Below, in pieces: positions 1-64,000 of a DNA stretch of 64,000 nucleotides. Numbering within the stretch: the first letter of the stretch is position 1; each line of letters begins with the position of its first letter. The DNA comes from Lithospermum erythrorhizon (taxonomy: Eukaryota > Streptophyta > Magnoliopsida > Boraginales > Boraginaceae): contig JADFUC010000361.1 in assembly GCA_019722365.1 (NCBI GenBank), positions 2,501-66,500 of the forward strand, given 5' to 3'. The position numbers and the translations under genes were made by a program. A model generated the notes under the pieces. It saw only the letters and a list, made by a program, of their open reading frames with translations, was not told the origin of the DNA and did no database searches.

Positions 1-403
1 TACTGAATTTGTTGGAGTAAGATAATGGAATTGTGCTATATATCAAGGATAGTTCAGATATTAGATTAAGGCCTGCTGAAGTAGGAAAGGATTCATTTAT
101 AACATGACAACTTTTAGGATGTTGGAATGTCATTTTATTATGGTAGAGTTATAGTGCCTTGCTGAAAACAACATAATTTGTATTGTTTGCTCTTGAAATC
201 AGATTAGTGTTACAATTTTTTTGCATGGTGATATCATTTTCTAGGCGAATTCAGATAGATACTATTAATGCAATTCCCGGTAATCTTCATTTAGCATACA
301 TGTGAATTTTCTTTTTTTCCTTTTACATCCAAATAGGTCAAATTTGATATCCATTGAAAATTTGTGCTGTTTAATTTTTCTACTGCTTGTTCTTTGTATG
401 CAG

Positions 404-536
404 TAAATCTGAATTTGTTATATACAAGCTGAGAAAGTGACCGAAGGATATTCAGCTCATCTGTAAGCAGTTTGAGAGTTTGATCCAGGCAACTGTGGGA
501 AAATAACCCCGCGATCTGATGGAACATCGCCACTGA
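404..536 (+). pseudogene. TPK channel last exon, left-arm copy, frame destroyed
   Basis: The acceptor GCAG at 400-403 precedes the exon, which ends at a TGA (534-536). It is the counterpart of the in-frame exon at 26231-26378 but is 133 nt instead of 148. The 15 missing bases are scattered as small losses, several at runs of G, A or T, and together they break the reading frame. Fragments still recognisable include KSEFVIYKL at the start and the second EF-hand region near the end. In TPK channels this exon encodes the C-terminal Ca2+-binding EF-hands exposed to the cytosol. The pattern looks more like consensus error than like selection-free decay, but sequence alone cannot decide. Confidence 0.85.
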
Positions 537-2261
537 ATAAACAAATCATTGAGCAAGGACATAGGACATCGATATCTCATTCTTGAACTCAAAGATGATG
601 AGGTTGTTTTGCTGAAGTAAGAAGTGAAAGCATTAATAGTCAATTCATGATCAGATAAAGAAGGCATTGTGGTTAAGTGCAGTCCATGGCCTGGATCTAC
701 GATTCATGAAAGCCTAAGAATGAAAGAGAGATGATGCTGCCAACTTTTGTTGGTTAATACAGTGGTACAATCCTAAAGATTGATACTTCCCTTTAGTTAT
801 TTGTGGGCATTGATGGAAATTGTGATTCAGCCTAAGGTCACTACAATTTTGTTATCATTCATTTTATATTTGCATCTTCTATTCTTCAAGTTGAACACAT
901 TTATTTATCTTATATCGACATTCACAATGTAAATAATATTGACTTGTTATTTTTATTATCCGAAAATAACTTAATATTTAAGCCATCATCAGTGAGTTTC
1001 TGCAGTCGGAGGCTAACTGGTTCTATCCATCAGGTTAACATTATGTTAGGTTCAATATGATACAGTTATGTTGATCATTTGCATTCCCACCCTTTATTTG
1101 GGGTAAGTAATTTATCTTATAGTTAAATCTCTTCTACTGATGCTTCAACTATATTGTAACAAGTTCCAAATCGTCTACAACTTCTACTTAGCATTAGAAT
1201 CGAAACTCTACTTTTCAATGTATCTAATTCATCCGTTTAATTTGAGTGGTGTGGACATTAGCGGTTGCGGATACAATGGCAGGATTGGGAAAGCCGCCTG
1301 TTATATCAATATCCTAATCTATGTTTTATTCATGAAACCTAAAATGCATCTCGACTTCTTCTTGAAACTATTGACATACTACACAACCCACCCTAATATA
1401 AAAAACTCCTCGGCGGTGTGGTTCTCTCATTTGTGGGTTGTTTGTACATAAATTACTCCTTACAATTTATTTTTGATTTACGCTTTTGGTTTTTGAGCGA
1501 AATTTTATCATAAGTAACTTTTTAATTACACAAAAAAATGGAAGAAAATATATAAATAAAAATAGAGCCTTTGAAAAGAAAATGAATCTAATTAGAATGA
1601 AGAATAAAAAAATATTTGTTGATCGACTTCACTTTGAAAAAATTAATACATAATTAAATTGAATTACACGCATTATTATGATAATGTTTTTGAAAACAAA
1701 TTCACCGGGATATTAATACTCATTTATCACTAAAAGAATAGATATATCATGAACTATAAATTTATAAATGTAATAGAGTAAATACCAAACATAAAAAAAT
1801 AAAAAAATGAATATGTATGTTAATTTATTTTTCATATTTATATATACGTGGTAGGTAACAATGAAAGGTTTACCCTATACTGCACAATAGTCGTACCTGA
1901 GCGAGTTTTTGAAAATGAAAAGCCAATAACTTTTGATTCAATATCCGCATATATAAAACACGTAATCTGCATGGATGGGATTGTACACGTCCGTTGGGTT
2001 AACATTGTCATCCCTTGCCAAACTATTAAGTTTTGAAAGAAAGAAATTCTTTTAACACTAGTTCTCTAAATAACTACATCATCTAGAACAAGGTAGCATT
2101 AATCTTTACTTGAATAAGAGAATAACTTAAGCTTTCTATGTCACCCTATTTTAGTGTATCTTTACAAACATTTGTTACTTGTAATATGTCGAATGGAATT
2201 GATGTCTCTATTCAATTCTACATTTTGGGGATCTCATTTGTTAAACCCATAAATTCAACAT
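537..2261. other. Non-coding 3' flank of TPK, left arm
   Basis: AT-rich sequence without recognisable coding content. Bases 537-1100 look like the 3' UTR and immediate flank of TPK because they follow its stop codon. The same sequence occurs reversed at 24546-26230. The 103-codon open frame near 1140-1451 has no recognisable motif and its partner in the other arm is not open, so I treat it as chance. Confidence 0.6.
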
Positions 2262-2521
2262 ACTTTGATATAGTCTCTCTTAAACTTTTTTTTTTTCGGT
2301 CTACTTTAACATCTACGCTCATTTATAACTATCAATCTATCATGTATTCACATCTTTTGCTTTCAGCATTTATTCAATGTCTTCAAGCATAACCATATCA
2401 TCTCTATGATTCTCTCTCAATTTTGCCTCGCTTGAAGAAGCCCGACTTCATCTTGAATAACTATCTTTCTAATTCTTTTTATTTTGAGAGTAATTCCACA
2501 CAACCCTCTTAATACTCTCAT
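2262..2521 (-). mobile_element. LINE reverse-transcriptase C-terminal remnant, left arm
   Basis: The minus strand reads, over shifted frames, pieces resembling the tail found at the C-terminus of many plant LINE-type ORF2 proteins: MRVLRGLC, then RIRK.VIQDEVG, then RPKK before a helical end. No catalytic RT domain is present, so only the 3' stub remains. The copy at 24286-24545 is its mirror image and is slightly easier to read. Confidence 0.5.
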
Positions 2522-3189
2522 CTTTGCTACTAAAATCTAAATTAGTTGATATTTCAATGACCACTCATGCGCTATACATCAAAGGTTGCCTTATGTGGCA
2601 TCTTGTATTTATCGCTGATCTTTTAGAACCTTTTTTTATCTTACAACACACGCATTACATTCTTTTCCTTTTATACCATCCGGCCTTAAATCCATTTACT
2701 CGATCTATTGTGAGATCAGTTTCCATTCTACATCATCAATTCCCAAATATTTAAAAATATCATTTTTTCTAATTTTCAACATCTCTAAACTCATATCTAT
2801 AATACGGATACTTATATTTTCACTAAATTTACACTCCATGTACTAATCTTATCATGACGTGAAGTTGGGGCTATAAATGAATTTAAAGGTTCGCTTGATC
2901 TCAGATATCTGCCTAAAATAGTTCGAGTTCCGAATTGAGCCAACATTGGAATATATTCGCCTGATGGTTTGGCTGTGCCTTCACCCCCAAACTTTTTGCT
3001 ATTATTAGCCTGCACTTCATACTTGAATTTTAATAACATAATCCAAGTCCCCAAACCCATTATCATGAAAGACTACCCCATGCCCCAGCGTTGATAGAAA
3101 ATCATAATCATACTTGAATAAAAATCAATACAAAACATAACCAAGATCACTTTAAATTGTATAAATCGATCTAAATAATAAGATCACTT
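2522..3189. other. Non-coding, left arm, between LINE tail and LTR
   Basis: No recognisable gene or element. The sequence mirrors 23571-24285. An open frame at 2812-3066 (minus) overlaps the mirror image of another open frame in the right arm. Neither resembles a known family. Confidence 0.5.
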
Positions 3190-4078
3190 ATAGCAATCCA
3201 TCGGAAGTCCTGTCAACAATTTTTTCCAAAGCCTAGAATAGCAATCCAAATCTTCAAGCACTCCAGAGTAGTGCCTCTAGTTAGTCCACACCAGAGGGAG
3301 TCAATCCCCCACACTCGAGTCCGCTAGAATCCTGGATTAAGATTGGATGAATATCGAAAACAAGAATCAAGTTCTCAGATTCTGATTTGTTTCACCCTCT
3401 CTAAGGAGTGAGGGAGTAATGGAATCATGTGTTGTGGCTAGTTTTTGCTTTGTTTTATTATTTCTAATATTTACATGTAATGCCTTATTAATGATCTCGA
3501 TATTAGAAAACATAACTCGTTAACTAACGGTGAGCCAAGCCTATTAAGCAAACTCATTATTTAATTAGTCTTATCAAACCAATTAAATAAACTCATTAAG
3601 ACAACCGACAGCACTAATCTTGGTCAGTTAATTATGGCGTTCACTAACAAATTGATTAATTGAACTAACAAGTCTATTAATTCAAGTTCATTCCAATTAT
3701 TTACATCTCTGTAATATAATTATCCTTAATCGTGAATTCCATTGATTGTAATCAACTTAATTAGCAAGTATAGTTTAATTTTTATACATGAAATATAACT
3801 CAACATCACTGTATGCAGACCTTCTAGCCTCGATAGTAGCAATCGTGATAACAATATAATTGACCATTATTATTATTATATCGACATGCACGGGATTCAG
3901 CAATCTAGCATAATCCCTTTGTATTATCTTGAGACACCTACTAGCAATTACAATTACTATTATTGAATGTTCTCGCTTATGTAATCACATTTTAACTAAA
4001 ACTAGGTAAATGAATTGGTCATAACAATTGTTGCAATGGACATAATTATTAAAAACCAATATTCATTGGATTTCCACA
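3190..4078 (-). mobile_element. 3' LTR of non-coding retroelement, left arm
   Basis: On the minus strand the LTR begins TGTGGAAATCC at 4078, directly after the purine tract AAGTGGGG (4079-4086), the polypurine tract expected before a 3' LTR. The body matches the LTRs at 35758-36750 and 44537-45486 in order: an initial GAAATC..AAT block, GCAACAATTGT, AATGTGATTAC, an AT-rich ATTATTATTAT block, and AGGCTAGAAGGTC. The far end near 3190 is estimated from the decay of similarity. Confidence 0.75.
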
Positions 4079-5772
4079 CCCCACTTGCCCTCGACGACAT
4101 TTTACGCCTTTGTCTCGCGATCTTTAGTCACAAAGCAACTACGTAGGCTGCGGTCATGAAATACCCATGACTTTCTTTACTCTAACTATGAATCATAATC
4201 ATAAACCGGACGATAAACCGTGCGCCAGCAATTTAGCCATGACTCCTCCGAGAGGCTTCGAGATTCACCAGATATCAAGGATGGACACCCGCTTATAATA
4301 TATCGATATCTACTACTTTATACTCAATCGTAAGCCTTAACATATGCCGCTTCCGACCTCGCTTAAGCAAGTACGCTGGATGACAAAATCTAAGTACAAA
4401 GCTCATATAACATAGATGGGCTATATAATGAGGTTCAAGAATCGCTAAACTTCGTCGATCTCTACAAATTCATAGGACACGATATATGGCTATCTTCTAT
4501 AATTTTGCAATCCGTCAATCTAGCTCCTCAATTTACAAACCGAGCAGCCCATAAGATTAATTAGACTTACTAGCTCTCATGATCTAAGAAAACGATCATC
4601 ATTCAATCACTACGTCAAGTCATCAAATGCTAGTTGCCCCAAAAAAATTCAAAGATTCCGATCAGAAAAATTTGATATCCTATTAGACTTGAAGAGGCTC
4701 TTGTTATTTCAAGTTGCCTCTCTAGAACCGCAAATTGGGATTTATTATTTCAACCATCCATGGAATAATAAATGACTATATGATTGAATTACGATCATCA
4801 TAATGAAGTTAGCAATCGTGATCAGAAGACAATAATTACCTTGTTCAATCAATCGCTAACTTGTTCTAGAAGTAAATGAATCCAGCTCCAATCAACCTTG
4901 CATCGCCTGGCTTTCTTCTTGATCTCGGTGGAAATGAAAATCTGATTCAATCACGTAAGAAGATATCCATCTCGAGATGCTCGCTTAAGTCCACACGTGA
5001 ATCCTTTGCTTCAGATGAAACTCTTAGTTCCCTTTTAGGACACGCGAAGTCGGAAGGCGCTTTTATTATAATCACATTCTTAACTGTAAAGCTTACTTAC
5101 AATCTGAAGTTCACATCCATCTACTCGGTCTCTAAACCATGGAATCGCCGATGGTTAAGATTATCCGAGCATAGTCTTTATTTCAATGTGGGCAAATGGG
5201 TTTTATGCATTTTGCCATAATCTTTGCCTTCGAAATTGTGACATTACTATCCTGATCCGGGTTTCTTCTCAAAAGCCCACTTACACTCAATGGCCGAATC
5301 CCATTAGTTAAGGTAATGCTGAACAAAACCTCATGGTATATATAAAAACTATATCATATTTTGCGGCGCTTAGCCATTTCTCGGTTATCATCTGGTAGTT
5401 TTGCTAACACAACTAAAAAAGTGTGTAAAAATACATCTATGTCATTAAATCCATATTCTTTAACAACATTACCGGCAATACAAATTGGATCGGGTCAAGT
5501 TATAACAGTTCTAAGTTTTTTATACTTCCAGTATAATAGACTCAGCCCCATTAATGAATTACTTGACTAATCGTGTTTTATATGGGACAACTGTCCATGA
5601 CACCATTCTCAAGCATTCAAATTTCTCAAAAAGAGACCAACAACTGATCCATTGCCTATAAGTATAGTTACCTCTATTCTCTTAAAGTTACTATAAAGTG
5701 CATTCAACCGCATGAATACCTTTAGTAAAACCACACAATGCCACATTTTAGATCGTAAGAAGTATCAATACG
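4079..5772 (-). mobile_element. Retroelement interior next to the 3' LTR, left arm
   Basis: Mirror of 21060-22716, and related to 42950-44536 of the second element copy. No protease, integrase, reverse transcriptase or gag motif is visible in any frame. Scattered open frames such as 4876-5220 are not conserved in the mirror copy or in the second element. Confidence 0.7.
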
Positions 5773-6691
5773 CGTATCGACCCACCCTCAGTCGGCCGCC
5801 TGTGGAAAGCAAGATCATCAACAACCTGTACACTGTGAGTCATCAATCGATGGATACAACATAAATCACTTCATTCGACATTAATAATAACAATACACTG
5901 TCTATTCAACTAACAACACACCACACAAATCGCTATCATCAATATAAACATACATCAACTTTGAATAATAAGCAAATACACAACATAGTCTTCAATATAC
6001 ATCATAGTGGTAATATGTCAGAAACATGACCTCAATATACAACATAAAAAGTTTAAACATAACAAGAGTAAACAATGTGAGAATGCACCGCTGAGACTTC
6101 CTGGCCACCACCGCCTCACCTACGATCTTAGTCTCAGAACCCGACAACGCAGCCTCCTCAAAGAACTTTAGATCACTCCTTGGGAAAACTGGTATACAAA
6201 CGCCCACCCATAGAGCACAGTGGAGTAAGTCGAAGCTTTAGCGAATACAACACTACAAAGAGTCCAACCACACAGTTTATAATCATACTCATATAAGAAC
6301 ATATGGTAAATATTAATAAAGGCCTAATGAACAACTACTCCCAAATTACATAGTAACCTCGCTCAACATCACTACGATCAATATAACACCTACACATATA
6401 TTCATAATGAATAACCCGCTCTTTGCATCATTACTTTTAATAGTATAACGCCGGTGGATTATTTCGAGGAGAAAAATAAAAATTCTCAAGTTGAATGTAA
6501 AATACAACGAATCAATGTCAAGTAAGATATTTCTCGGTTTCTTTGAGAATTTTAAAGTTGTAACCGAATGGAAAGTCGATATTATTTGGGGCGGTAATAT
6601 AATTCGGGAGTATGAAACGCTGGGATGTTTGAAAGTTGGTTGTCGAGATAAGTTAAAACGAGAAGTATCGATTGAATTAAAACGATCGGGT

Positions 6692-6703
6692 TTCACCATA
6701 TAA
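6692..6703 (+). promoter_or_regulatory. TATA-like box of the nested LTR-like insertion
   Basis: CACCATATAAAG is followed by TAATGGGCC, a pyrimidine-rich leader (about 6765-6850) and a GT donor-like site. The mirror copy (20108-20119) keeps the TATATGG core. This ordering is that of a plant promoter plus spliced leader and fits the U3/R part of an LTR. Activity is inferred only. Confidence 0.35.
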
Positions 6704-7867
6704 AGCTAATGGGCCAACCCATTAACCCATAACCAACCCAAAGCCCAAAAGAAAGAAGGATCAGCCTTCTCCTTCACGCCTAGACGCAAGAACACTCCCC
6801 CCCTTGAAATTTCTTTCTCCGATTTCTCTTCCATCTCGCAAGCTTTGGACCTCAAATTTCTCGAGAGTTCATCATCCTTTTCGATTCAAGGTAAAAAGGT
6901 CGGATCTTTTGAGTATTTCCCTCGTGAGTTTCGTCGAGTTGACTTTTTGACTTTTAGATTTGAATTTTATTGCTATAAACGATTCTTAGGCCTTAAATTA
7001 GTTGGTTTTGAAAGTTAAAGTTAAGAGCTCTGGCTCTGGTATTTCGATGCCTGGAGGACGCTTTTTAATTTTGGGGATTTAGTTGACTCTCGCTTTTGTG
7101 GGTTATTATTGCTTATAATTATTATCTAGGCTTAGATTATGTGATAAAGAGATGATATCAATTTTTGGGGTAGAAAGTTATATAGTTGAGTTGACTTTTG
7201 GGTTTAAAATGTTACCGAGTATAAATATGTTATTGACCTTTATTAAGATTGTTTTGAGGTGGAAATTTTGATTTATAAGTTGTCGGAGGAATATAATAAA
7301 TTAGTTTATTAGATTTTGAAAGAGTAAACGGGTTTCGATTCGAGGCTGTTAGAAATTTCTGGGTTTAATTAGTTGGAAAAGCACATTTCGGGGTTGATTG
7401 AAATTGGTTGAAAATGTTGGGTATTTTGGTTATGTGTCATTTATCAGCTGGATTTAGTCAGATAATAAATTGGTTTTGTTCTTATTGAAACATAATTAGT
7501 AATCTATACTTAAGTTGTCAATTTGTAACTAAAAATGGGTTGAAGTCAGGAATTGAATTAAGATAAGGGTTAAAATTGTTGTGAGTAGTAATTGTATTTT
7601 CGGGTGTTTTGATTAGACGCGGAACGTGGGAAAGGCACTCGATCGACAGCGGATCGCTTCTTATTGCTAACCAAGGTGAGTACTTATCTCACGAGTGCTA
7701 CTTTACGTACTTACTTTAAATTGTGTGAACATGTCAGTCAGGGTATGATTATGGAGAATGATATTGTCATCAGGGTATGGACATGGAGAATGATATACAT
7801 GACATCGCGGGTATGAATATGTGTGATCTTATCTGTGCGAGCCATGATACGATCAGGTGATTATATT

Positions 7868-8060
7868 TCGTGGCATTGAAGATTTGCTCTCGAGGTAAAA
7901 GAATACTTGAACTCCTAACTTTACGCTTTCTTGTGTTCGTGGCCTTGTCAAGACTTCTCTTTATATTTTCCGTGGCCTTGCTCTGCACTTTATATTTTCT
8001 CGCGGGCCTTGCCGGGTATCAGTGGCCCCGCTCGGCACTTCCTCAGATTTCGTATTCTCA
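7868..8060 (+). repeat. Short tandem repeat with GTGGCCTTG core, left arm
   Basis: Several imperfect units of about 30-40 nt contain CGTGGCCTTG followed by TTATATTTTC. The mirror array (about 18690-18800) shows the cleaner form, GACAAGGCCACGTAAAATAT, repeated. Confidence 0.6.
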
Positions 8061-8283
8061 CGCGACTCGCTGATTTCTTTGATTGTGAGACGCTTTTGGC
8101 CGGGTGGTGCTTTGTTACGGGTCGGTATCAGCAGTTAGTTGTTCGAAGGTGTTGGTTGGAGTTATGCGGACTTTGAGGCCACTCTGAGTATTTGGATATG
8201 ACCCTATAGTCGATGATTAGGTGTTAAAGCGACTCTCCTCGCGATACGTGACGCTATTGGCCTTAGACTGCTGCGATAAGCAT

Positions 8284-8590
8284 GTATGACTTTTATGATC
8301 ACTTTGCTGTGGTGCATTGTCGGTGTGGCATTATACTTAGTGTATAAGCACGGGTTTGTCCTTATACTACGGCAAGAGCTGTACGAGTCTTTGATAACTT
8401 TGTCATGGTATCATTTGCGGCGGGCTCATGGCTTAGTCTATAAGGCGGGGTTTGGCCTTATACTTCGTATAAGAGAGCGGTATGACTCTCTCTATGTTCA
8501 CTTTGCTGTGTGCATTGTCGTGCGTGGCTTTATACTACGGTGAGCAGGCGTTGGCCTTATACTTCCTAAAAGATAAAGAGCGGTGTTTAT
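8284..8590 (+). repeat. Three-copy tandem repeat of about 100 bp, left arm
   Basis: Units start near 8284, 8382 and 8480. Each contains TTTGCTGTG, GCATTGTCG, a GGC..TATAC block and GGCCTTATACTTC, with a partial fourth unit after 8590. The mirror array is at 18150-18480. Open frames that cross the array are a by-product of the repetition. Confidence 0.75.
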
Positions 8591-10026
8591 TAGCGCTTGG
8601 TCCATTCCCCGCAGTAGACGGATTGAGCATACGCGCATTAGAGGTTGGTATATCAGGAGATACGAGATATGGTTTGATAACTAGAGTTATAGTCGCTGTT
8701 GAGTCTCCGTGATTTTATTATGGGTGATTGCGTGTCTTTATCGAGACTTTGTATTATATGTTGACATGTTGTTAATTTGTATATTGTTGTATGATCTCGC
8801 TTTTTGACTCATTTATTGGTTGGTGATATTGTGCCGATTATACTAGGCGCTGGGTTTTACGAAATTATGTCAATTACTGCTGATTATTGATAATATTATC
8901 AGATTTTTTCTTGTGGATTCCAGGTCATATCATCGCTATACATCCTTGCTGCTGTGCTGAGTCAAGTTAATGGTTGAGATAAATTTTGAATGCAAGCATT
9001 AGGTAGCGTACTGAAACCGACGCTCATGCTAATATATAGATGATGTTGATATTTTATATATAGTGGAAAGTTGATTCAAACGGGTTAGTATATAAGCTAT
9101 GACCCCAACTTAATGACGTTGATACCATCAGGTGAATAAGTTTCGTAGGACTAAATGAATAAGTTGGGCGGAGATAATCGCATTTCTAAGTTATCTAGAT
9201 TAAGACATAATGCTGCTCAATTTGTATTAAGATAATAAAACGATTTGAGGTTCTTAAGTGAAACATTCAGATGTCATAGAGGTGTATGATTATAATTGGG
9301 GAGTAGCACTTTCCTCGTGAACTAAAAGATAGTCGGGGTCGAATATGTAAAATAGAATGTTTGAGTGGTATATTATATCGAAAATTAGCTATACTTCGTA
9401 AAGATAACAAATAGAAAGATATCTCTCTTCGTGATTAAGTGTGTATTGTGAGTGTTGTTGACGTATAGCGGAGTTGTCTCAGATGAATTAAAGCTATTAA
9501 GGAAAAAAAGATTTATCTCTGGTTTAGAGAGCATATAAATATAACTTTGGGTGGATAGTCGCAACAGAGGCGGTCTTCAATTATCCTTGTTTGTACGGTT
9601 TCAGAAAGAATTTCCCGATATTTGTATTCACTCATCTTTTTTAGCTAACTCCCTATTTCCAATGGGCGGGCGCTTTCATGCCTGCGCTTGTCATGACGAC
9701 CGGTGACGACGTACGAAAGTAGTCGCTGGGCACTCCGCCGGAGGTGCGACGGTGGCTTGAAGACCCTAAATACCATACTTTTACCCTCTTTGAGTTTTGT
9801 TGTACTTAATAATTATCATTGTCTCGAAATAGAAATCTATTGTTGATTTTGTATTTATATTATTACTTTCAGCTTGTTGTAGCGTCAAGTTAGTTCAATT
9901 CACGGGATCTAGTTGCATACTTTTTTATTACCACGTTAAATGAAGTCATTTTTATCATACATCGTCATGACTGATTATTCAGTCACGGTCCCAACCTCGT
10001 GGGGCCCACTCAAGTGTGTCGTTACA

Positions 10027-11165
10027 CATAACCATAAAAAATGCATAATCAAATATTCATTCAAATAAAACAACACAACAATCGTAGTATAATCATAACA
10101 ACTACAACAATCTCATAACATCAATCTCAATAACTCAATATATATTCCAATATAACCACATGACAAACACATGCCAAATATATAATCATAATATATATGA
10201 AAGGTTTCTATCATGAGATTTGTACTCACCTCGAGCAAAAGCAACTAAAATATCTCTAGGTAGTCCACGTGCTGTGTCCGGGGCTCAACTTTATCCAAAA
10301 GCAATTATATGCGTTTATTTTTACTTCCGCTTAATAACCTCCCTTTATATCTATTAAATCCAAAATAAAAGATCAACATAATTCAACAATCCTAGTATAA
10401 TGATCCAATTCAAAATGTAGTAAAATGGTCCAACAAAATTCAAGTTCTAGTATTTTTATATCATAAAATATAATTTTCCATTTAAATCCCGATTTATTAT
10501 TCTAGATCTCATAATCTCAAAAATAAATATCAAATCAACTTTTAAAAGTTCCAAAATTTATATTTATTTCATTTGTATATCATTTCTACCATTTAACTCC
10601 AAAAATTTTATATAATAAATACAAAACAACTTCAAAATCAAAAACCTTCTTACACAGTCAATTTACATGATAACACTCCCTACTTAAAAAATGTAATTTT
10701 ATAATTTTGGAATATATTTACTATTTATTTCCTATTTCTCAGATATAAAATCCGAAATTAAATAGAACAAAATCAAATCCATACATATATTATAGCTATC
10801 TCTCAATGATATACTCCTTAAAATGTTCAAATATGTCGGTCATAACAAAATATGGTTCTAATTTACCATAAAATCATATAAAGATTCAATCTTTAGTATA
10901 ATATTCAGTTTTTTACTAACTTTCAAATTACAAAAACAACGTAACATACCATCTAGATGCAGAATATATCAATGTAATAACGCAATATATCATCTAGAGT
11001 CAGATCATATACCTTAGATGCCGGATGCATAGTAGAACACTCAAAGCTCGATTTTTATTATGGTGAACTCACAAAACAAAGAAAAGAAGAAAAAGAAGAA
11101 AAAATGAAATGGTAAATGAAGATGATGATGATTTCGGGTTTAAGGGATATATATATAGAGTAAAG
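10027..11165. other. AT-rich non-coding segment of the nested insertion, left arm
   Basis: No gene recognised. Mirror of 15546-16685. Its inner end carries, on the minus strand, a TATATATA box followed by a pyrimidine-rich leader, so it may be the promoter-bearing part of another LTR. Confidence 0.5.
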
Positions 11166-11359
11166 TTAGGCCTCGTTTGGTATGGTGCTTTTATTTCTCC
11201 ACTTTCTGTCATTAAATTTAATGAAAACGATCCTAAATATATTATTATCTGTGTAATGTATTGTAATACTACTCACTATCACTCGGCCTCAAGATATCTA
11301 TTTTATTCCGAAAGTATTTATACTATCTACGGCTCCCACCACCAAACGATATATTTAAC
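11166..11359. mobile_element. MITE-like element, left arm
   Basis: It starts TTAGGCCTCGTTTGGTATGG and ends CCACCAAACGATATATTTAA. The shared inverted piece is CGTTTGGT/ACCAAACG. There is no coding capacity. TAGGCCTCGTTTGG-type ends occur in hAT- and Harbinger-type MITEs. Mirror copy at 15355-15545. Confidence 0.45.
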
Positions 11360-11411
11360 ATATTTTTAAAGGTTTAAATGTAACGGGTTATTTCACATGG
11401 TCATGATGTAC

Positions 11412-13361
11412 AACGCATGATCCTGACATAACATGCGGTGAATCATATCATCATGTAATAGATTCCAACCACCCTCACTCACGTGAGGTCCTTACTTGTG
11501 GGAACGGACCTCTAATAGAGAGTTGCATTGTCAATTAGAGAATCTATCTTTTTATATAATTTTATTTAATTGCCTCGAGCCTACGACAAGATTGTAACTT
11601 TAAATAAAGAAAAATGACATGTAAGCTACATGTATATCTGCACTAATTTATCAAGATTTGACTCACTCCATGCATAAGAATCAATTCACTACCATACCTT
11701 TCAAGGTTGTAGGAGGATTCCTTTAGTAATTGAATGTGTAAAACATTATGTGTAGCTGTGCTCCAAATAACCTTTAAGGAACTCAAGATTCATCTTCACT
11801 CTTGACCCTTTTGATTTCAATCAAACATCAAGATGAAGATTCTAACTCCATTATACTCTATCTCAAGTTTGCAACTTGGACACTGGTAGTATAATCGTTT
11901 CCTTCTTATTCTCGTTTAAGATGTGAACTTCCAATGACAATGTCAAGTATCCATCATCACCGAAAGCATTACTTAGAACATTCTTGATAATTGACCTTTA
12001 AACATTAATGCTACAAATTTCAGATAATCAATAAGGAAGTTTGAATAGATACGAGCATAGTCAACCAATGAATACGCTCAATACGTGGCCAAAAACCAAA
12101 TATTTGATTAAACATTCATTCATGACTATATAAGTTCATTTAATGAACTCTGCTTTACTTCCTCGATGAATCACCATATCTAGAAGGTTAGAGTAAGTTC
12201 TATACTCGACTGCGGTATTCCAATTTATTTTACTCGACGACCTTAAGTCATCTATCGGAGTATGATTTATTCATATAATCATCTATCTATTTGCATTAGG
12301 CGTTAGCAACGCATCGAGTTCTCAATATTCATGATATAACCTAAAAGCTCTCAATGACCGGATTGGTGTCTACTAAGGAGTCACTTGAATACATTCAAGT
12401 CATATATTTACTTCCATTCTTCATAATGAAGGTACTATGTATACAATGAATTGTACCTGCAGTTGATGGAAATAAATACTCGCCTTTGGCATGTATTAAC
12501 AATGATGTAATCTCAACATTGATCCTCAAATTATGTCTACCTCGGTGACATAATACTAACGTGTCCACACTAGACATTCAAAGTTTGTTTGTCAAATATA
12601 ACTCTCGAAGTTTTCACAATCGGTGCATGGATAAATTTATTTTAAAGGCAATGCGGCAACAACTTTGATATATGAAATTATTTGACTCCTTTGTGTCTCA
12701 ACCACGTTAAACACAATCTCTTACTTATATCAATTCAACTAGAATGACACATATAAGGTTAGAATGAAAAATTGGCTGGTATAAATTTGAAAAGATTTTT
12801 ATCCATTGTGCTTTAACTCGCCAAACACAATTCCTTACTTACGATTCATCAAGTGCGCGCTTTTTAAGATCTGGAATGATGTCTCATCCCTTTGATTATA
12901 CATTTGTCATGTCGATGATACTTAATCTCGTAACTTGATAGTATTTATATGGTCCTCCCCATACCTTATCAATTCCTCACGATACAAACTAAACTGGTGT
13001 TAACGCACTCCCACTCAAATCTAGTGAGAGTTGACTCATTAATCTAAGCAAGATCAACGCAAGCCTTGTCAAAGACATATCTCCACAAGTATCACCAATT
13101 GTCTATTATTCAAAAGCCCATCATGTTTTTAAATGAAGAGCATGGTGAACATTCCTTCAATCAATCACCCGATATTGATGATGGAACATGTAGTCTGTTG
13201 TCATTAAATATGACATCCTTTCTACACATACAAGTCCAAAGAAAATAGTTAAAATCTCAAACCACCTGGGATTTTGAGGATTTAAAACCTGTGGTTTTAT
13301 AACGTATCACCTAACATTACACAAGGGTTCACTTCATCTTTTTCTCGTAGCAATACGTAAT
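11412..13361 (-). mobile_element. Retroelement interior up to the axis, left arm
   Basis: Mirror of 13364-15309. On the minus strand it matches about 40826-42950 of the second copy, including the block AATTGTGTTTAATGAAGTTA and the following AACGTGG block. No protein motif is visible in any frame. Confidence 0.7.
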
Positions 13362-13378
13362 AAATTACGTATTGCTAC
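13347..13378. repeat. Axis of the inverted repeat: 15-bp perfect stem, 2-nt spacer
   Basis: GTAGCAATACGTAAT at 13347-13361 is followed by AA and then by its exact reverse complement at 13364-13378. Pairing continues outward with small mismatches through a T-rich/A-rich stretch and on into both arms. There is no room for a loop larger than 2 nt, which is tighter than typical natural inverted repeats and typical of a strand fold-back. Confidence 0.95.
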
Positions 13379-15309
13379 ACGAAAAAAGATAAGTGAACCC
13401 TTGTGTAATGTTAGGTGACTACATTATAAAACCATACAGTTTAAATCCTCCATCTAGGTGGTTGAGATTTTCAACTATTTTCTTTGGACTTGTATGTGTA
13501 AAAAAGGATGTCATATTTAATATGGAAAACTACATATTTCCATCTATGTATCAGGTGATTCTGATTGAAGGAATGTTATTATGATCTTCATTTTAAAACA
13601 TGATGTTTTGAATAATAGATGATTGAGTGATACTTGTGGAATATGTCTTTGACAAGGCTTGCGTTCAATCTTGCTTAGATGAACTGAGTCAACTCTCACT
13701 AGATTTAGTGGAGGTATCGCTATCATCGGGTTTAGTTTGTATACATCGAATTGATAAGAGTATGGGGATGACCATATAAATACTATCAAGTTCTGAATTA
13801 AGTATCATCGACATGACAAATGTATAATCCAAGGAATGAGACATCATTCCGATCTTAAAAGCGCACTTGATAAGATACGTAAGTAAGGAATTGTGTTTAA
13901 TGAAGTTAAAGCACAATGGATGAAATCTTTCAATTTCATATACCAAAATAATTTTCATTCTAACCTTATATGTGTCATTAGTTGAATGATACAAGTAAGG
14001 ATTGTGTTTAACGTGGTTGAGACACAAAGAGTCAAATAATTTCACATATCAAAAGTTGTTGCACGACCTTTAAATAAATTTATCCATACTCAATCGTGAG
14101 AAAAACTCAAGAGTTATATTTGACAAACAAACTTTTGAATCGCCTTAGTGTGATTATCGTTAGTATTATGCAGGTAGACATAATTTAAACGCCAGGATCC
14201 AATGCTGAGATTACATCACGTGTATGTCTAAAGAAATCGGGTATTTATTTCCATCAACTATAGAATTACAATTCATTGTATCTATAGTATCTTCATTATG
14301 AAGAATGGAAGTAAATATATGACTTGAATGTATTCAAGTGACTCCTTAGTAGACACCAATCCAGTGTTAGAGCTTTTTGGTTATATCATGAATATTATGT
14401 GAGAACTCCTGATGCATTGCTAACGCCTAATGCAAATAGACAGATGATGATATGAATAAATCATACTCCAATAGATGACTTAAGGTCATCTGAGTAAAAT
14501 AGAATTGGAATACACGAGTCGAGTATAGAACTTACTCTATTTACCTTCTAGATGGTGATTCATCAGAAGTAAGAAACGTGTTTCCATTAAATGAACATAT
14601 AGTCATGAATGAATGTTTAATCAAATATTTGGTTTTGACCATGTTGAACGTATTCATTGGTTGACTATGCTCATGTCTATTTCAAACTTTTTCCTTATTG
14701 ATTATCCACGTGTTGTAACATGTGTGTTTAAGTGAGTGATCCAAAGAATGTTCCTTGGCAATGCCTGCTGATGATGGATACTTGAGATTGTCTTTGAAGT
14801 TCACATCTTAAACGAATAAGAAGGGAAAACGATTATACTACCGCCAGCGTCCAAGTTGCAAACTTGAGATACGCGATAACGGAGTTAGAAATCTTCATCT
14901 TGATGTTTCACTGAAATCAAAAGGCTCAAGAGTGAAGATGAATCTTGAGTTATTTAAAGGTTATTGATACGCTCTACACATAATGTTTTACACATTAAGT
15001 ACTAAAGGAATCCACCTACAATCTCGAAAGGTATGGTAATGAATTGATTCTTGTACATCGGTGAGTCCAAATACTGATAAATTAGTCACAAGATATACAT
15101 GTAAGCTTACATGTCATTTGCTTGTTAAGTTACAATGCGTCATGAAGCTCGAGGTAATTAAAATCTATTATATAATAGATAGATTCTAATTTACGGGCGC
15201 AACCTCATTGAGGTCTCACACAAGTGACCTCACGTGAGTGAGTGGTTGAATCTATTACATGATGATGATGACCTAATCGCGATGTTGCGTCGATTGGCGT
15301 ACATCATGA
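13364..15309 (+). mobile_element. Retroelement interior from the axis, right arm
   Basis: Collinear with about 40826-42950 of the second copy. The match begins almost exactly at the axis: TTGTGTAATG near 13403 corresponds to the same string near 40851. Upstream of this, in the second copy, the element continues (36751-40815). In the arms that 5' half is missing and the sequence folds back instead. Confidence 0.75.
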
Positions 15310-15354
15310 CCAGCGTGAAATAACCCGCTATTGCTTTTAAACCTTTAAAAATAT

Positions 15355-15545
15355 GTTAAATATATCGTTTGGTGGTGGGATCCGGAGATAGTATAAATAC
15401 TTTCGGAATAAAATAGATATACCGAGACGAGTATTAAATGAGTAGTATTGTGTTACACGGATAATAATATATTTAGGATCGTTTTCATTAAATTTAATGA
15501 CAAAAAGTGGAGAAATAAAGCACCATACCAAACGGTAGGCCTAAT
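15355..15545. mobile_element. MITE-like element, right arm
   Basis: Mirror of 11166-11359, with ends TATCGTTTGGTGG and CCATACCAAACGGTAGGCCTAA. Non-coding. Confidence 0.45.
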
Positions 15546-16685
15546 TCCTTACTCTATATATATCCCTTAAACCCAAATCATCATCATCTTCATCACCATT
15601 TCATTTTTTTTTCTTCTTTTTCTTCTTTTCTTTGTCTTGTGAAGTTCTCATAATAAAAATTCAAGCTTTAAGTGTTCCTACTATCATCTAAGCATCTAAG
15701 GTATATGATACAACTCTGTGATGATATGTTACGCTTGTTACATTGATATATGTTACGCCTAGATGGTATGTTACGTTGTTTTGTAATTTGAAAAGTTAGT
15801 AAAAAACTGAATATTATACTAAAGATTGAATCTTTATGTAGTTTAAGTGCAGAATTAGAACCATATTTCCTAAGTTATGACCATATATTTGAACATTTTT
15901 AGGAGTATATCACTTGAGAGATAGCTATATGAAAAATGGATTTGATTTTTGTTCCTATTTAATTTCAGTTTTTATATGTTTTAAATAGGAAATAAATAGT
16001 AAATATATTCCCAAAAATTATAAAATTGCTTTTAAGTAAAAGTTGTTATCATAATGGAGTCGAATTCGTGTAAGAAGGTTTGATTTCTGAAGTTGTTTTG
16101 TATTTATTATAAAATTTTGAAGTTAAATGGTAGAAAATGATATGATAAATAGAAATAAATATAAATTTTGAAATTTTAAAGTTGATTTGATATTTATTTT
16201 GAATTATGAGATGTTGAATAATAATAATCGGGATTTAAATGGAGAAAATTATATTTTTATGCTATAAAAATATTCGGGCAGTTTTGTTAGACCATTTTAC
16301 TACATTTTGAACTAGGATCATTATACTGGGACTATTAGATTATATTTGATCTTTATTTGTGATGTAATAGATATAAAGGGGAGGTTATTAAACGGAAAGT
16401 AAAATAACGTATATAATTGCTTTGGATAGGAGTTGAGCCCGGACTGCACGTAATTACCTGTGAGATATTTTAGTTGCTGCCCGGTGAGTACAAATCTCAT
16501 GATGGAAACCTTTATATATATTATGATTATATATTTGGTACGCGTTTGTCATGTGGTTATAATAAATATATATCGAAAGTTATCGAGATTGATGTTATGA
16601 GATTGTTGTAGTTGTTATGATTATACAACGATTGTTGTGTTGTTTTATTTGAATGAATATTTGATTATGCATTTTTTATGGTTAG
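15546..16685. other. AT-rich segment with TATA-like box and leader, right arm
   Basis: CTATATATATCCC (about 15554-15566) is followed by a CAT/TTC-rich leader and then AT-rich sequence ending in GGTGAGTACAAATCTCATG (near 16481). A similar GGTGAGTAC string follows a leader in the LTR-like insertion (left arm, 7674), which suggests related LTR families. No protein-coding content. Confidence 0.4.
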
Positions 16686-18149
16686 CGTGGACGACCGCCT
16701 AAAGCGGCCCCCCGAGGTCGAACGCATCAACCCGGATTAATCACCAACGATGTATAACGATAAATGACTTCATTTAACGCGGGTAATAAAAAGTAATACA
16801 ACTCGTCCATCGGGTGAACTAACCAACGCTACAACAACTGAAAAGTAATAATATAAATACAACATCAACCAATGGGTTTTACAACTCGAGACAACAAAAA
16901 CTCCAAAGAAGATAAAAGTATGACTGTTAAGGTCTTCAAGCCACCATCGCCACCTCCGCGGGTACGCAGCTACTCGGCCAATGCATCTCGGTCATCCCGC
17001 AACAACCTAGACATAAAACGCCTCCCCATAGGGAAATAGGAGTCAGCTAAAAAGATGAGTGAATGGCTAAATATCACGTATAATCTACTACTCATACAAA
17101 ATGTATGATAATTCAAGACCCTTATCTATTTAACGACTATCCACCCCAAGAGTTATGTTTTATATGCTCCTCCGACAAGATAAATCTTTCCCTTAATGGC
17201 TTTCTCTCCGAATTAATACCGACATAACTCCACACCACGCCAACAACTTACTCACAATACACCTTAATCACAAAGAGATATCTTTCATTTGTTATCTTTC
17301 CTGGCATAGCTAATTTTCGATATAATATACCACTCAAACATTACCACAACTCAACATTTCAATAACTCAACCAACTATCTTTTAGTTCACCGGAAAGTGC
17401 CATCCCAATTATAATCATACACCTCCTATGACATCCGAATACGTTTATCATAAGAACCTCCAAATCGCTTTTATTATCTTAATACAACCGAGCAACGATA
17501 TCTTAATCTAGATAACTTAAGTACGGAATTATCTCACCAACTTATTCATTTAGTCTACGAACCGTGCCCACCTCAATGGTATCAACGCCGTGGTTAGGTC
17601 ATGCTTATATACTAACCCGCTTGAATCCAACTTTCCACTATATATATGGAAATATCATCAACATCATCTATATATTAGCATGAACGCTTTCGTTTATAAT
17701 TCTCCCTTATACCTAATGCCCTCATTCAAAATTTATCTCAACCATTAACCAACCTAACTTTTAACCTTAAAGGATGTATACCCATTGATACCACCAACCT
17801 AGATCCACAAGAAAAAATCTGATAATATTATCAATAATCAACCGAAAACCTAATTCGATATAATTCATCAAGGCAAATACCTAGTATAATCAAAGACAAT
17901 ATCCATAACCAATAAATGAGTCAAAAAACAGATCATACAACAATATACAAAATTAAATAACATGTCAACATATATAATACAAAGTCTCAATAAGGCAATA
18001 ATAATCTAAGTAATAAAATCACGAGACTAACAACTTAATTATAACTCTAGTTATCAAACCATCTATCTCTCATATCTCCACAAGTATACATCCTCTAATG
18101 CAAGATATGCTCAACTGGCCTACCCGGCAGGAATGGACCAAACTTAATA

Positions 18150-18480
18150 AACACCGCCTTATAACAAGCATAAGGCCAACCGCACTTATACCGTAGTATA
18201 AAGCCACACCGACAATGCACACAGCAAAGTGAACATAGAGAGTCATACCGCTTTATGTACCAAGAGTAAGTGCCGGAACCGCACTTATAGACTAAGTATA
18301 AGGCTTAATTTACAATGCACACAAAGAAAGTTATCAAAAAGACTCATACTCTCACTCTTATACCGTAGTATAAGGACAAACCGCATTTCTATACACTCAA
18401 GTATAATGCCACACCGATAATGCACACAAAGAAGTGATCATAAGAGTCATACCGCCTCTTATATCAGAAGTCTAAGGCCA
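18150..18480 (-). repeat. Three-copy tandem repeat of about 100 bp, right arm
   Basis: Mirror of 8284-8590. Each unit carries AATGCACACA.AG, GTCATAC.C and CGTAGTATAA or a close variant. Confidence 0.75.
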
Positions 18481-18689
18481 ATAGCTACATATCCCGTAGC
18501 GAAGTTTATAGCCACCTAACCCCCTAATCATCCCAAACTATAGGGTCATATCCTAATATCAAGTCACCTCAAAGTCACGTATAACTCCAACAAACACCTC
18601 CGAGCAACTAACTACTCTATTCTAAACCAATAACAAAGCACACAGCCAAAACGTCTCACAATCAAAAATCAACTGTAATCACCGCAAGG

Positions 18690-18800
18690 CCACGTAAATA
18701 CGTGGCGCCGATAGTGGCCACGTAGTCGCCGACAAGGCCACGTAAAATATAAAAGCGTCGACAAGGCCACGTAAAATATAAAAGTGCCGACAAGGCCACC
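18690..18800 (-). repeat. Short tandem repeat with CAAGGCCACGTAAA core, right arm
   Basis: Two clean units of about 30 nt (GACAAGGCCACGTAAAATAT plus AAAAG.G) with degenerate copies on both sides. Mirror of 7868-8060. Confidence 0.65.
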
Positions 18801-21059
18801 TCAAAACACAAGAAACGGTGAAGTTAGAGTTCAAGCTATTACTTACCTCAAGCAAATCTTCAATGCCACCGAAATATAATCACACAATCATATCATGGCT
18901 CACGTCAAATGAATCACACATATTCATACCACAAATGTCATGTATATCATTCCTGCCATAATCATACTACAATGACATGTATATCATTCTCAGCATAATC
19001 AAGGGCCTACAAATGACATGTTCCTTCATGCCAATTTTAAAGTAAAGTGCAGTAGCATCTCGCGATAAGTACTCACCTTGGTTAAAGGCAATAAGAAACG
19101 TCCCCGCCTAACGTATCCAAGTGCCTTTCCCATCGCCCGGCTGGGCCTAATCAAAACACCCGAAATACAATTACTACTCACAATAATTTTAACCCTTATC
19201 TTAATTCAATTCCTGAATTTTCAACGCATTTTAGTTACAAATTGACAACATAAGTATAGATGACTAATTATGTTTCAATGACCATTAAAATGACAAATTT
19301 CAACTATCCCGACTAAATCCCATAATCAGCCAACACCTTAATCCAAAATACCCAACATTTTCAACCACCTCAATCAACCCAAAATATTAACTTTTCCAAC
19401 TAATTAAACCCATTTCTCTAACAACCTCAAATCCCAAGCCCGCTTTTACTACTCAAAATCTAATAAACTAATTTCAAAATATATTCCTCCAACAACAACT
19501 TATAAATCAAAATTTCCACCTCAATCAATCTTTTAATAAAGGTCCAATAACATATTTATACTCTCAACAACATTTTAGAAAAGTCAACTCCAAAGTCAAC
19601 TCAACTATACTCAACACTTCCTACCCTAAAATTGATTATTATCATCTTATACTATAATCTAAGCCTCTGGGATAATAATTATAAGGGCCAATAACCCACA
19701 AAAGCCGAAGTCAAACTAAATCCCCAAAAAGTCAACGGCCCTCAAACATCAAGAAATACTCATTCAAACTCTTAATTTTAACTCAAAAACCAACTAATTT
19801 AAGGCCTAAGAATCAAGAGTAGCAATAAAATTCAAAAATCTAAAAAGTCATCAAAAAGTCAACTCAACCGAACTCATTTAAATACTCAAAAGATCCACCT
19901 TTTTTACCTTGAATCGAAAAGGATGACGAGGAGAAACTCTCCCGTAAATTTGAGGTCCAAATCTTAAGTAGATTTAAGAGAAATTTAGAGAAAGAAATTT
20001 CAGTTGGGGGGGGGAGGTTGCTAAGGCTCTAGGCGTGAAGGAGAAGGCCGATCCTTCTTCTTTTTGGGATCTGGGTTGGTTGCTGGGTTACCGGGTTGGC
20101 CCATTAGCTTTATATGGTGAAACCCTAATGCTTTAATTCAATCGACATTGCTTTAACTTATCTCTCACAACTAACCTTCAAACATCAACATTCCTATACT
20201 TCAAATTATATTACCACCCAAATAATATCATTTCCATTCGACACAACTTTAAAATTTCAAACCGAATATGCTACCAACCGACCGATTCGTTGTATTTTCT
20301 ATCAACTTCAAATTTTTTATTTCTCCCTCGAAATAATCCACCGAGCAACCAAGATACTATTAAAGCAATATTAGTACGTAACGGTTGGTTACATTTCTAG
20401 TGAATGGCGCGTGGCGTTAAGCGATCTCTAGTTGACGCTTTCTAACAAGAGGTTACTATGTAATTTGGGGAGTAGTTGTTCATTGAGTAGCCTTATTAAT
20501 ATTTATACATATGTTCTTATATATGAGTATGATTATATGTGGTTGGATACTATTTGTGGTATTTGTATTCACTAAACTTCCCAGCTTACTCCCTATTCTC
20601 TTATGGGAAGGACGCTTTTATGTCTAGGTTTCTAGGAGTGACTCTCCGGGAGGTCGGGCCGGTGAGTCGCGCTGTCGCCGCGCACTTAAGATCGAGGTGA
20701 GGCGGTGGCGGCATAGGAAGTCCTCAACAATCATTCTCCTATTGTTTCCTCTTGTTATGTTTCTAGAACTTTTATGTTGTATATTGAAATGTATGCTCTT
20801 GACATATTACCACTATGATTTATGGTCAAGACTATGTTGTGTATTGTTTTCTCAGATTATTCAAAAAGTTGATGCATGTTTATGTTGATGATGTGATTTC
20901 GTGTGGTGTGTTGTTAGTTTACCAAGATGGACAAAAGGTGTATTGTTATTATTAATGGCTAAATGAAGTGATTTTATGTTATCCATCGATTGATGACTCG
21001 TGTACAGGTTAAGTCGATGATTCAACTTGGGCATGGCCGAGACTGGGTGGGTCGCTACA

Positions 21060-22716
21060 CCATGATATAGCACGCATCTCCGTGAATACGAATTGTGTGG
21101 TTTTACTAAAGGTATTCATGCGGATTCGGAAAACACTTTATAGTAACTTTAAGAGAATAGAGGTAACTATACTTCCATAGGAATGCATCATTTGTCGGGT
21201 CTCTCTTCATCAGAACTGAATGTGAGAATGGTGTCATGGACAGTTGTCCCATATAAAACACGATTAGTCAAGTAATTCATTAATGGGGCTGAGTCTATTA
21301 TACTCGGAGAGTATACTAAAAAGCTTGAATTGTACAAAGAATAATGAAGATAGATGTATTTTTTACAATAATTTTTAGTTGTGTTGTAAACCTACCCGAT
21401 GATAACTCCGAGAAATGGCTAATCGCCATAAAATATGATGGTGTTTTTATATATACCAAAACGGTGTTTTGTTCTTTGCTTACACTTAACTAGTAAGGTT
21501 CGCCATTGAGTGTAAGTGGGCTTCTTTGGCAGTTAAAACCGGATCCAGATGGTAATGTCCACAATTTCAAGGCAAAAGCTTATGGCAAAATGCTTAAAAC
21601 CCATTTTGCCCATACCAAGATCAGACTACATCAGATAACTTAACTATCACGCATTCCATGGTTTGGTAGACCGAGTAGACGGGACGAGACTAGTCAGAAG
21701 TAGCTCGGGTTAAGAAATGTGATTGTAATAACCGCCCAGCCTTGTCCTAAAGGAACTAAGAGCTTCATGCAAGCCAAAGGATTCACGGTGGACTTAAGCG
21801 AGCATCTCGAGTGGATATCTTCTTCCTCGTGATTGAACTCAAATTTCATTTCACAAGATCAAAGTTAAGAAGAAACCGAACGATGCAAGCGTCTGGGCTT
21901 TGGAGCGCTTCATTTAGCTTTCTAGTGGAACAAGTTAAGCAATTGATTGAACAAGTAATTATTGTCTTGGCTAACTGACAAGTAACTACATTATATTGAT
22001 GCGTAATTCAATCATATATGCCGCTTATTATTCCATGGGTGGCTGAAACAATAAATCCTAAGGTAAGTTTGCCTTTCTAGAGAGTAACTTGAGAAGCATT
22101 AACAAGAGAGCCTCTTCTTCAAGTCTAGAAACGAGGGATATCCAAATTTTTTCCCGGGTCGATGCTTGAATTTTGGGGCAACTAGCATTTGATGACCAAG
22201 ATTTCGAATGACATCACTTTCTTAGATCATGAGAGCTTGTAAGTCTAATTAATCTTATGGGCTACACGCCTGTATAATTGCGAGCTGATTTATCTGCTAA
22301 AATTATATAGAAGATAAGTGTATATTCTGTCTCATGAATTTTAAGTGAAGTGTTGAAGTTTAGCGATTCTTAGACCTACGTGATATAACTATCTATGTTA
22401 TACGAAAGCTTTGTACTTGGATCGTCAAACGCCCGCTCTTTAAGCGAGATCACTGCATATGTTAGGTAACACAGCTGAGTATAGTAGTAGATGCCTGAGT
22501 ATATTTTGAGTAGCGAATTTGTCCATCCTTGACATAAGGATCTCTAAGCCTCTCTGAGAGTCATGGCTAATGTTTAATCGGACATCGCCGGTCATCGCAT
22601 GATTCATAGTTAGAGTGTGCCTGCGTATTTCCATGACACACTTCTCGCCATGGTTACCGACTAAAGATCTCGAGACAAAGGAACTCAGAAAGTAACTGCC
22701 CAAGGGCAAGTGGGAG
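21060..22716 (+). mobile_element. Retroelement interior before the 3' LTR, right arm
   Basis: Collinear with about 42950-44536 of the second copy. Shared blocks include TTTTACTAAAGGTATTC, AGTAACTTTAAGAGAATAGA and a stretch just before the LTR. It ends in the polypurine tract AAGTGGGAG (22708-22716). No protein motif. Confidence 0.7.
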
Positions 22717-23570
22717 TGGAAAATCAAATTTTAAATACGGAGCTTAATAATTTCTATGTCCATTGCAACAATTGTTGTAATAATTCATTTACTAGTTTAG
22801 TTAAATGTGATTACATAAAACGTAACATTCAATAATAGTAATTGTAATTACTTTTAGTCGCGGTCTCAAGATAATACAAGGGATTATGCTAGATTGCTAG
22901 ATCCCATGCAGAATCTATATAACAATAACACGGTCAAATTATAGTTTATTATACTTTTATTGCTACTATTCCAGTTGGGGAAGGTCACACACATACAGTG
23001 ATGTTTGTTATATTTCAAGTTAAAAATTAAAACCATACTTGCTAATTAAGTTGACTATAACCATGGAATTCTCGACAATAAATTATATTACAAATTAGAG
23101 ATGTAAATACTGGACGAATCCTTGAATTCATTGTAATTTTGTTAGTTCAATTAATCAATTTTGTTAGTTGAACTTGTATAATTAATTTGATAAGATTAAT
23201 TAACAAGTCAAGTTGTCTTAAAGGAGTTTATTTAATTGGTTTGACAAGAATTGAATAAATAAATTTTGAGTTTTGCGACTGTTGGCTCTCGTTAGTTAAC
23301 GAAGTTATGCTTTCTAATATCTCGAGATCTATTAATAGAGGTAATAAGAGATGTAACATTAGAAATATTAAACAAGCAAAAGCCTAGCTACGCCAACACA
23401 TAAGATTTCGGCCTCTCCTCCTGAAACAAACTGCAAGAACTTGATTCTTGTTTTCATATATTCATCCAATCTTAATCCGCCTCTAGTATCTGCTGTGGGA
23501 TTCAACCTCCCTGGTGTAGATCAATCAGGAGACACTTACTTCCTGGGAAAGTGCTTTAAAGGATTTGATT
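22717..23570 (+). mobile_element. 3' LTR of non-coding retroelement, right arm
   Basis: Begins TGGAAAATCAAATTTT at 22717, after the polypurine tract. The body follows the same block order as the LTRs at 35758 and 44537 (GCAACAATTGT, ATGTGATTACAT, GATAATACAAGGGATTATG). The downstream end is estimated. Confidence 0.75.
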
Positions 23571-24285
23571 GTTGTTCTGTGTCAGGAAAAAATTGTTGAT
23601 GCATTCCGATGGTTGCACTATAAGTGATTCCAATATTTGGGATCCGATTTATACAATGAAGATTCCTGGTCAGAGGTTTCATGTTGATTTATTCAAGCAT
23701 GATTATGATTTTCTATCACTGGGGCAAGTAGTCTTTCATGATAATGGGTTTGGGGACTTCGGATTATGTTATTAAATTAAGTACGGGTTCTGGGCTAATA
23801 ATAATAAAGCTTCTGGGTCAAGGCCTGTGAAGCCATCGAGCCGAATAGATTTCCAAATGTTCGCCCAATTCAATTTAAACTTATTTTGAGCCGAATCATC
23901 CTAATCAAACCGAACCTTTAGATCCGGCCGAGTAGCCTGAACCATATTCACAATAAGATTGAGTATATGAGCAAATTTAGTGAAAATATAAGTACTGGTC
24001 ATTATAGATATGAGCTTTCTGTGGTGATGTTAAAAATTAGGAAAATGATATTTTTTAAATATTTGGGGTCATCGATGTAGAACAAACCAAGTCTCACAAT
24101 AAGATCGGTAAAATGGGATTAAGACATGGTATAAAAGGAAAAGTAGTCGTGTGTTGTAAGATAAAAAAAGGTTCCATTAAAAGATCCATTTATAAATACA
24201 AGATGCCACATAAGGCAACCTTTGATGTATAGCGCATAGTGTTGGTCATTGAAATATCAACTACTTAGATTTTGTAGTAGCAAAG
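23571..24285. other. Non-coding, right arm, between LTR and LINE tail
   Basis: Contains a 68-codon open frame at 23569-23775. It matches no family I know and is disrupted in the mirror copy (about 2990-3220). Nothing else is recognisable. Confidence 0.5.
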
Positions 24286-24545
24286 ATGAGAGTATTAAGA
24301 GGGTTGTGTGAATTACTCTCAAAATAAAGAATTAGAAAGATAGTTATTCAAGATGAAGTCGGGCTTTCTCTCAACCGAGGCAAAATTGAGAGAGAATCCT
24401 TAGAGAGATATGGTTATGTAAGAATATTACTGAATAAATGTATGTAGTAAAAAGATGGAATCAAGATAGATTGATAGTTACAAATGAATGTAGATGCTAA
24501 AGTAGACCAAAAAAAAGTTTAAGAGAGACTATATCAAAGTATGTT
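24286..24545 (+). mobile_element. LINE reverse-transcriptase C-terminal remnant, right arm
   Basis: In broken frames it reads MRVLRGLC, then RIRK.VIQDEVGLS, then KIERESLERYGYV and a VDQKK/RPKK-like segment. This is the usual order of the C-terminal tail of plant LINE ORF2 proteins. There is no catalytic domain. Confidence 0.5.
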
Positions 24546-26230
24546 GAATCATAATACCCAATGAGATCCTAAATGTAGAACGAATGACATAACAATTCCA
24601 TTCATATATTACAAGTAGCAAATGTTTGTAAGATACACTAAATAGGTGACAGAAAAGCAAGTTATTCTCTTATTCAAGTAAAGATTAATGCTACCTTGTT
24701 TCAGATGATGTAGTTATTTAGAGGAACCAGTGTTAAAAAATCTCCTTTTTCTTTTCCAAAACTTAATAGTTTGGCCAAGGGATGACAATGTTAACTCCAA
24801 CCGGATCGTACTAATCCCATCCAGTATGGGCCTGTTTTTGAAGAGGCGTCCGGATATTGAATCAAGTTATTGGCTTTTCATTTTCAAATCCGGCTTCAAG
24901 TTCGACTATTGTTACGAGTATAGGTAAACCTTTCGCATCTCTACCCGTATATATAAATATGAAAAATAAATTAACATACATATTCATTTTTACTTTTATG
25001 TTTGTATTTACCTATTATATTTTATAAATTTATAGTTCATGATATATCTATTCTTTTAAAAGTGGATAAGTGGTATTAATATCGGTAACTTGTTTTCAAA
25101 AACATTATCATAATACGTGTAATCTGGGGCACTTAATTATGTATTTAATTTTTCAAAAGTGAAGGTCTGATCAACAAATATTTTTTATTCCTTTATCTAC
25201 CTTAGATTCATTTTCTTCTCTGAATATTTTTATTTATATATTTTCTTCTAATTTTTTAATGTAATTAAAAAGTTACTTATGATAAAAAAATTTCTCAAAC
25301 CAAAAGCAACTAAAAATGGGAATGAAGTGAGAATTTTATGTACAAACAACCTAGCCAACAGGAACCCTGGATTCTTCTTTGAAGTTTTTATATTAGGGTC
25401 GGGTTGTGTAGTATGTCAATGAAGCCAAGAGTCGGGTCACATTTTAAATTTTAGCAAACTTAGCGTCGGATATTATAACCAAAACCTTTCCCAATCCTAC
25501 CCATTGATATCCCTAAAATTAAACCGATGAATTAGATACATTGAAAAAGTAGGCTCTCTGATTTCTAATGCCAAGTAGAAGTTGTAGACGTTTGGAGACG
25601 TTATAACATAGTTAGCATCAGAAGAGATTTAACTATAAGATAAAATTACTTACTCCCAAATAAGGGTGGGAAATGCAAATAGATCAGCTTCATAACTGTA
25701 TCATATTGAACCTAACATAATGTTAACCTGATGGATAGAACCAGTTAGCCTCCGACTGCAGAAACCCACTGATGATGCATTTAAATAAGTTATTTTCTTT
25801 TGATATAAAAATAACAAGTCCAAATATTATTTTACAATTGTAGATGTCATATAAGATAAATAAAAATGTGTTCAACTTGAAGAATGAAGATGCAAATATA
25901 AAATGAATGATAACAAAATTGTAGTAATTCCAGTTTAAATCCGTAATTTCCATCAATGCCTAAATAACTATGGAAGTATCAATCTTTTAGGATTGTACCA
26001 CTCTCTGTATTAACTAACAAAAAGTTGGCAGCATCATCTCTTTCATTCTTAAAACTCATGAATCGTAGATCCGCAAGCCATGGACTGCACTTAACCACAA
26101 TGCCTTCTTTATCTGATCATGAATTCGACTATTAATGCTTTCTACTTTACTTCAGCAAAGACGAATCATCATCTTTAAGTTCAAGAATGAGATATCGATG
26201 TTCATGTCCTTGCTCCAATGATTTGTTTAT
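24546..26230. other. Non-coding 3' flank of TPK, right arm
   Basis: AT-rich mirror of 537-2261. The part adjacent to 26231 is the probable 3' UTR and terminator region of TPK on the minus strand. No gene recognised. Confidence 0.6.
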
Positions 26231-26378
26231 TCAGTGGCGATGTTCCATCAGATCCGCAAGGGTTATTTTCCCACAGTTGCCTGAATCCAAACTCTCAAAC
26301 TGCTTACAGATGAGCTTCGAATATCCTTCTCGGTCACTTTCCATTTCCTTCAGCTTGTATATAACAAATTCAGATTTA
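26231..26378 (-). CDS. TPK last exon, in frame (EF-hand 2 and C-terminus)
   Basis: Acceptor GCAG at 26382-26379, then 49 codons including TGA at 26233-26231. The family pattern YKLKEMGK.TEKDI appears here as YKLKEMESDREGYS. This can be derived from the usual codons by single-base losses at GGG, AAAA and GG runs, three in total, which restores the frame. That is why I suspect homopolymer under-calling. Confidence 0.8.
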
Positions 26379-27482
26379 CTGCATACAAAGAACAAGCAGT
26401 AGAAAAATTAAACAGCACAAATTTTCTTAATGGATATCAAATTTGACCTATTTGATAGCCAAAGGAAAAAAGAAAATTCACATATGCTAAATGAAGATTG
26501 CAGGAATTGCATTAATATGGTATCTATCTGAATTCGCTTCTAGAAAATGATATTTCCTGCATGCAAAAAAATTGTAACACTAATACGATTTCAAGAGCAA
26601 ACAATACAAATTATGTTGTTTTCAACAGGCATTTGCACTCTTACCATATTAAAATGACATTCCAACATCTAAAAAGTTGTCATGTTATAACAGATCCTTT
26701 CCTGCTTCCAACAGACGCTTTAATCTAATATCTGAACTATCCTTGATATAGCACAATCTCCATTATCTTACTCCAACAAATTCAGTAATACATCAACTAA
26801 CACATTCTCGTAGGAATATACAATACTATCTCAGACCATTGTGCAATAGCCAGAATATAGGTAGTCTAATTAGAGCTGTGTGAATTTTGATTTCATTGCA
26901 TTGCTCATGTCAACTGGGGTCACATTTCTTACCTGAACTGCATTACTAAGGTCAGAACTCCTAACCCCTTGCCTTCAACCCACAACTTTCCACATGTGAT
27001 CGGTGTTTGAGTCCAATACTACGTGGGTAACAGAACCAATACTATATACATGCATAAAAGGCTTCTTGAAAGGCTAGATTAATTATGTTCACCATTCATA
27101 TTTACCACTAAAATACAAAGAACTCATATATGGCTTGACAGGCTTGCATCAAAGTTGATGACCATGGTAGAGGTAAAAACAATCAAATAATTCTAACATA
27201 GCAAAGGGTTACTTTATAATCCAGAAAAAATAGCTAAACTTTACCTATATGGACTTATATCATTTTAATTTATCAGTTCTGAACAACAACAATTAGGTTA
27301 AATCATATAAATGTGACAACAGGATGCATCTTATTATGACATGCTAAGTTAGTAGCCGCTGCACTCTACAGAGTTCATCAATTAATTATGTCCACGTTGT
27401 GATAATTTTCTTTAACTACTCCTGATACAGAAGGTAAGTCTATAAATAGCAATTATATGAGCAAAGAAAGAGGCATATATAC
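26379..27482 (-). other. TPK intron
   Basis: Bounded by GT (27482-27481) and AG (26380-26379) on the minus strand. Its 3' part, 26379-26787, is the outermost section shared with the left arm. No coding content. Confidence 0.7.
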
Positions 27483-28319
27483 CTCACACAACCATTGTGA
27501 TCAATATCAGCAGCCAGAACTGCGCCACTGTCATATCTTGACCAAGTACATGTTTTGCCATCATCCCCATGTCTCTATCCACTCTTTGCCTCAGCCAGAT
27601 AAAGGAATGCTCGAGCACAGCCAAAGTCGATAATGAGCAACCAAATAGATGCAAAAATCCGTCCAGACGTGGAACTAAAAGCCCCTGTCGCTTATTATCC
27701 AACAGCTCTTACAGACATCACCGATAAAATGAATCCAAACTTAGCCAAGCTTCCACAAAAATGCAAAAAGAAACCCCAATTCCGATACAGATCACAACAA
27801 TACCCAATGCCAGTGCAACCTTCGGCATCCGAATTCTCATCCTACTCCCTTCTTTTACATCAACCAAAATCCTTCCACGGTCATGTGCACCAGATCTTCA
27901 TAGTCCTCAACAAATAACTCTCTTGCAAATCAAGCACATAACTAACTATCCCACTAAGCAAAATATCAACAAAACCCGAAAACCAATCAATACAAAGAAA
28001 ATCGCAAAACAGCTTCACGTAGTAGTAGCAGGAGTAATATCAACATACCTAATAGTACACATTGTGAATGCAGAAATATAAAGCATCAACAACAGGGTGA
28101 GTCTCAGAAGCCTTAAAATGGTCCTCCTATAACAAGAATATATCACAAACACCAAGACTAAATATAACATCAAAAGCACAAATAATGTTTTACAATTGAT
28201 TGTGACTTAAACATAGCAGCATTTTTAATAGATGGCAAAATCAAATCATTTATCATATCTCAATGCTGGTGCAGTCTTGACCTGTGCAAACATTTTGTTG
28301 ATGGGCACCAATCCACTCA

Positions 28320-28470
28320 ACCATTGATCAATATTGGGGTTTTTCTGATCAAAATTGGCTTTTTCCTTATCAAAATGGTTTTTTTTCTGATCAAATTGGA
28401 TTTTTTCTGGATCAAGAATGGTTTTTCTGATCGCGAACGGGTTTTTTCCATCAAAATTGGGCCTCGTGAT
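28320..28470 (-). repeat. Degenerate about 27-bp repeat in the TPK N-terminal region
   Basis: Four to five units built on TTTTTTCTGATCAAAATTGG (plus strand) encode repeated FDQKK/FDKEK/FDQKN motifs. TPK N-termini are variable, so the insertion could be tolerated. I do not know it from other TPKs. Confidence 0.6.
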
Positions 28471-28539
28471 CAAGAGTGGTTTTTGATGGTGATTTGATGA
28501 AGCGAAGAAGGGGGTATATTGTTGTGAATATGAATACAT

Positions 28540-29009
28540 GGGAAAAAGGAGAGGGGAAAAGATGGAAAATCTTTGAGTTCAGAGCATATAAACGGTAAAG
28601 AGAGGTTGGAGGTGGGAAGGAGGGGGGAGATTTCATTGCTTTGTGGTGTGAAACTGATTCCTTGAGGGTGCAGATTGGGGCTGAATAAGGAGGAGTGGTT
28701 GTTTCTCCAATAAGGGATTGGAGGAGGAGGGGTTAATGTGCATGTGAGAGAGTTGCTTGTGTCCTGGCTCAGTCAGGTGGAATGAGAAAAGTAAACAGTA
28801 CAATAATACTTAAATATGGATTGGTGGGGCAACAGTACAATACATTTAAATAAGAATTTTTATGAAAAATCATAATTTTATCCTTAATGAAAATTATTAT
28901 TCGTGCGTATATAACAAACTAAGGGATTGGAGGAGGAGGGGTTGAAGACTGCATCAATATAAATTAGGCAACCAGATATTATTCTTTCCACCCTAAGAGA
29001 TAGTGGTAT
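28540..29009. other. Presumed 5' region of TPK
   Basis: Purine-rich on the plus strand (28500-28780), which reads as a pyrimidine-rich leader on the TPK strand. GGGATTGGAGGAGGAGGGGTT occurs at about 28706 and again at about 28924, a short duplication. No clear TATA box was identified. Confidence 0.45.
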
Positions 29010-29482
29010 TACTCCGCAGACATAAAAAGTGACATATATTTTGACTTTTTGATAGTTATATTTTTTAAATTTTGACCTTGAATATTTTTATTTGTATTGT
29101 ATAATACTTTATGAAAACAATATTAATGAAAAATACATTTCAAATCGTGTGATTGATATATTTTTATCAAATACTCTATCCGTATCAATTTATTTGATCT
29201 TTAGAAAAAAAAATACTTTATTATGAAAATCATTTATTGTACAATTTTGAATGAAAGAGAAAGGATATCAACCAATATAAAAAAAATATTAGGAGACAAT
29301 ACAAACTTTAAAGCAAAAAGTTGTATTGGTAAATGAAACAATTACTTATAATGAAAAGAGAAATTTTTGCTAAGACAGAGGGAGTATTATACAACACAAA
29401 CAAATATATTTAAGTTTAAAGTTTAAAAGGTATAACTATCAAAAAGTCAAAATGTGATGATCTCTTAGAAACGGAGTGAGTA
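29010..29482. mobile_element. Stowaway-like MITE (outer), interrupted by a second MITE
   Basis: Left end TACTCCGCAGACATAAAAAG.., right end ..TTAGAAACGGAGTGAGTA. The inverted similarity extends inward through AAAAAGTCAAAAT and TATAACTATC. TA flanks fit Stowaway/Tc1-mariner target duplications. No transposase. Confidence 0.75.
29172..29386. mobile_element. Stowaway-like MITE (inner, nested)
   Basis: Starts TACTCTATCCGTATCAATTT and ends CTAAGACAGAGGGAGTA, with TA at both edges. It lies within the outer element, so it inserted later. Confidence 0.65.
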
Positions 29483-31692
29483 TTTATCTAAAAAAAATAA
29501 TGTACGGAGTATATTTTAGTATGTCTAAATGGAAATTCATAGAAAAAATTAATCAAGATTATCAGTATAAATGGGGTTCTTATTTAAGTATTATGGAGTT
29601 AATTTGTTTATTTATTATTACATAATTAATTGTTAACACGTAAGGAGAAAATTTTATTTCTCACATGAAGAAAAATATTTATATAGCATGCATTACCAAT
29701 TTAAGAAATTTCTTTCACTTTCAGTCAATTTTTACCGAATGATTCCGTAAAATTAAATTACAACATTAAACGTTGACACTTTAGCTTAAAAATTAAAGGT
29801 AAAATATAATTGATTTTGTGATCAATTTTATAGAAATTATATTTCAGCAATTTATTGAGGAAAAGTGATATAATGTAATTTTGAGGAAAATCTAAATGGA
29901 AGATTGATTGTAAACAAGTTTGTGATGTATTCCCAATCAATAATCAACACATAAGTGATATGAAACACATTAGATCATGGAATTTAATTTAATTTAAATT
30001 AATAAAATTCAATCTTTATGATTAATTAATTAAATCTGTCACACAATATACGTATTGATTAGGGTTCACCGAGCTTCCAATTAAATTCAAGATTGTGGAA
30101 AAATAATAGGGTTCGTGAGAATTCAAACTTCAATCTCGAAATAATTTAGGTTAAAACTGAGGGTTTTACATTAATTAAACCTATCTTTAAACCTTGAATA
30201 GATTTTCCGAAAGATACGGGGCTTAAATTAATGCAGCAAGGAAATATCGGGGTCAATAAATGAATTATTTTTTACTTAGAAAACCTACACATGGCCACCT
30301 ACTTCATTCTTGGAGGCTAAGGTGTGCTAAAATATCGAAGGGTCTCGGCTACCCCGGTTCGACTATATCCGGCCAAAGACTGGTCACCTCGCCTCTGTGC
30401 CCAACCAGATTGCATATCCAAATCAAAAACCCAAACTCAAGTGAGCTCGAGTCCATATCAAGTCGTCATACCAGATACCGCCAAGATATTATGAGAGTAA
30501 TCAGATTTGATAATGAATCCTCAATCGCTTTGATAAATCTCTTTGTACTAGAAAGATTTCCCCAAAGCGTTCTGTTATTTTTGGTCCCATATAATAATAA
30601 AATTTTCACATGTCAGCCCATTATTTAACATTTTAATGGAAGTCTGAACTGCTCAAGAAAAACCTTAACGGAAGAAATTTCTATAAAGTTAAGCTTGTTT
30701 TATTATCTTCTCGCTTCTCCCATAATACAAATACAGTTCAGTGTCATGCGTATTCCCAGGGGCATAGCCTGAACCGGCAGTTAACTGAAAGATAAGCATC
30801 AATACTATCGCCTTCTTTCATGCAAGGCGAGTTCGACACTATAAGGAGCGACTTTTGTATTGAAGTGGCTAAAAGAAAAGCTCTAGTCTCATAATCAATT
30901 AAGGCACATTCCATCGATTAATTTATGTATATCCCAGACAAAAACTTTGAGAGGCCGTTAGTATAACGATTTGCTTCTTTTAGTGTCAGTGAGTTGATGG
31001 GATGACATTTTGAAATGAAGTACCATAAAATGATCATGAGATTAAGAATGACTAAATTGGTGATGGCTTCTTCTACTGATTATTTTTTTCGCGCAAGATT
31101 TTATAGACGATATTGGTCTCGCTTTTCAAGCAATCAAATAAAAGTTGTGGGACCATTTATGCATCGACAAGGATCTTTTCATTTTATCATTGTCCAATTA
31201 TTTTCTCATAGTCCACATATACATTCCTCTCCATAAATATACTCGTACATAAAAAAAGTGAAAAGAGAAAATACTAGGGATAGGCATGTAGTCAACTACC
31301 CTCCAGGACTCCGTCCCCAAACATAGTAATCCCTCCAAACAAAATTACATGTCAATCTAATTTTGAAATTTTAGATTTTTTTTACTTGTTATTCTAATAT
31401 AGAAATTACACTTTTTTATTTTCAATATATTTTTTGACTATTTTTTAATATTAAATTATCAATCAATAATGATACAGTTTCAATTAATTGTCATTTTACA
31501 TTTTTAATGTACTTTTTAATTTTTTTTCCTCTTCTTAATTTGTGTGTGACAAGTAAAAAAATCTAGAAAGAGTATAATTTTGAATTTTGATCATTTAACT
31601 TTATGAAATTTAAATTCTAATATTTAATATATAATATATTTAGCATGTAACATATTAAAATCTAATATGAGTATTTTTAATATAATTTACAT
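29483..31692. other. Intergenic, no recognised gene
   Basis: AT-rich. A 122-codon open frame at 30260-30628 (plus) has no motif I recognise and no clear promoter, and its composition is mixed. I do not call it a gene. Confidence 0.5.
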
Positions 31693-31935
31693 TACTTTCA
31701 CCATTTTAAATTAATTGACTTTCTCTTACCTTTTTGAGACACATTCTTTAATTATCAATTACTTTTTATGTACATTATGAAAAATTACAAGAAAATTATA
31801 TTATGAAAATATTTTTAAAACCAAATTAGATGATATCAATTTTATATTTTTTGGATTAGTGAATAAAAAGTAATTTATGGTCAAAGCCTTAACAGAAAAT
31901 CATAAAAGGTCAATTAATTTGAAATGGAGGGAGTA
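31693..31935. mobile_element. Stowaway-like MITE
   Basis: The left end TACTTTCACCATTTTAAATT and the reverse complement of the right end, TACTCCCTCCATTTCAAATT, match over about 28 nt. Flanking TA on both sides. 243 bp, non-coding. A (TA)n run follows at 31942-31960. Confidence 0.75.
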
Positions 31936-33359
31936 CTACTAATATATATATATATATATTTACAATAATTCCCCAACCTCCCATCCCCCACATGAGATTC
32001 GAATCCTTTGAATCTCATGGATCAGCAGGGTCAACCGGGCTAGAATTATCTCGATTATCTAAACTCACCTATATATTTTTTTTAATGTGGAATATTAGTA
32101 AAAGCAATTGTACAGTCTTCTAGGAAAAGAGGTATTTTAATGATAGAACATATGACAAATAAAAAAACAATAGTAAAAGAATAACTGATTTAACTAAGAG
32201 TACCTTAGAATGTTTGTTCATTGATAAGGCAATACACAATCTATTCAATGCTAGGCATAATGAGTATAAGGACCTCAAAAAGATTGTCGACATCAGCAAC
32301 TCAAGTTCCTAAGTTCAAATCACATAATTATTTTTTAATTATCAATTATTTTAATAACCTCCCTTTAATTTGTCACTCTAATTGAAAAATTCAAAACCGT
32401 TGCCCAAAAAACTTTGAAACGGAAGAAATCACAGCATTTATGAGGTGGTCACGGATTGGGAGGGTTGTAAAGTGCGGGATGGGGCCGGGCAGCTGTGGGG
32501 GCGGGGTGGGGGGTGACGGTGGTGGAGGAGGATGGTGGTAGTTGGTGGGGGTGGAGTTTATTTTTATTTATTATAAAATATTAAAGAATTTGAAATTGTA
32601 CCCCTATTTTCAAATGTAATATTTAAGTAAGTTGTAATTAAGGAAAAAATAGGCATTTCATATTTCTAATAAATTTATATATTGTTAAATGTATAAATTG
32701 GGTTCAGGAGATATTTGAGAGAAGAAAAATAGCTTAGGGGCAAGACAGACAAGAAGAAAAGTATATGGAATAAGGCAGACAAGAACTGAAACTTCTTGGG
32801 GCAAATTGAAAATAAATGCATAGTATGGAGGGCAAATGAAAAATTAGCCGAAATATTATGGCCATATGGAAAAGAAGGTGACAATTCATAGAACAGGATG
32901 AAAAACGGCATATATACAAATTTCTCATTTTGAAAACCACAATATATGAGCAAACCGTATATTACAGTTTATGCAATTTGACTGTTTTCAATTCAATTAA
33001 TCAATTCCAATAATTTATGACATCGACGTCCAAATAATATCTTAATTTTAGCATATACACTCATCAGTACCATAAGAATTTTAAAAATGATATCTGGACC
33101 AAAACAAGCCAAGGTGGACAATGTCATCCATTATTATAGTAGCACATCATCAATCATAATCTCATGGGACAGAAAAATATCATAAGTTAATACATCTCCT
33201 TTAAAGGGGACATGAAACGAAGAGGCACCTACGTATGGATATAGATGGTACATGATTTTAATGCTAGGAGACCCAAAAAAATGAGCATCATTAGTTCATT
33301 ACCATAGTTAAAGGAAAAAACACTTGAAGAAAAAATGAATGCATGAACAACTGAACAAG
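31936..33359. other. Intergenic with G-rich tract
   Basis: No gene recognised. Contains a short hairpin, ATGAGATTC..GAATCTCAT, at about 31993-32020 and the G-rich tract listed separately. Open frames near 32675-32953 are in AT-rich sequence and lack motifs. Confidence 0.5.
32449..32568 (+). repeat. G-rich tract followed by TTTATTTTTATTTATT
   Basis: Runs of GGGG, GGTGG and GGAGG over about 110 nt, in AT-rich surroundings. Similar tracts with similar AT-rich 3' neighbours occur at 45519-45860 and 60095-60210. Confidence 0.6.
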
Positions 33360-33893
33360 TATTCCCTCCGTCTTCAAATGATTCATTATTTAGGATGAAT
33401 TTTTTGTTGGTTGATCGTTTAACTTCAAAACGTAACTTTTTGCATTCAACTTCTTAAATTTCTTCAACTTTATTATATTGTATCGCTCTCATTGGTTGAG
33501 ACGTTAAATTGATAAAAAGAATTTATGGCTTTATTACCTGTTTTTGAGTCAATTAAGAAAATATTTTTGAACTAAACAATCATATCGCTGATACGGCCAA
33601 CTTAAGGCCGCCCCGCACGGTTAGTCCATCACTGGCCGTGGGAGGTTATCCGATAGCCTCGGGACGGGTCCGTAGGCCACCTCATACACAAAGCACCCAA
33701 AGATAGCTGTGTAACCCTCAAGAACACCGAGGCACAACCCCGGATTCAAGAACACCATTTGCCGGGCCGCCAGGATCGAACTCCACGCCTCGATGCGCAT
33801 GGGCGCACCGCAAAGGCGACCCGATGTCCGGCTGAGATGTGCCTCGCGGACTAAACTAAACAATCATATATATATATAAAGACGGAGGGAATA
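33360..33893. mobile_element. Stowaway-like MITE carrying a GC-rich insert
   Basis: Starts TATTCCCTCCGTCTTC and ends AAGACGGAGGGAATA, a near-perfect inverted pair. Removing the insert 33586-33854 and one 15-bp duplicate leaves an element of about 250 bp, usual for the family. Confidence 0.85.
33586..33854 (-). mobile_element. 269-bp GC-rich insert with 15-bp target duplication (SINE-like?)
   Basis: ACTAAACAATCATAT occurs directly before (33571-33585) and at the end (33855-33869), a 15-bp duplication typical of LINE-mobilised retroposons. The insert is clearly GC-rich inside an AT-rich MITE. The minus strand contains AGTTCGATCC, matching a tRNA-type B box, preceded by CTCAGCCGG, which is A-box-like. 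An 80-codon open frame crosses most of it but matches nothing I recognise. There is no poly(A) tail. SINE is the best guess; a captured gene fragment is possible. Confidence 0.5.
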
Positions 33894-34079
33894 TAATAGA
33901 GGAATGAACGACAAATGGATCATAGAGGTGAGACTACTTACAACTAGAATTCTAGAAGCAAAGTGGGATGGAATAGAGAAGATGTAGGGAACTTATAGGG
34001 AAGATGTAGGGAACAACAAAATACTCATACGAAAATACAACCAACGATTACAACAAAAATAAATCAGATAGAGTCACGT
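33894..34079. other. Non-coding
   Basis: Short spacer containing a direct repeat of TAGGGAAGATGTAGGGAAC-like sequence near 33980-34015. Nothing else seen. Confidence 0.4.
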
Positions 34080-34830
34080 TTACAACGTTTTCCTTAAAAT
34101 GTATTCGACCTCTTCCCCTGCGGGTGGTGCTACGGATAACGTAGAAATACGCTTCCGGATAAAATTCACCTCACGATCGCCTTCACTTAGCACCGTGAAC
34201 CGATCAATTAACCTGTGATAATGAGCTTGGAGGCTTACTTCAACAAAAAAGAAAAGAAAAAGAGATGATGGGAACTCTTGAATTTTTGTGTTAGTGTGTG
34301 TTATTCTGATTGTTGGAAGAAGAGATGATGGACATTGATATAGGGACATTGTGTAACAGCAGCAATAAGCACCCCTTTAATACTAAAATAGAACGGTTTT
34401 GCACTAAACACCATTCGTTGCTGAACCAAAACGGTTCTGTAACAGCTGGGCATTTAAAATAATTATGGAAGCTTGAATTTGATTGGAAAAACTGAGCTTA
34501 TCCAGAAGCAAAAGTGGCTCGCAGGAGCCCCTCGAATCCATTCGTGTCCGCAAGCTTTCACACGCACCTGAATTCACAATCCTCGAGCTCATTTTCCCCG
34601 GATTTACACCCCCTCCCCCTACGGTCATGTGAGTTTTGGCATAGTAAGAGTCAATCAATTTACTAAGGCTATGAGGAGCCTTACTTATAAGGTGCACTTT
34701 GCTCCCACTCTCCTCCTATGTGGGACAAATACAAAATCCAAAATTCCTTGTATCTATTCTAATTTTGCACAACTCATAGACACACACATGACTTGACAAA
34801 TTTGGATTCACAACACTCAAATATCCAACA
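34080..34830 (-). mobile_element. 3' LTR of a truncated retroelement, probably copia-type
   Basis: On the minus strand it begins TGTTGGATATTTGAGTGTTG at 34830, immediately after a polypurine tract GTGGGGGA (34838-34831) in the context CATGTGGGGGA. A TATA-like CCTTATAAGTAAGG follows. The far end near 34080 is uncertain. The open frames inside are not genes. Confidence 0.6.
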
Positions 34831-34838
34831 TCCCCCAC

Positions 34839-35757
34839 ATGAATCAAAATTTGTATTCAAACAAAATTATAATTCAAAAAATCTCCCCAGCTGGATACAA
34901 ATTTGAAAAGATTTTGACTCGATATCGGTGATAGCAACAATGACCGATTCTTGCATAGGATAGGTAGGTGTGATGGCCTTGGAACCTTCCATTGTGTACA
35001 TATGTTTACATTCACCAAATGCATATAGTAGGATGCGATGTCTGAACTAATCATTCTTTGATAGCAAATGATGACATACTCTCTACACGGGTCTCAATTC
35101 ACTCAGACGCTTCTCAAGCATATGTGCATGTCTTCTTGTGGTAGTAGGATGGTTCATCATGCTCTATGCTTCTGACCTCTCCTAATCTTTGTTAGAGTTG
35201 CCCCCAACCTCTAGAACACTGTTCGAGCTGTACCCGAGCCCGGCTGTTGAGCTCTTGATGGTGTAGCCTCTGCGTTGTAGCTTCTTCCTCGAAGCCTATC
35301 TCGTACTCAGGTGTTTTGACTTCAGTGTTGCTTGCCCACACCAAAGATCTTTTGTGGGATTCTATCCCCGCTTTGACTAAGAGGTCATAAGCCTTGGGAT
35401 TCATCGTCCCATGATCTTTGGCCCTTGCACCGGTGTCACGAAGCCTTTGAGTGTCGTGGATGCCACCTTTTCTACTTGAGTCAGCGGTAACGTTAGCCCT
35501 TTGAGTGCTTCAATGACTCTTCTCCTTTGTCGATGGCTCTGGCCGGAAGGCCTTAGGCGCCTCGGCTCTTCCACGGCTACACCGGTCTGGCCTTATTGCT
35601 TTGATAGAATCCTGGGCATCAACAAAGTGCCTCTTTGATGGTAAAACGGATTCGCCCCGCCTTTGATTGTCCTTTCTCGCGCCATCCTTTGCAAAGATTT
35701 CAAATACCGGAGCGCAGAAGTTGAACGACAACATTGATGTCATGTGGATCCATGGTC
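34839..35757 (-). mobile_element. Interior remnant upstream of the 34.8-kb LTR
   Basis: Higher-GC sequence with broken open frames (35192-35404, 35510-35770) and no domain I can name. It ends where the LTR at 35758 begins, so the later element probably truncated or interrupted this one. Confidence 0.4.
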
Positions 35758-36750
35758 TCGTTGAAATCAACGAGAATTGATTCCCTTTTATTGTGCCCGC
35801 TGCGACAATTGTGTATCAATTCATTTTACCGTTTGTTTAAATGTGATTACTGTGTGTGAACTTAGTGTTCACTGTAGTAATGTATGTATTAATAGTGGGT
35901 TCTCATGATAATTTAAGGTTATGAAATTTTATTGCTAGATCTTACTTCATTAATCGTTATAAATAATAGTAATTGGTCAATTATTATTATTATACAACTT
36001 ACTATTATCCGAGCCTAGAAGGTCACACATACAATGATATCTCGGTCAATATTAAACGACTTTGTATATCGAGAAATTTTATTTCTCAATATTTATATTT
36101 GTCAAAATAAGTATATGTTGATGAACAACAATTGGTTAAACTTGCAAAAGCTTTAATCAATTCACAATTGAGACTCATGAATAACTTGATAAGCTATTCG
36201 ATAGTGCTCCTCGTTAGTATTTTAATTGACTTGTTAAGTTAATTAAAATAGAACAACTCACTAGTAACTCATTATTTAATTAGAAGTTCATAACGGTCTA
36301 ATTAAGTTAACGAGTTAAACTGATTTCTTAACGAGTTGCTTAACGAGTGAAATTTTGGGACTTGGTATTTAAAGAGGGGATTAGGTTTCATGACATAAGA
36401 ATCACAAAAACCTCCACCCCCTCAAAAAAATAGCCGCCCCTCCTCTCTAGAGAATTGGAAGATTTCATCTTCCAATTCACATTTCATCACAAAACTCTCG
36501 GTTCGATTCCCTCTTGGTGTGTGCAATCTAGAGGACATCTCGTTGGTGTTGAACAAGTTTTGGAGAGGATCTTGAGGGGCTATCACGCGAGGCACTACGT
36601 GGGGAATTGGGTTCAATCCGCTTCCGTTGAAATGTAAGAATCCTTTTATTCATACATTTGTTATTTCATGTTTAGATTAATTTACATTATTTTTGAGAAC
36701 TGGGATGTATGAATTGGTGTTTATCACGATTAAATTCATACTAGATTCTA
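35758..36750 (+). repeat. 5' LTR
   Basis: Starts with a degraded form of TGTTGGAAATC (TCGTTGAAATC) and ends near CTAGATTCTA. Differences from the 3' LTR are numerous, so the element is old or the consensus is poor. Confidence 0.75.
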
Positions 36751-37339
36751 ATGTAAGAGCTCTGTGAGCCTCCAAGTTTAATGTATTTTATTCAGTTTGA
36801 TTGTGCGCCGACATAGTTGTTGGGGTTAATTTGATTATTTGGCGATTTATATATTCACTGATGAATATATAATACAGTGTTAACCCATTATTAATATATC
36901 TTTCTTTCACATAAACCGGAATCATCACTTCATGTATCGATTTTAATGATTTGAAGTTTATTTAATCGTTTAAGAAACAAAGGGATTAAAAATTGATTAA
37001 TTTAAGCATTTTTAATTTTGAGGTAGAAATCATTTTCGATTTTATAAAGAGTTGAAATTTTTTCGTGAAAATTACGAAATTAAAACTGTAGCGTTCTTGA
37101 CCCTTTGAGGTTCATGTCAGTTTGTTTTCTTTGTGAATTTTCTGAATTTCTTAATTACTCCAAAAAAAATTCGTTGAATTTCTGGATTGTTTTGGTTTAA
37201 TCAAACACTAGAAGTGTTTTTGATAAACTACCACTAGACGTGTTCAATAATGATATTGTTGGGATGTTCAAGAAAACTTGTGAATTTTTTGAATTTCAGA
37301 GCCTCCAAAATAGTTTTACAAAAAGTTGCAATTAATCTG

Positions 37340-37510
37340 GAAAACTAAAACTGAAATGAATTACCAGTAACTGTCGCCGAATCCTCATGGGATCTTCCCG
37401 GCGCCCGTGGCGGAATTGGACGCCCGCCACCGGAAGTAGCCCATCGACCTTACTACGGCCGGCTGGCGCGTGTTGGTTGTGGGGTTACCGGAGGCCCTTG
37501 GCCTTGAAGT
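37340..37510. other. GC-rich island in the retroelement interior
   Basis: About 160 nt with CCCGGCGCCCGTGGCGG-like sequence inside AT-rich DNA. No codon structure or domain recognised. No target duplication was identified. Confidence 0.45.
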
Positions 37511-40500
37511 TCGTCAGCCCATTTTAGAAAACCTTAAGTTTTAATTTCAATTATTATTTTTGGTTTGAAAATTTATTGATAAATTATTAATTTCGGTTTT
37601 AAATAAGCAAATCATAAATTTTTGTCATTAAGATAATTGAATATATATCTTGAAATGGCATTAAATTTGATTTATTTCTTTCAATTATTTTTCATTAATT
37701 GATAATTTTTGTAAATATATTTCATGGTGACTTTAAATTTTGAATTGGTTAATTGGCTTGTGGGCAATTGTTCCATGATTTGAGTGGCTTTGATAATTAT
37801 TGTAATAATTATCATTAATCATGTAACATATTTAAAATTGTAATTTATATTTAATTGATAATTAATTGTAAAATAATGGTAATTAACAACAATTATGAAC
37901 ACATTTAATCTCATTTCATTTAATATATATATGAATATTATGCATTTATATACTTTAATGTTTCGCCCATATATATTGGTTATCGAAAAGGAGGTATTTA
38001 GATATGACCTAGTTTAATTTATTTTATTTACTGGCCTCGCTGCATCGAAATTTTGTAAAATCCACCACCGAAGTCGTATTTCTTTTATTCTTGTATTCAT
38101 TTACCCACAAGTCAAGGTGGTCGGCCTAAGTCAAGCTGCAGTAGTAGTATGTATCACTGGTGGTGGCATTGAAGATAGCATATCCACAAGACGGCACTCG
38201 AGAACTTCTGTAAGTTTCTGCTAGAGTCAAGAATATAAGACTTGCACTTGTTAAGGCCGTTATAGGACTTATGTTAGCATTTCACTTTGTTGCGGATGTA
38301 ATAGGTCTCTAGGGGTCATATCTATATCTCCTCAATGTGTGTTATTTATTTATTTTCATATTTGTGCGTATTTGCTTTGAATATGTGCTATCTAATAAGC
38401 GTCAAATAAAGTTAAATAACATTAATCTACATGATTAAAATTTAAGCAACGTATCGAAGCCAATTTTAAAGTTGTGAAATCGGTTGCATTATACGAGACC
38501 TGTTGTGATGGCGGGTGTTACGGGTTTGCACTTAGATATAATGATGGATAAATGTTGAAGTGATTTCACCGTTGTAGGCTTTGAGATGATCATTCAGAAG
38601 TAATTTAGTTTTAGTGGTATGCTTAACCGGTTTGTCGAATCCTGAAAGTCGGGTAGCATCTTGAATAGTATGCTAACGACACAAAGAGTTATGTAGTTTT
38701 ATAATTTGGTTGATAACCTACTAATATAAGCTGGATTCAAAATATTTACTGATGTTGCCGTTTGGATTTAAGTATAGTAGATCTTGATACATGTACATTT
38801 GGCTGAGATTTGAAATGCAGGTATTATATTTACAATTCATTTTGTAAATACGTATGGATTGTTTGAACTACAACATTTTATTTTAAGTTGCATATTTCCT
38901 ATTATGTTTGTACGTTAAGTTTACCTATTTTATTCATAGATTAAGATTAGAAACTAAATGCATGACTTTATAATGTGAAATAAAATAAGTTAAAGGAGAA
39001 ATCCGGGCCAGCTTGTTGATACAAAGTGTTACAAAATGATCTTGCTTCCAACCATTGCAATCGGTTGTATGTGATAAGTGTTTATAATATAGTATTTTGA
39101 GGCCTAATTACGTATTAGGTGATGTTATTTTACTTAATCCGATATAATTTCTTAGCTTTGTTTCGTTTTATTTGAGTTTACAGGCAATTATCGGATAAAG
39201 TGAAGAATAGGGCGGAATTGAGAAGTATATGGGCAGGTCATTTAAGATTCATGAGTCATGAAGTCAAGAATAAGGGATTCGGCCATCAATATTAAGGTTA
39301 TATTAGCACTATAAAAGAGAGATTAGAGTAAAAAGGACGGAATATCTTTGAATTTCAGAAGAAGTCGTCAAAGTTGTCAGGCTTTTGAATTTTCATTGGA
39401 AGTTGGAGTTGATTATTTTTAATTGGTTTGAATATTTTTAATTGAGAGTTATTTTATTGTTAAGGATAGATGCCATTAATTTCATGTATTTATTTATGTC
39501 TTTTTATTATGAACTAATTTTATTGTGTCGAGGACCATGATATGATTAGATCGGATGATTTATTTTCTTGGGTTAATTTATTTCAGTTTCCTTAATTACG
39601 ATTGTGTACATAATTAGTATTTAATATCTTGATATCGATAGAGTCGTTCATAAGTGATTAATTGCTAGAAATAGGGTTGTCATACAGTGTGTCAGAGCAA
39701 CGTATTTCAACACCGTAGAGATATAGAGTATTATATGTGCAATTTAATAAGCATAGAGATTTATTAAAGATCTCCTATTTTAAGCTAATAATAGAGATAT
39801 AGTTAGTTTCTTGGGAAGCAATTGGTGTGCTTGAGAAGTAATATCGGTGTATAGGAATGCTTTGTTATGAGCCAATAAGTAGCTATAGTTAAATTAGTCG
39901 ATGATCGATAAAATCATATTGCCGCGACATACTTGAATATTAAGTACGATCACTTACTTTTGCATTGATTAGTTTAGTTAATTTAAGTTACGAGTCAATT
40001 TGGTAAGTAGTCTGAATGAAAAATTTACTCTTGAATTATTAGTTAGTAAGGATTGAAAAGGCCTAGTACTTAGTATATTGGAATTTGTGAGGCGATACTG
40101 GATTGCTTGTCGTTATATTATGGCGACCGGACTGCGACCGAACACATAAATTAGTGTTGTCGGTATGCTAATAGAGGATAAAACTTTAAATACAAACATT
40201 TAAGGCCAGTTCAGTAGTGTTGATCCGTTGCATGAACTTTGGTTCAAGTGAACAAAGTCGCATGATATGATTGAAGGATAAATTAATTTTTGAGAGTTCA
40301 ATCAAGGTGATGATGCTATGAAGACAGTATATTAAGTATTATGCCTTTAGCCATGAAAGCAAGTCTTAAATGATAAATAGTTTGATCCTAACATAAGCTC
40401 GATTGAGAAAAAGCGTGAATGATCTGAATGTTGTGTATCTACGTTTCGAGAGGACATGTGATGAGTATTTAGTTTCTTTAACATGATGAGCGTAGTTAGA

Positions 40501-41074
40501 AATGAATTGTGAGGAAACAAAGGCATGGTATGTAACCAAATAAGCAAAGTTATACATTCGATTTCTCTTGCTTGTACACTTGAGTGAACATGGAACTATA
40601 AGTTAGGATTAATGATTCAGCTTACGTTATTTAGAACTTTAAAAGCATAGAAAGAAGGATTTTATGTAACATTTAGGAATTCAAGAGATTTGATTAAATC
40701 TCATATCTCAAATAATTTTGTTGTCGAAAATGTGGAATTTGGGCTATCGATTAATAGAACACTGGTTTTGACTCACATGATTAATCATTGATATGAGCCA
40801 AGTATAACAATAATTTGGAGACAAGATACAAAGAAAGTTATGTCAATTTCTTTGTGTAATGATGGCCTTCGTTATAAAATGTGATTTTAAATCCTCGTGA
40901 AGATGGCTGGGATTCCCTAGCTATTTAACTGCACTTGTAAGAGTAAAGGGAATGTCATGTTTGACTGCGTTTCCATATCGGGTGATTACGATTAAGGAAA
41001 CATTACTACTCTTCTTTAAAAGGAAGCCTTGAACAACAAACGATTGAATAATACTTGGATAATGACTCGAGCGA

Positions 41075-41304
41075 GACTTGAGTATAATCAAAGATAGACT
41101 AAAAATTCGAGTCTTACTAGACTTAATTAAGGAGGTTATTTAGTCTAAATTAGAAGTTTGTATGTTTACGTACAAGTTAATTAAAAGAGAACAAGACTTG
41201 AGTATAATCTTGAAAAAGATGAACTAAGTCGACTCTTACTAGACTTAGTGGGAGGTTATTGTCTAAATTAAGGGTCTGTATGTTTACATACAAGTTAATT
41301 GAAG
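41075..41304 (+). repeat. Tandem duplication of about 120 bp in the retroelement interior
   Basis: Units start GACTTGAGTATAATC at 41075 and 41195 and both contain CTTACTAGACTTA, GTATGTTTAC and TACAAGTTAATT. The right-arm copy of the element has a single unit (about 13660-13720), so the duplication arose after the two copies diverged. Confidence 0.75.
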
Positions 41305-44300
41305 ATTTGAGTCATTGAATGATAAATCCCAGTTGTGAGGGTATGGAAAGGACCATATGAATACTATCGAGTTACGAGTAGTATCGTCGATATAAGTAGT
41401 ATATATCATCCGAAGAATGAGATTTATCGTTCAATCTTAAAACGTGCTTGTTAAGATCGTAATTGAGAATTGTGTTTAATGAAGTTAAAACACAAATGGA
41501 TGAGATCTTTCAATTTAAATATACCAAGGTAGTTTCATTACAACCTTAGATGTGTCATTAATTAAGTGATACAGTAAAGGATTGTGTTTAACGTGGCGAG
41601 ACCTGAAAGAATGAAATAATTTCACATGTAAGGTTCTTCGCTACCTTTAAATTAATTTATTCATATTATTGTGAGACAACTCGAGAGTTGTGTTTGATAA
41701 ACAAACTTTGAAAGCGTCTCGTATAGGATAGAAGTTAGTATGTCCTTTGTAGTAGACATAATTTAACAGATCAAAGTTGATATTAAGTCATTTTATGCGT
41801 AACCGGAAAGGAAGAAATTTGGTATTTATTTCCATCGCTATAGTGTTGCAATTTATTGTACATATAGAGTCTTCGTTATGAAGTACAAATAGTGAAATAA
41901 ATGTGACTTGAATGCATTGAAGTGAAACAAAATTAGGAGATACGAGCCGATAGAACCACTTGGGTTATATCAAAGAGGTATCAGCTGCTTGATGCATTTA
42001 AAAGCTAAATGCGGTGATACAAATGACAACATGAATAAATAATATAATAATGTTTGGTGTTAAATTGACAGAATGTGATACATGAGTTGAGTATAAAAGG
42101 CTACATTTTATGTACGGATGGTGATTCGTCGAGAGTAAGGGCCACATGCTATATTACTTTACGGATGGTGAATCATGAGAGGTAATAAATATATTCATTA
42201 AATGAACAATCGATCATGAATAGCGTTTAATCATACGTTTGGTTGAAAGCTTGATATTAAACATATTCGTTGGTTGTTGTGCTCGTGCTTGACTGAACTT
42301 TCTTATTCTTATTCCACAGTTGTAGCAGTGGCAGTGTAAGTTATCAAAGAATGTTCCTAAGTAATGATCGTGATGATGGATACTTGACATTGTTATTGGA
42401 ACTCACATGCAATGAGAATGTAAAAAGAAAGTTTATATCTTTACTAGAATCTAAAGTTATAAACTTAAGATTGAGTATAATGGAGTTAAATTCCTCACTT
42501 TGATACTTGATGAAAATCAATAAGAATCAAGAGTGATGAAGAACCTTGAGTTCCTTAAAGGTTAGTGGGAGCGTAACTGCATAAATAAAGTTTTATACAC
42601 TAAATGTTGAAGAAATCTTCCTACAACCTTAAAGGGTATAGTAGTGATTAGATTCTTGTACATTTGTGAGCCCAGCTACATATATGTGACATATGCTATA
42701 ATCAGTCACATTAAATATATGTGAGCTTGCATGACATTTTCTTGTTAAGTTTAAGATGTCATGAAGCTCGAGGTGATTGAAATCTATAATAGATTAAATT
42801 TTATATAAATAGGCAGTTATAGCATTGACAAGCTATTTCTTAAATTAGAGTCTAATCCCAGCTAGTAAGGGCCTCGCGTTAATGAGAGTGGTTGGAAGTC
42901 TATTCGTAGTACTATGATTCGCCGTATGCCGCGTCGAGGTCATGTGTTATTATTACGCTGACTATATGACATACCATAATTCCGTGATTGGAATTGTGAT
43001 TTTACTAAAGGTATTCCACTTGTGAATTCGGAACTCTGACTCCCAAGTAGTAACTTTAAGAGAATAGAGGTAAATATAGTTATATGGAATGGATCGGTTG
43101 TTGTCTTCCACTTTGTAACTGAATGTGATGATAGTAGCATTATGGACATTTGTACCATATGAAAGCTATTAATGACATTTCCATAATAGGGTAGTCTAGT
43201 ATCTTCCGGTGAGTAAACTAAAGGAAACTTGAACTCGGTGTCTGACTTGACTAGTCAATCTGTTTTTGTTGGTAATGTTGTTAAAACAATATGCATTTAA
43301 TAAGGCAGATGTGTTTTAACACACTTGAGTTGTGTGTAAACCTACCGATGGAACCCGAGAAATGGTTGAAACCCGTTTGATACGTAGTCGTCTTGTGACA
43401 TAATAGGGATAATCTTAATTAATCCAATGATTCACTTGGTTGAGAGGCAGGGCCGATGAATGAAGCTGCTTGTAAGTAGTATTTAGGTAAAGGATGTGAT
43501 TGTAATCCATATCCTCTTCAAGCTTTACACTCTCGTGAAATGATCTAAGAAGTCATCTGAAAGCTTAAAGGATCCGTGTATGAGTTTAAGCATGCATCAC
43601 CAGATTAAGATCGCTTCCCGTGATTGACTAAGTTTGGTTTTCACGAGCTTAATGAAGGAACTGAACATGGCAAAGTTCGGTGGGAGCTAGTTCATTCACT
43701 TTCTGGAATAAGTTAAGTAATTAATTAAAACAAAAAGTTCGCTGTGTTTTTTAATCGATTGTTAACTAAACTACATAAATGCGTGATTAATTCGTATAGT
43801 TACCGTTATTTTATTTCACGTCTTGGATTTAAAATATATAATATACATGTATTATTATCTCGATGAGTGAAAAGAAGTTAAATCCACAGGATTTAATCAT
43901 CTTTGCAGGGGAGCATGAATTTGATTACACTCTTGAGCCTAGAAACATAGGATAGCCAAAGAGGCCTTGGTCGGAATCTTGATAGTTAGGAGACAGCGTT
44001 ATAGGACTAACATGGTGTTTTGATTAGTGATCAAGATTGATCACGTTAGCTGCAGGACTAGATTGATACCGTGGGGGATACATTATTTGGGCTGGCATGA
44101 CGAAATAATTCATAGAAGATATTAACATATACGTGTCACTTATGATATTTGTTTAGAATTTTAGGTTAAACCAATTCTTAGACTACGATATATAACTATA
44201 TGTTATATAGGCTACGTACTTGATATGACGAAGCGATGCGCCTTAAGCGGGGATTATAACGGCATATGTTGGGTCGCGCGGTGAATATAGCGATAGATGT

Positions 44301-44536
44301 TGATATATTGGGAGGGAATTTATCCGTCCTTGATGGAAACCGAAAGGAAGATCTGGGGCCTCTCGCATAGTTGAATGCGATTGGTTTATGGGGCGCCCAT
44401 AAATGCTTGACCGATTCATACTTTCGAGTAAATAAAGTTGTGGGTGTTTAGCTGACCGCAGCTTCTTATGGATTAACTACGACTAGAGATGTGTGATAAA
44501 TGAATAGTATGGTAATCGTCGAGGGCAGAATGGGAG

Positions 44537-45486
44537 TGTTGGAAATCAATGAGAATTGATTCCCTTTTAATGCCGTTGCGACAATTGTGTATCAATTCAT
44601 TTGCGGGTTGGTTAAAATGTGATTCTTGAAGCTTGAGTGTTCACCTTAGTAATTGTATATTACTAGTTTGGGTTCGCTTGATAATTTAAGGGGGTTATGG
44701 CGATTCTTTAGATGCTGCTAGTGTCGTTATAATAATAGTAATTGGTCAATTATTATTATTATACAACTTACTATTATAAGAGCCTAGAAAGGTCCTGTAG
44801 CTGTCTGATGTGGTTGGATTATATTTCATGTATGAAATTAAACTACATTTGCTAGGTAGAGTTGATTGAAATCAACGAATATTCTCAGTGGGATTTTACA
44901 TTGATAATGTAAAATAGAAATTGGATGAACCGAATTAATTAATTAGTGATTGAATTGGGTGATACTTAGGCTAATTTCGTTAGTAACTTGTTAGTTACTA
45001 TTAACAGCGATGTTAGTATTTGATTTTATAACGGTTTAGTTAAATTTAACGAGGTGGCTAAATTAAGCTACTCGGTTGGGCTTTAAGTTTAACATATATA
45101 ATCAAGCCTATCAACATAAGTTTTTCATTTCATGAAATGAAAGAAGAAACAAAAGCCTCCCACTTCCTCATGTGGCGAAAATATCCAAGGAAGAATTGAA
45201 AATTCTTACTGGCGATTTTCATCGAATCGACACGTGTTCTAGCGAAACCACAATGTAAGTTCAACTCTCACGGTATGCAACCAACTAGAAGCTACGTTTG
45301 AAATTAATAAATTTGGAATTAAAGGCTTCGTGAAAGAATGTGTTGATAGAGCTTCCCCAGCATCGTATAAGTGCTACGTTATTCATAATTATTAATTATG
45401 TGTTTTTAGATTAAATTTATATCATTTGAGGATCCGGGATGTATGAATTTGGTGTTTATCACAAATGAGAGTCATCTTAGATTACA
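44537..45486 (+). repeat. 3' LTR
   Basis: Begins TGTTGGAAATCAATG right after GAATGGGAG and ends near TTAGATTACA. Confidence 0.8.
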
Positions 45487-45990
45487 ACGAAGTAGAGTTA
45501 CGATGGAGGAGAGCTTGTTGGTATGGTGGTGGTGGTGGTTGATCGTGAGGTGGGGAGGGGGGTAGTTGGTTGTTTAGTGGATGGGGTTGGGGGAGTAGAT
45601 TTAACAATGCGCGGCCGTTCGGTTAAGGAGTGGTGGGAAGCGGCTTGGATACCACATCCCGTATACATCAATGACATAAATGATATTATGACAAGTGTTT
45701 AATTTAATATAAAATTTCCTAAAAAATAGATATACACTACACTAACTATTTTTAATATTTTGACACCTTTTGTTACATAAGATTGTATCGTATTCGTGCA
45801 ATTGATACCATTATGAGTGGGGAATGGGTAGAGGTAGATTAGGAAGGGGGTATTTTTTATTTATATTTTAAATTTTTTGTTAAAGAAATCAAAATAAAAT
45901 TTTGTTAAAAGTTAAGTTCTTAAAATTTATAAAATATCTACATTTTACAATGGTTTATTTGAAAAATTAGTTCTTTCAAAAATAGTTATG
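45487..45990. other. Spacer with G-rich tract
   Basis: GGTGGTGGTGG..GGGGAGGGGGG at 45519-45600, then an AT-rich part with TATTTTTTATTTATATTT at about 45851. No gene. Confidence 0.5.
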
Positions 45991-46639
45991 GGGTAGCGTT
46001 TGGTAGAGTTAGCGATTGAGCTACCGGTCGATTGCGGTCGGTTACATGCGAGGACCCGCGAATCCGCCCGATAAAAATATCGGGTAATCGGGAACGGTCA
46101 GTATTTTTGGTGAAAAAATGGATAAGTAACCCGATCCGATTAGAACCGGGCGGATAACCGGTCCACCCGGTTTAGTATCCAAAACCGAATAAACCGAGTA
46201 AAAGTATCCAAACCGAACCGAAAAGTATCCATCTAAAATAATTCATCACTAACAAGAAAATTACTTAAGTTGCCTCAGAAACATTTCATCATTGGCTAAA
46301 ACGACTCTCTTAAAATATAGCAACTAGAGTAATGTAGGTGTATAAACATCTGAATCTGACATAAACCGAGCAAAATAGTTGGACAAATCTTTTTACATTT
46401 AATCAAGAAGCCTTAGAGCAATTAAACTATTTGTAAGTACTAAGTAAACAGAATTTCATCAGTAGTTGTCGTTAGGCTAACATATTTTCCTCGCCCAAAA
46501 TGATATTACAAGGGTCATCAGCTGATTCTTAGTACACAAAGAAGAGTTAAATCAATTAGAATACCAAAAAAATACATAAGAAAACACATTAATAAATAAA
46601 TGTTCTCTTACAAGCTTTGTCAGTGACGCTTCTTCGATC

Positions 46640-48350
46640 CGTACATCTCTTTTCGCTGATAAGCACAAAGAAGCATCTCAACCGTTGCCGTTTTCATAGA
46701 TGCTCTTTTAGGATCAATTATTCTCTTGCCCGCACTAAAAGTCGATTATGAAGCAACAGTTGTAACCGGAATAGAGAGAATATCTTTGCCGTTCTAGAAA
46801 GATATGATATTTAATGTGGGTAACCGTCCATGATTAATACATCGGAAACTTAATCCATACATTTTATTTCGATGGAACTGCTCTAAATAACACTCAAGAT
46901 CAGTTAGTATTACCAATTCCATCAACAGTTTCTAGGAACGCTTCAAACGTTCTCTTCCCCAATCCAGAACATCTTGAACTTGAAGGGGATGGTTGTTGAT
47001 TATTTAATTTTGAGGGCCAACATTGTTGTAGGATTGTTCATAGAGCTTAAACAAGGAGGATAACTTATTCGATAATTCCGCTTGATACATTTTTGCTTCA
47101 TCACCATTTGGATACAAGAATGGATAAACGTGTAATAAAAATTAATTTATACCTAACACAATGTAGCAGAATTAACCTCATATCTTATGTCATCGTTGGT
47201 ATTTTGAATTTACCATAAATGTAGAATAAACCTTATTAACCTCGGGAATACTATAAGCGTATCATTATTAGTATAATAGATTAATAGGCAATATGACATT
47301 AATGCGCAAGCGAAATGCGAAATAGGCAACAGATACAAATGGCAACACAAATAAAAGATAAACGTATAAATACGTTGTATTATAGTTACCATAAATGCAT
47401 AATATATGCAACAGATCGGCAATGACATAACATAAATAAATGACACAAATAACCTCGAATACTATGTAAATCACTTTCATTATTGACATTATAGTTACCA
47501 TAAATGCATAATAGGAAACAACATAATACAAATGTAGAATAGGCAACAAATGCATATTCTGGCATTTCAAATAACCTCAGAAATCAGAATACTAAGTCAG
47601 CATTGGTAATAAGATTAAGGTACCTTGGATCAAGCACTGTCCCAATGGAGATCAAGAGATTACTTTGCGACCAATATTTGTCATATTTAAGCTTCATTTC
47701 CATTGCAAGTATCCCTAAGTGTTGATTAAGGGGACTTTCATTCTTTGATCCAAGAGCACCCCCAACTTTCTATAAAAGCTCATTTAAAGCTTGAGGTTCA
47801 CAGTTGGATAAGTGCCACTAATTATCTCAATAACATCAGAAAATACTTCCAAAAACTTGCATATATCATAAATGACATTCCAATCAGTAGGATCAATCAA
47901 GTAGTGTGTAAATGCACCATTTTCTTCTGCATATCTGGGCCATATAGTTCTGTATAAGTAAGTAGTGGGCAACATCAACTAGGTGGAATTCCATCTAGTT
48001 TTGGTATCCAATACTACCATCTTTCCTGAGTTGTAATCTAATATACTTGGATATATTTCTCTAAGAAACTTATTAAATATAACTCCTTCTATCATAGAAA
48101 AGGGACACTCATGACCTAAAACCATATGAAGCGGTAAGCTTTCTCGCACTACGGTGATTATATTTCCATGTAACCAAGCTAGGTTTACTAGTCAAGCTGC
48201 GTCACTTGAATTAAGAGTAGATTGAGATGGTGTTTTTTCACCATGATCTAAGTTCAACTTCCTTTTAAAACAGTTGTTTAAGTGTTTTTTTGGCATTAGA
48301 AGTACTATGATACTTGACATCATAAGTGCATAACCCTTCCATTTTTGGTA
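46640..48350 (-). pseudogene. hAT transposase (BED/RICESLEEPER type), degenerate
   Basis: hAT transposases cut and paste DNA through an RNase H-like fold and dimerise by a C-terminal hATC domain. Minus-strand pieces in the correct family order are: CPFSMIEGVIFNKF (about 48110-48070), DTKTRWNS and YLML around a broken codon (about 48000), DWNVIYDICKFLEVFSDV with ISG..YPTVNL (47870-47790), MEMKLKYDKYWSQSN and IGTVLDPRY (47710-47620), and the hATC motif VTTVAS.STFSAGKRIID (about 46770-46720) followed by TVEMLLCA. A stop codon replaces the conserved Glu after VAS. No BED zinc finger could be read. Confidence 0.85.
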
Positions 48351-48639
48351 CCGTCATGGCCTTGATAAGATCGTTTCGCATGGAAAATGGATTTTATCGT
48401 CAGCGTACCTTTGCCGTAGGTATTTGTCTGTTGTGGGTCATCCGAAGGCTGGCGGCAAAATCACGGCGATGGTTGACCGTGGCGTTGGTAATATCCGGCC
48501 CGGGCTCCCCGTCTATTCCACAATAGGCTCGTCGTGATATATTCATCCGTGGAAGGGTGGGAGGCCGAGGATGAATCTTGAAACATTGCAAAATTGACAG
48601 AAAATTATTAGTTTATTACAAATTTATAACAATAATTAC

Positions 48640-49140
48640 AAATTGGAAATTGCAATTAAAAAGTGAATTAATTCTAATTGAAAACCTGAAATTAAATTTC
48701 CGTGGTGAATTACGGTAATTTTAATCTTTAATTATAAACCTGAGTAAAACCCACAATTGATTACCTTAATTATAAACCTAATTGAATCCACAATTAGAAC
48801 TACAATTGATTACCACATTATAAACCGCTGGTGAATTATCTGAATTGTAAACCACTGATTATAAACCACAATTCAGTTATCCTAATTGTAAGCCAATTGA
48901 ATACATAATTGTAAACCCTGATTTAATTATCACAATTGCGAACCTAATTGAATCACGGTGGCAAATCACAATTAAATTACCACTATTCATAAACTACAAT
49001 TGAATCTCACAATTGAAAACCCTTCTTGAAAATTGAAAAAGATTCCAAATGAAAACTATAATTGAAAAGTTAATTAAATCAACAAAAAAAAACTAATTAA
49101 GTCACAACCAAAAACCACAACCTCGAAAATCCATAATTCA
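48640..49140. repeat. Degenerate minisatellite based on ACAATTGA/AATTGTAAACC
   Basis: More than fifteen imperfect units of about 20-35 nt contain CACAATTGA, AATTATAAACC or AATTGTAAACC. It is very AT-rich and contains the palindromic core CAATTG in many units. It lies upstream of the hAT transposase remnant. Confidence 0.75.
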
Positions 49141-49439
49141 AAAACCTAACTACCGAAATTGTGCGATTTTTAGAGTAATTACATAATGCCAAACAAAGCA
49201 TAAAGTAATAAAGAAATTAAAAGAACCCAAAATAATACCAAATTAACATGTTTTAAATAGCGAAATCAAACATGTTTTAAAATATCTGAATTTCAAACAT
49301 GTTTTAAATGAAAAATATATGGCCGATGAAAAATCACCAAATTGATTAGAAAGTAATTGATATCGGAAGGGCTGAAGCAAATCGAAATAAAATCAACAAA
49401 AATATCAAGCCAATAAAAGCTAGTGAATTAGGTTTTTTT

Positions 49440-49560
49440 TTGAGGAGGAGATTTGAGGCGAAGACGATAGAGAGAGTGGGGGAAAGGAAGGGGGAGGGGA
49501 AATAACAACTATAATGAATGAATTAGTTTGGGGATTTGGTACAACATATCTCCTCTGGAG
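49440..49560 (-). other. Pyrimidine-rich leader-like segment
   Basis: On the minus strand a CCCCTCCC/CTCTCTCT-rich stretch resembles the 5' leader of a plant gene or of the hAT transposase. No TATA box or ORF can be firmly linked to it. Confidence 0.3.
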
Positions 49561-50249
49561 TTATCAATGAATCTTCGCTTGGCGGTGTCGGTTCACAGTA
49601 ATTTCACATATCCGGAGATCGGTCGCTACTCTATCGAATGAGTTATTGGGCCAGGTTCTTGCTAGTCGGAGTCTGAATGAAGTTGTGGTGTCGGCTGATA
49701 ACAAGTTTAGTTAAGTGAAGCATGATAGGCATAATGGTATATTTTAGAATTTTCAATAGAATGAATGGATAAATTAGTTACAAGTAGTTGAATATTGAAT
49801 AGTACAAATAATAATACATATAATAAGGTTGCTCCGCCTTTTTGCCCAAATAAAAATAATACCCAAGAACACAAAATTAAGGTTCGAGTTTGGTTCAAAA
49901 CACATTGAATTGAACCTTTCAATCCGAATCTGCAAATCAAACAAATCAAAAAAGGTTTTAAGCTTTTACAAGCCTAGCTGTGAGTAGTTGACTTGACTTG
50001 GTGTGCTCATTTATGAGAACATGTTTGAAAATTTACTATAGTACATTAAAAAAAAGACTTATGAGGGCAAGGAAATAAATAATAGTACTGCCACAGCTAT
50101 TAGAAAAGAGCCAACAATAAAAATCTGATGCATGCCAATGTATTTGACTAACAAAAATTCAAAGAAATCTCAATCATACATGCTTCATATAGAAAATTAA
50201 TCAAAACGTTGGCTGGTCCTTCAACTACAGAAACTCGGAATGCTTCGGC
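49561..50249. other. Spacer and presumed 3' UTR of eL36
   Basis: No gene recognised. The 50100-50249 part is downstream of the eL36 stop and probably includes its 3' UTR. Confidence 0.5.
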
Positions 50250-50870
50250 TTACTTCTTCTTTTCACCGGAAGTACCAGCGGCCCTGAATCGAGAAGTTTT
50301 AAACACATCAGAAACGGAGTTCAGAAAAATAAAGTATAGTTGAGTAGCTATAGATGTTTAGGATAGAAATCGTGTCACACATACCTAGCCTTGCGGAGAA
50401 CAGTGGACATCTCCTCTCTCTTCTTCTTTGCCCTCTTGTGGGTTCCCAACTTCCTCTTGGCAACCTTAAGTGCACGCTTGTCTTTACCGACTTTGAGGAG
50501 TTCAGTAATACGCCTCTCATAAGGTGCGAAACCAGCAACTTCACGGATGAGATTCCTCACAAAATGCACTCTTTTGCTGGTTTTCTAAATGCACAAAACA
50601 AAGAAATATTAAACGCCAAAAGTTTAATAAAAAGGATTTAAAAATTAAAGCCAATTGATAAAATGATCAAGAATGGAATTGAGAACTGTTGAAAACAATC
50701 ATCTTGTGAAGACCAACTACTACATACAACAATAGAAACTTACATAAACAGTTCGAAGATTAACTTACCCCTTTTCTGTCGGAAGGGCGGGGTACCAACT
50801 CTTTCTTTGTGGTAACATGTCCCTTGTTCAGTCCTACAAAGATACCAGTATTAGGCTGCTTTGGTGCCAT
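50250..50870 (-). CDS. RPL36: 60S ribosomal protein eL36 (spliced, intact)
   Basis: eL36 is a small basic protein of the large subunit of the cytosolic ribosome. Three coding exons on the minus strand, 50870-50769, 50584-50385 and 50283-50250, join without a frame break into 111 residues plus TAA, the normal length for plants. It starts [18 protein letters not shown], continues with [20 protein letters not shown] and [20 protein letters not shown], and ends [15 protein letters not shown]. All introns obey GT-AG: 184 nt (50585-50768) and 101 nt (50284-50384). The last splice divides an Arg codon (AG|G). The ATG is the first after a further leader intron and matches the family start. Site II and telo-box motifs upstream are typical of plant ribosomal protein genes. 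No sign of decay. Plants usually have several paralogues. Confidence 0.97.
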
Positions 50871-51049
50871 GACCTGAAACATCAATCATGTGGATAATTT
50901 CTTAGAAATGATGCAATAATAAACAGGAAATAAATAAGGCTGAATAGAATATATATCTATGGAAAAACCACAAAAATAATTTGGCGAACATAGAGGAAAA
51001 AAAAGATTTGAGGAAGCTCAAACATATATACAACCACGAATCGACAAAC

Positions 51050-51740
51050 TAAAAAAATAAAGTTTTAATCTTTAATGTGTTTTCAACATTTTAACGAATA
51101 GAAAAACATCAACAAATCACAAAAAAAAATACTCCCTCCATCCCAGATTACTTTATTTTGATTTTCAATAGTCAAATTAACAGCTTAATCAAAACTATAC
51201 AATCTTTTTAACATGGACAGAGTAAGACCAAAACAAATCCTCCAATACAAATAAAAGCAGCTCAAACATACAACCAAGTAAATTCAAACATTAATTAAAA
51301 GAATCAACACACAGAAAATAAAGTTTCAATCTTTCATTTTTTCCTCATTCTAAACTATATAAAACATTAACAAATCACAAACATAAATATCATACTTCCA
51401 CAATTAGCAACTTGGTTTACATAAAAATTGAAACAATGATTAACATAATCGACCCACTAAAACTAAATTTTCAATCTTTAATCATTTTCTCATTCTAAAA
51501 TATACTACGAGTAGTATAAAACATTAAATAATTAAAAACATAAATACCATACTCACCAATTAGCTATCAAACATACACAACCATGAAAACCAAAAAACTT
51601 ATTAACACAATCGACCCACTAAAAATAAAAATTCAATCTTTAATCATTTTCTCATTAAAAAATATATAAAACATTTAACAAATCCAAAACATAATTATCG
51701 TACTTACCAATTAGCTATCAAATAATATTAGATCAGAAAA
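51050..51740 (-). repeat. Tandem array of about 142-169-bp repeats inside the eL36 leader intron
   Basis: The landmark CAATCTTTAATCATTTTCTC recurs at about 51330 (variant), 51472 and 51631. A more distant form is at about 51066. Each unit also carries ATAAAACATT.AACAAATC and CATACT..CAATTAGC blocks. The first interval is about 264 nt because a MITE of 95 nt sits in it, giving about 169 without the MITE. Confidence 0.8.
51130..51224. mobile_element. Short Stowaway-like MITE in the eL36 intron
   Basis: Left end TACTCCCTCCATCCCAG, right end CATGGACAGAGTA, a worn version of the inverted GGACGGAGGGAGTA end. 95 nt with TA edges. Confidence 0.55.
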
Positions 51741-51821
51741 AAGTGATAATAAAACAAGAAAATGAAAAAAAATTAGAAATATAAAAAAGTAAAAGGAAAA
51801 TTGACAGGAAGCCAACTGACC

Positions 51822-51830
51822 TTAGGGTTT
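51822..51830 (-). promoter_or_regulatory. Telo-box in the eL36 leader
   Basis: AAACCCTAA on the minus strand, immediately before the leader-intron donor. This is the interstitial telomere motif found in plant translation-machinery promoters and leaders. Confidence 0.8.
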
Positions 51831-51863
51831 GGAGGAGAGTTAGGGAAAATGTGGGGATTTCAG

Positions 51864-51922
51864 TAATATATTAGACCAACAATAAGCAATTGAGCAGCCT
51901 CGTAGCAATTATTTAATGGGCC
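51864..51922 (-). promoter_or_regulatory. Core promoter of eL36: TATA-like box and site II element
   Basis: A TATA-like CTAATATATTA at about 51864-51874 lies roughly 30 nt upstream of the presumed leader. GGGCCCATTAA at about 51911-51922 contains TGGGCC/GGCCCA, the site II element bound by TCP factors in ribosomal protein and other growth genes. The assignment rests on motif and position. Confidence 0.65.
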
Positions 51923-53480
51923 CTAATAGTTCAGCCCCATTGTTGATAATTGAGTTTGCCTGAGCCTGTACACCTGAACGGTGACATATCCACCAATTTA
52001 TTAAACGATTGTCTTGGGTATCTTTTACTCAAGTCTTATCCGTATGAGCCTGGCCCAGATTTGATTTTTGAGGAGTAACAATGAGTATTGGGATATTTTG
52101 TCATTTAGAGACAAAATAAGTAAAAAAACTATAAATGAGTCGGTTTTAATTGCGAATCTAAAGGTGATGACTTTATCTAATTCGATGCATGATGGATACT
52201 GTATCGTTCATTAAGCTCCTATCCAATTATAATTTGATATGAACAGTTGAAATATCAATTACAACCATTCATTTGGAAGGTGGTATTTTTATAATTTATC
52301 ATATTTCTTTATTTTCTATGTAATCCTGAAACACCGGGAGAGATAGTAATTGAGGATCTTATTCCCTCGAGTGGCCGCTTGTAGTTCTACTAGGTACATA
52401 TCAATTCTCATTTCTAAAGTTAAATAAGGCAAAATTAAGATTCCAATTTTTTAATCAAACGATAATTAATATTCATTCATAAATTTTAAAATTACCACAT
52501 ATACAATTGAATAAGGGGATACTTTACATCAATTGAACATAACTCCTTCATAAAAAAGATAACTAATCAGATAAAAATCTGATAAAATCACATATCGATA
52601 TCTACCAAAAAGTTAAAATTATAAGAAATATTAAAACACAAAAATATTCCTACTGAACAATACAGTTATTTCCTCCAAGCCTTCAAACGTATTCGATGCA
52701 TATACATGTTCATCTTAAAGATATATTCATACTAAGTTATTTCTTGATAAAGGTTATTTTTTGCAGAGAAAAAGACGAAAAGCGAGGGGGGGGTTCTTCC
52801 AAATCTTTTTTGAAATATTTTAAAATTACGAAGAGTTTTAAAACAATCAATTGACTTGGAATTAGTTCTCGCCATGAAGTTTAATGAGTTTTTTGAAGTT
52901 TTGGCAAATTGTGAAGGGTTTAACACTATATATTTTTTGTTGTTTATTAAGAGTACTATAGTGTTGTAAATTACTATTTTATCAATATATGACTTTACAA
53001 AAATAAATTTTATTATAAAAAAAATATATCGATATATTCCATTTATTCCTAAAGGGTCGTCCATCTTACTTTTTCAATGGTCAAAATTAACGAGCATTGA
53101 TATCTTAATTGATTCAAAGAACCTTTATTTGAATAAAAGATCGTCCACCAAATTTTATTTGCAAGATTATAAAAAAAAATCAAGTCATTGCTCAAAAGTT
53201 TCAAACATCAAAATATAAAAGTTGATGATCATTTGTAGATGTAGAGTATCACTAATATTAATAACTAAGCTTAGACTAGTAATCATAACTATTACTTGCA
53301 GCGACGATGCTCCGGGTCTAAGTCCTTAAATAACAAAAGCAGAATTTTTAGTATATATATTTATATATATTATGTAACACTAAGTATTACATTAACTTTA
53401 ATATGATTCAATGTCTTTAAAAGGGCTCTTACCCAATCACCGTAAGGGGATGAGATTGTATTTTTGCTTTATAAGTAAAA
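51923..53480. other. Intergenic, no recognised gene
   Basis: AT-rich. The open frame 52732-53064 (minus, 110 codons) is rich in Ile, Lys and Asn with no motif, consistent with chance in AT-rich DNA. An 8-base G run is at about 52787. Confidence 0.5.
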
Positions 53481-54560
53481 ATCTATATTATCAAACAAAC
53501 ATTAAACCTAACCAAAATTAAGGGTAGTGGTAGGAAGATATAATAGATGCAGTTTGTTACAATACGAACAAAAAATAATGCGCAAGGCCTAACATATGGC
53601 AAAAATACAGACAGACAATCTGCTCTTCTCCCGTCCTCCAAAGATAAAGTCGGGACAAAACCTTCATTTATACTTCTTTGATAGGTAAACAGCAGCAGCA
53701 ACATGAATAGACATCTCTACATGTAATCCGGTGGTTTCCGAGTCTCTGGGATATCTATTTTAGGCAGGAATCGGTTGTTTGGTGGTACAAATTATGGTAC
53801 GATGAGGGTAGAGGGTGTTGGTTTGTCTTGCCAATCAACAAACTCCATATGCTAGATGGTCCCAGACGAAGTGGAAATCACGGTGAGGAGACCTCCTTCC
53901 TTTAGAAGAGAGGCAAGGTCCAAGGTTAGAAGACCTCCTTCCATAAAAACTGAAACTACCTAAGTAGTAACCGAGGGGGTGAGGGTATCGCCCAAGGCCA
54001 TACCAAACCAACAATCGTACTCCCGAATAAACCAATTTATTGTCCTTAGATAAACATCCCTAAAGTCTGCCAACGAGGACAGAAAAGCAGACAACAACAA
54101 AACACAACAGAAATTCGCTGAAGTTCAACAAAAGCACACTACACAACAGAGTAGTTCAAACAAGGTGCCACACAAACAACACATCAAAAACATAAAAGAT
54201 AAATAAACTAAAGACATAAACAAATCGGTAGCCAAATCAACGCCAACCGATTTGCAACCCACATACAACCTGATATGGACCGTCGCTCCCGAAACGTCAC
54301 CGCACCAGAGACCAATCCGTTTTCAGAAGCTACCGGTGGACACAAATATACCCGAGTTAGGTTCAGGTTCCGGACCAGGCACCCCAAATTCACAATCCGG
54401 GCCAAAGAGCATGAAAGGCGGGGAGTCAGCCGGGTCAGGATCTGGATCATACTCACATGTGTTACGGGCCGAGCCATGGTTTTTAGCAGATAGGGTTCGG
54501 GTCGGGTTGGAGACACGCTTGGCAAAACCATGTTTGGGGCTCCAATAAACCCATTCAGCT
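53481..54560. other. Higher-GC non-coding block, possibly a retroposon remnant
   Basis: Several open frames overlap on both strands (53483-53704, 53835-54035, 54208-54531, 54252-54548) but none resembles a known family. A 12-nt string, GGAAGGAGGTCT on the minus strand, is duplicated within about 55 nt (53890-53945). CGGGT-type short motifs occur near 54360-54520. Origin unknown. Confidence 0.35.
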
Positions 54561-54599
54561 ACTATTCTTGTTGATTTTTAGGGGAGCTGCTACCTAAAT

Positions 54600-54960
54600 G
54601 TCATTTTAGCAAGCTCAAAGCTGGGTTTAGATGGAGGTCAAGGAGAGAGGGTGGCACGGTTTTCGGGGAGAAGTTCGGGGGGGGGGGGCGACGACATGTA
54701 GATGGTGGTGGATATGGTGGTGTTTTTCTGAGTGAAGGTGGCGGAGGGATTTGAGAGTAAAAAGTGTGAAAGCTTGAAAGGTGGGAGCAGTAGGGCAATA
54801 GTTGTGGTGGTGAGGTGTGGCGAGGGGTTTTGGTGTTGAGGGAGTGAAGACGAGAGGAAAGGAGGTGGAGATGGGAGGGATGTGGAGGGTAGGGAGGCGA
54901 CAACATTAATAAGGGTTGGGGTAAATTACTTCTCATCCTAGAGAGAGAAGGGGATGGGGG
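54600..54960 (-). other. Pyrimidine-rich segment, low-complexity open frame
   Basis: The minus strand is strongly C/T-rich and yields a Pro/Ser/Leu-rich frame of 111 codons, as any such sequence would. It includes a 12-base homopolymer (about 54677-54688). It may be a leader or first exon of an unrecognised gene, but no continuation was found. Confidence 0.3.
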
Positions 54961-55042
54961 TTGTTAGAGTTTGATGAGATTGTATGTAAGCTTACTGAAA
55001 ATGATAATAGGGAAGTTATGACATCATGAGTTATGTTGTACC

Positions 55043-55218
55043 AATATAATTTACCTCAATTATGTCATTTGTTGGTTATAGAATATCAATATAATTGCTT
55101 CAATTATGATATTGGTGGGTTATAGAGTATCCATTTAATTATCACGATAATAACATTGATGTGTGTTGGATTATTAATAGAATTACCAAGATTATGACAC
55201 TGGTAGATTGTGCTCCAA
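55043..55218. repeat. Four-copy tandem repeat of about 45 bp
   Basis: Units begin ATATAATTTACC, ATATAATTGCTT, TTTAATTATCAC and ATAGAATTACCA. Each continues with .AATTATG or similar, then a TT..TGGTGGGTTATAGA-type block. The period varies between 43 and 46 nt. Confidence 0.75.
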
Positions 55219-55424
55219 TCAAATTGTCCTTCCAATTAAAATAATCAACATAATATAAACAAATATACTTTAAATATTTCGCTAAGCATAAGTACAAATT
55301 TTTGGAGAAATATATTAGCATCACCAAAAGAGCATGTATCTACACAATATGTAATATCGGAAGACATCTATTACCAGTTAGATTTGTGAAGCCCCACGTA
55401 TTGAAGCAGCTACATTATGAGGTT

Positions 55425-55550
55425 CCACGTGGAATGATAAGATCATAGCACATTGTTGAATTAAACCCACGTTCACCACTTTTTCTTCAAAAATTCCGTT
55501 AGTTTTTCTCATTTCCGTTCTCTGACTTCACTTCCTCTCTTCAATATAAA
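55425..55550 (+). promoter_or_regulatory. G-box and TATA box upstream of a small open frame
   Basis: CCACGTGG at 55425-55432 and TATAAA at 55545-55550, 45 nt before an ATG at 55595. The spacing suits a plant promoter, but the downstream frame is not a recognised protein. Confidence 0.35.
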
Positions 55551-55594
55551 ATAAACTAACTAGCTAAAGCCTCAAAAAAAAAATTAAATCATAT

Positions 55595-55816
55595 ATGGAG
55601 TTTTGCATTTTACTCCTTATTATTTATGGATTAATAACTTTCACCCTCAAAACTTTCAAAAGACTTAAAACCATTATCAGTACAGGCTACTTTTATCCGG
55701 CTACTTTTATCCGGCTCCATTCACTATCACGAGCAGTGATGAACAAAGCAAACCCCAATTCCAATTCACTATCACGAGCAGTGATGAGCGAAATGGCTAT
55801 ATGGATTTTAGTTTAA
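55595..55816 (+). CDS. Small open frame with N-terminal hydrophobic helix, unrecognised
   Basis: 73 codons. Residues 3-17 (FCILLLIIYGLITFT) form one hydrophobic segment followed by basic KTFKRLK, as in a signal anchor such as that of P450s. The rest does not continue like any such enzyme. Residues 42 onward come from two tandem DNA duplications. It could be a truncated first exon, a small membrane peptide or chance. The upstream G-box/TATA pair is the main reason to list it. Confidence 0.25.
   Translation: MEFCILLLIIYGLITFTLKTFKRLKTIISTGYFYPATFIRLHSLSRAVMNKANPNSNSLSRAVMSEMAIWILV
55687..55787 (+). repeat. Two adjacent short duplications
   Basis: CTACTTTTATCCGG occurs twice head to tail (55687-55700, 55701-55714). 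TTCACTATCACGAGCAGTGA plus TGA occurs at 55720-55742 and 55765-55787, period 45. Each longer copy has inverted TCACT..AGTGA arms. Confidence 0.85.
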
Positions 55817-56341
55817 GAACCCTTATACATCTTGATTCAAGTAAAACATCTACTTCATCTCATTTCAGCATAAAAGTGGTTGCAATGAAACTACAAGAAA
55901 TCTGGTTGTCTGAATGTTATTAGGTATTTATAGCATCTCAATTTTTCATTTCCAGTTATGTTATTTGTCTGATGAAATTTGTGGGGTAATCTTTGAAGGG
56001 TGGCGTTGGATGCTCCATAAATTGTAGATGTGAAGTACGTAATGATGCTTTTGGTAGAAAATATGGTAAATGGAACATGATTTAATTCAATAGTTTCATA
56101 GGCGCGAAACTTTTCAATGTGGATTTATATATGTTTGTGTACATATTTCTTATTGTTCTTTTCATAGTCTCACTATTCGTTAATATGACAGTTTTGAATC
56201 ATTTGACAATTTGGTTCTCTTCCTCTTATGCCAGTTCATGCTATGACATAATAGGTTATTAGTGCTTTATTATTTAGGCTTTTGATAATTTTATTTTTCT
56301 TTATGCTTTCTGATCAATTTGGTACTCTCCAAAATTATCAG

Positions 56342-56413
56342 GCAACTCGACATGCCCATCGACTTTATGTTGGTGAACTTTCTCAACGAACTACAGAGCA
56401 TGTGTGTAGTTGA
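56342..56413 (+). pseudogene. Exon fragment resembling RRM start of U2AF large subunit
   Basis: After an acceptor-like TTATCAG (ending 56341), the frame reads ATRHAHRLYVGELSQRTTEH and stops 4 codons later. Plant U2AF65 has (Q)ATRHARR-YVGGL at the same place, the first strand (RNP2) of its second-position RRM. Nothing of the remaining RRM follows and no other U2AF exon was found nearby. Probably a captured or retained fragment. The match is short, so other RRM proteins are possible. Confidence 0.5.
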
Positions 56414-56908
56414 ATCAAGTTTGCTTAGATTGCCTACCCAAATAACTTAAAGAATGTTTTAGTTATTAATTTGGCATATCATATATTACTAAATGTTTAA
56501 GTTGAACTATGGCGACCTCATTCCCTCATGTACAGTCCTGCATGCTATTGGAACAGTGATACTGCTATCTAATATGTGATCTATCATATGTAGTAGATAA
56601 CGATAGGTCTCATATTAACAAAACTGATTTGTCTGTATTTGCTATTATCTAATCCATGATCTAATGATGTGTAGTACATAACATTCCTATTTATTTTTGT
56701 ACATAATAATGTCTATTATTACTTCTTATTAGCTGAAAAGATGACCATTGGAGCTCTAGAAACTTCGTTGTTGAGAGTAAAAGGAATTGCAACAATCAAC
56801 TTCCTCACTTCACGATTGATGATCATTTGAAGGAGGGCATGAGTTTGGTGGAAAGTTTGGATGTTCCTTAAATTAGTAGATGTGTTTTCTACCGAGTAGA
56901 TTAACACA
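56414..56908. other. Non-coding
   Basis: AT-rich. A direct repeat of a TATCTAATC.ATGATCTA/GTAGTA.ATAAC-type block occurs near 56570-56680. No gene recognised. Confidence 0.4.
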
Positions 56909-57174
56909 TACTACCTCCGTTCCTTTTTAGTTATCTTCCTAACAATTTGCACATAGATTAATGAAATGAAAAAATAGTCAAAAAGTACATTGAAAATATA
57001 GAATGATAATTAATTGAAACTATATGATTGGTTGGTTGATAATTGAATAACGAAAAGTAGACAAAAAATACATTGAAAATGTAGAATTACAATTTTTTAT
57101 GCTAGAAAGACAAATAGTTTGAAACAAAAAATTTATCCTAAAAAGTCAAGTGAATAGGAACGGAGGGAGTGTTA
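56909..57174. mobile_element. Stowaway-like MITE
   Basis: Left end TACTACCTCCGTTCCTTTTT and right end AATAGGAACGGAGGGAGTGTTA are inverted copies. About 266 bp, TA-edged and non-coding, with two internal copies of a TACATTGAAAAT.TAGAAT block. Confidence 0.85.
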
Positions 57175-58021
57175 GTTTGTGGGATTTAGTCTCTCTTCTT
57201 TTGAAATTGGTGTTGAGTCATCGATATTCAGTCCATCGATCATTAAATGTGGTATGCCAATCACGAGAGATTAATTGATTTAAGGGTTTCATATTTTTTC
57301 TTCTTCTTAGTTAATCCATACACATGTTTCCTTTTTTGTTTGTGCTACTTCAGGTATGTCCTGTTATATTTGTACCAAGATCACTAAATTCAATAAAATA
57401 TCAAAGTTTTATTAAAAAATCCTTAGTTGATTTGATCTTGTATTAAGAACTTGAGTTTTATTTGCTATGAACACATATTGATCAAGCCTTGGACGAGTTA
57501 TTTGTTTTTAATCTCAGTTTTCATGCCAAAGAGATCATTCAATCTAGAACATGATTTAGGTTTATTAAATTTTAACTTTGTACTAATGATTCATGATGTT
57601 ATTGATTTTATTACATTGAGGCTGACAGATGTCATTTATGATGTAATTGGTTCATGTTGATCACTTATGAAGTAGAGAAGATCGTTAAAACAGACCATCA
57701 CACTAGAAACTGGCCATCCGCTCAATTTCAAGCTATAAAAAGGCATCCAATGCTTTTGGTTGTTTGTAAGTATTCATTGGGGGACGTTAGTAGAGCACCT
57801 AAAATTCAATTCTAAGGGGGTAGACCGAGAAGTAGGATGATTTTGGATTTCCATCATGTTACTATTGTAAGTATGAAATGATATTCTATGCTTAGAATGA
57901 AAAATATATGACATTTTAATTGTGTTAGATGCAATAGCTTTTGGTTTTTTAGCTTTTTATTGAGAAATATTGAATTAGTGAGATTAGTAATGTAATTACT
58001 AATTTTTCTATCAATTTGTAA
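57175..58021. other. Non-coding
   Basis: No recognisable gene. An open frame at 57451-57660 lacks motifs. Confidence 0.4.
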
Positions 58022-58256
58022 TACTATCTTCATCCGTAAAGATCACATTAGTTTTTGACGGTCACATCAAAATTTTACGAGATCTTACTGATATCCAAAA
58101 TTTTATTGAATCAAAATTATTGCTTAATACTAAAGTATGTTGAAAAATACACATATTGATTTTTTTCAAATAAATATATAACACATTAAAAATTATTTGA
58201 ATTCAAAATTGGAAAAAGATTAAAATTAAAATGTGACAATCTTTTAGGAAGGGGTA
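58022..58256. mobile_element. Degenerate Stowaway-like MITE
   Basis: TACTATCTTCATCCGTAAAGATCACATT at the left pairs loosely with AATGTGACAATCTTTTAGGAAGGGGTA at the right. Confidence 0.55.
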
Positions 58257-60094
58257 TTGAGTGATTATATTATAAAGTAAACAAAAAATTACTTGGCACA
58301 TGCATTGGATCAGGCAATCAATAGCTAGTTAGAAGTTGTGATTGATTTAATTAATTGAAACATTACATGGATCAATTTAGGGAGGAAAACAAGGAAATAA
58401 ATGATTATTTGATATAATCTTGTTAAATTCTTGCATACAAAATAATTGTAATTAGTATAAAATATCCTCATTTAATGATAGTCGTATAATCATGATCTTT
58501 GTCAAAATGGAGGATTTGATGGAGTGCATAATCTTAAGCACAACGCTCAAGCTGAATCATTAACCTCATAAGCTAGAGTTCAATGGTAAATGTATATAAG
58601 ATTATAAATAAATACATTTACTTTTAATTTGACACATTAGAGTAGAAAAAATTGTACATGTAAAAATATTTAAATAAAAATAAAAGACAAGAAAAAGTGA
58701 TTGAGATTGGTGTATGAAAGAAAAGAAAAGAAAATTTGTGCAGAGTGAAAACAAAGAGGATAGTTTTAACGATAAGAATATTTAATCAAACAATTTCATA
58801 AGGTAGTTTAGTCAATACAAGCCAAAAGATAATCTGCTAGCATATACTCAATTGGGATGTAAGCCAAAAGGCGAGCTAACATATGTTCAACTGATATGCC
58901 TACTACAATTGTGAGTTCTCAGTGAAAACATCTTGGAGAGTGAAGGCAATGTGTGAAACGTTGTCTCCACTGCTCGTGAGACTCCAGTTCGGGTGATTTG
59001 TGAAAAATTCAATTGTTGTTAGAAACCAAATGATGGCACAAACTTCCGTTGACTTTTCTTGCAAAATTGAGTTCGATTCTTGTAGCTTATTTATCCTATT
59101 GTACTCTCTAGCCCACACCTGTGAAAAATGCATGGGTAACAATATGAATCGGATGATATTTCTTTGGTTTGATATGGCTAAGAGCAACAAGTAGGACTTC
59201 AAGGAGACTTCTGGTTGTAGCATTTTTGTCTCGGTCTAGAGCCATTTTTCATGAAGGTTGTTTATTGATTTTTGTATCTCCAACTATGATATGTTTGTTT
59301 CCATGAATTTCCATTTGCATGATCCATCTCGGCTCATTCTCATTGGTAATTCCAATATAGATTAAAAAGTTATGTTTTTATATCGCCCTCTACTGGTGTT
59401 GTCGATGAGAAAAATATTGTTGTTTGTATTTTAGATTTAGGTTATCTTGAGCCAAATTCATTGCGATTATGTTGTATTTGTTGGATGTGTGATTCTGATT
59501 CTTGACATTATTATTTTCATTGTACCATTGTTTGGCCATTTTGAAGATTCTTACTCTTGCGTCGTTGCTCAACGAGTGCTCTCCATTAAAATCACTTTCG
59601 TTCCTCAATAGCCATAAATGTCAAAGGATACTCCCAAACAAAATAGGGTTGCCTTAAAAGAAACAGAACATTCCTAATTAATTGACTGAAAGATGAATTA
59701 CGGTTAAAGATACTTGCGTACCAAAGATGATCATTCTCGATTTCGTTTAACTGAAATTTCGATAACCAAATAATTGAAGTTGGACTTTTTTAGAACATCA
59801 AATACATTAGTAGCAGGTATATTTCATCCATGGTAAGAATAATACATATAAAAAATAGCGCTAGGACATAACTCAACTGGAAATTATCAAATGAGTTAAT
59901 TTCTTGTATTTTTGAGTTCCATCTTAATTTCTAGTAATTGTTTGTGAAAATCGATGCAATTATTTGTCAAACCTCTGCTACAATTGTTTTGAGTTTTGGA
60001 GTTTTTGGTGGTTTTAAATATGATTAGGGGAAGAATGGCGTTTGTGAAGTTGAGTTAGTGCATTCAAAGATGTTTTGAGTTGGGTTAGATTTAT
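58257..60094. other. Intergenic with unrecognised open frames
   Basis: Two minus-strand frames, 59608-59390 (72 codons, polar, ending in Gln/His-rich residues) and 59223-58903 (106 codons), lie close together. They have fairly protein-like composition (WAREYNRINKLQESNSILQ, SLTSSGDNVSHIAFTLQ). I recognise neither, and the DNA between them has stops. They could be exons of an unknown gene, but nothing confirms it. Confidence 0.3.
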
Positions 60095-60210
60095 AGGTAT
60101 TGGAAGGGCGCGGTGGTGGTCGTGTTTGGGGTTGGCAGGGGTAGGGTGAGGGTGGGAATGGGGGGCTGTGGAGAACGGGGATTTTTTTTGTATTTATTTA
60201 TCAAGTATAA
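60095..60210 (+). repeat. G-rich tract followed by ATTTTTTTTGTATTTATTTA
   Basis: GGTGGTGG, GGGTAGGGTGAGGGTGGG and GGGGGG runs, then AT-rich sequence, as at 32449-32568 and 45519-45860. Confidence 0.6.
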
Positions 60211-60305
60211 TTTCAACATATAGTTGAGGGGCTTCAAGAAAATAATACATATGTTCGATTCCTTGAATGTTTAAACTAAATAGCTTATTTCCCAACCAAT
60301 GTCTT

Positions 60306-60397
60306 TTTTTTAATAATTAGTGATGGGGCGAGTTTCGAACCCAGGACTTTTTGGCCACTAACAAGAATCTTTTTCCACCAGACTATTCGATTAACTC
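60306..60397 (-). mobile_element. tRNA-derived SINE with poly(A) tail and 15-bp target duplication
   Basis: CCCAACCAATGTCTT flanks the insert on both sides (60291-60305, 60398-60412). On the minus strand the insert begins GAGTTAATCGAATAGTCTGG (A-box-like TAGTCTGGTGG), carries GGGTTCGAAACTC (a near-consensus B box of RNA polymerase III) and ends ..ATTATTAAAAAAA. The length without flanks is 92 nt. This is the standard SINE layout. Confidence 0.8.
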
Positions 60398-60412
60398 CCC
60401 AACCAATGTCTT

Positions 60413-60811
60413 CTTAATTGACAATATTCACATTTTCTTTTATTACTGTTCTTTCTTAAACTTTTCTTTGTTTTTGCATCCGTAGTGCAACACATTATAC
60501 TTTGTATATATTTTCACATATCAACAAAATTGTCATGTTCTCTATTGCTCTCTTCAGGAAATATAAATATCAATTATCATTTATCTTCTCCAATCCATCT
60601 TCTAGATGTATATAATGTCATGATGAATCTTTGGAAAAAATCATGTGTATATTATTATAAAGGACAGTCCTATTGCAAATCCATGGTTTCTAAGTTTTCT
60701 CAAACAAAATACTTAGTATATGCCCTTATAAGCTTTCTTGATTCGATCTTTTAAGATACTAATAAAAGAGTATTTTACACCAAAACAAATCTTCCTTTTT
60801 TAAAGAAAAAA
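60413..60811. other. Non-coding
   Basis: Spacer between SINE and copia LTR. An 89-codon open frame at 60485-60754 has no recognisable motif. Confidence 0.4.
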
Positions 60812-60974
60812 TGATAGAATGTGATTTTTCTTGATTGATAATTGATCATTATACACAATTATATACAAGTTTATGCCTTAATTACTACCTATATAAAAGG
60901 CTAGGAATTCTACACAATAATGACTAAATAAATACAATTTATGCTACACCAAATTCAAAATATATTCTCTAATA
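60812..60974 (-). mobile_element. 3' LTR of copia element
   Basis: On the minus strand it starts TATTAGAGAATATATTTTGA (ancestral TGTTAGAG) straight after the polypurine tract AAGGGGAG (60982-60975) and ends CACATTCTATCA. Length 163 nt. A TATATAGG box lies inside. Confidence 0.75.
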
Positions 60975-60989
60975 CTCCCCTTAGTCGAA

Positions 60990-63900
60990 CGAGGGAACGA
61001 GCATTGAGACAATTTCTGAAATCTTCAAAGAGCTGCATCGAAGACTTTGGTAAAGACGCTCATTATTTGATAGCGAGAAGGAACATGGTGTACTCGAACT
61101 TGCCCTCGAGAAACTTTCTCAGAAACAAAATGAATGTCCATTTCAACGCTATGAAGCGCTGCTGACGTTGAACCCGACACGATAAATAGATTGTACTCAC
61201 ATTATTACACAGTACTATAGTAGCCGAAAGATGTGAGGAAAATGAAGTGCTATCAGAGATTCCCTTATCTAACATGGTTCAAAGACAACATTGGCAACCC
61301 TTTTATATTCAGCCTTTCAACACTTTGACTGGAAAGAGCGGGTTGTCATTTGGAAAATCAAGAGACAATATTATCTCCAAAATAAACACACCTCCGCAGG
61401 TAGAACGCCCAAAGGTCTTGGGATATCCACCCCAATCGGCATCTGTATAGGAAATTAGTTTGGAAAGAGATGAAGGATAGATATAGAGACCATAATCAAG
61501 AGTGCCTTTAACACATCGATGATTCGTTTCAAAGCATTCATGTGTTGAGAACGTGGATCATGCATGAAAAGACACACTTGCTAAACAGCATAAGATATAT
61601 CAGGTGTAGTAAGAAAGCAATACAAAACACCTGAAGACTATGAGACTTACCCCTCAATCAACAGGAGTAGAAGAAGGTTTACTAAAAGAGATCCCAACTT
61701 TCTCTATAATTTCTTCAACATATTTTCTTTGAGAAAGAAAAATATACAAGGAGTTCTAGAAATAAAATCAAAAATAACTATGAACCCAAATACTTCATGG
61801 AAAATTCAGAATAGAGTTTTATCATAATAAGTCCGAATGTCGTCGAAGATGTAACCAATATTATATCATCCATAGAGAAGTATAAGCAACATGTTGACCT
61901 TTGTTTGGTAAAATAAAGAAAGTTATCGGAAATGTTGTGAGAAAAACCTGCTGTAGCCACATAACTGAGAACCTGTACCATCCAAGAGGTACCTCGCTAA
62001 GACCATATAAAGATTTTTTTAGTAAGAAAACATGATTGAAGAATTGAGAATTTCAAAATCCAAGAGGTTGATACATATAAACAGTTTCATCAAGGTTCCT
62101 ATGTAAAAAGGAATTCTTAACATCCATAATTGGGCGAACCCGCATTTGATAATGCAATGCTCAAGATCGTATTAACAGAAAGTGTGTTTAACAACTGGGC
62201 TAAAAGTTTCTTCACAATCAATTTGGGTTGTTGTCCGCACCATCCTAATTCAAACGAGCCTTATACCCTCAAAAGAAATATCCTGAGCTGTTCTTATGCC
62301 TCAAAATCCAAAGACCAAGAATATAAGCATTAGCGGATCTAGGAACTATTTTTCACGCCTTATTTTCAATAAGAGCATCATACTAATCTTGCATAGATAA
62401 CTTCCAGTTCTGATCACGGAGTGCATTAATAGGAGTGGAAGGTAAGGGATAAATTTTATTGGTGGTCGTGGTACGAAGGTTGAGAATTTTACGTGGTTTA
62501 AAAATATCACGTTGAGCTCTTGTGATCATTTGAGGAGAAGTATTGGATAATGGGTAATATTCGGCCTTTCGGGTTCAGTGGGGAGGGGACTTTGATTGGA
62601 CTGGGAGTCCTTGTGCTAAGTAGCGATTGTTATTAGCTTAGAAGAGACAATGGGGTTGGTAGTTTGTAGGCTGGATGAGAAATTAGTATCTTGTGGGCTG
62701 GATTGGGGCTTTTGGTTGTGAGAGGACACTAGGCCTAATTGGTGGTCTGTTTATGGAGTGAGTTGGGTCAATAGGTAATGGGGATAAAGTGGATTGTGGG
62801 TCAGGTCTTAATGGGGAGCCTGATGAATGAAAATTGGGATAGTAGGTTTGTTGTAGACCAGATTCTTGGATGGAGATTGGAGGAGGGATATTGGGTTTTT
62901 GAAATGTGGAGTATGAAAATTCTTATTCATTAAAAATTACAAGCCGTGAAATTATTATTTTACGATTCAATAAATCATAGAACTTGTATCCTCTATGTTG
63001 AGAAGGATAATCTAAAAATACAAGGTGTAGAACGAGGTTAGAGTTTATTTCTAGAAGCTGAAGGAATTAATGGATAACATAAAGCACCCAAATGGGAAGG
63101 TGTGAATAAAAGGATCACGTTGATTAATTTTAGTGGGGGTGACAAACTAAGTTTTTAGTAGGTAAAATATTAAGCATATAAGTGACCATTTCTAGTAGTA
63201 AAGCATGGCAGCCATGAAAATTGAAATTGCATGCCAGTACAGTTGCAGAAATTATGCAAATTGGTATTAGCGTATTCAGTTCTATTATCACATTGAAAAT
63301 ATTTTATTGACATTGAAAAATGAGTTCGAATGTAATTATGAAAATTAGTGAATACAGAAAAATCCTGAGATTTTTGAGCAAGAGGATACGCCCTTAAAAA
63401 ATCAGTGCAATCATCTAAAAATAAAACATAATAACGATAACCAAACTTAAACCGTGAGGTTCAACATCACTATGAATCATATCAAAAGAAAAGCATATTG
63501 TATGATTATGAATCATAAACGACAACTCAACTTGTTTTCCAAGTAATAAGAATTACAAAAAAATTACTCAGCTGTTTGTAAAGAAATGAATATTGTTATT
63601 TAGGCTCAACACATTAGCCCCATGATGGCCTAACCATGTGTCACAAGTCAAAATTGGAAACAAAAAAGGCAGATTGAGTAGATAATCCATTGGGTAGAGG
63701 GTAAAGATCGCCCACACTGTTACATCTCATTATAGGTGTGTGTCCGGAGGTCCTTCACAGAAAAATTAAAAGGATCAAATTCAATGGAAACATTATTATC
63801 ACTAGTAAATTTACGAACATAAACTAGATTTTTAATAATGTAATGTGTGGAGCAATAAACATTATTAGTTGGGCATACAGGCGTGCCTGTAGTCGCTTCT

Positions 63901-64000
63901 TCTTCAAGCATCCATTCGCCGTAATTATTCTCAGCCTTCTTCGCACCGGGTATGTCTGCCGATGGTGGATTCAGAGGGGTGTCACCAGGTTCCGGAGACC
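60990..64000 (-). pseudogene. Ty1/copia polyprotein remnant (pre-integrase to RNase H), Ale-like, truncated by window edge
   Basis: The pol polyprotein copies the element RNA and inserts the DNA. Minus-strand landmarks in copia order are: KNLVYVRKFTSDNNVSIEFD (about 63830-63770, between protease and integrase), an HTWLGHHG-like piece near 63640 (pre-integrase), HHVFLLKKSLYGL (about 62010, RT), S.DDIILVT (about 61870, the catalytic DD of the YVDD box), QRKYVEEIIEKVGI (61720), SYTDADWGGYPKTFGRST (about 61430, RNase H catalytic Asp), and NNVSTIYLSC ending in the KFEYTMFLLAIK block (61210-61070). Frames are broken many times and integrase is poorly legible. The polypurine tract and LTR follow at once. 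The Ale-like assignment comes from the VRKF and TDADWGG motifs and is tentative. Confidence 0.85.

Follow-up and report, generated by a model that had tools for sequence, protein, structure and literature searches.

Three described systems come close to the locus reported here. Foldback reads make up about 0.55–0.6% of ONT genomic reads in the account of PMC12870357, which adds that common adapter-based tools miss many of them and that typically fewer than half retain more than 11 bp at the junction. The authors of that account regard library preparation, not failed splitting, as their most likely source. In ONT 2D and 1D2 reading, as outlined in PMC6854639, a pore deliberately reads the template and then the complement of a molecule, for a consensus. 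Large inverted repeats are also found on the willow W chromosome, according to the description in PMC7023750.

The window, which is the whole stretch of 64,000 bases of Lithospermum erythrorhizon DNA that was analysed, corresponds to positions 2501-66500 of contig C2372 in an assembly of 366,103,689 bases and 2391 contigs. Its first 26787 bases form a single inverted repeat with collinear arms. This palindrome is almost certainly an unsplit nanopore read, template and then complement, which was laid into the contig uncorrected, and not a genomic feature. BLAST of the window matched 5505-21333 to its own inverse at 80.1% identity and 1-5447 to 26787-21342, inverted, at 79.5%. Global alignment of the arms (1-13361 versus 13362-26787) spanned 14424 columns at 79.5% identity and contained 892 substitutions and 1285 indel events (2061 gap bases), while a shuffled control (n = 1, same aligner) gave 54%. 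Both methods thus recovered the inverted repeat of about 27 kb with collinear arms that a preliminary description had noticed. The sequence folds between 13362 and 13363, where AA is flanked on both sides by a perfect 15-nt stem (GTAGCAATACGTAAT-AA-ATTACGTATTGCTAC); beyond this axis the first half recurs as its reverse complement, and the turn is completed within 200 bp. Because the 2500 bases ahead of the window on C2372 read as N, the arm length given here is that of the visible part only, and the outer edge at 1/26787 is a product of the window start. The features are collected in the table.

Coordinates of the palindrome and its surroundings in the window
Feature	Position	Strand	Description
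Left arm	1..13343	+	One strand of a genomic stretch rich in repeats, bearing errors like those of raw reads; truncated by the window start
Axis	13344..13381		About 38 non-genomic bases with a nanopore ligation-adapter remnant inside
AGCAATACGTAA	13349..13360	+	Matches the opening bases of the bottom strand of the ONT Y-adapter; closes the first strand read
TTACGTATTGCT	13365..13376	+	Matches the last bases of the top strand of the ONT Y-adapter; opens the second strand read
Right arm	13382..26787	-	Second pass over the left-arm stretch, on the complementary strand
Outer flank of the right arm	26788..31435	-	Collinear with C905 42-4678 at 84%; C905 spans the outer edge of the arm

The content of the window was also surveyed. 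Six-frame Pfam scans, which covered the window apart from 13352-16499, 21452-25999, 30952-31499, 36452-36799, 46702-54099 and 63992-64000, found no gene in the scanned parts of the palindrome; in the arms, their sole match was a sub-threshold RSC4_Ig_like domain (E 0.26). Rfam (gathering scores) and tRNA scans of the window returned nothing, and 44000-46000 had no match in a plasmid collection. The collinearity of the arms across 13.4 kb, together with the existence of large palindromes on a plant sex chromosome (PMC7023750), would suit a real old palindrome, in which a fold-back duplication was followed by divergence of the arms by about 20% through ordinary mutation. The axis, a third copy of the sequence and the differences between the arms all bear on this reading.

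Adapter letters were found at the axis. Here AGCAATACGTAA, whose leading A we take to be an adapter base, is followed by TTACGTATTGCT; 4 nt separate the two 12-mers, and the adapter lacks its middle part. The junction therefore runs from bottom strand to top strand, as is expected where one strand ends in its 3′ adapter and the next begins with its 5′ adapter. The Y-adapter is in print as AATGTACTTCGTTCAGTTACGTATTGCT and GCAATACGTAACTGAACGAAGT, and the printed bottom strand opens with GCAATACGTAAC (as given in PMC7490894 and PMC9965538). The rest of the window had no 10-mer in common with the adapter. The exact pair of AGCAATACGTAA and TTACGTATTGCT, with at most 30 bases between, occurred at one place in 366,103,689 bases, which is this axis, and the reversed-control pair had 0 matches in the whole assembly. 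When one mismatch was allowed, 2 of 100 shuffled windows also had at least two matches to an adapter 12-mer, so that the 12-mer alone is weaker evidence than the axis position and the whole-assembly count. A missed hairpin adapter had been one suggestion of the preliminary description; the remnant is that of a ligation (Y) adapter instead. A fold-back molecule formed during library preparation, by snap-back priming or as an amplification chimera, would join its halves with no adapter between them. Such reads have been described for ONT genomic DNA (PMC12870357) and also after whole-genome amplification (PMC13265396), but both adapter strands are present at this junction, in the order end of one and start of the next, and we consider this origin very improbable. 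Because the adapter sits at the axis, an unsplit read is favoured over library preparation.

The single-copy arrangement was found on another contig, C905 (55,981 bases, 50,000 of them read). C905 42-17934 was collinear with C2372 33935-15905 (window 31435-13405) at 82.6% identity: it passes the outer boundary of the right arm at 26787, traverses the arm and enters other sequence at the axis. Self-matches of C905 showed no large inverted repeat in the 50,000 bases read. Identity with C905, which is itself error-rich, was 84% in the flank outside the arms, 81.3% in the left arm and 83.0% in the right. Because C905 is only 84% identical to the outer flank too, it represents the same locus, the other haplotype or a close copy, indistinguishably. 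The local match to C905 stopped at 13343 for the left arm (C905 17953) and at 13382 for the right arm (C905 17954), indicating that the roughly 38 nt around the axis are non-genomic. The 2-nt spacer of the preliminary description was therefore wrong, as it is the middle of these bases; no genomic sequence crosses the axis, where the adapter occupies 13349-13376. Moreover, a repeat copy on contig C482 matched up to 13341 and then continued in sequence that, by eye, looked like the continuation of C905. When 11000-13361 was searched against the assembly, with 40 of 2106 first-look candidates scored, only two of the 60 matches listed exceeded window base 13342, both of them C2372 itself, and none of the listed matches outside C2372 extended past 13343.

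The point at which the arms turn also bears on whether one molecule or two was read. Two different molecules of one locus, read consecutively in opposite orientation and merged, would presumably leave the same adapter junction. However, the left and right arms turn at one genomic point (C905 17953 and 17954, respectively), and random fragments rarely share an end while the strands of one fragment must, which makes a merger of two molecules highly unlikely.

The differences between the arms resembled read errors: they were indel-led, private to each arm and of the same strand polarity in both. Indel events per substitution came to 1.44 between the arms, and to 1.74 in the 23 windows with at least 88% identity. 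When neutral divergence of both arms was simulated and aligned with the same program, the ratio did not exceed 0.48 (20 runs, substitutions to indels 8:1) or 0.64 (20 runs, 4:1). The indel ratio alone is weak at low identity, because a shuffled control (n = 1, same gap costs) gave 1.52. In the disagreeing columns the top strand carried 1100 C versus 669 G (561:329 in the left arm, 539:340 in the right), and the C:G ratio of 1.64 compares with 0.91-1.12 in the simulations; ordinary mutation would hardly be expected to distinguish the strands of the contig. Where one arm had CG on the top strand, the other had CA 81 times and TG 16 times, or 15 versus 1 in strictly matched context. Methylation-driven decay was considered as the main source of the CpG differences and was rejected, since it predicts CG/CA and CG/TG pairs in about equal numbers. 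Among 134 isolated substitutions, the transition class alone was polar (60:26) and the other three classes were not significant. Independent errors with read-strand polarity, as in raw reads, were thus seen in the arms, the outermost kb alone being non-polar (transitions 11 versus 9); the outer 2 kb of both arms were also less homopolymer-poor.

The two arms and C905 were then compared three ways at 13256 positions. All three agreed at 10607 positions, the left arm was the odd one at 1120, the right arm at 919 and C905 at 399, and all differed at 211. Relative to C905, 461 insertions were in the left arm only and 427 in the right arm only, while 84 were identical in both and 45 were different. 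A recent real palindrome should leave C905 as the odd one, and an old one should leave one arm odd. A real old palindrome is opposed by the adapter at the axis and the single-copy arrangement of C905, and the indel-led differences exceed all 40 neutral simulations and have the same strand polarity in both arms; we regard it as extremely improbable. Least credible of all is the reading in which a genuine fold-back duplication spans 27 kb or more with almost no spacer, its axis happens to look like adapter and its arms were poorly base-called.

The alternative named in the preliminary description, a long read covering first one strand of a molecule and then the other, is, on the other hand, supported by the axis adapter, the single-copy contig and the read-error-like differences between the arms. 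In the mechanism that we propose, one double-stranded fragment with ligated nanopore Y-adapters would have been sequenced as template, and its complement would then have been read through the pore without splitting of the signal. The basecaller would have put out a single read in which the insert leads into AGCAATACGTAA from the 3′ adapter and, a few bases on, TTACGTATTGCT from the 5′ adapter precedes the reverse complement of the insert. This read would have entered the contig uncorrected, probably laid there unpolished by the assembler, and would have produced the false palindrome.

The error profile of the arms was compared with that of nanopore reads. In 250-base windows, identity rose with AT content (rho 0.49) and dropped with CpG count (rho -0.58), which agrees with the GC effect of nanopore reads as presented in PMC8486125. 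In each arm, the substitution seen most often on the top strand was T to C (143 and 112). T to C equals A to G on the opposite strand, and the A/G class is the most frequent in nanopore reads according to PMC8486125, so the read may be present in the contig as its reverse complement. The same source states a drift of nanopore errors towards A and T, which A to G here does not fit.

Untrimmed adapters were not confined to this axis. The adapter 19-mer CGTTCAGTTACGTATTGCT, with at most 1 mismatch, had 1342 matches in the assembly (900 forward, 442 reverse), and its reversed control had 0. Adapters stand at the starts of many contigs: among the 100 places listed, all 69 forward matches were in the first 35 bases of a contig, the remaining 31 being reverse. 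C905 likewise opens with an adapter, which differs somewhat from the printed sequence. Outside the arms, a remnant of a copia-like reverse transcriptase (RVT_2, Pfam, E 4.4e-13) at 61969-62316 on the minus strand contained 8 stop codons, but its 116 codons showed no net indel; the rate of the arms predicts about 17 indels. Beside this remnant, an SH3 match was split across two frames. Compared with the flanks, the arms had fewer homopolymers and more CpG. The RVT_2 control and the homopolymer and CpG profiles together suggest that base quality seems to vary along the contig.

These results change nothing in the biology as far as this palindrome is concerned. They do indicate that the 366-Mb assembly contains untrimmed nanopore adapters and at least some uncorrected stretches, and for this reason any other palindromes, frameshifts, diverged repeats or odd composition in it are suspect. 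The axis adapter, the strand polarity and the comparison with a third copy are tests that may help to judge further giant palindromes of draft assemblies.

Compared with the palindromes of the willow W chromosome, the locus is likewise a large inverted repeat. Those palindromes hold genes, whereas none was found in the scanned parts here; the 20-kb sequence shared by their arms averages more than 99% identity and the W.P1 spacer is 2.6 kb, as reported in PMC7023750. The arms described here, at 79.5%, are far from the near-identity by gene conversion of a natural palindrome, and their axis is adapter, which speaks further against a real old palindrome. With 2D and 1D2 reading (as outlined in PMC6854639) the locus would share the successive passage of template and complement of one molecule, but the two passes appear to have been left joined, and the remnant is an ordinary ligation adapter. 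As in the foldback reads of PMC12870357, the second half maps within 200 bp of the first, on the opposite strand; unlike the reads in that account, the artefact here lies within an assembled contig and has kept the adapter letters at its junction.

The Oxford Nanopore ligation adapter was searched for as a 19-mer in the whole assembly, which gave 1342 matches (900 forward and 442 reverse). Among 100 places listed, all 69 forward matches lay at contig starts, none beyond base 35, and untrimmed reads therefore entered the assembly. Within the window, homopolymers of at least 4 bases were rare from 38001 to 44500 (0.67 of expectation) and CpG was near expectation (0.99), the flanks differing on both measures. 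The stretch is possibly another piece of uncorrected read.

Repeats of several kinds were also observed. In the left arm, 3643-5742 belongs to a dispersed repeat that recurs many times across the assembly, for the most part at about 69-77% identity, and the same holds for about 11384-12975. Fragments of SH3 and integrase were found near the reverse transcriptase remnant listed below.

Other features of the window
Feature	Position	Strand	Remarks
Copia-like reverse transcriptase remnant (RVT_2)	61969-62316	-	decayed by stop codons
Tandem repeat	51280-51715		162-base unit, 2.9 copies
Tandem repeat	55042-55204		44-base unit, 3.7 copies

A direct repeat pairs window 35760-36759 with 44538-45495, at a distance of about 8.8 kb; the copies showed about 80% identity over the first 265 bases and mostly poor alignment over the remainder. 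The two copies are perhaps the LTRs of one retroelement.
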